Source of the DNA: Perkinsus olseni
Taxonomy: Eukaryota; Perkinsozoa; Perkinsida; Perkinsidae
NCBI GenBank assembly: GCA_013115135.1
Contig: JABANP010000288.1
Location: 1 to 64,000 of the forward strand
Length of the DNA stretch: 64,000 nt
Direction: 5' to 3'
Below, in pieces: positions 1 through 64,000 of this stretch. The notes beneath the pieces are model-generated. The model was not told the origin of the DNA and searched no databases. It worked only from the letters and a program-made list of their open reading frames with translations. The first letter of the stretch is position 1. Every line of letters begins with the position of its first letter. The position numbers were made by a program, and so were the translations under genes.

Positions 1-127
1 TTGTTGTATAAGCGATATCCACTGCTGTGTTGAGCTTGTAGTGTGTTATAGTATAATCAAGGGAGATTCCTGTCGCCGCTGTTACAGCCTCTTCATCACT
101 ATCAATCTACAGTGGTATCAGTTTTTT

Positions 128-2922
128 ATGCTCGGTATGAGAGTTGAATCATCACTACTGAGATTGTTTAACCTACTCGTATTGCTGAGCTGCTATTGCT
201 TCCAGTCCTACGCAGCTGAGGATGATAGTGATCACCAGCCCTATGTTCGTCCGGACGGCACTCTAGACCTCTTCGCTGATGATATACCAACCTATAGTGC
301 GGAACCGGTAATAACTACCAACTTGTGTCCTACGACTTAGCCTTACTCGTCAAATTTGTCGAGAGGTACTTGTGCAGGGTTGTACTTCCGCTGACAGGTT
401 TTATCCAAGTACTCGGATATGCGTTCGAACGCTAAGATGGAAACACCGTCAAAGCAGGATGAATCAGAAGAGCGGTATACCAGTACACAGCAGCCGACCC
501 CTATGACTGTCACGGCGACTCCAGTCTCTGCAACTCATGGTACTCCTGGGGCTATACCCGTTGCTAGGTCTACATCAGAGGGCACGCCGAAGGCAACACC
601 GATTCGAGATGATGTTGATCATATAGTCAGCCCGTCGAATCATACGACCAATATTGACGGTGAATCTCAGCCTAAACATGAGTCTCCTCAAGGGCTAGAA
701 TCGAGTGTCGACAAGGACTCTGCTGGAGCGAGGAGTGTCCCTACTGCAGTGTCGACGGCGAAGGGAGAAGGACGTGATGAGGCTGCTTGGGAGGAAGAGG
801 AGCGTGCGAGGAAGGAGAGAGCTGATAAGCTTCTCAAGGAGGCACAAGATAGGTTGAAGAAGGAAAGAGAGGAGAGAGTTAGAAAAGAGGAAGAGGAAGC
901 TGCTATACGAGAAGAGGAGGAGAGACGAGAAGCCGAAAAACGCGCTAAGGACAGAGCCGAGCGGAAGGCGAAAGAAGAGGCCGAACGCAGAGAAAAGGAA
1001 GAGGCCGAAAGAAAGGAGAAGGCAGAGGCCGAGAGAAAGGAGAAGCAAAAGGCCGAGAGAAAGGAGAAGGAAGAGGCCGAGAGAAAAGAGAAGGAAGAGG
1101 CCGAGAGGAAGGAGAAGGCAGAGGCTGAGAGGAAGGAGAAGGCAGAGGCTGAGAGAAAGGAGAAGGAAGAGGCCGAGAGAAAAGAGAAGGAAGAGGCTGA
1201 GAGAAAGGAGAAGGCAGAGGCTGAGAGAAAGGAGAAGGAAGAGGCCGAGAGAAAGGAGAAGGAAGAGGCCGAGAAAAAGGAAAGGGAAGAGGCTGAGAGA
1301 AAGGAGAAGGAAGAGGCCAATCGTAAAGTGAAGGAAAAGGGCGAAAGAGAAGCGAAGGAAGCGGCCGAACGAAAGAAGAGGGAAGAGACCGAACGGAAGG
1401 AGAAGGAAGAGGCCGATCGCAAAGAGAAGGAAGAGGCCGAACGAAAAAAGAAGGAAGAGGCCGATCGTGAAGAGAAGGAAGAGGCCGAACGAAAGAAGCA
1501 AGAGGCTAAGAGAAAGGAGGAAGAGGCTGACCGGAGTGCGAAGGAAGAGGCCGAGAGAAAGGCGAGGCAAGAGGCCGAATGGAAAGAGAAGGAGGCTGAG
1601 CGGAAGGCGAGCGTGGCGGCCGAACGCCGTGAAAGACAAGACGAAAGGGAAGACAGGGAAGATACCGACCTGAAGGCGAAGGAGGCCCGGCGAGAAGAGG
1701 GAGATGCCGGACTGTCAAGGACTGCAGTAAAACAGACGAGCCAACAGCCGGCGACGAAGAGGGGGGACAAGGAGGATCACCAGCGGCGAGTTGATGAGGA
1801 CCTGGGAGCTGCCGATAGCCTAGCCGATTGGGGAGAGAAGAATCCTGGGGAACTAGAGAAGGGCCGCGGTCGTGCTGAGGGTGCAGCTCATGGGGGTAAT
1901 GCCAGTGAAAGTCTCGAAGAGCAGTCACGCGGTGCTGAGGCGGGATCTTATAGTACAGCTGCTGCTACTGCTGATGTTCAATCGGGTACTGCCACTACGC
2001 CAACAGTACCACCTACTAAATCGGCTATCGAAAGGCTGCGAGAGGAAGCTCAGGTTACACTGAATGAAGCGGTGACGATAGCTCAGAGTCTTTGGGTGAC
2101 CTTTGGCGAGCCTGCAAAAATGGAGATTGCTCTCGCCACTGGCGTTGGTTCCCCTCTACTGGAGATCTACATGGCTTCTACCATTTTGCTCCTGTGTATC
2201 GGGTGGGCATTTTTGAAGAAGAAGTCCCTGCCTCTGCCCAAGGCCGATGATGCTGCCCTGTGGAGGTTCAGGGCCTCTCGTCTTAGTAGAGAGGGTAACG
2301 ACACTTCTTCGCTTACCGATGGGATACCCACCGCTGCATCATCCGGGGCTTTGTCTGGACCCAAGGGAGGGATAACTGAGGAGCAGCTCACGCAGCTCCT
2401 ACAGCAGGTAAGGGATGGATGTTGGCGATGATGCTGTGACCTTTCTTGAGCAGGTTCAGTACTTGGCGCAAATGGCCAACTACACCACACAGAACCTCCA
2501 ATCCTTCATGGAAGAATGCCAGGTAGTAGTAGTGAGGCTTGTGTCATTTAACCCATTCATGCCTACAGACCAAGTTCAACGGTTTAATATGCGACATAGC
2601 GGTGTTGAAGCAAGATCTAGATGAGGTGGACTGTGAGCTGCTGTCATCCAGTCAACAGGTATTGCTGCTAGCGAGGGTTGTTGATAATTACTATCTTGAG
2701 TGCTTGTTGTAGGTGATAGAACATCTCACATCCCGTTCCCTTTCCAACCTCACGTTAGAGGAGCGATCGTCTCTCACTGATCCGAATGAAACCCAAGGCA
2801 CATCGCCAGAGACTACCAAGGACAATAGCGGAGAGAAAGAAAAAGAGCAGAAGGCAGCTAGACCGGAGCTGGGTAGTAGTGTCATTGCGCGTCGTAGATC
2901 TTGTGCCTCTCCCGACCCGTGA
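128..2922 (+). CDS. Secreted, membrane-anchored Lys/Glu-rich helical repeat protein
   Basis: Proposed joins are 128-307, 398-2407, 2454-2522, 2569-2658 and 2713-2922; all introns are phase 0, GT-AG and 46-90 nt, giving about 852 residues. The ATG at 128 begins a signal-peptide-like stretch (MLGMRVESSLLRLFNLLVLL, then a Cys/Ala-rich end). Residues about 70-200 are Thr/Pro/Ser-rich. Residues about 245-470 are octapeptide repeats of the AERKEKEE type. A single hydrophobic segment lies near residues 649-666 (ASTILLLCIGWAFL) and is followed by KKK, as in a type I membrane protein with a cytoplasmic tail of about 185 residues. The family is not recognised. An extended rod on the cell surface or in an endomembrane is inferred only from topology and composition. 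The 3' splice site of intron 1 could also be at 409 (also in frame). Confidence 0.65.
940..1625 (+). repeat. 24-bp coding repeat (octapeptide AERKEKEE)
   Basis: The forward strand shows tandem, imperfect 24-bp units of the form gaggccgagagaaaggagaa, encoding AERKEKEE or AERKEKAE. The period is eight residues, not seven, and charges alternate E/K/R. This favours a single charged alpha-helix over a classical heptad coiled coil (inference). Units decay toward both ends (AERREKEE, ADRKEKEE, AERKKQE). Confidence 0.85.
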
Positions 2923-4578
2923 CCTGCGTTGCACGGGTCACAGGGAACACGGGTCGTATACCCTATCTGAGGTGATCGAAAATGCGATGTCGATTGTCCA
3001 GGGTTACTATCATCACATGGTGTACTGATCGCGCTGGTGAATAAGCAAGCCATCTGTCCCTCGTAGTCCTTCTCTTCGCGGACCGTGGAGAGCCTTCTAG
3101 TGGGTGTTCGATCCGCTCACCGCGAACAGATTATCCTCAATAGTACAGCAACCACCTCTCCCGTCGCGTGTGTATCAGGCTGATACTATCAGCAGACGAA
3201 TCACCGGACATCACTTCGTTAAGCCTCAGTAGTGTTCCTACTCTCCCAGTGGGGGGCCCTCGTGTATTAGAGGCCATGCAATTTTGGTGAGATAAGAACC
3301 TCGTTGACTTCGGCCGGATCAGCTGTTCATCCGCCAGTTTATTCTGGTGGGCCAGCGTCACGGTGACACTGTGGCAGAGACGATACAGTCAAGCGTACTC
3401 GTGCGTGGACCAAGCGACGGGGGTCATGCCACTCCCGTCACTCCCGCTATCGCAGTTCCGGGTCTCGTGAGTGTATCCAGCCCAGTAGCTGGCAGAAGTA
3501 CACACTCGATCGCGGGATCACCTCCGGAACTAGAGAAGCAAAAAAAAAACCATCCTGCGCAGTTTGGAGGAGCACCACCCAGTAGCTGGGCGATGCTTAT
3601 GGTGGTGCAATGGTTTTGCAATGACTCCTGCTGGAATGACGACTCTGCGGATTTCGTCCACTGGCCATTGCCTGGCCCGCACGACTCCGGCCGACACCGA
3701 AGAGATTGGTTCATGCGAGGAGGCAGCGGCCTCGTAAATGCGTGGAACGACAGGGGTGGTCGACACCGTGATGCGCTCCGGACGCACCGCTCTGTTTGGA
3801 GAAGACGACGTTCTCTGTGAACTGCCAAATACATACTTGAAGTGTAAAGTGTAGCAGCTCCTTGCTGAAGACCACCTCTTTTGGGTCAGTTGAGGCGAGA
3901 TCAGTGGAGATTACATGTTCTTTGAGGGGTTATCGCTACCCCTTCGTCGTGATAGCAAGTGTAGAAGTCGACGTTCCCTGTGAACTGCTCAGTACACGAT
4001 TGGAGTGTAAAGTGTAGCAGCTTCTTGTCGGACTCACCTCTTCTGGATCAGTGGAGATTGCATGTTATTTGAGGGGGGTGTCGGTACCCCTTTATCGGGA
4101 TGACCCGTGTGACGGTGTAAAAAAGCCGAAACCGCAGATAACTATTCTCCCGTGTTGGGGTCTGTATTCTTCGAGATCGGGCCCCCCTGGGATTCCTAGG
4201 CTGGGACCATCGGAATCGATTCGCGATGCGGCATGCGAATTTCTGAGGAATACTCTCCGCACTAAGAAAACTAATGCCTGTCGGACGGTTCGATCATATC
4301 CCCGGTAGCAGTCATCGTCCCGTTGTTCAGGTTCGAACGGAATGCCTTCCATTCCAACTGGTCCCTTTACGAACGCAAGGACCGCGTTTGCTGAGAAGCG
4401 CCAAGCGTGATGGAAGGACTAGCGATGGCCAGTACTGTGTTATTTGATATGTGATTATTGACTCGTTTCCAAATCGTGATGGGGGCTTGCATTTCAACTG
4501 TGTATCGGCCGCTGGTGGGGACTCTTCTGTCGTAATGACGCTCGGCAGTTCTGAGGAAGCTTCGGCAACTGACGGTTT
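2923..4578. other. Non-coding stretch
   Basis: No open frame here looks like a conserved protein and none joins convincingly through short introns. It contains the duplicated unit at 3800-4105 described separately. Confidence 0.5.
3800..4105. repeat. Direct duplication carrying a hairpin
   Basis: Two diverged copies of about 140-155 bp lie next to each other (about 3800-3955 and 3964-4105). Shared anchors are the cgacgttc-ctgtgaactg block, gagtgtaaagtgtagcagct or its close variant, gatcagtggagatt, catgtt-tttgagggg. Each copy ends with an inverted repeat: gagggg...acccct at 3924-3943 and gaggggg...tacccct at 4071-4091. The stem is kept although the loop differs. Confidence 0.7.
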
Positions 4579-5479
4579 ATGTCTCTCTCGTTGACACTTG
4601 CGCGGCCCCAACCCCGAGGGGGGTGTCTCGGTGGCAATACCTATCCTATAAGCTTCCCGAGTCGTGGCCGGTATGAGGCCAGAGCTTCCAAAGGAACCTC
4701 CATAAACATGAACATGTTCATGGCTATTAACTCTTCAATGACGGTGACCATGGAGGAGAATCCGAAAACCGTGATTCTCGGTAACACGTTCTACTCGTGA
4801 GATATACCAGTATAAGCCACGGATTGCAGGCGAGGACGTCACTTTCAGAGGAGTATTTCGTTGTAACAACGAACAGTTCGGTTAGCATGTGAGAGCGATT
4901 CGGTACCAGTCGAGTTTTCAAAACTCCACCCATGGAGCGGGTGGGATGGCTAGCAGCGACACCCAGTGCGGGGGCTCATTCGCCGCGTTGGCATCTGTGA
5001 GGTATCGCAGCATTCGCCTTCGGGATGCCCGCCACGGCTGTCATAGCCATGATGTCATACCCGACTACATCTTCCCGGCATCCTACCAAATCGTTCGCTA
5101 AGGAGCGGAGTAGACCAAAGGCATCGCTATCCCTATTCTAGTCTGATACCACGTCGGAGGTGTCGCCGTGTGCTTGTGGCGCGGTCGGGCCCGAAGGGCT
5201 TCACCATAGTTGAAAAGCGTTCTTCGCCCACAGCCCTGGGATGAACGTGAGATTCGGTACTTATGGAGGGATCGTAGGTAGGGCGGATTGCAGATTGCTA
5301 CAACACGTCCGGAGCTGCAAGCGAAGGGTTTCCTTTTGGCGTGCATAAGAGACCGGAGCCCACGAATCTTCTTCGAACTCAAAGCTCTCTACAAGGTCAC
5401 CAGCTACGAGGGGCCTGTGAGGGACTTCGAGTTCGTACTGGGAGAAACCGACGTGGTTAGAGAGGATCACAGAGCCTAG
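4579..5479 (+). pseudogene. Decayed branched-chain 2-oxoacid dehydrogenase E1-beta copy
   Basis: Pieces in the right order match the E1-beta subunit of the branched-chain 2-oxoacid dehydrogenase: NMNMFMAINSSM and VILG (to 4779), GEDVTFRGVFRC after a 48-nt intron, RVFKTPP (about 4909), PDYIFPASYQIV (about 5065-5097), KAFFAHSPGMNV (about 5215-5250), then LQAKGFLLACIRDRSPRIFF (about 5315-5372) to a TAG at 5477-5479. The frame is broken: TAG after EQFG, a shift before PDYIFPA, TAA after QIVR, and TGA just before KAFFAHSPG. The C-terminal third of the family is missing. Intron-like GT-AG gaps remain, so this is a decayed duplicate, not a processed copy. A functional copy is expected elsewhere in the genome. 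An assembly with many errors is the alternative. Confidence 0.8.
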
Positions 5480-5877
5480 TCGAATGGTCGAAGGACGAAG
5501 GCTGCGAGTTCAGTGCATGGAGCAGCAGCTGCGTCCTTCCTTACCACTTCGTGAGCAGCCGCCGTCCTGCAAAGAAGCAAGAGGGCAGTTAAAAAAGTCA
5601 TCATACTCCAAAATGCTGTTCCGAGCAGTCTAGATATTCTAATGGGGTATGCTTAGTAGATGATTTTTTCTTCCGTCCACTCAAGGTTCGTATCAGTACA
5701 TTCACTGCCACTGCTACTGCCACTGATGATCAATCTGCCTGTCGATGAAAGAAGCTCGCTTGGCAACAACAAAGACACCAACGGCAGCATTACCTGTTTC
5801 ATACTTTTGATCTAATAGAGGAACTTGAGTCGTCATAAAGTTGAGAGGGTTGCCAACATCGAGCTAGTGTTGTCTTT
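5480..5877. other. Intergenic stretch upstream of the arginine methyltransferase
   Basis: Nothing coding was seen. It should hold the promoter and 5' UTR of the next gene, but no element was recognisable. Confidence 0.5.
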
Positions 5878-7736
<1,859 letters not shown>

Positions 7737-7900
7737 TCACAGCAGCCTCCACTGCTAGCTTGTGCATAATTATCTGCCGTTCCTATAGTATTACCAACGA
7801 TGTGAGCGTGTCGACGAAGAAGGGTTTGCGTTGTCACACGACGCTCGGGGAGCCAACAAGTATTGTCCCTTTTCCTGTCGCGGCATTGAGCTCCCTCTCG

Positions 7901-8863
7901 ATGAGACCCTCGGCTCATTCTCGTCTCCTATATTACGCCAATAGATCGGAATCTCTATGTGAAGAGCCCCCGGACGCTGGCCCAGCTGCCCAGCCAGGAG
8001 ACCTCCTGCAGCTCATGCTGCTGAGGTTCGACCGAGCGACTCTTCGAATACTCAAAGAGGCCAGTGTGGACAAGGCAAGGCACGCGATGCAACGGTCCAC
8101 GTTTCCTAGTCTGTTGCCGCTGTTTGATTCTATTAGAAGAGCGTTAGCGTGTCATAAGAGAAGCTCTGATACTCTGGAGCGATACAGGGATATGCTGGTA
8201 GGAATACGGCAAGCTGATGAGTACATAATGAGAGCCCGAGTGAATGATGTGCCTGTCGAAGTACTCCAGTTGATACGGGTTTGGCGTGAGTACTGCTGCC
8301 ATCGATTCGCCTGGGGTTTGACGTCTACTGAGGAGATGGGTTGGCTGCAGACCAAGCTCATGAGGTTGATGCAGAGATGTGGACATACCCTCACCGTCCT
8401 GGACCCTCTGGCGGCTACAGGCTGGCACGCCTACCTCATGGATGTCGTAGGCAGCACAGTGAGCTTTCAAGTATCCGACTCCTGCCCTGCACCTGGCCAT
8501 CTGCAATGGGCCTCCTGCCCTGTCCTCCGCCGGGAGGCACTGGAGGCGGTCCGTGCCACCCCGACGGCAGACGTTCTGTGGTTGAGTTGGCCACCACATG
8601 AACCAGATGACCTCGCCTTCAACCTCCTCAGTGCCTTCCCTGGCAGGGTTCTCGTCTATATCGGAGAGTGGCCCAGCGCCAGCACAACTTCGGTATCACT
8701 GGGGGCACGGATGTTCTTTGAGGCTATTCAATCCGGCTGGGTAGAGATAGCGAGGCGGAAAGCCGAAGTGAATTGGCCAGGGTACAACCAAGAGCTTGTG
8801 CTGCTCGAGAAGAGGCGTACTACTTTTCTGCCACGACGGCACGAGGGCACCTCGAGGACATAA
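7901..8863 (+). CDS. Intronless protein with a methyltransferase-like fold, function unknown
   Basis: A single uninterrupted frame of 320 residues starts at the ATG at 7901, 165 nt after the PRMT stop; the frame is open further upstream but has no ATG there. Residues about 166-180 (VLDPLAATGWHAYLM) sit where a Rossmann-fold methyltransferase has its glycine motif. They are followed by PVLRREALEAV, by VLWLSWPP (about 225-232) and by VLVYIGEWP (about 250-258). This order resembles a group of uncharacterised eukaryotic methyltransferase-like proteins, recalled from general pattern and not verified. The glycine motif is weak (ATGW), so activity is doubtful. The lack of introns contrasts with its intron-dense neighbours. 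Confidence 0.55.
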   Translation: MRPSAHSRLLYYANRSESLCEEPPDAGPAAQPGDLLQLMLLRFDRATLRILKEASVDKARHAMQRSTFPSLLPLFDSIRRALACHKRSSDTLERYRDMLVGIRQADEYIMRARVNDVPVEVLQLIRVWREYCCHRFAWGLTSTEEMGWLQTKLMRLMQRCGHTLTVLDPLAATGWHAYLMDVVGSTVSFQVSDSCPAPGHLQWASCPVLRREALEAVRATPTADVLWLSWPPHEPDDLAFNLLSAFPGRVLVYIGEWPSASTTSVSLGARMFFEAIQSGWVEIARRKAEVNWPGYNQELVLLEKRRTTFLPRRHEGTSRT

Positions 8864-9029
8864 GTGGTCCACGAGATGCAGGTTTCTGTCCACTATATTA
8901 GAATGTGGTTTTTGTTGTCTTGCGGGGTGGACTCTCCGCTCCGTATTCCGCAAAGGGCAGCGTCTATCGAGCGAGCGACCGTACCCTGCTGGCCTCAGCG
9001 CTCACCACTATGGTGGGGTCGTTCTTCAT

Positions 9030-10407
9030 ATGATGTCCCCTTCCTCTCACACCACCACTCCGTGCTTCTCGTGTGGAATCAAGTCATGCAGAGAGGCGAG
9101 CAGACAGCAGCCCGGAGGCGGGGAGCCTCGAGAGGCAAGAGCGTCGTAGGACTACTCGTCTTGGGGTCTCCCCACCATCAATATCGCAGGTTTGTTATCG
9201 GCACTTGTGGTGATATAATATGCATACCACACTTTCGAGCATGGCAACGGAAGCAAGGACAGCGCAACGGAGACACCGTGAGTGTGCGCGTTTGCCTTCG
9301 GTATATGAGGCCAGTGCTGCCGTAGGTGCAGCAGTGTCCAGTATGCCGGCACAACGGTGTACGCTTCCGCCTGTCAATGGACCAGTCTGAGCTCATGGCT
9401 ATGAAGCGGAACGGCTCAGTGTGCGTGGCTCTGTTAGGCTACGGCGTGAAGGAAGGTGATGACAGTGAGAAGATTGAGTGGCATCAATGCGCTCCTCCTA
9501 TGTTTCAGCCCTCGCCCATGTGAAGCAAGCACTCCGGTTCTGGGTAAGATACCGCTACATGTGACCGCTGACTCCTCCCGTCAGGAGCATCATCATCATC
9601 GCCGCGACGCCTTGTCTGAGGACGGCAGCTCGTCGCGGCAGCGGTCTCAGATCCGGCAGTCTTTGGTGGACGAGTCAACGAAGCTCCTCGACAATCTAAG
9701 AGGGATCGAGCGGAAGAAGTAGCCGGGAGTTCCGGTCCGGGACGAGCTGTGCTGCCACAGGCGAGTACGATCTCTCAGGACCGAGATCAAACGGAAGATT
9801 GAGGAGTCCCGCAGAGAGACTGCAGAGTTGAACGGGCGGCTAGAAGCAATGGAGAGAGCGAAGGAGAAGGAGAGGCGGAAGAACGCGAGACCACTGCATC
9901 GACAAAGACAGGATACAAAGCGCCATGCCCTAGGCAATGACGAGCTGGGCCGTTGGGACGGCCGCTGCGGATCGATAGAGCAATCCCACCGGCCGCTGCA
10001 GCTGCACGCAAGTCCGTATTTCCTGCCTCTGTCAAAGCAACATCTCTGTGCTTTCTCTTGCAGGGCGGAGCGATATTGGGAAGGCTGCTGGAGCCGCTGG
10101 CAGTAGCGTCAGTCACTGTAGTGGAACTCTGGATGAGGAGATCCTTCAGAAGCTCGGGACAGGAGAACGTGGAGACCTATCCTCATTGATGGTGAGTATT
10201 ATCGCCTGTGTGGGCCTGGATGCCTGCATCGATCAGGTACAACCTCAACGACATCATGCTCGAGATGGCAACAAGCACGGTCGAGGCGGCGGCAGGCACA
10301 ACTATGAGCGTGCAACCTCCGATCTATGCTCTAGTATATCCACTGGCCAGACGGCTGGGGGTCTAGGCTCCCTCGCCTCCTCTGCTACATTCAGACACAG
10401 ACTCTAG
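9030..10407 (+). CDS. Putative RING-like zinc finger and coiled-coil protein
   Basis: Proposed joins 9030-9145, 9190-9277, 9326-9455, 9509-9543, 9585-9718, 9761-10011, 10064-10191 and 10237-10407 keep phase and give introns of 41-53 nt, about 350 residues. The N-terminal part has a Cys/His series: CFSC near residue 12, TCGDIICIPHFRAW, then CPVCR. The spacing resembles a RING finger, though the usual metal-binding His position (CGH) reads CGD. Downstream, LRTEIKRKIEESRRETAELN and EAMERAKEKERRKN form a charged coiled coil. The last exon is the weakest part: another phase reads DIMLEMATSTVEAA and would stop earlier, at 10363. Function is not recognised; ubiquitin ligase activity would be speculative. 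Confidence 0.45.
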
Positions 10408-10741
10408 GTGCATCATCAGTATGGTGCTACCGTCCGTCCTTTCGTTGCGTGTCAGTACGCCATCCGCTGCCGTACACTATTCTATTTCAGTGAGAGTGTT
10501 TGCTCCGAGCTCTTGCATTTCGACGTCGTGTTGGTTCATCACTTGATGACATTTACTTCTCGAGGCTTGCGGGTTGCGTTGACGACATCATGTTGGCATT
10601 GGGGACGTCTCTAGCAATGGCAGCCAAGGGGCGAAGCTCAGATCGCTCAGTAGAACATACGTAGAGAACACACGAGTTCGTGACAATGTGGTATCTGTGG
10701 TCTCATTGACATTGTAGAACCGATGAGACTGCGGAGGAGGT

Positions 10742-12770
10742 GTGTCGCATGCATCAAGCTGTTCGAATATCAATGACGAACTCACCGCGGCTGGCAAGAG
10801 AACACCGAGCGGCGCGACAAGTAACGCGGCCGGCAGCCTTCCTACAGTATACCATCACGTTGGACTGGTTACTCAGGCTGCACCTAGCGTCGGACGAGAC
10901 TCCAGAAACTGGTACATCAACACTCTCTACGTACGACACGAGTTCGACGAGTGCCTGGAGTTCATAGAAGAGTGCCTGACGGAGTCTAAAGGCCTCAATC
11001 AGTATCATATCCCCGAAGACACTCATCGTGTTTCTGGCACCCCTACTGCGCTTCAGATATGCACTGTATTACAAAGCCCTAATCCATCGTCAGCAGGGTG
11101 ACATACGCCGTTCTCTGCAGCTGTTCCAGGCAGCAGCGTGTCTAGACCCCCTCAACGTACGACCAGTAGCCTTTCTCATACAGATGCGTGGCTTGCCGCA
11201 AGTATGTGTATAACGCGTAGGTCGACTACCTCAAGCACGTCGGGAAGAGCCTGTCCTTGCTGGGTCAACACCAAGCCGCGATCGAGGTCAGTTGGGCACT
11301 CGCACTGGTGACAACCACCTGCTACCAGATCTACACGGAGGCGCTGAAGCATGAGCCTGAAGACTGGGAGTTGTACTTCAACATCGGAATGTGTCAGAAG
11401 TACTCAGCAACGCCCATTACGATTAGCATCGTCCACTGTTCATGGCAGGTATCTTGGCGATCATCAAACGGCCATAAACAGCTTCCGAGCTGCTAACGAA
11501 ATACAGCGTCACGACGCGACCTTTACTGAAATAGCGGAGATGTAACCATCTTCATCTAGAGGCTATCGAATGACACTTCTTCAGGGATGCACTTGAGGGC
11601 GCCAGCGAGGATGCGATCGAGACGTACAATGAAGCCCTCGAGTTCTCGCCGGAAAACACCAGTATTCTTACCAGATGTGATTCTAGCAATGCCCTGCAAA
11701 CTACTTCCAGCAAGGTTTTTGTCAGTGGGTGTTCTCCTCCTTAAGACCGGAGACAGTTATAGAGCATTCGAGTGCCTTGGGAATAGGTCTCATATGCGGT
11801 GCCCTCCAACTCATCCTCATACTCCTTCCCCCTCAGCCTGGTATACGACCCCAAGGACCCTCGGACTATCCTGGCAGCAGGCAGTGTTATACAAGACCAC
11901 GGCGATGTCGACGTTGCTCTGGTGAAGTACGGCAGTGCACTCTTCTCCCTCTCGTGGGATCCTCCAGATACCGCGTTGCCGCCGTACAGACTCCTTCGAG
12001 CGCAGAGCTGTGGAACAATGTCGGAATGTGTTTCTTCGGTAAGGACGGGGTTTTTCAACTCAACTCAGGAAAGTTCATTCACTCAGAGAAGCGGAAGATG
12101 GTGGCTGCCATTGCATGCCTCAAGAGGGCGGTATCACTTGAGCCTTTCCAGTGGAAGGTTCACTTCAACTTAGGCCTGGTCAGCCTTCTTTTCTGCACCA
12201 TGCAAGTCCCCATCATCTTTCTCATGTAGCTTCACCTGTACACGGGCCAGTACGCCTCTGCTTTCGCCTTCTTCTCGGCTGCCCTAAATCTCGAGCCCGA
12301 ACCTTCCCTAGTCTACATGTAGAACATCTCACGAGATGCCGATAGCACTGGGGCGCACGCAGGTATCTTGGAATCACCTTGTCCAGACTCGACGACTACA
12401 CCAATTGTCGCAATGCATACGCGAGAGCGATAGGCACTGCGACACCCACCGAGGTAAGAGATCGTCTGAGAACTTAAGAAGCACATTCAGGATGATCCGA
12501 CCCCTACGGCTATAACGCACCTCAACTGCTGCATCACGGCCTTCAACCATGGTGACTTCGGAGAAGCCAAGAAGCATTTCCTCATCTTCGATGGGCTATA
12601 TCGCACTATCGAGGAGGACAATGGGGGAGCCGAAGAACATCATCCCGATTTGCTGTATGCGCTGGCATGTTCATCCGGTCGCAAGTCCCTTTCTCAGGCC
12701 TGGTTTTCCCGACGCCACCGAGAAGAGAGATATCATGGGTGCTCTCCTGTTAGGAAGAGAGAACTCATAA
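10742..12770 (+). CDS. BBS4: BBS4, tetratricopeptide-repeat subunit of the BBSome
   Basis: The BBSome carries membrane proteins in cilia. Successive exons 3' of about 10742 (to 11001, 11057-11156, 11221-11286, 11329-11399, 11449-11541, 11585-11676, 11726-11786, 11837-11926, 11968-12038, 12087-12178, 12230-12318, 12363-12453, then from 12491) splice in phase through introns of 37-64 nt. They read through a TPR series with BBS4-specific blocks: [104 protein letters not shown]. Order and content match BBS4 across its whole TPR region. The 5' end is not fixed: no ATG lies in frame before NWYINT, so an upstream start exon is needed. The 3' end is also open, because the last exon runs in frame into the next gene; 12770 is the stop of an alternative frame (GALLLGREN). 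Confidence 0.9.
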
Positions 12771-12898
12771 AGAGCTGTGCTCATGTACAGTATATGGTGA
12801 CTCATGTTCTGTGCTCGAATGCGATCGACGTTGTCCCTGCACACCCGTTCTTATCCGGACCTCTTCCGTCCTCGGCAGTTTCCTTCGACCTTACCCTC

Positions 12899-14467
12899 AT
12901 GAGACTTCCAGTTGCCATCTTCTCGGCTATCCTCATCTGTGGTGTCGTCATCATCGCGATATCATTCCCTCGCCTTATTGTATCGCCATCCTCAACCTCA
13001 AGGGGAGGCAACCCGGTTTCTGTATCAGACCTCACCTCGAGCGAGCTCGCTGATGATTCCAACGTGGCCTCTGCTTCACTGGCACACTCAGAGTATCACT
13101 CTCCGGGATTCTTACCATACGACAAGCGGTGGCGTGGCTGTGCCATCAGATATTCTGTCCCTATTGTGCTCGGGTTCGGATGGTGGTTCCAAAAACTACA
13201 CCAAAATCGTACACTAGTGATATCCGATGATAAGCATAACTCTGCCATATCGTGTCTGCTCAGCTTCACGCAGGGTGCGCTGGTCAGTCCAGGCAACCTC
13301 CTTGATGGCTCACTCCATGACGTTGTCATCGTGGCCTACGCATTGGAGTTATCATCGAGGCCGTGGGAGGATCTACAGAATTATGTGCGTCTTGTCGACA
13401 AGGGAGGCCATCTCGTGATGCTATCCCTCTTCTTCTGGCCTGAGCGAGGGGTGCACGATTACTTCCGTTTTCTGCCCTCGGGACTTTCAAATATGGCTGA
13501 GTGGGCAGGCTGCCGTAAACTCGAGTTCTCTGATGGGTGGGGCTCCTGGGACTTCTGGGCCGGCATGGCTGAGCACGGCCCAGAGAATACTGACAACCAA
13601 GGTGTGGACGAATTTACAGAAGGAAGGGAAGTCAATGTCGGTGGTAAGTTGTACAAGTCTGATGGTGAGAACTATTTTGTCACTTGGGCTGTGATGAGCA
13701 AGTGTGAAGTGCCCAAACAGTGGTCATCACAGCTTCTGTCTGCCGGGGTGCCGTGGCCGCCAAACGAGCAGCAAAAGCTTTCGAGCTTCGAAGGGCATAT
13801 TTTCGAGACAGGACGTTACAACTTCGAGTCGTGCAAGGGCTCATATGGTCGGATCGCGGCTCACCATGCAATCGAGCGATGGTTAGTCACTAGTGAAGTG
13901 AGCAAACGCGCTCACACTGACGTGCTGAATGTCTCGCCTCCTGTGGGGGGACTGGAATGCTGGGGACGGCACTTCAACAAGCAAAACACAAGGTTCGTGA
14001 TAACTCACTGGAATAAAGGTCAGCATGAGACATGCGAGGACCTGCCCTTCGCAGATGAGTCCTTCGATTTTGTCATCATGCAAATGGTGATTGAGCACAG
14101 CGTCTTCGTGTGGCAGTGTTACAGAGAAGTTCACCGAGTGTTGAAAAAGGGAGGGATCTTTATCTCCACAAATCCCGTTAAGTTTCGCCGACATCCACTG
14201 GGTGGTAGTCAAAAAGCGAATAAGCGACTGAAGGAGAAGGGCTATGCGTACCCTGATAACTATAGGGTCCTCCCCTCTGGCAATCGCGCACTCGCACTCT
14301 GGGCTGGCTTCTCGAAGATACATCAATCCACTGGTTGGGGCATGAAACGATTCTTCGCTGAACCCTCCTTTGATATTCCGAAGTTCAAGACCCACATGAC
14401 GAATGACCCAACGAGTGGTATCGGGGACCCCTATGTCATTACAGCATGGCTGATTGCCGAAAAGTAG
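12899..14467 (+). CDS. Membrane-anchored SAM-dependent methyltransferase-like protein
   Basis: An intronless frame of 522 residues from the ATG at 12899 (an in-frame ATG at 12794 is the alternative). Residues about 4-24 (LPVAIFSAILICGVVIIAIS) are a signal anchor, suggesting a type II protein of the secretory system. The C-terminal half holds a class I methyltransferase core: DLPFADESFDFVIMQMVIEH near residue 380, then EVHRVLKKGGIFI, the typical end of a Methyltransf_11 domain. An earlier block (HDVVIVAYALELSS, then RLVDKGGHLVMLSLF, residues about 140-175) looks like the end of a second, degenerate copy of the same fold. The substrate is unknown; small molecules, glycans and lipids are all possible. 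The same frame is continuous upstream with the last BBS4 exon. Confidence 0.75.
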   Translation: MRLPVAIFSAILICGVVIIAISFPRLIVSPSSTSRGGNPVSVSDLTSSELADDSNVASASLAHSEYHSPGFLPYDKRWRGCAIRYSVPIVLGFGWWFQKLHQNRTLVISDDKHNSAISCLLSFTQGALVSPGNLLDGSLHDVVIVAYALELSSRPWEDLQNYVRLVDKGGHLVMLSLFFWPERGVHDYFRFLPSGLSNMAEWAGCRKLEFSDGWGSWDFWAGMAEHGPENTDNQGVDEFTEGREVNVGGKLYKSDGENYFVTWAVMSKCEVPKQWSSQLLSAGVPWPPNEQQKLSSFEGHIFETGRYNFESCKGSYGRIAAHHAIERWLVTSEVSKRAHTDVLNVSPPVGGLECWGRHFNKQNTRFVITHWNKGQHETCEDLPFADESFDFVIMQMVIEHSVFVWQCYREVHRVLKKGGIFISTNPVKFRRHPLGGSQKANKRLKEKGYAYPDNYRVLPSGNRALALWAGFSKIHQSTGWGMKRFFAEPSFDIPKFKTHMTNDPTSGIGDPYVITAWLIAEK

Positions 14468-15523
14468 CGCGTGTACAATGTCTGGGGAAACAAAAGGCTG
14501 CTTTGCGTTGAGTAGTAAGAGTGTAGATTGTCGTGTTCTGGCTACAACTTCTCCGACGAAAACTAAACGCTTGCAGACCTCTCGCAGCTACAATCAAGCA
14601 TCAATGGCAAGGCACGTCAGAGGAGCCACGAGCAGGGGCACTCGAGCAGCGCACCGTCTCTCTGGTACATGTTGAGAGCTATACCATTTCGCTTGCGTTC
14701 CTCGTGGCCATATTCTAGTTGAGCTTCTCATCCTCTGTTTGAAAAGGGACGATTCGATGTCGTAGCTAATGAAAAATCTACTCACTTTGTGAGCAATGAA
14801 ATCAGTCTGCCTTGCCGAGGCAGCCTCAGGCAGTACTCAGGGCAGCCTTGAGTACCGCTCGGACTCGGAACCCAGGCCCACTTTAATAGGAACCAGAATT
14901 ACATAGCTAACTGGCTGGGCAACCGGGGGTGGCCCATGAACCCACTGGCAAGGACACATATGCCGAATACCGTTGGCACCATCGAAATGTAGCTATGCGA
15001 CAAAACCTCTGTAATGCTACTCTATACCATATGCGCCAGGAGCAGCGGTCTACGACGAGGTTTGAGTTCGGATGTGCTCGTTCGAGTTTCGAACAGCATT
15101 AGACCAATCTAAAGCAGCCAATGCAACAATGTGACGCATTCCGCCTCACTTCTAGTGTTGGAGTCCTATAGCTGAACTATCATCTCCCTGTCTCAACTAC
15201 AATCGGCCAGTCTGAGTGCCCGCAAGAGTTTCCGTAGGAATTGGCCGCTTCTCCGTTTACTTCTTATTCTGTACTCAGAACGCGATGAAACGTGGATGAG
15301 ATGTGGTACTGCCCGATTAGTGCATCCAGCTTCAGCTGTACCTTCAAACTTAATAGTGGGATGCGAAGCTTCTACGCCTATCACTGCGCACTGCGCAGCA
15401 GCATGGTCGAGAGCTTGATCGACTGGCGGCGCCGTCGCGAATCTCGCCCGCCGTGATAATCGATTATGAAATAGCGGAGGGTGCGGCCAGCAGAAGTCCT
15501 CTCTGACAGACCCACTTCCTAAA
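14468..15523. other. Intergenic stretch with a gene relic
   Basis: No intact gene seen. It holds the carboxypeptidase relic at 14880-14993 and the upstream region of eL43. Confidence 0.5.
14880..14993 (+). pseudogene. Relic of a serine carboxypeptidase (S10) exon
   Basis: Reads [17 protein letters not shown] followed by unrelated residues and a TAG at 14991-14993. The S10 gene at 23-25 kb has [17 protein letters not shown] at about 25094-25150, so this is a homologous fragment of one exon. A splice-like tttaatag precedes it, but the catalytic Asp block is absent. It probably marks a former tandem or dispersed S10 paralogue. Confidence 0.8.
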
Positions 15524-16040
15524 ATGGCCAGACGCACTAAGAAGGTTGGTATCTCCGGCAAGTACGGAACCCGTTACGGCGCTTCCCTGCGTAAGCTCGT
15601 GAAGAAGTTCGAGGCTCAGTCTAAGGCGAAGTACACCTGCCCCTTCTGCGGCAAGGACTCCGTCAAGCGTCAGGTAATCATTCGGGGCAATGCGAATTTC
15701 GTCTATCTCTCGGTGGAGTCATCCCAAGCCGCAGTCGTAGCCTGTAGCTGACTAGAGTGGCCATTAGCCATCGTTTTATGCATTGCGGGTCACCATTGAA
15801 CAACACTGAGGCGTTCGTTAAACCTCTTGTCGCGATCGTTGCTTCTTTCAGGCCGGTGGTATCTGGTCTTGCCGCTCTTGCAAGAAGACCATGGCTGGCG
15901 GCTGCTGGCAGTTGACTACCGCTGCTGCGGCTACTGTCCGGTAATGATAGCGACACTGTTGTGCTCGTCATCTCTGACGTCTTTTTGCTTTCAGTGCCTC
16001 TATGCAGCGTCTCCGCAAGCTCCAGGCCGCTGAGATATAG
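15524..16040 (+). CDS. RPL37A: 60S ribosomal protein eL43 (L37a)
   Basis: A structural protein of the large cytosolic ribosomal subunit with a C4 zinc ribbon. Exons 15524-15673, 15852-15940 and 15995-16040 join to 94 residues, close to the usual 92. The N-terminus ([20 protein letters not shown]) is diagnostic. Zinc ligands are C39, C42 (CPFC) and C57, C60 (CRSC). Intron 1 (178 nt) is much longer than intron 2 (54 nt) and than most introns nearby; it follows codon 50 in phase 0. The C-terminus ([12 protein letters not shown]) matches the family's final helix. Confidence 0.97.
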
Positions 16041-17478
16041 ACGGCTGATGGCTTTTAACGGAAGGGTCTCTGGCTGAAGTGCTGGTTTTCGGTTGCGTTC
16101 TAATACTGTTGTGTGGGAGTAGTGGGTTCGTACTTCGCGGACGATAAGGGGGAGTACATGATGGGTAACATCGCACAATTCCTACTGTTTTATTGGTTCT
16201 TCCGTCGTGGTCGGGCCTTCGACGAGAGATTCGGCCACTCCCGAGAGGCATGAGTTGTGGTAGAACGGTGACTTGTAGTAAGCTTCCAGACATCGATGAG
16301 AGCTCGAAGGTGTCGTCCTCATTGAGAGTGTGGATGACTCCAGCTAGTGGTAGGCACCCTGGACTGCAGGGCTTGGAGTCGTCAGGGACATAGGTTTCTT
16401 TGGTAACGACAGATGACTTCAAAGGCAGCACTGCACCGAAGGTCATTCTGAGAACGCTACTGAGATAATCCTACGGTCTGAACGGTTTGAAACCCGAACT
16501 AACTTCATGTTCGATAATCGATAGGACGCGACGCCGAAGATGGTTGCGAAGTGCGTTACTGAGACGAGAAGGCGCGACCTCTGCGGGAAGGCGCGAGATG
16601 ATTGCCTGACGGGTTTGATCTTGTAATGACGCTTAGGTCCGGTCTCCATAGGAGGTGTCCGTGACCGCCATTGAGGTGGAAAAGATGTCTACAAGTGCAT
16701 CGCCATTGGTCCGAAAGTGCAGAGATGGCTAGGGCTTCATTCCTCGGTGTCCCTGTGAGCCCTGAGGTGAGAACTTGCGAAGTCCAGGCCAACTGGCTGT
16801 TGTAGTGTGTCGCATATTCTTGAGAGCTCCTCTCGATAACAGGATTAGATCTTGATGCACACTCGACTTGCGTAGCTTGACCGAGGATAGAGGGTATGGC
16901 GCTGAACCATCGAGGTGCGGTGCCATCCAGCGCTCGACTACCGGAGGCCGCAGGGACCAGGCAGCTCGACGCGATTATTGTCGCTCCGTGCCTCGTTCAT
17001 GTCGGAGTCCCACATGCCCCATATCCCGGGGGATTAGTGTCGGCGTGTTCTTGTATGCTGTGAATCAGGTGGAGGCAGTTTGAAGGATATTCGTATGAAC
17101 ATGTGATGAGGGAATCCAATTCATTGGCATCATCCAGAATTCGCTGAAGAGAACGTTTCTGGATTGTTCTAAAGGGAACCTTGGTGTTGCGCTTTGCTAG
17201 TTATCCCAAGGACAGCGAGAGCGCTTCACCGTCCACTGGGAACCGTCTCATAAGCACCGCCAGAAAACTCGCGTTGAGCTCTTCCTGGCGCCAAGTGGAA
17301 TACAGGAGATTACAGGATTTCAAGACCGACATTCTGGATGATTCGTGTTGGGGGTATGCCGCCCTGGACTGAACTCAGTGCTATTAAGGTCTCAAGAAAA
17401 GAGCTAACTTGAATAAGTATAGGTCGGGTCTAGGATAAGATCTAATAATCTGACTATTCAACTGATCTTCCTAAGCGA
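16041..17478. other. Intergenic stretch before the retrotransposon
   Basis: Small open frames on both strands show no recognisable domain and no convincing exon chain. Confidence 0.45.
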
Positions 17479-17482
17479 ATAC

Positions 17483-17715
17483 TGTTACGTGCCTCAGTTG
17501 ACTCTAACACAAGAGTGAAGGGAGGCGCCAAGAAAGCCTTGAGTATGCGTGCAACTGTGTAGGCAGCATAGCTAATGGCAAAGCAGCGCAACTGTGAAGA
17601 CAACACTAAGGATACCATTCTCAGCCCTCAGCATTATCATACATAAGAAACATCAAAGCAGCAATACTCAGTAGCTTAATCACTTATGCTAAGCCTATAA
17701 CGGCTCCATATAACA
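17483..17715 (-). repeat. 3' LTR of the retrotransposon
   Basis: 233 bp, TG...CA-type ends, apparently identical to the copy at 21559-21791 by direct reading. Confidence 0.96.
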
Positions 17716-17718
17716 ACT

Positions 17719-17732
17719 CGCCCCCCTGTTCG
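17719..17732 (-). other. Polypurine tract of the retrotransposon
   Basis: Just inside the 3' LTR the minus strand reads GAACAGGGGGGCGAG, a G-rich purine run where plus-strand DNA synthesis is primed in LTR elements. Confidence 0.7.
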
Positions 17733-17749
17733 GAAGTAGACCGAACACA

Positions 17750-20509
17750 CTAGTCTAAAGCATAACCTTCACCATTGAAGGATAGTTGCCTAGGGTCTCC
17801 ACCAGGCTCAAACCTAACCGGAGGACGGCGATTCCTCGGGGGTAAATGACCAGCAACTTGAGGTACTGCAATAGGCTGTTCATCTGACTCTTCCGAAGAC
17901 GACGATGAAGCAACCTCAAGAAATAACTCATCCTGCGACTGTGGAGTAGTAGGGCCTGCAGGTACAGCTTCCATACTCGAGTTAGGTTGCTGTCTGCACA
18001 GGACCAAACGATCAACGGTAGCAGTGACCAATCTCCCAGTTCCATCAGCTCTCACTAACTTATATGCATACGGTGAGCACTCAACTACTCTGAAAGGATA
18101 ATCATAGAAGCGACTACCAGATCTACGCTCATTCGGAGGCTTAAGAAGCCAAACATGATCATCTCTATCAAAGGTAGGTAGATCAGGTGAGACATCCACA
18201 TCAGGAACTGGTAAAGGGAGCTGAAACTTATCCCTGATAGGTCGACTCAGGAACACCTCAGCCGGAGAACGATAGTCCAATGAAGAATGAGGACTAGCAT
18301 TATATGTAGCGATCACCTTCGCAAGACGAGAAGTAAGAGAGTCAGAAGACGGCAACACAGACAGACGTAAACGAATAGTGTTGTGTAGACGCTCCACAAC
18401 TCCATTGGCCATGGGCCGATGCCCGGACGTAAGCACCAATACAACACCCACCAAACGTAATCGTTGACGCAGAGCTACGAAAATACCTCGATCAGCTCGC
18501 AAATATAGTGGATACCCAAAGAGAGGGCAGTCAAAACAGCTCATCAATGCATCATATGCGTCATCAGCCTTCTCAAACTGGAGTAACCGTAATAAGGCAA
18601 ATCTGCTATACTCATCAATAATAGAGAGTATAGGAAAGCTCTCACAGTGAAAGACGTCAACAGCGACACACGACCAACAACTTGTAGCAAGTCGACGGGG
18701 TGACACTGCTGTGAACCTTGACGGAGTAGATTTATTCCTCTCACAAGCCATATTGGTACACGTAGCAATAATATTTCTAATATCATCAGACATGCGCGGC
18801 CAATTATAGATGCGCTTAATAACACTCTCAACATCAGCAGAGCCCGCATGCAATAATGAGAGATGAACCCCACGCACAAGCTTGGCGCGGAATACCACCG
18901 GCAAATATAATAGCCCTTTATAGTATAGGAGCCCCTCATCAGACTCCGTGACACCCTTATCAATGAAGGGACGAGACACAGAGGAGTTGACAGCAAGCAA
19001 CTCATCCTTAGTAGGCCAGAACCTACTCACACCCTCTTCGGAGCTACAATCTTGATAAGACACAGCTTCATCAGAACAGATACGATCATCAAACTCCAAG
19101 AAATCAGTGATATCAACTCGACGGCGCCAGAAGAGTTCATCACCAACCTTGGAGATCTGTAGACCCAGAACTCGGCTATCTTGGATAGATGTTGGCTCCT
19201 TAGTATAGAGGTCCTCCTGAGCAAGAAGAGCACGTACGCGGTCAACGTCAGACTGATGCTTGGACGCTGATACACCTTTACACAGAGGTACGAATATGTC
19301 ATCAAAATACTTCTTAATATTCTCTTTTCTTAAACAATAATCCGTTACCATCTTAAGTAATCTAGGGGAACTTAGTTGTCCAAAGCCACAACGACATAGT
19401 CTCAAATAAATGTAGCCAGTATCACAGGAAATGGAAGGGTCATTGATACAGTCAGTAGGGACACGGAAACACTGATACCACGTCAATGACTCCTCTACTC
19501 TAAGAGATAAATACGCCTTCTTAATATCCAAAATGGTCCCTTCGGAGAACTCCCTCCAACTACGGAGGCTTACATTGCAAACTGCTGCATCTTCATCACT
19601 TGATGCAACACAGTATCGGTTTAAAACCGAGAAATCATGGCAAGGCCTAAGGACGGTGCTTTTGTGAGCACTGAAGGCCAAGACCAGTGGTAAGACGCAC
19701 TTCATCTTATGATACTCAAGGGGTGGAACAACTACAATCCAACCCTTCTGAAACCAGGCAGTAAGTTCATCACGAAGGGACTGAAAATGATGTTCAGGAA
19801 GATCACAAATACTACCATACTCCTCAGGGCAACTAATGCGCCCCTGTGGAGGCTGACTATCCTTCCATTTCCAGGCTACTTCCCAATAAAATCTATCGCT
19901 ACCCTGAGAGATGGGATGCCGAACAGCGCGGCAGTCAGGTGCATCGAGAGACACGGCAACGACGGATAAGCCATCGGCACTGATAGTCTCTTCTAATCGG
20001 CACGATGGCATTGAAAAGTGTCTCTGATGCAACCCAACACAAGTCCCATCCGAGGTAGCTTTCACCACATGAGCTGCAGCAGCTGCTAACTTAATATGCG
20101 ACGTACCCTTCTCATTGTCATAAGATAATGTTATAGGGTGGGGTACTTGCTTAAAGAAGTCTAGACCGACGACAAAAGACAGCTGCGCAGGTAAGGACTG
20201 TACGACATAAGGAGATAATAACACATGATAATTCTCGACTACTAACAACAATGTGGCTCGGCCAAGGGACTTCAAAACATCATTCGACAATTGAATCAAT
20301 TCAGACTTAGGGCATTGAGGACCAAAGGCAAACGATAAGTGCAACGACGAGGCAGCTTCCAGCGTAATCAGAGAAATACTACAACACCAATCAAAAAGCG
20401 CATTCAGGGTAAGAGATGACCCATCATTAGTATTTCTCAATGTGACCAGCTTAGTAGGGAGAGATAATACACTGGCCTGATAAGCTGCCCCGAATACTGG
20501 CAACCATAG
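17750..20509 (-). CDS. pol: Retrotransposon Pol (protease-like, reverse transcriptase, integrase)
   Basis: Same phase as the zinc-knuckle block, from which only one UGA separates it; about 919 residues. A retropepsin-like segment early on reads ALFDWCCSISLI, where D-[ST]-G is expected, so the protease is unusual or inactive. Reverse transcriptase: the first catalytic Asp in ILDIKKAYLSL and YFDDIF near residue 400, then VLGLQISK. About 100 residues later is the integrase zinc domain (HLSLLH ... CTNMAC), then catalytic D in VDVFHC, D in RADRG and E in NGVVERLHN (32 residues between the last two), and a GPY/F-like module (PFRVVECSPYAYKL). There is little room and no clear motif for RNase H between RT and integrase. 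Confidence 0.93.
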   Translation of the reverse strand, partial: LWLPVFGAAYQASVLSLPTKLVTLRNTNDGSSLTLNALFDWCCSISLITLEAASSLHLSFAFGPQCPKSELIQLSNDVLKSLGRATLLLVVENYHVLLSPYVVQSLPAQLSFVVGLDFFKQVPHPITLSYDNEKGTSHIKLAAAAAHVVKATSDGTCVGLHQRHFSMPSCRLEETISADGLSVVAVSLDAPDCRAVRHPISQGSDRFYWEVAWKWKDSQPPQGRISCPEEYGSICDLPEHHFQSLRDELTAWFQKGWIVVVPPLEYHKMKCVLPLVLAFSAHKSTVLRPCHDFSVLNRYCVASSDEDAAVCNVSLRSWREFSEGTILDIKKAYLSLRVEESLTWYQCFRVPTDCINDPSISCDTGYIYLRLCRCGFGQLSSPRLLKMVTDYCLRKENIKKYFDDIFVPLCKGVSASKHQSDVDRVRALLAQEDLYTKEPTSIQDSRVLGLQISKVGDELFWRRRVDITDFLEFDDRICSDEAVSYQDCSSEEGVSRFWPTKDELLAVNSSVSRPFIDKGVTESDEGLLYYKGLLYLPVVFRAKLVRGVHLSLLHAGSADVESVIKRIYNWPRMSDDIRNIIATCTNMACERNKSTPSRFTAVSPRRLATSCWSCVAVDVFHCESFPILSIIDEYSRFALLRLLQFEKADDAYDALMSCFDCPLFGYPLYLRADRGIFVALRQRLRLVGVVLVLTSGHRPMANGVVERLHNTIRLRLSVLPSSDSLTSRLAKVIATYNASPHSSLDYRSPAEVFLSRPIRDKFQLPLPVPDVDVSPDLPTFDRDDHVWLLKPPNERRSGSRFYDYPFRVVECSPYAYKLVRADGTGRLVTATVDRLVLCRQQPNSSMEAVPAGPTTPQSQDELFLEVASSSSSEESDEQPIAVPQVAGHLPPRNRRPPVRFEPGGDPRQLSFNGEGYALD

Positions 20510-20803
20510 TCAGTTCTTATCGTCTGGCTTCCTCTCTGCCACTTCACCACCAATAATACCACCAGCCAGAGAACGAGCCGGACAATCCCGCAACATATGA
20601 CCAGGCTGATTGCAGCCCCAACAGAGCCTATTGGCCGGAGCCCACTTCGCTCCAGTACTGGTACCACCAATGTGGGAACCTGAACCCTTACCCGACGGCA
20701 CGCCACCTTTGCCACGTGCAGCCGTAGACAATGCTTTGCCACCTACCCAAGGACGACCCTTGCCCTTGCCAACATAACCCTTGCTGTAACCCTTACCCCC
20801 TTT
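20510..20803 (-). CDS. Retrotransposon nucleocapsid block with CCHC zinc knuckle
   Basis: In the frame entered by -1 slippage at 20797-20803 there is a Gly/Lys-rich stretch and then one zinc knuckle, CWGCNQPGHMLRDC (C-x2-C-x4-H-x4-C), at about 20590-20632. The frame ends at a single UGA (20510-20512) followed by CUA, and the pol frame continues in the same phase directly after it. It has no plausible own start codon, so it is expected to be made only as an extension of Gag. Confidence 0.8.
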   Translation of the reverse strand, partial: KGGKGYSKGYVGKGKGRPWVGGKALSTAARGKGGVPSGKGSGSHIGGTSTGAKWAPANRLCWGCNQPGHMLRDCPARSLAGGIIGGEVAERKPDDKN

Positions 20804-21471
20804 AGACCACCGAAATTGGCCGCGAAATTTGCAGCCGCCAACGACGGTTCAGGAATAGGGGGAGGTTGCCGGAGAGTTGGCACCTTTGCGAAGTTCTTCG
20901 CCGTCTGAACTAACGTATTCAAGGGAGTGGTAGCGAATTCCAATGCCATAGTTTGGTTGTACATAAGGGAGTCCTCAGGAAGGGCTGATAAGAACTGGAG
21001 CTTCAGTATAGACTCACAAGCCACCGGTGATAATGAGGGATCTGCTAACCCTAAGTAGGCACGTAGGCTCGCTAACAACGAGTCAACCGGCTCTTGCTCA
21101 CGATAGATGCGAGTAGTGAATGCCTTCCACGCAACCAGCGGCCTCATGCTATATGCATTCCTCAGTGCTCGCATGATATTGTCATACGAACTCTGATCCG
21201 CCGGACTCAATGAGTAAACCAGATTGGAAGCACCACCACGAAGCAAAGTCTTAAGATGACCAGTACGCTTGCCTTCAAAGGCAGCAATCTGCTCAGGAGT
21301 GGCCCCTTCACCGGGGAGAACAATACCCTTAAGTTCCAAATACGTGAGGAACCTTGAATGCCATCTTTCAAAGGTAAGGCAGGGATCATAAGAATCCGTA
21401 CCACTAGGGGGGTCACCCGAGAATGTCGGGCAAGCCACGGCACTCTTGGTAACCGATGGGGCGTCGTCCAT
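20743..21471 (-). CDS. gag: Retrotransposon Gag (capsid part)
   Basis: The first ATG of the frame is at 21471; 242 residues to a TAG or TGA-type stop at 20743. Residues about 30-165 have the composition of a Ty3/gypsy capsid (FERWHSRFLTYLELKG, GHLKTLLRGGASNLVYSL, AWKAFTTRIYREQEPVDSLL). The frame becomes basic and repetitive at its end. The zinc knuckle lies in the -1 frame. At 20797-20803 the minus strand has A AAG GGG in the gag frame (codons CTA AAG GGG), a canonical X XXY YYZ slippery heptamer that would move ribosomes into the zinc-knuckle frame. Confidence 0.85.
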   Translation of the reverse strand: MDDAPSVTKSAVACPTFSGDPPSGTDSYDPCLTFERWHSRFLTYLELKGIVLPGEGATPEQIAAFEGKRTGHLKTLLRGGASNLVYSLSPADQSSYDNIMRALRNAYSMRPLVAWKAFTTRIYREQEPVDSLLASLRAYLGLADPSLSPVACESILKLQFLSALPEDSLMYNQTMALEFATTPLNTLVQTAKNFAKVPTLRQPPPIPEPSLAAANFAANFGGLKGVRVTARVMLARARVVLG

Positions 21472-21538
21472 GATGTTCACGACAAGATAACACTATACCA
21501 CAATATCCAAGATAGTAGAGAACCGATGTAGAGCTTGT

Positions 21539-21556
21539 TCCTGGGTCTGGGCACCA
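21539..21556 (-). other. Primer-binding site of the retrotransposon
   Basis: Two bases inside the 5' LTR the minus strand reads TGGTGCCCAGACCCAGGA. TGG complements the CCA end of a tRNA, as expected for a primer-binding site. The tRNA was not identified. Confidence 0.7.
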
Positions 21557-21558
21557 GA

Positions 21559-21791
21559 TGTTACGTGCCTCAGTTGACTCTAACACAAGAGTGAAGGGAG
21601 GCGCCAAGAAAGCCTTGAGTATGCGTGCAACTGTGTAGGCAGCATAGCTAATGGCAAAGCAGCGCAACTGTGAAGACAACACTAAGGATACCATTCTCAG
21701 CCCTCAGCATTATCATACATAAGAAACATCAAAGCAGCAATACTCAGTAGCTTAATCACTTATGCTAAGCCTATAACGGCTCCATATAACA
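21559..21791 (-). repeat. 5' LTR of the retrotransposon
   Basis: 233 bp, apparently identical to the copy at 17483-17715. Because the element is on the minus strand this right-hand copy is the promoter-bearing 5' LTR. Confidence 0.96.
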
Positions 21792-21795
21792 ATAC

Positions 21796-23133
21796 GGCAG
21801 CTGCACGCATACTCGGTTCCTCGCTGAAGCGAGGTGGCGCGCGGAGCTTGTTGACTACACGTAGACAACACAGAAAAATCAGGGACTCTCTCTTCATAGA
21901 CTCTTTCGATAAGGTTGGCTAGTAAAAATGGCCACTGCCCGGCCCGGGCAAAACACGCGTGCACCCTAGTTGCGCGCGAACACATTGAATGTAAAAGGAG
22001 ACAGAGTTATATCATGTCACCAGCGTCGTACAACCGATGCCCACGAAAGATCATCCATAACACAGTGCTGGTCATTGATTAGCTCTGACAATTCGGTTGG
22101 TCAAAATCAGCGGCAATGCGTAGAGAAGGTGAAGCAAGAGACTTTCTGAGTTGGTTCGAAGAGAGCAGCTCGAACACCACCAGACGCTGCCGCAAGTATT
22201 TCCCCACATAAGTGCTTCTGTGTTGGAGTGTGTAAGCCGGGGCTACCCTCACTTGCTAGAGATAGCATGGAGATGGAGTCTGTCACATTTCGCGACCTAC
22301 TGCATCGTGAAAGTAGCAGCCGTAGGCCTTCTTTAAGCATCACTCGAGTTCTGAGCCTTCCTTTGCCTTCGTGTTGCACTCAACCCGGCACTCCAAAGTA
22401 CTGATACACAGGGTAGCCCACCTATCACTCTCATGCCTACTCTTGGATTGTCGTCATAATACAAGTACAGGTCTCACCAGTGGTGAGCCACCACATAAGA
22501 TCTTCGATGCCTTCGCACGCGAGAGCAGCTCCCTGGGTGTGACGCACAAGCCGCAGCTGGGACAGCAACTGCCTTGACACACGCAGTTGCCCGTTACCGT
22601 GGCTGACGTTGAGTACAATACGAAGTCCGATCGAAGCACGATGGAGGCTGACCGCAAATGTGTAGGATTCGAGTCGTCAAAAGCAGGACTTTCCGTGGCC
22701 AGGTTCGGAAAGAGAAGAGCTAGTGGAAGAGTTCAGCATTGTCCCCGGGATAGTGTCTTATTGGTGCAGCAAGGAGCGCAGAGACGTGACTCAGGCCACT
22801 GATGGAAACCACACCTGGGCACCTGATCATTGTGAGTACAACTCTCACTGAGGGGGTCTTATGGGGCCGCGTGCCTCTTTAGTGCCGTTGGGGGAAACTA
22901 ATCACTATACTTGTAGCGCGTGTCACTGTAGGGACAGAAAGCACGCATAATCGAAGCCGCCAGGAGGCTTCTGGAGGGGCTGCTGCCGCAGGAGGGACTA
23001 CGATAAGCGGAGCTCCAAGCGGCCGACTGTGCGAAACACTCGGATGGAATGGGAGAATATTCGACATCATCTCACTAATTCAGGCGCTACCTCTCACTAC
23101 CACCACGTATTTTCTTCCGGCTACCTGCGCAAA
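21796..23133. other. Intergenic stretch upstream of the carboxypeptidase
   Basis: Several short open frames but no recognised protein and no consistent exon chain. Promoter and 5' UTR of the next gene should be here. Confidence 0.45.
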
Positions 23134-25545
23134 ATGGTATTCCTGCTGAAGTTGATCCTTGCTACATCGGCGTCTATCTCGAGGAACCTGGCACTGAGAG
23201 GCCCTGGAGGTGACGTGTGCTTGCGAGTTGCATAGAGTGTTCACTGTTTCTATCTGTGCAGAGCAAAGAAACCGTTCCCTAGCGGGGAACGGAGGTCTGT
23301 GCGATGACCAAGTTGCTCAACACTTGGGTCACCTGAAGGGACTGGGCGATACCGAGTGAGAGTGATGAAGCTCATCGGGTTGTTACCTTCTGTCTCAGGT
23401 TGTTCTACTGGCTTTTCGAGGCCCGCGTAAACCCCGACAAGAGTCATATGCTGATCTTCTTCCAAGGAGGCCCCGGGGCTAGCAGTATGTACTCGGTGAC
23501 TTCTGGGAACGGAGGGCCCTGCATTCTTAATGATGCTGGTACCGACACTACCATCAACACGTGAGTAGCTTAGATATTCTAGGCCTTCGACGGAATATCT
23601 TCACTCATGCCTCGACCTGTAGATACTCCTACAACAGCTTCGCCAATGTCATGTACATCGATCAGCCTGCTCTTGTAGGCTTCAGTGAGGGCACTCCACC
23701 GACCAATTCGAGTGATGCAGCGAAATCCACGTAGGGGAAGCGCATCTCGAGCATAGTGAGCCAAGTCGGCTCAGCCAACACAGCTCGCTTGATTCAGTCT
23801 CGTCGCTCTGGAGAAGTTCTTCAGCGATAACCCGAAATATAACACCGAGGTCTTCCTCGTAGGACAGTCATATGCAGGTGTGGATGTTGGTGACTTCTCC
23901 TCGGAGAAGACTCCTCCTCGCAACTCGCCATTCGTCCTCGGTCATTATAGGTCATTACATACCGGCTCTGGCACAGGAGATGTACGTTCAGAAGTCGAAG
24001 ATCAATCTCAAGGGCGTCGCTATTGGGAATGGCCTTGTTGTCCCTGAAGATCAGTGGGTTCTACAAGATGCATCCTGTTTGATTGCTCAACCAGATACCC
24101 ATTCATGCCACAGATGGCCTACGACAGCGGGACCGCCCCAAGTGTTATCTCGAAGGAATTGTGGGAACACTGTCATGATGTCTTTTTTAAGGTTCTTCCT
24201 CAGATATCAAAAGATGCAGAGTCAGGTCCAGGGCTGCGTGGCGCAGATAAAGAACTGCCACAACAAGCCGTGGGACGCCGCCGTCTGCAAACAGGCGCGA
24301 GACGACTGCCTGACAGATTTCGTCACCCCTCTCGTCCAGATGGGCATTGACACGTAGGTCGACTGGGCTGCATGAGTTTGCGTCGGCTAAACGGCGACCA
24401 CTCACGCCACCTGCGGACATGCTTCGACTCTCTAGCTGCTTTCAGATACGATCTTCGTCTAACCTGCCCGAAACCGCCAGCAGCTTGCCGGACATATAAA
24501 AAAGTAGGAAAGTGGGGGTCCCTTTGCTGTGGTGAACCGGCCACTCCGTTCAGTATGAGAAGTATTTCAACAGTAAGAAGGTGCAGGATTATCTACAAGT
24601 CGAAGCAACATGGATCTTCCTTAATAAAGGCGTAGCGTCCTAGCTGCTCGACGGTTCGAGCCTCATGTCTGATACACCACCCGCCTGGACACTATGCATG
24701 ACATCAAGCAAAATAAGCGGTGGTCAGGTCTATAACGACTTCGCTGGCGACTACATGCTCGAGTATGGCGCTCCTCTTGGGCAGCTTATGGATGCTACTG
24801 GTCTCCGTGTAATGCTGCAAGGCGCGTTCCAGCAAATGGCAGCTGAGTTATCATGCTCCTAGTGCATGCTACGTGCTCGAGTAGCTCTCAGCTCTCGCTC
24901 TAGTGCGCGATAATATTGGGAGCCACAAGCTCTACTAAGGGATGCTCAGTGAGAGACTTCACCTGAGCTGAAATGCTACTAGCACATGCAGTATTTTACC
25001 ATACTGCAGAGGTCCTCACTGCGTTTCCACTGAGTTTTGGTACGTCGGCTTCGTCTTTTCTGATATGCGGTCAGGTTTTTATCTACGCTGGTGACCAGGA
25101 CTACATAGGCAACTGGCTAGGGAACCGTGGCTGGTCCATGAACCTACAGTGGGGAGGACGCGAGGGGTTCAATAAGGCAGAGGACGTGCCGTACAATGTG
25201 AGGTTAACGTTGGTCTTGAATAGGAATGGAGTGCTGGAGTTGCCGTCCACTGGAGGAAGAGTCTACGACGCAATACTAGGGAGGTGCATAGAGAGTCCGA
25301 TTCTCCTGCAATTTTTAGCTTCCCGCTGGACAGCCGATTGGGAAACTCAGAACTTTTACTGTGAGCGCCACAGGTGGACAACTCAGCTTCGTACAGGTGA
25401 GATTGTAGGATGAATCAAGGCGACCTCGTTAAACGATTGACTGAAGTATCTTCAGGTGTTCAAGGCCAGTCACAGCGCTGCGGAGGACTCACCGGAAGGA
25501 TTGCTGCAGCTGCTAACCGCTTTTGTTGACAATCAATTGCGCTGA
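23134..25545 (+). CDS. Serine carboxypeptidase, peptidase family S10, with altered recognition residues
   Basis: Exons 23134-23209, 23262-23355, 23399-23560, 23623-23730, 23798-23877, 23951-24053, 24095-24160, 24204-24353, 24446-24503, 24554-24598, 24644-24808, 25075-25197, 25319-25396 and 25456-25545 join in phase to 465 residues, the usual S10 length. The start ATG opens a signal peptide ([16 protein letters not shown]), so a vacuolar or secreted enzyme is likely. Catalytic triad: Ser171 in GQSYAG, Asp376 in [12 protein letters not shown], His442 in VFKASHS. Also seen: [37 protein letters not shown]. Residues that bind the peptide C-terminus in family members are changed: QGGPGASS instead of NGGPGCSS, GQSYAG instead of GESYAG, and no ENGP. 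The fold is secure; the substrate is not. Introns are 41-92 nt except two (266 and 121 nt). Confidence 0.93.
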
Positions 25546-26073
25546 AGCGATAGAGGCGAATTCACGAGGGATATTTCTCTCTATCCCGTCTGAGACGTAT
25601 ATCTCCGCAATAGTCATTCTGAACGACTCATTCACGAATTTCACGACATAACAGTTGTCTATCGTTCTCTTTTTCAACATCTTCTCTTAGTATTATATTT
25701 CTGCGGGTATTCACGAGTAGCGCGACTAAGCCCTGCTCTTTGGGGACTTTTGTTGGCATTGTAAAAAGATTTTCTTTCTTCGCAGAGTCAAGATATTTGA
25801 TTGATTAATTGACTTGATATTGATTTGATTCGTCAATTTCGGGTGAAAGACATACCCCTGAGGATATACTCCAAGTGATGGAGCTCAACTAGTGATGGAG
25901 TTAGTTTCGACGAGCTAGCGATGCGGTCTTGACACCTATTCTCGACATTGCGGAGAGAAAGACCGAGCAAAGTAATCAGTGAGTGCCATTGGCAACCCAG
26001 TCACAACACGAGTGAGCAATTGACTCAATTAGCTCGTCGACAACTCACTCATGCCATCAAGATACTTGGAGAA

Positions 26074-26258
26074 CAGCTGTAGCGCCTACTCGACACTCGC
26101 TGCCTTTTCCTTACTTATCAAATACTGCACAGGACCTTGAGATACATCTATCGAAGAACATTTCACAGGTGATTCATCATCCAGCTTGTATAGGAGCCAG
26201 CGTCGCTGGTCCAGCGAGCTGATTGTGTATTACCGGATGGACCGCGACGTCATCTCCT
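26074..26258 (+). repeat. Diverged duplicate, copy 1
   Basis: Shares blocks gaccttgagatacatct, agatacatct-tcga, catttcac and ctgattgtgta with copy 2 at 26710-26883. In one frame it reads DLEIHLSKNIS and HHPACIG before a TGA. Confidence 0.7.
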
Positions 26259-26709
26259 TACACACCGATAGAATTTCCCTTATAAATTTACATCGTGCTG
26301 TACATGGTATAATCGCCACGCCTCTCAGCACAAAGGGCTGTCAGACCAATATCACACGATAGTGATCTTCATAAACTCTACGAGTCGCCAGCTACTGCGG
26401 TCTTCTTAGTATGAAGTCCTGAGCCTTCTGCGTGCGTCGGCAGCTGTTGCGGTCTTCGTTTTTTCGCCAGTTGCTGCGGTGTTCTTATTGCAGTGGTGCT
26501 GCTTCTGGATCCTTCGCTGATCTTGCAGGATACCTCTCCGATCAGCGGGGAGAGCGTCCAGATGCTCCATTATAACCTTCATCGGACGGTAGAATGCCTT
26601 GCTGCGCTTCAAATCCGTCACCGTCTTCTAAAGGTGGCAGAACACTCCCCCAGCCACCGCCTTCCGCGCAGGTCTCAGAAACGGAAACGACTGCAGGTAA
26701 TGCCGCGAT

Positions 26710-26883
26710 GGCTGTAGCACCCACTGGTCCCATACGGCCTTCTCTTTCCTTATCAAGCACTGCAAGGGACCTTGAGATACATCTCTCGAGGAGCATTTCA
26801 CCGCTGATTCTTCAACATCCAGTTTGCATTGGAACGAGCGAACTGATTGTGTACTATTGGATGTAACGCGATGTCACCTTCGG
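26710..26883 (+). repeat. Diverged duplicate, copy 2
   Basis: Same order of blocks as copy 1. In the matching frame it reads DLEIHLSRSIS and QHPVCIG, then ELIVYYWM and a stop. Similarity holds best in this frame, which hints at two decayed copies of a coding exon. The source gene is unknown. Confidence 0.65.
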
Positions 26884-27423
26884 GAGCTGAAATTTCATGT
26901 GGCGAGTTATCCAGCGTTTTGGCATGAGCTATTCACGTCATCTTAACATGTACAAAGAGAGCTAACGGCGTGAGCGGTTTTGTGTTGGTGAGTGTGTTGG
27001 AGTCGCGCCACGTGAACTGTCCGCACATGAGGCACTCGTGCGGCGTGCTGCGACTCAGTGCCTAGGAGTGGTACCGTCTTGACGAAGTCGATTTGGGAGC
27101 AGTCTCACCATCCATGACCGGACAGTGAATGGTCCGTTCCGCTTGAGGCTCGATCCCAGCCGCTCGAACGTGGAAGTGGACTTGAACAAAAGTACTGTTC
27201 GAACTATAGGTCAACACGAGCAATGTAGCATCAGGTCATGGAATAGCGCACTACTGCACAGTGGAAGGGTAAGTCTTCCACTCTGATGTGCAGCACACGG
27301 CACGCAATTATGACATGTAGCGACAACGATTTATCTCGAGATACACATAAGCAATAATACAGAAATCAATCACGTGTAAAGTCAAACCCTCAAGGTGTGT
27401 CACGAGATAAATCTAGCTCAGCG

Positions 27424-28006
27424 TTATCGAGCGGTCAAACCGGCATGTTCTTCCAGCACTCGTATCCGCTCGTCGAGCTGTGTTCTCAGATCTCGGACTT
27501 CATCCGTGAGGGCTGTTAGATTCACCGTGAGTGACTGTATTGTGGCTTGCTGTTCTTGCAGGGCCACAGTTAGAACTGCAATTAAGTCTTGGTAAAGAAC
27601 CGACTTCAATTGACCGGCAGAGAGATCATCCTCGCTGGACTCTGTTTCCGAAGAATGTGTGTGGACAACCTCCGGTAGGATGTGTTCCAGGTCCTGAGAA
27701 GGAAAACGGTAATTTACTACCTATAGGAAATTAAGGCAGCCACAGGAATACACTGAGGACAAAAAGATGAAAGATACATCATTCTTACCTGAGCGATGAA
27801 CCCGAATCGGGTTCTGTGATCTTTGTCATCCTTCAGGTCGAAAGCAACCGGCCTAAGCTCTCTAAGGAGCCACTCGCCAATCTGCTTCTCGTCCTCAACT
27901 TGTCCTGCTGCTGCCGTTGTTGAAGCCAGTGATCGCTTCAATGGAATAATGCGCTCTTTCAAACGACGGTCGGAAGTTGTCAGAGCAACATCAACTTGCC
28001 ACGTAC
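27424..28006 (-). other. Peptidase S74 intramolecular chaperone domain
   Basis: Domain spans exons B and C. The predicted nucleophile is the Ser of TT-SDRRLK (codon 27974-27972) and the base the Lys five residues later (codon 27959-27957), the same S-x4-K spacing used by the family. Cleavage is expected just before that Ser. Between SDRRLK and GFIAQ there is a Thr/Ala-rich insertion. After GFIAQDLEHILPEVV comes an acidic linker and the long C-terminal helix that ends VLEEHAGLTAR. Confidence 0.92.
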
Positions 28007-31000
28007 CTGAAAGCATGTAACATGAGCTGCCGGCAACGTCTACAGCGGTGTGAGAGAGCAGTAAAAGGTTCATCACACTTACCATGAAGGTGGCCTGTCT
28101 GATCAGATGTAGCCGAAATGACTCGTGCGCTCCCAGCGTACAGGTCGAAGCTGCCCAGGCGAGCAAAGCTTCGTAGGGACAATGAGCTGCCACATGTGAT
28201 CGAGTCCACGACTGACAGTGTCTTGCCAATTCGACAAGCCTCTAGTAGCGAGACTGAGCTACCAAGGCGGGCAAAGGACCGCAAAGATAGGGAGCTGCCG
28301 AAGGAGGACGCGCCCAGGACGGACAGCGTGTCGGACAGCCGAGCGTAGCCTATAGCCGACAGTGCAGACCCGAGGGAAGCCGGGCCAACTACGGATACCG
28401 AACTACCAACTCTGGAGAAAGCTCGCAGAGATACCGAGCTACCCAAGCATACAGCGTCCAGGGCAGAGAGTGTTGCTCCAAGACGAGCGACGCCTAGGGC
28501 GGACAGTGCGGATCCTGTTTGCGCCACACCAAGGATGGACAAGGTGCTACCAAGTCTGGCGAAGCTTCTCAAAGATAGAGCGCTGCCGAATGATACCGAG
28601 TCGAGCACGGACACATGGCTACCAAAGCGCCCGAGGCCGAGGGCCGAGACTGCCGAGGATATCTTGGCTGCTTCGAGGATAGACAGCGAAGAGCCAAACC
28701 TCGCGAACGAGCGCAGTGAAAGGGAGCTAGCCATCATTGTAGAATCCACCACAGATAGCTTGTAAGCTGAACCCAGTCGTGCCAGACCGGTAATGGACAC
28801 GCCGCTACCGAGCCTCATCATAGAGCGAAGGGAAAGTGAACTACCAATGTTAGCCGCTCCGATGGTTGATAGTGTGTCACCAAGCCGGGTAAAGCTGAGG
28901 GCTGACAAGGACCCCTCCTTGCTCGTACCACCAGCAACTGACACCTCGCTCCCAAAACGCACGATGGCCCTCAGTGAGCTCCCCAGACAGGTAGCGTCCA
29001 GAACGGAAAGCCAGGTACCAAGGCGGACATTAGCCATTGCTGATAGACTGGAACCAGCTCTTACGACGCCGCTGACCGATAGAGAACTGCCAAGGCGCGA
29101 GAATGATCTCAAAGACAGCGAACTGCCGAGCTCAGCTGAGCTTGCCACGGAGAGCTTGTAGAGGGAGCCTAGACGAGCCAGCCCGGCTACACTCAGCCCG
29201 CTACCGAACCGAGCGAATGCTCGCAAAGAGAGAGAACTGCCAAGCATGCTATGAGACAATGCCGACAGATCAGCGCCCAGTCTAGTCGTGGATAGTACAC
29301 TGCAAGTACTACCAACTCTCACGGGTGAGATGATCGACAGGCTACTGCCGAGCCTCACAAAACTGCGGAGTGACAGGCTGCTACCCAGTGCAGTTGCATC
29401 CAGAGCTGAGAGTTTCTCGCCGAAGCGACCATGAGCGCATACAGATAGAGCTGAACCCACCCAGGTGGTACTGACGACCGATAGGGCCGAGCCGAACCGC
29501 GCGAAAGAGCGCATGGATACGGAGGACCCAAGGTGAGCTGCGTCCAGAGCAGAAAGAGAGCTGCCGAAGCGGCCAGTAGCGGTGATCGACAGCGCGTCAG
29601 ATATTCTAGCTGCTGATGCCACCGACACGGCGCTACCCAAACGAGCAAATGATCGCAAGGACAAGCCACTGCCCAAAGTAGTGCAGTCCAGTACAGAGAC
29701 TGAGCCCGACAACCGTGAAGCGCTCACGACGGATAACGTGCTGGAAAGCTTCGCGACTCCAGTGACCGAAATAGCGCTGCCAAGCCTAGCAAAGGCCCTG
29801 AGCGAGCAGGAGCTGCCGAGATTGCCCAGAGAAAGGATGGTAAGAGCGCCGCTCAGCCTGCTCTGGCCAAGGACGGAAACTCCGCTGCCAACCCGCGCGA
29901 AAGCACGGAGTGACAATGCAGAACCGAGTGCTACAAAGTCCAGGGTTGAACACGAGGAGCCGAAACGCACAGTTCCGAGAGAAGAGAGGCTGCTGCCGAA
30001 GCTGGCACTTCCGCTTATGGACGTCTCACCAAGGGATCCAAACCGCGCTAGACCGGTGACAGAGATGCTGCTCCCGAACCTTGCGAAGCCTCGCAGCGAC
30101 AGGGAGCTCCCCAGAGTGCCCATATCGATGGTAGAGATAGCCCCGCCAAGCCTGACTAAGCTCACAGCCGAGCAGGTATCACCAAGGAGGGCTCCTCCTG
30201 CCAAGGACAGACTGCTGCCGAGGCGAGCGAAGCTCCTCAGAGATAACGAGCTACCACAGGCTACCCTGTCTAGCACTGACAACCTCTCTCCGAATCGAGC
30301 ATGGTCAATGATCGATACAGACGATCCAATCGCCACTGTACCAACGAGAGATGCACCGCTACCGATCCTCGCAAAGCTGCGCAGTGAAAGCGAGGACCCA
30401 AAGGAAGCATGGCTGAGGGCACTGATGGAGGCGCCGAGCCGGGTGGTACCAAGCGCCGACAGTGTGCTACCCATGCTGGATGCTGACGCTACTGATATAG
30501 AGCTACCAGCGCGTACGAACGACCTGATGGACAGGGCACTGCCGAAGTTGACCGCGTCCAGGGTTGACAACGCTCCGCCTACCCTAGCGTAACTCAGAGA
30601 GGAGAATGCATCCCCACTGTGGATGCGACCAACGACGGAGGCTGAGCTGCTCAGCCGGGCGAAGGTCCGCAGAGACAGCGAGCTGCCAAGGCACACAGCA
30701 TCTACCGTGGACAGAGTACTCCCCAATCGAGTGGAGCCTAAGGCTGACAATTGGCTTCCAGTTGTCAGTGGTGAGAAGACGGATAACGCGCTGCCGAGTC
30801 GAGCCGCGGATCGGAGGGATAGAGAGCTCCCGAGAGTGGTGCAGTCCACCACCGATACCTTGAATGCAGATCCCATACGGATCAACCCAGTAGCGGACAT
30901 TCCGCTGCCGAACCGGGCGAAGCTGCGCAGTGACAGAGAGCTTCCCAACGAGGTGAAGTCGACAACCGATAGCGACTGGCCTAGGCGGGCAGTACTGAGG

Positions 31001-34000
31001 GCCGAGACCGTCGAAGCCAGATTGGTTGTGGCAACAACCGAAAGGGCCGAGCCAAGTCTGAGGAAGTCTCGGATGGACAAGCTGCTACCGAACACAGCAG
31101 AGTCCAAGACGGATAAAGTATCGCCAACTCTGGCACACGACAGTGCTGAGAGGCTACTGCCAAGTTGACCGCTGGAGACCACGGAGACGTAGCTGCCGAT
31201 GCGAGCGAAGGCCCTCATAGAGATTGAGCTCCCCAACGATACCATATCCAGGGCACTGAGAGTGGCTCCAACTCGGGTATGGGATAACGCAGATAGCGAA
31301 GAGCCCATCTCTGCCCTGGAGCGGAGGGACAGCGAACTGCCCAGCCGGGCGAAGCTCCGCAGGGATAGGGAGCTTCCAAAGTTGCCGAGGTCCAAAAGAG
31401 AGACACCACCCCCGAAACGAGCTGTGCCCAAGACGGATGCAGAACTGCCGAGGGCTGCGGCCGCTGTGAGGGAAGCTCCACTACCAAGGCGAGCGAAGGA
31501 TCGTATGGACAGCGAGCTGCCAAAGCCAGAGAAGTCCAGCACTGATAGGCTGCTACCCAAGCGGATAGAGGAGAGAGCGGAGAGCTGCCCTGCCATTACT
31601 CCAGCTCCTGCCACAGATACAGCGCTGCCCAGACGGGCGAAGCTTCTCAACGACAAGGTACTTCCGAAAGCCACCGCATCGACAGCAGATAGATAAGCGG
31701 TAGAACCGATCCGCGTGAGACCATCTACGGACAAGCTACTGCCGATTCTGAAGAATCCTCTCAGTGATAGGGAGCTGCCCAGGGCACCCATGCCCAGCAA
31801 GGACATACTAGAGCCGAGGCGAGCACCACCGACGGCAGAAACGGCAGAGCCCGTATTGGCTACTCCAGTAACCGATATGGCACTGCCCAATCTAGCGAAG
31901 CACCGAAGAGATAAGGAGCTTCCTAGAGAGCTCGCGCCGAGGACAGAGAGGGTATCCCCAAGTCGACCGAAGCCCAGAGCGGACACATCGCCACCAATCG
32001 CTCCGCCGCTCGTGATGGTGATAGAACTGCCGAGGCGGGCGAATGAACGCAGGGACAGAGTACTAGCAAGAGAGGCTTCAGCCAGAGTAGAGAGAACGCT
32101 GCCGAAGCGAGCCACCTGAGTGGCTGAGATGCCGCCAGCTATACGGGCACCAGATCCCAGAGTGATGGAGCTGCCAATACGCGCGAAAGATCGTAGAGAC
32201 AGCGAGCTGCCGACGTTGGCTTCTTCAAGGACAGATAGCGTGCTACCGATGCGTGCATGTGAGAGGGCCGAGACCTGATCGCCTAGTCGCACCGCTCCAA
32301 CACCAGATACGGAGCTGCCGAGTCTGGCGAAGGATCGTAGCGACAGGGAGCTGCCGAGATGAGCGTTACCCAAAACGCTGAGGGACTCACCGAGAGATGA
32401 CCCTGTGGTTACCGAGCACGAACTGCCGAAGCGAGCGAAGCTTCTCAAGGACAACGAACTCCCCAGCTCAGTGGCGTCGACGACACTCAGAATGTCGCCA
32501 AATCTAGCAGTGTTGAGGGCCGAGATCGCTCCGCCAAAGTAAGCCGTATTGAGAGCGGAGAGCGTGGAGCCGGCGTGGACTGCTCCAAGGGAGGAAGTGA
32601 CGCCGCACACGCGGGCAATGGAAGTGATGGATATCCCACTACCGAGGCGAGCGAAGGACCTCATGGAGATCGAGCTACCGCACACCGCTGAGTCTATTGC
32701 ACTCAAGGCATAGAGGGAGCCCATCCGTAGCATTCCAACGACAGACAGGCCGCTCCCCAACCGAGCCACGCTCCTCAGAGATAGAGAACTCCCAAGGTGG
32801 CCGAGGCCCAGGGCGGACAGCTTGGCTCCGATCTTGACAGACGAACGCAGAGAGAGGGTGCTGCCGAAGTGGGCTGCTTGGATAATGGACAAGCTACCAC
32901 CTAGCAGAAGACCAGAAGTTGCGGAGATACCGCTGCCGATACGCAGCGAGGTTCGCAGGCTCAGTGCACTGCCGAAGGTCACGAAGTCCAAGACAGACAA
33001 CTTGCTGCCTAAACGACCGTAGGATCTGATGGAGATGGCACTGCCGAAGGATACGGCATCGAGAGAGGAGAGCGCTGACCCGAGCCTTGCTGACGACAGG
33101 GCAGACAATGTACTACCGATGTGGGCACTTTCGGCTGCCGATAGGGCTGAGCCGAGACGGACGTAGGAGCGCAGAGACAGTGAACTGCTTAGAGCAGCGT
33201 AGTCCACAACCGTGAGCTTACTACCAAGTCTGGCGAAGCTGCGGAGCGACATGGAGCTGCCCAAAGTAGCATACCCGACTGAGGAGAGGGAGTCGCCTAG
33301 GCGGGCCATGCCAAGCACCGACATAGCAGAGCTTGATTGCACGACACCGGTTACAGATACTGAGCTGCCAAGCCTAGCGTACGCCCTGAGCGATAAGGAG
33401 CTGCCGAGGTTGACACAGTCCACAACGCTAGCAATACTGCCGAAGCGGGCGAAGCTTCGCATAGACAGAGATGATCCACAGTTGACCAACTCCGCCACCG
33501 ATAGACTGCCACCAAACTCGAGTTCGCCCTGAGCGAAGAGACCACTGTAGAGTGACAGAGAGCTACCGAGCCTTGCGAAGGACCTCAGAGATAACGCGCT
33601 TCCCAAGTTGGCAGCAAGCATTACCGAGAGGGCACCGGCCACACCGCTGCTTCCGGCGACAGATATGGAGCTACCGGTCCTAGCGAAGGATCGGAGAGAG
33701 ACGGAGCTCGACAGAGTGATGGAGTCACAGACAGAGACACCACCGGTACCGAACCTAGACTGGCCATACACCGATATAGAGCTTCCAAGTCGACCGATTG
33801 ACCGCAAGGATAGAGTGCTAGCGAAGGATGCGGTGCTTATTGTGGACAGAGAGTAGATGGAACCCAACCGGCTGAGGCCAGTGACCGACAGACCGCTGCC
33901 TAGTCGAGCGAAGCTCCGCAGGGATAGGCTGCTCGCGCAGTGGGCCATGTTGACTATGCTTGCACTGTACATAGAAGTGGTGCGAGTGAGGCCGAATATA

Positions 34001-37000
34001 GAGACGCTACTGCCGAATCTAGCGAACCCTCTCATGGACACCGAGCTGCCAATGGCCGCCATGTCGATCAACGACAGCTTGAATACGCTGCCTGCTCTAG
34101 CCAGACCGAGGATGGAGATTCCGCTGCCCAACCGAGCAGCGTGTCGTAGTGATAGGCAGCTGCTCATTGAGCCGAAGTCGTAGACGGACAGAGATGAGCC
34201 AAGGTTGCCTAGCATCCTCACCGACAGCGAGCTGCCCAGCGTCGTAGCGTCAAGGACCGATAGGGTGCTACCAAGCTGGCTCTTGTCGAAAACGGACACG
34301 CTGCTGCCGAAACGAGAAAATCCCCGGAGAGATAAAGCGCTGCCCAAGTTAGCGAGGTCGAACATCGAGAGCTTACCGCCGAGACTAGCGAATGACCTCA
34401 GCGATACAGAACTTGATAGCTGTACAGCATCAGCCGCGGACATAATTCCGCCATGCAGAGTCTTAGAAGCAATCGAAAGGGCGCCGCCCAGGCGAGCAGC
34501 CGCACGAAGGGACATGCAGCTGCCTATCATGACGTGGTCCAGGATCGAGGCAACCGCGCCGATCCTAGAATTGGAAACGGCAGAGAAGCTCGACCCAAGC
34601 CGGAAGAGAGCCCTGATGGAGAGGCTGCTCCCAAGATGAGCGAAGTCGAAGACCGACAGCTTCGATCCACACCGTGAAAAAGACCTCAAGGACAAAGAAC
34701 TGCCGAGCTGTGTACCATCGATTGCTGAGAGCTTGTAAACAGAGCCGACTCGAGCGAGGCCGAGAACCGACACTCCACTGCCAAGGCGACCAAATCCTCT
34801 TAGCGATAAAGTGCTGCCGAGGCTAACACAATCTAGAGCAGATACGGTACTGCCAAGCCTCGCGAAGCTCCTCAGAGAGAGGGAGCTACTGAATGACACC
34901 GAGTCGACAACAGATGCCGACGACTGCATGTAGGACTTGCCGTATATCGATATAGACGAGCCCGCTAGAGCGTTAGAGAAGATCGATAAGCCCGATCCAA
35001 GCCTAGCCATAGCGCGGATGGACATACTGCTGCCAATATTTGCCTGGTCAAGCACAGTGAGCTGGGCAGAGAGTGAGGCCTTGGACAACACGGATATTTG
35101 AGACCCTATCTTGGTGCTGCAACGCAGGGAGAGGCTGCTGCCGAGGTGGACAAAGTCGAGAACCGAGAGCTTAGAGCCGAGTCTAGCGAAGCTCCGGAGA
35201 GATAAGGAGCTGCCAAGGATGGCCTCTGCCAGAGTAGAGACTGCGTAGACAGAACCTGTCCGTAGCAGGCCGAGCATAGACACTCCACTACCCAGACGAG
35301 CGAATGACCGTAGGGACAGGGTACTGCCGAACTCTACCTCGTCCAGTACAGAGGAGCGTGCACCGACTCTGGTGAATGAGCGAACCGAGAGTGCGCTTCC
35401 AAAGTGGGCCAAGTCTAGAACAGAAACTTTGCTTCCTAACCGGGCCAAGCTTCTCAACGACAAGGAACTGCCGAAGTGCGCTTGATCTACAGCACTCAAG
35501 CGGCCGCCAAACTGGCCGGAGCTCAACGCCGAGAGGGAGCTGGCGAACCTGGCGAAGCTCCGGAGGGACAGAGAGCTTCCGAGGTTGAGGGAATCCAGAA
35601 CGCTCAGTCGTGACCCAAAGCGGGAGAAGGATCTCAGAGAGAGCGAGCTGCCCATGCTGGTTTGGCTCAGCACTGATAAGGCCGAGCCTAGAGTAGCCCG
35701 CTGTAAGACTGTCACCGTGCTACCCAGCCTTGAAAAGCTGCGCAAAGACAGACTGCTGCCGATCTCTACGTCGTCGATGACCGAGAGTTTGGAGCCCATC
35801 CTTGCGAAGCTGCGCAAGGAGATTGAACTCCCGAGGGTAGCATAGCTGACCAGCGAGATACAAGAGCCCAGCCTCGCCCCATCGAATAGAGAAAACGCGC
35901 TTCCCACGCGAAGGAATGCCCGCATGGACATAGAGCTACCGAGGACCGAGACGTCGAGGACTGAGAGGCTGGAGCCGAATCGGCTGAACGAGCGCAGAGA
36001 CACCGAGCTGCCGAGCGTGATTCGATCCAACACGGAGAGAGATGAACCAGCACGGATGGCAGACAGAATGGACACGGAGCTGCCCAGTCGGCAAGCAGAC
36101 CTCAGAGAGAGGCTGCTGCCCAAAGCCACAGCCTCGATGGCAGAGAGCGATTTACCGATACTTGCCACACCGATAACCGTGAGACCCGATCCAAGTCTAG
36201 CAGCGGAGCGCAACGAGAGAGTGCTGCCGAACGACGACATGTCCAGTACGCTTAGGCGACTGCTGAGGCGCACCCAAGACCTTATGGACAGAGAGCTACC
36301 AAAGGAAGCAAATCCGAGCGAGGAAATAGTACCGCCGCAACGACTCAACGACAGTGCAGATACAGCAGAGCCGAAGCACCCAGAGGTAGCAACAGAAAGG
36401 CTGCTACCTAATCGAGCAAAGCTCCTGAGTGAAAAAGAGCTGCCCAAGGTGACTGCACCGTAGGCTGAGACTGTATAAAGGGACCCCACTCTTGCTACAC
36501 CGGTCACCGACAAAGTACTGCCTAGTCTTGCTAAGCCTCTCAGTGATAGACTACTCGAGAGAAGTCCGTGGTCGAACACGGTCAGAAGGCTGCCAAGACG
36601 AGCAAAGCTCCTCAATGACAGAGAGCTGCCGCATACCGTCTCGCTGAAAGTAGACAAGGTAGCACCGAGTCTGGAAGAGGTAGCAACAGATATCGAGCTA
36701 CCGAGCCTCACCGCAGACCTCACGGACAGGGAGCTGCCGAGTGTAGCCAAGTCAACTGTACTCAGCTTGCTTCCCAGACGGCAGAAGCTCCGGAGCGAGA
36801 GGGAGCTACCGAGGTCAGTCGAGTCAAGCACAGAAATCCTCTCTGAGAGGCGGGTGCTCCCGAGGACAGAGAAACCGCTGCCCAGCCTCGCGAACTGCCT
36901 TAGAGACAGTGAGCTCGCTAGAGACGTAGAGGCTATAACGGACAGTGAGTAGACAGAGCCGCAGCGGAGAAGCGAGGTTACCGAGATGGTGCTGCCGAAT

Positions 37001-40000
37001 CGAGCGAGGCTTCTCACACTCAGAGAACTGCCGATGGATGACAAGTCCCAGAGGCTGACCTTCCCGCCGAGCCTGCTAAAGCTCCTGACGGATAGCGAAC
37101 TACCCAAGCCGACGAGTCCAAGGGCCGACAACGAGTCACCCAGCCGACTGAGGCCGTAGACAGATGCCACGCTGCCCAGCCTAGCGAGACTTCTCAGGGA
37201 TAGAGTGCTACCCAGCAGTACAAAGTCAAGTGCGCTGGACTTGCTTCCTACCCGAGCGAAGCTGCGCAGTGAGAGAGAGCTGCCGACTGCGACATGGTCG
37301 AGCACAGAGGTAGAGGCCCCGAAGGAGGTGCTGGCTAGTATGCTCAGAGCACTGCCGATCTGACCAGACCCGAAGACGGATAGGCTACTGCCGAGACGGG
37401 CAGCTGACCTTAGAGAAAGACTGCTACCAAAGTCCACGGAGGCGATGACGCTCAACTTGTAGACAGATCCCAGACGGGCAAGGCCGAAAGAGGAAACACC
37501 GCTGCCGAGCCGACAAACGCCCCGGAGAGATAGAGTGCTGCCTAGGTTAGCTTGGTCTAGCACTGACACCTTGCTACCGAGGCGAGCGAAGCTCCTCAAA
37601 GACAGCGAACTGCCGAAAGAGGTATCAGCAATCACTGACAGGGCATAGATTGAGCCGACACGGGTCAGACCCTGGACTGAAAGGGAACTGCCCAGCCTGG
37701 CAGCACTCCTAAGGGAGAGAGAGCTGCCGAAGTAGCCGCTGGATATGACGCTGAGTTTATAGATGGAACCGATACGGGCCAACTGGGCTACTGAGCAGGT
37801 ACTGCCTATCCTCACTGCTGCACGGATGGAAAGAGCCGAACCGAAGGAGGCGAAGTTGCAAACACTAGCACAACTGGCCAGCCTGGCGAATGACCGCAAC
37901 GACAGACTACTACCGCAGTGCATGCTGTCGAGAATGCTTGCAGAGCCTCCCAGGCGGCTAGCGCTGCAGATCGAGACGACACTTCCCATACGCGCAAATG
38001 AGCGCAATGACAGGGAGCTACCGAGACCGGTACAGGCTATGACCGAGAGGCTGTACAAGGACCCGACACGAGCCAAGCCGTACACGGACACTCCGCTACC
38101 GCAGCGAGAGACGCTTCGTAGGGAGAGAGAGCTACCAAGAGTTACCATGTCCAGGATCGAGGCGGAGCTGCCAAGCCTAGCAAAAGAGCGTAGAGATAGC
38201 GAACTGCCGAGAGTCGCTTCAGCCAAGACGGAGAGTCCGCAGCCACAGGGGCTGTTGGTGTTACCGAAGACGGATAGCGAGCTACCAATGCGGACCGCAC
38301 TGCGCACAGAGAGACTGCTACTGAGGGTGGTGAAATCGAACACCGACAGGATGCCGCCAAGGCGAGAGAAGCTCCTTAGAGACAGGGAGCTCGAGCAAGC
38401 GGTGGCATCGAGTACGGAGACTGTCCCGCCAAAAAATGACTCGCTGAAGACTGAGAGCGTGCTGCCGATCCTGGCGAAGGAGGCCAGGGAGAGGCTACTG
38501 CCTAGGCTGGTGTAGTCGAATACAGAATGCTTGCCGCCAAGACGAGCGAAACTCCTCAAAGACAGCGAGCTACCGAAGGAGGCAGCACCGAGCGCGGTGA
38601 GCGAGTCACCCAGTCTCGCGGAGGCGCACGTTGATACTGTGCTACCAAGCCTGGCGAAACCACGGAGTGATAGACCGCTGCCGAAGGTAGTTGAGCTGAT
38701 GACCGATAAGTCGTATATCGAGCCAATTCGCGCAAGGCCTGTTACGGACACGCTACTGCCCAGCCTGGCGAAGGCCCTGACAGACAGAGAGCTTCCAAGG
38801 GCGGTACTGTCGAGTACTGATAGATCACTGCCGAGCCTAGCGAAGCTTCTTAACGATAGGGAACTGCCGAGGTTGACTGCCTCGCAGACGGAGACTGCCA
38901 GTAAGGATCCGAACCTCGTTGCCCCGGTCACAGACAGGGAGCTACCAGCTCTTACTGCAGCCCTGACGGATAGAGCACTGCCAAAGGCTGCGAAGTCGAA
39001 CGCGCTGAGCACACTGCCGACTCGTGCGAAGCTGCGCAGAGATAAGCTGCTACCGAGGGCCGAGGAGCCCAACACCGAGCACGAGCTTCCGACTAGGCCA
39101 GACGACTGTACAGAGAGGGTACTGCCCAAGCGCATCATAGACCGGAGTGATAGTGAGCTACTGAGCAAGGCGAAGTCGAATGCAGTAGTAGAGCTTCCCA
39201 GTCTGGCGAAGCTCCTCAGGGACATGCTACTGCCCAGAGCTGTGGCATCCAGGACCGAGACGCTGGCTCCAAGATCAGCGGTTGAGAGAACCGAGACTCC
39301 GCTGCCCAGCCTGGCAAAGCCCCTCAGAGACAGGGAGCTACCGAGAGATGAGCTGGCAATGACCGAGATAGCGTACACTGAGCCGACACGCTGGAGGCCC
39401 TGCACGGAAACGCCGCTTCCAAGACGGAGGCATCCTCGAAGGGACAGAGAGCTGCCCAGGGTTAGGAAGTCAAGTACCGAGAAGGACGATCCGAGCCTGG
39501 AGAAGCTTCGCAAGGATAGGGAACTACCCAAGGACGCCTCTGAGATAACACTGACAGAGTCTCCTAGTTTCAAGTCGGCGAAGACCGACATGGTGCTGCC
39601 GATACGCGACGCTGAACGAAGCGAGAGGCTACTGCCTAGAGCAGTATAGTCAAGGGCACTGGCAGACTTCCCAAGACGCGCGAAGCTGCGCAACGACAGG
39701 GAGCTTCCAAACGACGCTGCTCCGAGAACGGAAAGTCGGTCACTGAAGTATCCCTGCGATAGAGCCGAGACGCTGCTACCAAGTGTGAGACCGGACGACA
39801 CTGACATCGAGCTGCCTATCCTCGCAAAGGACCTCAACGATAGGGCACTTCCCATAGACATGCCAGCGATCACGGAGATCTTGTAGACGGATCCGACTCT
39901 TGCCAAACTAGCAACAGAGATACCACTGCCGAGTCGAGCGAAGCTCCTTAGAGAGAGAGAACTGCCGAAAGCCGAAGTCTCGAGAACGCTTGCAGAGCTA

Positions 40001-43000
40001 CCGAGACGAGCGAAGCTCCGCAGCGACAAGCTGCTGCCGATCGCGGATTGACCCAGGACACTGATGCTGCCGCTGAGCAAGGCTGATGATGCCACAGAGA
40101 TGGAGCTTCCTTGACGAAGTACCGCACGTACCGACAATGAGCTACCGAGGGCGAGGTAGTCCAACACTGATACCGAAGAGCCGAGTCTTGCGAAGCCTCG
40201 AAGAGATAAGCTGCTACCCAGATGGGCCTGACCTATGGTACTCAAGGTCCCCCCGAAGGACCCACTGGCTACCACTGAGAGTCCACTGCCCAGGCGAGCA
40301 AGTGATCTTACTGAGAGAGTGCTACCGAGAGTCGTCGATGCAATAATTGATAGAGCATAGAGCGACCCTAGGCGGACGAGGCCAGTGATAGATACGCCAC
40401 TGCCGAGCCTGGCGAGGGATCTCAAGGACAGCGCGCTACTCAATGATACTGCATCGAAGACGGATGCACTGCCACCGAGCCGACCGAAGCTTCGTAGTGA
40501 CAGAGAGCTCCCCAGATGTGTCTCGGAAACAACTGAGAGCGACTGGCCAATCCTGGAGAAGCCAGCAGCAGATATTGTGCTTCCAATACGCGCCACCGCA
40601 CGTACAGAGAGGGCACTGCCGAGGCAAACCGCGTCCAGTATAGAGAGACGGGAGCCCAGCCGACCAAAGCTGCGCAGGGAGAGTGAGCTACCGAACTGTG
40701 AGCCCTCCAGCACAGACAGTGACGCACCAGATCTGATGAAGGAGAGAGCCGAGATGGCAGAACCAACCTGGGCAGTTCCAGCACTTGACAGGCTGCTCCC
40801 TAGGCGAGCAAAGCTGCGCAGGGACAGGCTGCTACTCAGATGAGTACCATCGATAACGCTGAGCTTGTACACAGAGCCCAATCGAGCAAGGCCGGTCACT
40901 GAGGCAGCACTTCCAAGCCGGGCGAAGGAGCGGAGCGAGAGCGTGCTGCCTAGACTTGCAGCATCAAACACGCTCAGGCGAGAACCAAGGCGACCAAAGC
41001 CGCGGAGGGAGAGGGTGCTACCAATATGGACGTAGCCGACACATGATGCGAGAGATACGGAGCCGAAGCTGGCGACCGAGGCAGTTGATATGGAGCTGCC
41101 GAAGCGCACTGCCGACCTCACCGACAGGCTGCTGCCGAGGCTCGTATAATCTAGAATCGACACCTTGCTGCCGAGCCTAGCGAAAGACCGCAAAGAGAGC
41201 GAGCTCCCGAAGGCCGCACACCCAATCACAGACACCGAGCTCATGGACCCCACAGTTCCCAGTCCAGCCGCGGACACGCCACTGCCGATTCGCGAGAAGG
41301 ACCGCAGTGACAGGGAAGAGCCGCATTGAACAGCATCGAAGAGGGATAGAGGTCCAGCAAAAGAACTCTTCCCACCGGACCCGACTGAGAGGCTGCTGCC
41401 GATCCTCGCAAAGCTTCGGCAGGAAAGGCTGCTACCGAGTGAGGTGTAATCAAAGACCGTAGCCGCACTGCCTAGTCTCGCGAAGGATCGCAGACTTAGA
41501 GAGCTGCCGAATACTCCGGCCGCTATCGTAGACAGCTTGTATACGGAGCCGACTCTGCACAGACCAGCCACGGAGATGCCACTGCCAAGCCTAGCGAAGT
41601 TGCGTAAGGACAAGGAGCTACCGAAGCAGCCAGAGTCAAGCACGCTAGCGCTTGAAGCGAGCCTAGTGAAGGACCTCAATGATAGAGCGCTACCGAAGGC
41701 GACCGAGTCTATCACGGAGAGCTGATCACTTAGTCTAGCGAAGGAGCGCAGGGACAGGGAACTCCCCAAGTGAGCCTCGTCCTGTACAGACAATGAGCCG
41801 CCGAGGCGAGCACCGAGAAGGACGGAGAGACTGCTACCGCATCGAGCTGCCGTCCTGAGCGACAAGGAGCTACCCAGGGCGCACTGGTCCAATACAGTGA
41901 TGCCATCGCCAAGACGAGCGAAGGAACGTAGAGACAGGGAGCTGCCGACCGATGAGTGCCCTATTGCAGAGAGGGCACCACCAAGCAACGATGACCCGAC
42001 AATCGAGGTGAGACTTCCCATTCTTGCCATACTCCGCACCGATAGGGAGCTGCCCAGCGAGACCTGGTCAATAACAGAGACCGAGTAGACTGAGCCAACT
42101 CTCTGCAGTCCAGTGACGGAGAGACCGCTGCCCAGCCGAGCAAAGGCACGCAAGGACAGGGCACTGCCGAGGGAGGTGCAGTCAAGGGCGGAGAGTCGGG
42201 CACCAATGCTCGCTATGTTTCTGATGGAGAGCGTGCTGCCCATGTTGACATAGTCGAGCAGCGACAGCGTGCCGGCGAATCGCGACCTCTCAACGACCGA
42301 CAAGCTGCTTCCACAGCGTAGCAGTGTCCTCACCGAGAGGGAACTACCCAAGGATAGGAAGTCCAGTATCGAGCATCTAGATCCGAGTCTGGCGAAACCA
42401 CGCAGGGAAAGGGAGCTCCCAAGGTGGGCGAAGCTCAGCACCGATGTGCTTCCGGCCAGCCTGCCTGCTGCTAGAACCGACACCGTACTGCCAAGTCGTG
42501 CTACAGCTCTCAAGGACACTGAGCTCCCCAAAGTTGTATAGTCGAGTACCGAGACGCTCCCGCCGAGGGACGACTCACCGTATGCAGAGAGGCAGCTGCC
42601 GAACCGAGAGAATGCTCTCAATGACAGAGCACTGCCCAGAAGGGAGCACTCGAGACCCGAAACTGCACCGGAGAGGCGAGTGAAGCTTCGTAACGAGAGC
42701 GAACTGCCCAGAGCAGCCTCGCCGAGGACGCTGACGGAACTGCCAAAGTTGGCCGAGCCAACGATCGATACGGAGCTGCCGAGACGAACCGCCGAGCGTA
42801 GTGACAACGAGCTGCCCAAGAGAGCACGGCCAATCACACTAGCCGTGGTGATGGAACCGAATCTCGCCACGCCCGTGACAGATAGGCCGCTGCCGAAGCG
42901 TGAGAAGGCCCTCAGGGACAGAGAGCTGCCAAGAGCAGTGCAGTCTAGCACGCTAGCAGCACTACCGAGCCTCGCGAAGCTCCTCAAGGACAGAGAGCTG

Positions 43001-46000
43001 CCTAATGCTACAGCGTCCAGCACGGTGAGGCTGCTTCCTATGCTCGACACAGCGTGTATCGATGCGCTACTCCCGAGCCTGGCAAAGGCACGGATGGACA
43101 TCGAACTGCTGAAGCTGGCGTAGTCCAGAACAGTGGCATAGCTACCAAGCCTCGCCAGGGAGTGAAGGGATAGCGAGCTTCCAATATGAATCTGCTCGAT
43201 CACAGAGAGCCCACCACCGACCACGCCACTACTGAGGAGAGATACGCTGCTGCCCAACCTCGCCAGGGACCTCAATGATAGCGAGCTAGCCAGCTGGGCT
43301 GAGCCGACCACTGATTGGGAGGATCCTAACCTGGAGTAGCCGTAGACGGAGAACGAGCTACCCGTACGAGCCAAGGATCGGAGAGATAGAGAGCTCGCTA
43401 GCTGTGCGGTGTCGAAGACCGAAAGCGTCTGGCCGAGCCTAGCGAAGCTTCGTACAGAGAGGGAGCTACCGAGAACGACCATATCGATGACCGAGGCTCC
43501 TTGAAGCGACCCAAGGCGGGTTAAGCCAGTTACAGAGAGAGAACTACCGAAGCGAGCAAAACCACGGAGGGATAATGAGCTGCTCACCAAGGTACTGTCT
43601 AGGACAGACAGCGCACTGCCAAGTGCTGCGAGGGACTGCGCCGACAATGAGCTGCCCAAACGAGCAACGGATCGAAGGGATAGGGAGCTGGCCAGCAAAG
43701 CGCAGTCGAGGGCGCTGAGGGAACTACCTAGCCGACTGAAGCTCCTCAAGGATAATGAGCTGCCGAACGTGGACGCGCCGACCGTGCTTAGCGAAGCACC
43801 AATCGTGGTACTCGAGGCAGTGGATACGACGCTACCCAGCCTCAAGAAATGGCGCAGCGACAGTGCACTGCCGAGCCTGACTGCATCAAGAACGGATATG
43901 CTGCTGCCAAGCCGACCAGTGTCAAACACAGAAATAGAGCCACCGAGTCGTGCTGCGGTAGATAAAGACAGAGAGCTACCCAGATTTACGTAGTCCAAAG
44001 CAGAAAGGTTACTGCCTAACCGCGCGAAAGATCTCAGTGATAGAGAGCTGCTAAGGGTGTTCATTGCGATCACCGACAGCTGGTACAGTGATCCGATACG
44101 GGCCAGGCCATGTACCGACATACCGCTTCCGAAGCGACCTACTCCTCTGAGAGAAAGAGTGCTTCCAAAAGAGGCTAGGTCCAAAGCCGAGATTGAAGAT
44201 CCGAACCGTGCAGTTGATACCATGGACAGGGCGCTACCCAGCCTGAGCGAACTCCTCAGCGACAACGAACTACCGAGGGCCACGTAGTCCAAGATGGAGA
44301 GCTTGCTACTCATCCTAGCAAAGCTACGCAGGGAGACAGAGCTGCCCAAGCTGCAATACTCGACGAGGGATACGGTGCTTCCCAGCCAGGTTTGCTTGGC
44401 AACACTGAGACCGCTGCCCAGACGAGCCAAGCTGCGGACAGACAGCGAGCTCGAAAGCAACGTGAAGTCCACAACGCTAGCGTAGCTACCCAGTCGGGCA
44501 AAACTACGCAGGGACAGCGAGCTGCCAAAAGCAGTAGAGTCAACAACAGAGAGTGCTAATGACAGTTGTGCTCCAGCGAAGACCGATACTCCGCTGCCAA
44601 ATCGCGTTACAGAGCGGAGGGACAGGGAGCTACCGAAGTGAACCTCATCAATCAAGCTTAGTCCAGCACCGAACCTCGCAGCACTGACTAGAGAGAGACC
44701 GCTCCCGATCCTGAGGAAGTTGCGCAAGGACAAGGCACTGCCAAAGTTGGCCCGGTCCAACACAGAAGTGTGCTGTCCGACTCTGGCGAAGGATTTAAGC
44801 GACAGAGAGCTGGCCAAACTCACGAAGTCTAGTACTGATACCGTGTCGGACAGTCTAGCGAATGACCGGAGAGATAAGGAGCTGCCGAGGGACGCTTGCC
44901 CTATGACACTGAGAGCCGAGCCGAGCATCGCACCTCCCACCAGCGAAGCGCTGCCGCCAACTTTAGCGAAGCACCTCAACGACATTGAGCTTCCCAGTGC
45001 AACATGATCGAGCGCACTTAGGGACAGGCCGAGCCTGGTGAGACCGAACGCTGAGCATCCACTGCCAGCACGATGATAGCTCCTCACGGATAGGGAGCTG
45101 CTGAATTCCGCAGCACCAATGATAGACAGCACAGAGCCCAAGCGGAAGCTGCTCGCTGTCGACAGGGAACTCCCGAGCCGACAGAAACTTCGCAGAGAGA
45201 GGGCACTGCCCAGGCCAACTTGAGATAACACCGAGAGAGATGCACCGTGGTAGGAGCTGGACAGGACTGATAGACCCGAGCCAAATCTGGAGAAGCCTCT
45301 CAGGGACAGGCTGCTTCCCAGATGGCCGCATCCGAGAGCGGAAAGTTGATTGCCTATCCCAAGCCTTGATCCAGCCACCGAGAGAGAGCTGCCGGCTCTG
45401 ATCATGGACCGTAGAGACATAGCGGAGCCACAGTGGATGACATCCAGGGTCGATATCGAACTGCCCAGTCTAGCCAAACCATAGGCTGATATCGCACTCC
45501 CCAGCCTCGAGAAGCACCGCAAGGAGAGAGTGCTACCGAAGTTGGTCGAGGCCAGAGCCGTGAGCGTGCTACCGAGGCGGCAGCGGCACACAACGGAGGC
45601 TGAACTACCGGCACGGAGGAAGTTGCGCAGCGACAGCGAACTGCTCAAAGTGGCGATTTCGATCACACTGAGGGACTTGCCCAACCTTAGACTCTCTCGG
45701 ACGGAGAGGGCACTACCGAACCGAGCAAGATATCTCAAAGACAGACTACTTCCGAGCTCAGTGAAGGACACTACTGATAGCGATCCACTGAGCCTCGCCA
45801 ACGACACCAAGGAAAGTGTGCTGCCAAGCCTTGCGAATTGACGGAGCGATACACAGCTACCTATTTGCCCCATGTCGATTAGGGACAGCCCAGCTCCGAG
45901 GCGAGCGTTGGTAAGAGTGGAGATGCTATCGCCAACCCGTAGGAATGATCGCAGTGATAGGCTGCTTCCAAGGGACGTCATATCAAGGGTACTGAGTGAG

Positions 46001-49000
46001 CTGCCAAGCGCGGAACCAGATTGCACGGACATTGAGCTGCCCATCCGACTGAAGCCTCGTAGCGATAGAGAGGAGGCTAGCTCTGTAGAACCGAGGACGC
46101 TGATTGCATCGCCGAGTCTGGCGCACTCGAATAGGGACACCGAGGACCCCAGGCGAGAGAAGGACCGCAAAGACAGGCTGCTGCCCAGATGACCGTAGCC
46201 GAGGATGGATATACTGTCGCTCAAGCGTGATATGCTTGCTACAGACAGAGTGCTACCGAGGCGGAGGAAGCTGGCGATCGACACGCCATCCTCCATCTCC
46301 AGTACCCCACCGATCGTAGCTGATCCAGCTACCTTGAGGTCTGTCCCAACCGAGACTGAACTGCCTAATCGAGCGAAGGACCTCAGCGACAGAGAGCTAC
46401 CGATGAAGCAACCATCCAATGCCGAGAGCCGATGGCCCAGCTTAGTAGCAGAGTACGCTGAAAGCGTGCTGCCGAATCGAGCAACTTGCCGCAGTGACAG
46501 CGAGCTCGTAAGCATAACTGTGTCGAAGACAGTAAGGCTTGACCCAAGGTTAGCTGTGGCGCTGATACTGAGTTCACTACCGAGCCGCGAGAACGAGCGG
46601 AGGGACAGAGAGCTGCCGAGACTTAGGTAGTCCAAGATCGACAGATCCTTGCCGAGACGCACGCTAGCAACAGAGGATAGCAATGAGCCGATCCGACTGA
46701 AGCTCCTCAAGGAGAGGGACGAGGCTATCATTGAGCAGTCGAAGGCTGATATTGTCGACCCGAGGCGGGCGGTGGCAAGTGTTGATAGGGAGCTACCGAG
46801 GCGAGTGTATGACCTCAGGGAGATGGCACTGCCGAAGCTGACCAGGTCGACTGCGGAACAGCGTTTACCAATGGATATTCCACCGAGAAGGGAAGCTGTC
46901 GACCCCAGGCGTGCGAAGCTCCTGACTGATAGGGAACTGCTCATGTGGACGAAGCTCAAGCAGGAGAGGCTGCTGCCTAGTCTAGTAGAGCTCGACACTG
47001 AGGTATAGCTTCAACCCTGAGCATGGACCTCAAGGACAGGGAGCTGCCCAGGGATACACAGTCCAATGCGGATACTGTGCTAGCCAACCGTGCATAGGAA
47101 GCCAAGGAGAGATTACTGCCGAGTCTTGCGAAAGAGCTCAGAGACAAGGCACTGCCCAGCGATGCAGACGACATTGTCGAGATAGCTTTGCGGAACTGGG
47201 CCGAAGAGAACACGCTCATGACACTCCCAAGGCGAGCAGCACTTCTCAGTGAGAGAGAGCTCCCAAGGGTAGCATAGTCCAAGGCACTGAGCTTCGAGCC
47301 CAACCGAGAAAAGCTGCGCAGAGATAGTGAGCTGCCGAAGTTTGCAGCATTGACCACGGACAGATTAGAGCCAAGACTGGCGAAGCCAAGGGCGGATACT
47401 GAAGACCCTAAGCGTGCCAGACTGCGCAGCGACAGAGAGCTTGCTAAGAGGGATGAGTCTAAGACCGAGCAGGAACCTCCGCAGCGGCCCGTGGACAACG
47501 CTGAGAAGCTGCTTCCCAGTTTTGCTGTGGACCTTAATGACAGAGAGCTTCCCAGGCTAATGTAGTCGAGCGCAGTGACGCTCGACCCCAACCTCGAGAA
47601 TGATCGCAATGACAGAGAGCTGGCAAAGCTGGCCCCTGCAAGCGTCGACAAGGCTGACCCGAGGCTACATCGTGTGAAAGTTGACAGGCTGCTACCGAGC
47701 CTAGCTGCCGACCGAAGCGAGAGGGTCGATCCGAATGCAGCACTGTCAATAAGGCTCATAGAAGATGAGAAGCGTGCCAAACCCAATAGGCTAATACCAC
47801 TGCCTAGCCTAGCCAGGGACCGTAGGGACATCGAGCTGCCAAGACTCGTACAGTCTAACACTGACAGCGTAGTGCTCAGAGATGCTCGACCGAGGACACT
47901 CGCAGATGAGCCGAGGCGGACGAAGCTCCTCAGTGACAGTACACTGGCAAGGTTAACATGGTCTAGTATGGACGTCTTGCTGCCAAGGCGCGAGAAACTC
48001 CTCAACGAGAGGGAGCTGCCCAGCTCGCAACGATCCAAGACCGACACGGAGGATCCACAGGTAGCTACGCTCATCACAGACATGATGCTGCCCAACCTGG
48101 CAATACTCCTCAGTGACAGCGTACTGCCGAAGCTAGCGTAGTCGAGAAGGGTGATTGACTTGCCGAAGCGAGCAAGGCCCGATACACTCAGGCCGCTACC
48201 GAGGCGGGCAGTGCTTCTGAGCGAGACCGAGCTACCGATGTTGACCAAGTCTAGAACGGATAGGTCCGACCAGCATCGGATATGGCTACCCAGCCTACTG
48301 AAGCTCCTCAATGACAATGAGCTACCGACGGTGAGGGAGCCGAGAACTGACATGGAAGAGCCAAGGGCACCACGCTGAGCCACGGAGATCGAGCTGCCGA
48401 GTCTCGTGATTCCTCGAACAGAGAGGGAGCTCCCCAACTGGAGGAAATCCAGGACACTGGCGCTGCTGCCGAGCCTAGCAAAGCTTCTGAGGGACAGTGA
48501 GCTCCCGAGAGATGCCGAGGCCAGTACTGTGAGGCTATCACTGAGTGCCGTATGGCCCACTACAGAGAGTGCGCTGCCATGGCGGAAGAACCCCCGCACA
48601 GAGAGAGAGCTCCCGAGGAGCACCGTGTCCAGGACAGAGGCTTGGCTGCCTAGTCTACCAAAGGACCGTAGGGATAGAGAGCTGCCAAAGGTAACCTGCT
48701 CTAAGACAGTTAGCTCGCTACCGTATCTTGTAAAAGAGCGTACTGATAGAGAGCTACCGAGGGTCGTGGCAGCGAGGACGGAGATGGAGGACCCCAATAG
48801 ACTTGCACCATATACTGAGGCGCTGCTACCGAACTTTGCCATGGCTCGCAAGGACAGTGTGCTGCCTAGGCTCATCATGTTGAAGACGCTGACCGTCGAT
48901 CCGAAGCCAGCTATACCAGCTATGGAGTAGGTGCTGCCTAGACGGGCGAAGCTACGTAGAGAGCATGAGCTCCCTAGAGCCAACGACTCCAGTGCCGAAA

Positions 49001-52000
49001 GACTGCCAGAAAGTACCGAGCGGCCAAGTACAGAGGCGACGCTGCCCAGCCTGGCAGCACTTCTCAGTGAGAGGGTGCTCCCTAGACTCACGCTATCGAG
49101 CGCAGATAGGGTCAAGCCGAGCCTGGCTAGGTCGAAGACCGACATCTGGCTACCAACCCTCGCAAAGGAACGCAGAGACAGCGAGCTCCCGAGGCTAGTG
49201 GTGAGCATGATCGATAGGGAGCTACCCAGACGGGACTCGGAATACACCGAGACGACGCTGCCAAAGCGAACCAGGGATCTCACGGAGAGGGAACTGCCCA
49301 TGGTGGTGAAGTCCAATGCAGTGAGAGAGCTTCCGAACTTGGACGTACAGTACACAGACAGCTCGCTACCGATGCGAGCCATCGCTCTCAAGGATAGAGA
49401 GCTCCCCAGCGTACTCGAGTCGAGCGCCGAGACGGTCGCTGCCAGCCGTGTGCCAGAGGCGACGGAACAAGCACTACCCAATCTGGCGAAGGTACGTAGA
49501 GAGAGGCCGCTACCCAGCATGACCGAGTCGAGTGTAGACAGCACGGAGCCGAACCTCACATTAGAGAGAGTCGACAGTGCTGAGCCATATGAGCCCGACC
49601 CAGCAACCGATATGCAGCTCCCTAGCCGAGCCGCAGCCCTCACAGAGAGCGTACTACCCAGAGCGAGATAGTCGAGCACCGAGGCGCTGCTGCCTAGCCG
49701 GGCGAAGCTGCGTAGTGAAAGGGAACTACCACAGTGGGCTGAGCCGAGCAACGAGAGGCCGGAGCCGTACCGAGCAGTGGCTGAGACGCTGATGTAAGAA
49801 CCCACCCGCGCCGTACTTCGCAACGAGAGCGAGCTACCGAGTGTGGAACAGTCCAATACCGAAAAGGCGCCGCCGAGATTGCCCGCAGCGAACAGAGAGA
49901 AGGAGCTACCGAAACGGGCGAAGCTGCTCAGTGAGAGCGAGCTGCCGATCTCAGTATGAGAGATGACGGAGAGGCTGGATGACAAGCTGCAGGAGCTCAC
50001 GACTGATAGGGCGGACCCGAACCGGGCAAAGGCACGTAAGGATAGTGAGCTACCCAGAGAGGCTTCACCCAGTGCTGAGAGGGAGCTTCCGAGGGCCGAG
50101 GCAGAGAAGGCGGAGACGGTCGATCCACATCTCAGTAAGGAGCGTAGAGATAGTGAACTGGCCAGGGTCGAGAAACCGAGAGTGCTGACAGAACTACTCA
50201 GCTGAGCTTCCTTCAACAAAGAAAGGCCGCTGCCCATGCGAGCCACCGCTCTGAGCGAAAGGGTCGAACCAAGGCTCCCACAGTCGAGAGCTGACAGACC
50301 GCTACCAAGCCTAGCGCTCATGCCGACTGAGGCCACACTGCCAATGCGAGCAAGGCCCCGGAGCGATAGTGAGCTACCCAGCGTCACAAAGTCAAGGACA
50401 GTCAGGCTGGATGCCAGGCTACCGGATGCCCCAAGGGAGAGAGTACTTCCGAAGCGAGCAACGCTCCTTAAAGAGAGAGAGCTCCCTAGGGATGCAGCAT
50501 CGAAGGCAGATAAGGTGAGGCCAAGGCGCGCTCGACTGAGGGCACTGACCGCCGAGCCCACCACATGCGACCCGGTGACTGAAGTAGAGCTGCCTAGGCG
50601 AGCGAAGGACCTCAGAGACAGAGAACTGCCGAACAGCCCTTGGTCCAACACCGACAATTTGCTCCCTAGCCGAGAAAAGCTTCGCAAGGAGAGGGAGCTA
50701 CCGAAGCTGACGCTGTCGTATACGGACAGAGCTTTGCCGACATTCATGCCGCACTGCACGGAAACGGCAGATCCCAGACTTGCAGTGGTCGCTACTGAGA
50801 TGGAGCTACCGAGTCTAACGAAGGCGCGGACTGAGAGGCTGCTGCCAAGTGCTAGGGCGTCCAAGATACTCAGCTTGCTACCAAACCTGGCGAAGCTGCG
50901 TAACGACAGGGAACTTCCGAGATGACCAGCACCGACGATACTGATAGAGGCTGCATAGGCCCCTCCGGTAGCCGAGATAGCAGAGCCGAGCCGAGAGACG
51001 GAGCGTACGGATAGCGTGCTACCCAGGAGGAGGTAATCCAGCACCGATACGCTAAGGCCGATCCTACTGTGGGCTGCAGCAGAGATCGAGGAACCGAAGC
51101 GGGCGATGCTACGAACTGAGAGGGAGCTTCCAAGCTGAACCAAATCTACGACGGAGAGAGCGCTGCCGAGTCTGGTACGCTCCACTACTGATAGGGTGCT
51201 ACCGAATCGAGCAAGCTGTCTCAAGGAGAGTGAGCTGCTCAGACAGGAGTAGTCCACGATGGAAACCTTGCTCCCAAGACGGGCTAGGGACCGCAAGGAT
51301 AGGGAGCTACCCAAGGTAGACGCGCCCAGAGCAGACAGGCTATCGCCCAGCAAAGCCTTGCCTGCCGCTGAGACCGCGGATCCGAATCTAGCCATGGATC
51401 GCAAAGAGAGGCTGCTGCCTAGCGTAGTGTAGTCCAGGGCCGACACGCTACTCCCCAACCTCGAGAAGGACCTCAGAGAGAGTGAGCTACCTAGGGTGGC
51501 CTGGGCGAGGACAGTAAGCTGAGCTCCAATAAGCCCATCACTATACACCGACATAGAGCTACCTAACCTGCTGACAGCCCTCAGAGACAGGGAGCTGCCG
51601 AGGGTTATCGTATCGAGGACAGTGAGCGACTCTCCCAGACGAGTAGTAGAGAAAACAGAGCTACTGCTACCGAACCTAGCTAGGGATCGCAGGGACAGTG
51701 AGCTGCCGATGCCGACAGCATCGAGGACTGAAAGTCTAGAGCCCAACGCCGCTTGACCGTAAACGGAAGCAGAGCTGCCAACCCTGAACATAGCCCGAAC
51801 AGAGAGAGAGCTGCCAAGAGTGACATAATCGAGGGTGGAGGCACTAGAGCCCAGCCTGCCGTAGCCTCGTAGCGACAGGGTACTGCCGAAGGACGTGGCA
51901 TCTAGGACGGACAGAGATCCCGACGTGCGAGCCCAAGAGAGGATTGATGCTGCACTACCGACTCTGAGGGAATCAGTGACCGACAGTGCACTGCCTAGCC

Positions 52001-55000
52001 TAGCGAAGCCTCGGAGAGAAAGCGAGCTGCCGAGGTGGGAGGCCGCTAGTACCGAGAGCGATTGCCCAAGTCTTTGGTCAGCATAGATGGACACCGTGCT
52101 ACCCAGTCTAGCATAGGACCTCAATGAAACGGAGCTACCGAGAAGAGCCTGGTCCAGTACGCTGAGCTTGCTGCCGAGCCTGGCGAATGATCTCAAGGAT
52201 AGAGAGCTTCCCAAGGACTGCTCGCTCAGGACTGAGACGGCGGACCCGACCTTGCAGGTAGCGAAGGTCGAAAGCTCGCTGCCCAGCCTAGCGAAAGATC
52301 GAAGTGACAGTGCACTGCCGAACATGGCAGCCTCCACTACGGACAAGTGCTGACCTATTCGGCCACCACCTAGCACGGACATAGCACTACCGACGCGGCA
52401 CATGTTACGCAGAGATAGGCTGCTAGCAAGCACAGCACAGTCCAGGACTGACAGAGTACTGGACAGTCTACCAGTCGCCAGCACGGATACGGAACTGCCG
52501 AACCGAGCAACAGTCCTCAACGACAGGCTGCTGCCGAGGTGGGTGAACGAGGTGACACTCACGGAGGCTCCGAGCCTGGAGACAGCAGTCGCGGAGACTG
52601 AGGAGCCCATCCGCAAGACCGCCCTAAGGGACAGGCTGCTACCGAGACTTATACAGTCGAGCAGGGAGGTAGCCTGAGCCAGCTTCGTCCTGCCGACTAC
52701 CGAGACGGTGCTACCGAAGCGTGCAAGGCTACGGACTGACAGAGAGCTGCCGAGCGTGGCGTAGTCGAGGACAGTTAGGGTGGAACCCAGACGCGTGAAG
52801 CCGTACGCTGAGATGGTGCTGCCCATTCTTGCCAGGGACTGCAGGGAGAGGGTGCTGCCCAGGGTAACGTAGTCCAAAACCGAGAGGGTCGAACCCATTC
52901 TGCCGACACCGTAGACAGACGCGGAGCTACCTAGTCGAATGAACTGCCTCAGTGACAGCGAACTAGCTAGGTTGGTCAAGTCGAGGACGGAGAGCCTCTC
53001 GCCAAGGCGTGCCGAGCTCACGGTAGAGCAGCTGCTTCCAACTCGGAGGAACGACCGTAGAGATAGAGAGCTGCCGCAATGGGCTAGGCTGATGACCGAC
53101 AGCGATTGCCCTATGTTGATGGCAGCATACACAGAAGCAGAGCTGCCTAGCCGCGAAGCTGCACGGATGGAGAGCGATGAGCCCAGGTGGGTAGAATCTA
53201 GGACGCTCAGCTTGGATCCAAACCTTGCGAATGATCTAAGCGATAAGGATGAGCCCAAAGTGAGAGAATCCAAAGTGGACAGACTCTGGCCCAAGCGGGC
53301 TATGGAAGCGACACTGGCGACGCTGCCCAATCTCGCCAGGGAGCGGACAGAAAGGGAGCTTCCAACCAGGGCGAAGTCCAGTGTGGAAGTCTTACTGCCA
53401 AGCCTAGCATAGCTTCGGAGAGACAGCGAGCTGCCTAGATGTAGCTGGGCCACTGCTGAGAGTGAATCGCCCAAGCGAGTCGCAGCAGCGACCGAGAGGG
53501 TACTGGCCAGGCGGGTGTGCCCTCGAACAGAGAGGGAGCTACCCAGAGTGAGGTAGTCGATGATAGACACTGTGCTGCCGAACCGGGCGTAGCTCCTCAA
53601 GGACAGGCTACTGCCGAGATTAACAAAGTCTATGACCGTTGCATGACTACCGAATGTCGAGGCTTCCGCTACCGATAGGACCGAGCCGAACCTCATGAAG
53701 CCTCGCAAGGACATGGTGCTACCCAGGTTGATGCAGTCCAGCAGCGACAGTGATTCGCCCAGACGAGTGGTAGAGAGGACTGTGAGGGTACTGCCCAGGC
53801 GCATGAAGCTAGCGACTGATAGGGAACTGCCCAGAGATGCTAGATCCAGGGCTGTGAGACTCGATCCGAATCTCGCGAATGAGCGGACGGACAGCGAGCT
53901 TCCGAGGGTTGTGGCATCCAGGATACTCAGGGAAGAACCGCATTGGGTGGCCGAGATGGTAGAGAGGACACTGCCAAACCTGGCCAGGGATCTCACAGAG
54001 AGTGAGCTACCAAGAGTCAAAGCGTCCAGTACTGAAGCGGCAGAGCCGAGCAGAACTGTAGCTTGCGACGACAGGGAGCTACCCAAGCGCAGGAATGATC
54101 GCAGGGAGAGCGAGCTGCCGAGGCCGGCCCAGTCCAGCACCGACATGCTGCTGCCCAGTCTAGACTCCTCGAGCACAGAGATGGTGCTACCAAACCTCAT
54201 GAACCCTCTCACAGATAACGAGCTGCCTAGATTAACGGCATCGAGGGTAGACAGGCTCTTGCCAAGATTGGCGACGTCGAAGACAGACATGTAGCTACCG
54301 ATCCTGGAGGCCCCCCTCAGGGATAAGGAAGACCCGAAAGTAGCATAGTCCAGCACAGTCAGCTTACTACCAAGCCGAGCAAAGCTCCGTAGAGAGAGGG
54401 AGCTGCCAAGAGTCGCATGATGGAGGACCGTGAGAGACTCACCGATGCGTGTATGGCTGGCTACAGACAGGTCGCTGCCTAGCCTAAGCATGGATCTCAC
54501 TGAGAGGGAGCTTCCCAGTGTAGCGTAGTCGAGGACAGTAGCTGAGCTCCCCAGTCGGGCGAATGATCGCAGTGACAGGCTGCTGCCAAAGGCGGTGCTA
54601 TCAAGGACAGACAAGTCCGCGCCCAAGCGCGCTTGTGATATGACAGACACTGAGCTGCCGAAGCGAGCAACATCGCGAAGTGACAGCGAACTGCCGAGCA
54701 CCACATGGTCGAGTAACGTAAGTGAACTGCCCAGCCGAGCGAATGATCTCAGCGATAGAGAGCTGCCGAACCAGCAGTTGTCAAGGACGCTCAAGGAGCT
54801 GCCCAGACGTGTATGGTCCAACGCAGAGAGAGTGCTACCGAGAACAGTGGAGTCCATCACTGTCAGTGTACTGCCGATGCGCATGAACGATCGAAGGGAG
54901 AGGGCACTGCCTAGTGTGCACTCCTCCAACACGGAGATGGTCGCACCAATACGCGCACACTGAGCTGCAGTGATCGAGCTTCCAGCCCTCAGCAGAGCGC

Positions 55001-58000
55001 GCAGAGACAGGCTACTGCCTAGAGTGGCGAAGTCCAGGACGCTGACCTCGCTACCGAGGCGACCAAAGGACCTCAGACTGAGAGAGCTACCGAATGTCAC
55101 AGAATCCAACACTGATGCCGTGCTACCCAACCTAGTCCAATCAAGGATGGACGCCGAGCTACCGAGTCGAGCTACGGAGATGACAGAGATCCCACTACCG
55201 AGCCTAGTGGAAGCTCGAAGGGAGAGGGAGCTGCCCAGATGTAGGTAGTCCAGAATGGACACCTTGCTAGACAACCGAGCAAAGCTTCGTAGTGATAGGC
55301 TGCTGCCGAACTCAGCCTGTTCAATGACCGAGAGTGCTTTGCCGAGGCTTGAGTCACCTAACACGCTCATGTGGCTGCCGAGTCTAATGAATGATCGCAG
55401 TGATAGTGAGCTGCCGAAGGAAACACCGCCACAGACCGAAAGCTTGGCTGCAAAGCGAGCCATACGGGCCACGGACAAGCTGCTGCCCAGAATGGTGTAA
55501 TCTAGGACAGATAATTTACTACCATGCCGGAGGAATGAGCGGAGTGACAGGGAGCTCCCAAGAGTGACTGCATCCAAGACGGTCATGGCTTGACCGAACC
55601 TGCCCGACCCCAGCAAGGAGATGGTACTGCCGAGCCTAGCTGTAGCTCTGAGGGAGAGGCTACTCCCGAGCGAGCACTGGTCCAATACCGTGAGGGTACT
55701 GCCCAGCCGTGCCGTACTGAGCGCCGATATGAGGCTGCCTAGCCTAGTGACCGACCGTATAGAGAGCGAAGACCCAAGGTTGACGAAGTCTAGGATGCTC
55801 GCTTTCGAGCCTAGACGACTGAAGGATCGCAGGGACAGGGAACTGCCAAGGCTGACTTCTTCTAGTACCGAAGCGAAGCTGCCGAGTCGGGCCCAGTCCA
55901 AACACGAGAACGACGACCCTAGGCGAGAGGTTCCGACAACTGAAAGACCACTGCCTAGCCGGAAGAAGGTTCGCAGGGACAAGCTTGAACCAAAGTTGGC
56001 CATGTCAACGACGGAAAGACTGCTGCCGAGCCGCAGGTTACCAAATACCGAGCAACCGCTACCAAGGCGACCGAATGAACGGACCGACAGGGAGCTGCCC
56101 AGGTCGGTCATATCGAGTGCTGAGAGCTTGCTTCCAAGCCTTGCGAAGGACCGCAGTGAGAGGGAGCTCCCGAGCGCCACGCAGCCTAGGACGGAGGCGT
56201 GGCTGCCAAACTCAGCAACCCCAAGGGCAGAGAATGCGTCCCCAATAGTTGGACGGCTCTGCACGGATATGCTGCTGCCGAAGCGAGCCAGTGACCGTAC
56301 GGAGAGTGAGCTGCCAAGAGTAGTGGCACCAAGGGCTGATAGGGCGCTACCAATACGGCAAGAGGCGAACGAGGAGAGAGAACTTCCCAGCCGTGCGAAG
56401 GAGCGGAGCGAAGTCGAGCTGCTAACCATGGTGTGGTCAATCACGGATAGGCTCAGGCCCAGGCTGGCTGACTTGAGGAGGGACACAGAACTGCCAAACT
56501 TGGCCATGCTCCGAAGGGAGAGGGTACTGCCGAGACTGACAGAGTCTACTACGCTGAGTGTCGTGCCGGCTCTAGCATATGAGACGACAGACACGACGCT
56601 ACCGAGCCTGACGAAGCTCCTCAGTGACAGCGAGCTACCAAAGTTGACCACGTCCAGCGTTGAAAGGTCCGACCCGAGCCTCGCTGACTGTATAGCGCTC
56701 ACCGCTGAACCAGCCCGCAAGAGGGAGCGAAGGGAAACCGTGGAACCAAAGAAGGCCGAGTCAATGACAGAGAGCGCGCTCGATAGCCGAGCCTTGGAGA
56801 CTATAGACAGGGAGCTGCCAACTCTGAGGAAGTCCCTCAACGACAGGCTAGATGATAGTGTAGCGATATCCAGTACAGACAACGTGCTGCCGACCTTTGC
56901 GGAAGTGAGGATACTCAAACCACTACCCACACGGAGCATATCCCTCAAGGACAGGCTGGAGCCTAGAGTGGCGCAGTCAAGTACTGAGAGGGTCTCTCCC
57001 AACCTAGCTGTGTGGATGGCGGACAGGCTGCTACCAATACGTAGTAACTGTCGTACCGAGAGAGCGCTGCTTAGGATGGTGTAGTCGACGACCGAGAGTG
57101 AGCTGCCAAGATTGGCCCTCGTCAGCACGCTCACGCCGCTGCCGAATCGGGCGGCTGATCGGAGTGATAAGGAGCTTCCGAAGTGCGTGAAGTCAAGCAC
57201 AGTGGCTCGACTACCAAGTCTGGCGAAGCTACGCAGAGATAGACTACTGCTGAGAGTGGTAGAGCCCAACACAGAGAGGGCACTACCAAGACGTGTCGTG
57301 TCTAGGACTGACAGAGTTGAACCGGCTCTTAGGCTATCGATTACAGACAGGCCACTGCCACACCTGACAGCCGCCCTCAGAGACAGAGAGCTGCCGAGGC
57401 TGGCGACGTCGAGGACCGACAAGGACTGCCCGAGTCGCGCTATTTGGAGTGTCGAGAGGCTACTCCCCAATCTGGCCATGGAACGCATCGACACGCTACT
57501 TGCCAAGTGGGCGAGGTCAACCAAACTGAGCTCACTGCCTAGCCTAGCGAAGCTGCGGAGGGAAAGAGTGCTCCCGAACTCGACCTGCTCCAGAACAGAT
57601 GCAGAGCTACCGAGCCTTGCCCAGCCCAAGGCAGAGAGGGTCGATGCAGCTCTGACTGGCTCTAGAATTGACAAGGCACTGCCAAGCTTGCACATAGCTC
57701 TCAGGGACAGAGAGCTGCCGAGGGTACAAGCATCAAGGACGGTGAGTGTAGAACCCATACGAGCAAGGCTCGCAACCGTTGCTGTGCTGCCGAATCTAGC
57801 GTAGCTCCGAAGCGATATGGAACTGCCCAAGTCAACCATATCCAATAGCGACAGGCTAGAGCCGAAGCGAGCTGTGGCGAGCAGAGTCAAGGAGCTACCG
57901 AAGCGAGATAGCGAGCGCAGAGATATCGAGCTGCCCATGTTGATGGTCGATATCACCGACAGAGTATCAGAGAGCCTCGTACTAGAGACCACCGACATTG

Positions 58001-61000
58001 TAGAGCCAAACCGCATGAATGAGCGGAGGGAGAGGGCACTGCTCAGCGTGGTGCAGTCGAGCACAGTCAGCGTCGAGCCTAGCCTGGACCCGGCAAGAAC
58101 AGAGATACCGCTGCCATACCGTATGAAGCTACGGAGCGATATAGTGCTGCCGAAGTTGGTCATGTCGAGCACGGACAGGTCCCGACCGAATCGGACTTTC
58201 TCTAGAGCTGACATACTGCTGCCGATACGGGCGAAGGCTCGCACTGACAGTGACGAGCCCAGCCTGACGAAGTCCAACACTGTTGCAAACTTCCCCAGTC
58301 GAGCAAAGCTCCTCAATGACAAGGAGCTGCCAAAGTGAGCGTAGTTCAACACGCTGACGGAGTCACCGACTTTGCACCAGTCGAGGACGCTGGCCGAGCT
58401 GCCAATCCTAGCCAAGCCGAGAATGCTCAGGCCACTGCCAACCCGAGAGAAGCTTCGAAGGGACAGTGAGCTACCCACAGTGGCTGCTTTGATGACCGAC
58501 AGGCTGGCACCACAGCTTGCGGTACTCACAGCAGAGACCGAACTGCCCAGTCTCGCGAAGCTGCGGAGCGACAAGGAGCTGCCAAGGACACTCTGATCCA
58601 AGAGAGAAGCCGAAGAGCCGTAGCGAGCTATAGAGTGTAAGGATAGGGTTGATCCAAGACGGCAAGCTGCCCGCAAGGAGAGCGAGCTGGCTAGGTTGGC
58701 CCAAGACAGTGCTGTTAGCGAATCGCCCAGTCTGGTGGCACATAGGGTGGAGACGCTGCTGCCGAGTCGTAAAACCGACCGTACTGATAATGAAGTTGCA
58801 CAGACAGCGAAATCCATCACTGTCAAAGACGAAGCTAGCTTGGTTTGAGTTAACACGCTCACTGAGCTGCCGAAGCGCATCAGGCCCCGAAGGGATAGGG
58901 AGCTGCCAAGCAACGTGCAGTCAAGGGTGGACAGATCCTTTCCCAGTCTCGTGCCCAGAACCGTCGAGAGGGACGATCCGAACCTCATAAACTCCCTCAA
59001 TGACACTGCACTGCCGAAGTTTACCATGTCGAGGACTGACGCGCTGCTCCCCAGCCGCGATACACCGAAGAGAGAAAGGCCGCTGCCAAGACGGATGGTC
59101 GATCGCAGACTGAGGGAACTAGCAAGGGCCGTGAAGTCCATGACCGACAGAGTGTTGGACATTTTCATACTGGACAGGATAGATGCTACACTGCCCAACC
59201 TCAAGGCTGAACGGATCGACACCGAGCTGCCAAGGTGGGTGTAGTCCAACACTGAGAGGCTCTCGCCCATCCTAGTCTTGGAGAGCATGGAGATGCTTGA
59301 GCCAAACCGACAGAAGGACCTCAGAGAGAGGGAGCTTCCAAGGGAAGTGGCATCAAGGACCGAGGCAATGCTGCCCATGGTCATTGAGGCAATCACAGAT
59401 ACGGTACTGCCAGCTCTCGCGAAGGCTCTCACGGAGAGGGTACTCCCCAAAGACACGGCATCTAGGACGGAGATGACGGAGCCAAACCTGGTCGTACTGT
59501 AGACAGAGAGGCCACTGCCGAAGCGCATCATTCCCCGCAGGGAGAGGCTGCTGCCGAGCGTACTCCAGCCAAGGAGTGAGAGGCCGCTGCCGAGCCGTGA
59601 CACGCTGTAGAGGGAGAGCGTACTCCCGAGACGAGCGGTGGAGCGAACACTGATCATGCTGCCCAAGTGGACATGGTCAAGACCGCTCAGAGTGCTGCCG
59701 AGTCGAGCCATCCCAAAGCAGCTCATGGCACTGCCCAGCCTCGAGAAAGACCTCAGTGAGAGGGAGCTACCGAAGATCGCAGTGTCAAGGACCGAGAGGC
59801 TCGCGCCAGCCCCAGTATGGGAGAATATACTCACCGAAGAGCCTTGCCGAACGAACGACCTTAACGAGAGGCTACTGCCAAACTTGACCGCGTCCAGGAT
59901 CGAGAGCTCTCCATGTAGCCTCTGATACCCGCAGACCGACAGGTTGCTGCCTAACCTCACAAACGAGCGGAGCGAGAGGGAGCTACCCAAACCAATGGCA
60001 TCCAAGGCTGACATAGTAGATCCCAAGCGCGTAGTGGCCATGGCAGAAAGAGAGCTGCCCAGCCTAGCAGTCGCCCGGACTGATAGCGATGATCCAACAG
60101 CGATGAAGTCCAGGACCGAGATGCTCTGTCCATAGCGGGCGATGCCATAGGCCGAGATACCACTCCCTAGCCGCGTCATCGACCTCACTGACAACGAGCT
60201 GGCGAAGGTACCGAAGTCTAGCAAGGACAATGAGCTGCCGAACCTTAGAGAGGAGAACACCGATACGCCACTGCCAAATCGGGAGCAAGAGAGAGAGCCT
60301 CGTAGAGAGAGAGCACTGCCCAAGGTGTTGCAGTCTAGGGTAGTGAGTGACTTGCCAAGTCGGGCCAAAGACGCCACAGAGAGGTTACTGCCGAAGCGGA
60401 TGTAACTGCGCAGGGACAGTGCGCTGCCCATGGTGGCATAGTCGAGGATAGAAGCCGAGGACCCCAGTCTTGACAGACCCAACAAAGAGCAAGAGCTCCC
60501 CAGCCGTACGAAGTCACGAAGAGAAAGTGAGCTGCCGAGCTGCAGGAAGTCCAACACCGTTACGTGAGAAGCGAAGCGTGCCAGACCGATGACAGAGACT
60601 CTACTGCCTGCTCTAGCATAGGACCTCAGAGAGATGGAGCTACCTAGAGTAGACCACTCCATAACGGATACACCACTTCCCAGACGGGCCATGGCAAAGG
60701 ACGATAATGTCGACCCCAGGCGGGCGAAAGACCGGAGGGATACTGTGCTGGCGAAGGTGGCGTAGTCAAGGATAGAGGTAGCGCTACCGAACCTAGTGAG
60801 GCTGTACAGCGAGAGGCTGCTGCCTGCCCTGACCATGGACCTTAGGGACATTGCTGAGCCCATACTAGCGAAGGATAGGGTTGAGATGGACGCCCCAATC
60901 CTGACCTGGGATAGTGTGGAGAGGGTACTGCCAAGCCGTACTAGATTCCGAATGGAAATAGCGCTTCCACAATGGCCGAAGTCAAGGAGGGACAGAGAGT

Positions 61001-64000
61001 CACCAAAGCGCACACTACGCAAGGCCGATAGAGTGCTGCCTAGGCGGGAGAATGAGCGTAGAGACATCGTGCTGCCGAGATGGCACTCGCTAAGCACCGT
61101 TAGAGCATGGCCAACAGCAGTCCGTGCAAAGGCAGATAGGGTGCTGCCAACTCTCGTGAAGGCTCGCAACGACAGGCTACTGCCGAGGGTGACAAAGTCA
61201 AGCACAGAGAGTGTACTGCCAACCTTGGCAAGCGACAGCATGGACAGTCCGCTGCCCAGGCGAGAGCTGGCCCGAATGGACAAGCTGCTGCCTAGGGTCG
61301 AGCAATCCGTCAGCGACATTGATGAGCCGAAGCGAAGCGCCGCGTGCACCGACAAGTTGCTGCCAAACCGAGCGAAGCCTCTGAGGGATAGAGCGCTCCC
61401 CAAGGCCACCGTGTCTAGCACGGACATTGTCGATCCCAGACGGGCCACGGAGAATACACTAGTGGACGAGCCAAACCTAGCAGCTGATCTCAAGGACAGG
61501 GCAGACCCCATCGCAACACTGTCCAGCGATGACATGGTACTGCCGAACCTCGCCATGCCCATGAGGGATAGCTCACTGCCAAGCCTCATCATAGACCGCA
61601 AGGACATTGAACTTGCCAAGGAGACATGATCGAGGGCAGAGACAGTCAAGCCTAGCCTGGTCCATCCCTGAACGGAGAATGTCGAGCCCAGCCTCATGAT
61701 AGATCGTAGAGATGCCGAGCTGCCCAGGTTGAGGAAATCCAGTACCGATAGAGCTGAGCCAATGCGGGACACGGAAAAGACGGAGAGGTCACTGCCGAGC
61801 CTGCAGCTATTGCGCACCGATAATGTGCTGCCCAGCATGAGGTAGTCAAGAACCGATGCAGCACTACCCAGGGATGTGAAGGAGCGTATGGACAGTGAGC
61901 TACCCATGGTAGCATAGTCTAGCACTGACAAGTAACTGCCCAGCCTGGCCGTTGATAACACCGAGAAGTAGTCACCCAGGTGTACCCTATTGAACACTGA
62001 CGCGGTGCTACCGAGGCGAGCGAAGGTCCGCAGAGACAGAGAGCTACCGAAGTGACTCTTGCCCAGAACAGTGATAGAGTCACCAAACCTGGCCCATCCC
62101 AGGGCTGACAGGCTACTTCCCAACCTCGAGATGGCTCTAATGGACAGGCCGCTGCCTAGCTCGACCAAGTCCATTACAGACAGGCTGCTGCTCAGGCGTT
62201 GGCGGGCAACGATGGACAGGTCACTGCCGAGGCGCACAAGGTTGCGGACGGAAAGTGAGCTGCCTAGCGTAAGCCAGTCCAGCACCGACAAGGAGCTGCC
62301 GACTCTCGATATACTAAAGACAGAGCATGAGCTGCCCAGCCTAGTATAGGAGCGAACGCTCATACACGAACCGAACTCCAGCACGCCTGCACAAGAGACC
62401 TTAACCCCAAAGTTGGCTTGGCCGTAGCATGAGAGGGAGCTGCCAAATCTCATGAAGGCTTGAAGAGAGAGGGAGCTCCCTAGGGTAAGGCTGTCCAGTA
62501 CTGATAGTGAGCTGCCGAGCCGGGCGACGCCGAATGCCGAGACAGAACTACCAAGACGACTCACCCCACGGAGCGACAGAGAACTGCCAAGGCTGAGGTA
62601 ATCCAAGACCGATGCCTTGCTGCCCAGACGAGCCAGGCTGCGCAGTGAGAGAGAACTAGCCAGGGATACTTGGTCAATGACCGAAGCTGTGCTGCCCATC
62701 CGAAGCCAGCCCAAGACGGAAAGGTTATCACCAGCCTGTATAGTAGAAAAGACTGACAGTGTACTACCAAGCCTGCTGAAGCCACGAAGGGATAGAGCTG
62801 ACGACACCGTCATACCGTCTAGCACCGACATCTTGGCTGAGAGTCGGGCATTACCGAACACCGAGAGATGGCTACCAAGGCGGAATACTGACCTGACGGA
62901 AAGGCTACTCCCAAGCTGCAGACAGTCTAGTATGGACATCTGCTGCTGGAATCTAGTCCTGCCGCAAACCGAGGCCTCAGAGCCCAACCTAGCAACCGAT
63001 CGGAGTGATAGAGCGCTCCCCAGGGTGACAGCGTCGAACATACTTATGGTACTGCCAAGGCGGGCTATGCTGTACAAGGAGACGGTGCTGCCATGACGGT
63101 AGAAGCTCCTCAGGGACAATGCACTACCGAGGCTCGAGACGTCCAGGATGGACACGGTGCTCCCAGCAGCCATCTTGGCGAAGACGGACAGGGTGCTTCC
63201 TAGTCTAATGTACGACCGCACACTGACAGACGAGCCGAGGCCAGTGAAGTCCAGGACCGATACCACGGAGCCCATACGGGCGAGGTTGTAAACTGAGAAG
63301 ACGCTGCCAAGCCTGAGCATGCTACGCAAGGAGAGGGTACTGCCACACTGGGCAAAGTCCAATAGCGATGCACTAGACCCCAGCCTACTACTGCCAAAGA
63401 GGGACATAGTGCTACCGATACGGCCATAGGACCGAAGAGAGAAAGAGCTGCCCAAACCAACGTAGTCGAGCACAGACAAAGAGCTGCCAAGTCTTGCTAG
63501 GCTGAAGACTGATATCTTACTTCCCAACTTGAGGAAGCTGCCAATAGAGCAAGAGCTACCGAAGGTAGCGTAGTCCAATACCGAGAGGCTACTGCCGAAT
63601 CGGGCAAGGCCGAAGAGGGAGGCGCTACTGCCCAGCCTACTGAAGGCTCGGACACTGAGAGCCGACCCCATAGCCATGAAGTCCAGGATGGATGCTTCAG
63701 CGCCCAGTCGACAGCCTTGATAGAGAGAACAGGCGCTACCCATACGCATGAGAGAGCGGAGAGATAAGGCTGATGATATCTCCACGCTGCCAATGGCGCT
63801 GAGAGTATCACCTAGCTTGGCCCACCCATACACCGATATGGTACTACCCAGCCTAGCGAAGGAGTTCACGGAGATACAACTTCCTAGCCTGAGCCGATCT
63901 AGCACGGACAAGGTAGCTCCGAACCTTGCTGTACTGAAGACTGATATACCACTGCCTGCTCTGAGAGCAGCACGAAGGCTCAGGCTGCTGCCGTAGTTGG
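27424..64000 (-). CDS. Giant 12-residue-repeat fibre protein with C-terminal peptidase S74 chaperone (5' partial)
   Basis: Minus strand. Exon A runs from beyond 64000 to 28083, exon B is 28006-27789, exon C is 27693-27424 (TAA). About 12,100 residues lie in the window and the start is outside. Exon A is almost only 12-residue units, LGSSLSLRSFAR alternating with LGSSLSVLDxxx, about 1,000 copies. The hydrophobic/small hexad spacing suggests a beta-solenoid or trimeric beta-fibre (inference). Exons B and C give TWQVDVALTTSDRRLKERI, LRELRPVAF, GFIAQDLEHILPEVV and a final coiled coil YQDLIAVLTVALQEQQ: a full peptidase S74 intramolecular chaperone, known from phage tailspikes and MYRF, which trimerises and self-cleaves. 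One base appears to be missing near 47012; the gene is otherwise open. Introns are 76 and 95 nt, GT-AG. No signal peptide or membrane segment can be judged. Role unknown; an extracellular or extrusible filament is one idea. Confidence 0.9.
28083..64000 (-). repeat. 36-bp coding repeat field (12-residue units, often paired as 72 bp)
   Basis: Nearly 36 kb of tandem, diverged 36-bp units. On the plus strand the recurring blocks are gagctgccgag, gcgaagctccgcag and gacagagagctgcc. Units alternate between an LRSFAR type and an SVLD type, so the higher-order period is often 72 bp. Divergence between units is high in codon use but low in protein, so selection on the amino acids is likely. Confidence 0.95.
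28700..44110 (-). repeat. C-terminal zone with interspersed 14-residue variant units
   Basis: Only in this part of exon A do units such as VGSVYKLSVIAxxx, LGSIYALSVIAxxx or FGSLYKLSVASxxx occur, about thirty times, usually after a GLARVGS- or GLTRIGS-type unit. They add two residues to the 12-residue register. The first in the direction of translation is near 44,090 and the last near 28,750, an average spacing of about 0.5 kb. None was seen between 44.1 and 64 kb. Confidence 0.8.

What the first reader, a model, noticed from the sequence alone, without database searches (positions are those of the whole stretch)
27424..64000. Giant repeat fibre with a phage-tailspike-type self-cleaving chaperone in a eukaryote
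Seen: about 12,000 residues of 12-residue repeats in one reading direction, ending in a complete S74 domain with the Ser-Lys pair. Known: S74 domains trimerise and cut themselves off phage tailspikes/fibres and MYRF. Inferred: a homotrimeric, extremely long beta-fibre whose assembly is templated at the C-terminus and then released. The start lies beyond the window, so the protein is larger still.
Basis: partly seen in the sequence, partly recalled or inferred. Interest (0 to 1): 0.95.

Follow-up and report, generated by a model that had tools for sequence, protein, structure and literature searches.

The report
Giant secreted self-cleaving repeat fibre
A single-celled organism, probably a Perkinsus, has a gene for a probably secreted protein of about 14,000 amino acids, built almost wholly of one 12-residue repeat and ending in the folding-and-self-cutting domain of virus tail fibres; it may be the material of a micrometre-long cell hair.

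Summary
On the minus strand of window 27,424-64,000, two ORFs (5,673 and 6,339 aa) are built of 12-residue repeats and lead, over two GT-AG introns, into a Peptidase_S74 domain (45.6 bits, cut-off 22) with the SDxxxK pair. The array runs to the contig end (66,380), with one frame break near 47,000. A second, 3.4% different copy (contig C523) is open there and has two breaks elsewhere. Between copies dN/dS is 0.08-0.10 over 12,739 codons (wrong frames 1.9-4.7): the giant frame is under protein-level selection. The probable 5' end, on contig C261, has a signal-peptide-like start: a secreted protein of about 14,000 aa. Database relatives (Alexandrium) share repeat and S74; the viral and bacterial S74 proteins examined almost never share the repeat period. 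A relative's S74 model matches known chaperone structures; the repeat fold stayed unresolved. Best reading: a secreted, S74-templated, self-releasing trimeric beta-helical fibre (trimer and cleavage inferred). As a triple beta-helix it would be about 1.1 um long, near the 1.3 um printed for Perkinsus olseni flagellar hairs: a testable, unproven link.

The parts
46980..64000 (-). 5' part of the 12-residue repeat array inside the window (continues to contig end C210:66380; 6467 aa in all)
28083..47010 (-). 3' part of the repeat array, exon A up to the splice donor
46977..47013 (-). frame break: overlap of the two repeat ORFs; one-nucleotide length difference from the copy on C523, which is open here
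28007..28082 (-). intron 1 (GT-AG, 76 nt)
   Evidence: 4 of 76 sites differ between copies
27789..28006 (-). exon B: core of Peptidase_S74 domain
   Evidence: PF13884 28 bits on this exon alone, over cut-off; 0 of 218 sites differ between copies
27972..27974 (-). codon of the predicted nucleophile Ser of the SDxxxK motif (predicted cut just before it)
   Evidence: read by eye; column invariant in 41 of 41 rows of A1
27957..27959 (-). codon of the predicted general-base Lys of the SDxxxK motif
   Evidence: read by eye; column invariant in 41 of 41 rows of A1
27694..27788 (-). intron 2 (GT-AG, 95 nt)
   Evidence: 1 of 95 sites differs between copies
27424..27693 (-). exon C: end of S74 domain, C-terminal coiled-coil helix, stop codon
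   Evidence: heptads read by eye; helix 302-357 in the model of relative P0002

Best explanation
The gene makes a secreted structural fibre of about 14,000 residues. Shown: a conserved giant reading frame of 12-residue repeats; a C-terminal S74 domain with its Ser-Lys pair; a signal-peptide-like start on the contig that probably joins it. Inferred: three chains enter the secretory pathway; their C-terminal coiled coils and S74 domains trimerise and set the chains in register; folding runs from the C-terminus through about 1,130 twelve-residue units (1,054 counted on C210, the rest estimated for C261), two six-residue strands each, into a long trimeric beta-helix; when the S74 trimer is correctly formed, Ser attacks the bond before it with Lys as base and the chaperone falls off, leaving a kinetically trapped fibre that is put on or outside the cell. 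The number of repeats then fixes fibre length.
Against: No trimer or cleavage was tested. Repeat models are low-confidence (pLDDT 25-29 over the first 130 residues; mean 52 for the best and 28-32 for the other four models); this fits an obligate trimer but also a poorly modelled monomer or disorder. Weak PDB sequence matches of the repeat are to left-handed beta-helix acyltransferases (best E 0.002 and 0.007), not to trimeric fibres. Both assembled copies carry frame breaks. No transcript or peptide evidence was available. The C261-C210 join is inferred.
Confidence: 0.7

Rival explanations
1. The repeat is a single-chain beta-solenoid (left-handed beta-helix, or a two-sided 12-residue coil), and the S74 domain only caps or releases it. 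Fibre length would then be about 0.37 or 0.55 um.
For: Weak sequence matches to left-handed beta-helix enzymes; one of five AlphaFold models gave a regular hexapeptide strand pattern as a monomer, mean pLDDT 52; the 36-residue period of the 5' half equals two 18-residue coils.
Against: The monomer is not predicted with confidence; the S74 clients in the papers seen are trimeric beta-helices (PMC8326128, PMC10769870, passages); unit position 5 is Leu in 61% of units, where left-handed helices want a small residue (rule recalled). The lag test does not decide.
Confidence: 0.15
2. The repeat is not a fixed fold but a Ser-rich, very basic, extended scaffold (matrix or brush), and the S74 domain acts only as a trimerising tag.
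For: About 25% Ser, pI about 11.5; low pLDDT.
Against: 12-residue phase kept at 531 of 535 junctions in the 5' half (longest uninterrupted runs 259 and 163 units), alternating aliphatic positions, and almost no proline (0.05-0.08%) are not what disorder needs.
Confidence: 0.07
3. Artefact: a mis-assembled or decaying gene without a product.
For: Frame breaks in both copies; a related array on contig C679 is broken into many shorter frames.
Against: dN/dS 0.08-0.10 along the whole array and 0 of 218 changes in exon B; breaks are private to one copy each.
Confidence: 0.05

Closest known systems
Peptidase S74 domain-containing proteins of dinoflagellates (e.g. P0023 Alexandrium monilatum, P0033 Alexandrium catenella)
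   Same: Same 12-residue repeat followed by S74 with SDRRLK; 63 relatives fall in one supported set with the window (99/85).
   Different: The 120 listed are 245-495 aa, but that search admits only 160-509 aa; S74 relatives up to 2,175 aa (P0124) were seen. Among proteins of 3,120-9,927 aa only P0121, a distant one, was found; larger ones were not candidates. No text found that studies them.
Phage tailspikes and tail fibres with an intramolecular chaperone (endosialidase NF 3gw6, T5 fibre 4uw8)
   Same: S74 fold and Ser-Lys pair, C-terminal position behind a stalk.
   Different: 0 of 78 testable viral S74 loci (of 80 fetched, of 231 found) have a top period of 12, 24 or 36 with lag identity of 0.15 or more; 9 do without that threshold.
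Bdellovibrio mosaic adhesive trimers (PMC10769870, passages)
   Same: Cellular, secreted, SDxxxK S74-terminated trimeric beta-helical fibre, shown to self-cleave; full-length model about 550 A.
   Different: Bacterial; those in the passages end at about residue 920-1,150, and no 12-residue unit is mentioned there; the window's protein is 12-15 times longer.
MYRF (PMC8326128, PMC3742443, passages)
   Same: Eukaryotic S74/ICA domain with Ser-Lys pair, trimeric, beta-helical stalk.
   Different: A membrane-bound transcription factor; the pieces of the window's protein that were scanned reach the Pfam cut-off only for S74.
Chlamydomonas MST3 (PMC11015965, passages)
   Same: Works like: one giant repetitive secreted protein (8,572 residues) proposed to span an 800-nm flagellar hair.
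   Different: Poly-hydroxyproline helix, other sequence; no S74 mentioned in the passages.

Membership tests
Peptidase_S74 / intramolecular chaperone autocleavage (ICA) domain | Pfam PF13884 above gathering score | tested here: met
   45.6 bits against 22
Peptidase_S74 / intramolecular chaperone autocleavage (ICA) domain | SDxxxK catalytic Ser-Lys pair | tested here: met
   SDRRLK in exon B; both columns invariant in 41 of 41 rows and 99 of 99 rows of A3, which lacks the window; motif named in PMC10769870, mutants in PMC8326128
Peptidase_S74 / intramolecular chaperone autocleavage (ICA) domain | ICA three-dimensional fold with long C-terminal helix | tested here: met
Peptidase_S74 / intramolecular chaperone autocleavage (ICA) domain | Homotrimerisation and self-cleavage | not testable with these tools
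   needs expression or multi-chain prediction
Trimeric beta-helical fibre (phage, Bdellovibrio MAT) | Stalk is an intertwined triple beta-helix with two core residues per six-residue strand | tested here: inconclusive
   Aliphatic or small residues prevail at unit positions 5,7 and 11,1; monomer models not confident
[quoted passage not shown]
   No such Pfam hit in the 1,333 + 291 residues scanned; the remainder was not scanned
Secreted proteins | N-terminal signal peptide | tested here: inconclusive
   Hydrophobic leader read by eye on C261 and another before the same exon on C679; no predictor run, join to the window inferred
Mastigoneme (flagellar hair) components | Found in isolated flagellar hairs | not testable with these tools
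   Only a length comparison: about 1.10 um computed against 1.3 um printed in PMC7398310

The most novel reading that the evidence does not exclude
This gene encodes the shaft of the simple flagellar hairs of perkinsids and dinoflagellates, and is their molecular ruler: the number of 12-residue units sets hair length (about 13,700 repeat residues x 0.8 A = 1.1 um as a triple beta-helix), while the S74 domain starts the trimer and cuts itself off when the hair is complete. A phage-type fibre assembly machine would have become a eukaryotic flagellar appendage.
Probability: 0.22. Interest if true: 0.93.

Novelty: new variant of a known kind. Interest (0 to 1): 0.8.

Why it matters
It would be by far the longest S74-capped fibre known to me (recalled, not searched exhaustively), in a eukaryote, with selection evidence that the whole length is used. 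It gives a concrete candidate for a material whose composition is open: fibrous material in the dinoflagellate perinuclear space was taken for a precursor of flagellar hairs on morphology, 'without chemical or molecular evidence' (PMC3377698 of 2012, passages). It also offers a natural case of length set by gene length, comparable with Chlamydomonas MST3, and a large test of how far one C-terminal chaperone can template a beta-fibre.

Tried and rejected
Lag-correlation test to tell trimeric from single-chain helix: volume residuals over all positions give -1.2 and -3.4 standard units at lag 6 and +1.0 and +1.4 at lag 18 in the two halves, but other lags and subsets reach 2.7 to -2.9, so it decides nothing. 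Repeat-alignment scan of viral contigs was not possible. An N-terminal piece from C261 gave no PHROG match. A Pfam hit on the repeat (Peptidase_C23, E 0.006, below cut-off) is taken as chance. LpxA-like PDB matches are read as a shared hexapeptide rhythm, not kinship. A single-sequence PDB search with the spliced end found nothing relevant. N-glycosylation sequons are fewer than in shuffles (7 against mean 15.7; 1 against 11.8), but residue order at fixed unit positions could cause this alone. In VIA's list rows other than the four chaperone entries are largely long-helix matches. Period counts were first made with unequal thresholds and redone with one rule. The tree was given the window, 60 of the 120 listed relatives, 7 of 66, P0121, 50 of 80 viral and all 59 bacterial loci; rows without the motif or outside length limits (47 of 50 and 47 of 59 kept) and identical rows were dropped, leaving 151 (65 + 41 + 45); 122 columns, many forks unresolved; P0121 falls outside on a very long branch.

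Full report
Setting. The window is bases 1-64,000 of contig C210 (66,380 bases) in a 61.5-Mb, 968-contig assembly. The genome holds 155 matches (62 forward, 93 reverse, up to one mismatch; reversed control 0) to CGTAGCCATYTTGGCTCAAG, and the listed exact ones read CGTAGCCATCTTGGCTCAAG, which is contained in the Perkinsus marinus leader PmaSL1 (PMC3101222, passages). Introns of the gene are GT-AG. I therefore take the organism to be Perkinsus or a near relative; the species is not established, and a primer pattern recalled for the genus gave no match.

The repeat gene. Two minus-strand ORFs, 46,980-66,380 (6,467 aa) and 27,991-47,010 (6,339 aa), carry the array. A 12-residue profile tiles them with 536 and 518 units, 99.5% and 98.1% of residues, 531 of 535 and 479 of 517 junctions without spacer; 32 of the 38 spacers in the 3' half are two residues long. 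Uninterrupted runs in the 5' half are 6, 163, 259, 73 and 35 units. Consensus: L/F-G-S-S-L-S-V/L-x-S/D/G-x-A-R, Ser at position 6 in 95% of units. Units follow in the order R-type, G-type, D-type in much of the 5' half, where lag 36 is the strongest; in the 3' half lag 24 is strongest and spacings of 24, 36, 38 and 48 mix. DNA-level tandem repeats are not listed there, so the units are probably old. Composition: about 25% Ser, 0.05-0.08% Pro, pI about 11.5; 12,765 repeat residues on C210 weigh about 1.29 MDa.

Reality test by a second copy. C523 (190.6 kb) carries the same locus with three flanking ORFs in mirrored order. Over 39,352 aligned bases the copies differ by 3.35%, with five internal indels: 9 and 6 nt (in frame), and 1, 14 and 2 nt (frame-breaking), the first private to C210, the other two to C523. 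At each break the other copy is open. dS is 0.107 and 0.103, dN 0.0086 and 0.0101 in the two halves: dN/dS 0.080 and 0.097 over 6,443 and 6,296 codons. Read in the wrong frames the same alignment gives 1.9-4.7 and 244-311 stop codons per half. A neighbouring methyltransferase ORF gives dN 0.028, dS 0.128. The S74 exons differ at 0 of 218 and 3 of 269 sites, against 1,294 of 38,268 in the repeat exon, 4 of 76 and 1 of 95 in the introns and 16 of 395 downstream. The full giant frame is under purifying selection.

Ends of the gene. Repeats were found on four contigs, C210, C523, C261 and C679, in a search that scored 57 of 123 candidates. C210 and C523 end within four bases of the same point of the array. 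C261 (55 kb) has repeats from its first bases to about 2,836 on the minus strand, and its end and the start of C210 fall, by eye, in the same 12-residue phase to within one base; no near-identical overlap is seen. The simplest reading is an assembly fork: C261 is the shared 5' part (inferred; a query from its 5' region matched C261 alone). Upstream on C261, an ATG opens a hydrophobic leader ending A-R-A followed by WVLVGRDGTITFLGRIEIG; C679 has a similar exon (tblastn E 7e-4, 52% over 25 residues) preceded, over a possible intron, by another hydrophobic leader. So the product is probably secreted. Adding C261 gives about 13,710 repeat residues (estimate). C679 holds a second giant array (about 44.5 to 102 kb on the minus strand), broken into frames of at most about 2,070 aa, and four S74 copies, all with SDRRLK, three of them outside the long array.

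Relatives. The C-terminus finds 322 proteins of 160-509 aa (8,000 candidates scored; best 120 listed), with Alexandrium monilatum and A. catenella among the few named. Of the 120, 118 carry SDx[RKE]xK and 115 have their strongest period at 12, 24 or 36 with lag identity of 0.15 or more. By the same rule this holds for 0 of 78 testable viral loci (80 fetched, best of 231) and 1 of 55 testable bacterial loci (59 fetched); without the threshold it holds for 9 and 9. In a tree of 151 S74 domains the window and 63 relatives form one set (99/85) apart from 41 viral and 45 bacterial rows; P0121 falls outside on a long branch. Repeats without an S74 hit occur beside a TSP1-like stretch in Vitrella (P0128; below Pfam cut-offs) and beside VIT and VWA domains in Durusdinium (P0183); TSP1 would suit an extracellular role. 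In the range 3,120-9,927 aa only P0121 was found among 1,023 candidates, so no public protein model of that size near this one was seen; still larger ones were not candidates. Searches for print: no paper with 'peptidase S74' and 'dinoflagellate', none with three repeat motifs, in the held library only.

Fold of the repeat. Aliphatic or small residues at unit positions 5, 7 and 11, 1 would give two inward residues per six-residue strand, as described for the MYRF stalk (PMC8326128, passages). AlphaFold2 on 240 window residues with 42 gapless rows gave one model of five with mean pLDDT 52, whose second half has regular strands at unit positions 4-7 and 10-13; the other four are at 28-32. This neither proves nor excludes a trimer. 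Rise per residue would be 0.8 A for a triple beta-helix, 0.4 for a two-sided 12-residue coil, 0.27 for a left-handed helix (geometry recalled: 4.8 A per strand layer), hence about 1.10, 0.55 or 0.37 um (first and last computed).

What it may be for. Perkinsus olseni zoospores carry a one-sided row of hairs on the anterior flagellum printed as 1.3 +/- 2.9 um long (PMC7398310, passages; the spread is as printed and odd). The triple-helix length is close, but the species of the window is not known and one number agrees. A giant secreted protein proposed to span a flagellar hair has a precedent in Chlamydomonas MST3, 8,572 residues, 800 nm (PMC11015965, passages). Trichocysts or toxicysts are also reported in Perkinsus (PMC5609580, passages), so an extrusome fibre or a surface coat is as possible from the sequence. 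I put the hair at about one in five.

Verdict. Real, conserved, probably secreted, S74-ended giant repeat protein; membership in S74 met, trimeric beta-helix and cleavage inferred; new variant of a known kind.

Noticed in passing
P0123, P0125, P0130, P0131, P0139, P0140, P0164 (relatives): In 7 of 12 checked relatives the near-invariant Ser of unit position 6 reads mostly S, L, P or F in roughly the proportions of random pyrimidines (P0123: 47, 39, 37, 16), and the Gly often reads D or E, with the frame open; P0164 (Symbiodinium microadriaticum) keeps SDRRLK, though Pfam finds no S74 in it. The other five, including transcript-derived P0007 and P0129, do not show it. Decay by transitions or mRNA editing are guesses.
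   Followed up: partly
C679 about 44,500-102,000 (loci L013-L019, L022): A second giant array broken into frames of at most about 2,070 aa, and four S74 copies at about 7.2, 10.1, 30.0 and 44.5 kb, three of them outside the long array.
   Followed up: partly
window 17753-20509: Minus-strand ORF of 919 aa with integrase zinc-binding, integrase core and reverse-transcriptase matches: a retroelement polyprotein or its remnant. No ORF of 300 aa or more stands at the matching place of C523, so it may be an insertion in one copy.
   Followed up: no
window 12470-14464: Plus-strand ORF of 665 aa with a methyltransferase domain (Methyltransf_11, 1.4e-15).
   Followed up: no
window 947-1593: 27 copies of a 24-bp tandem repeat inside a 678-aa plus-strand ORF without Pfam match.
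   Followed up: no
window 29537-30592, 38516-39649, 55594-57084: Long antisense ORFs (351, 377, 496 aa) mirror the repeat on the plus strand; shadows of 377 and 496 aa with near-identical ends are on C523 too, so they look like by-products of codon use.
   Followed up: no
window 27991-47010: 32 two-residue spacers recur in the 3' half of the array and none in the 5' half (28 of 32 end in Gly as aligned); a YK[LIVM]S variant occurs 8 times in the 3' half and never in the 5' half; meaning unknown.
   Followed up: no
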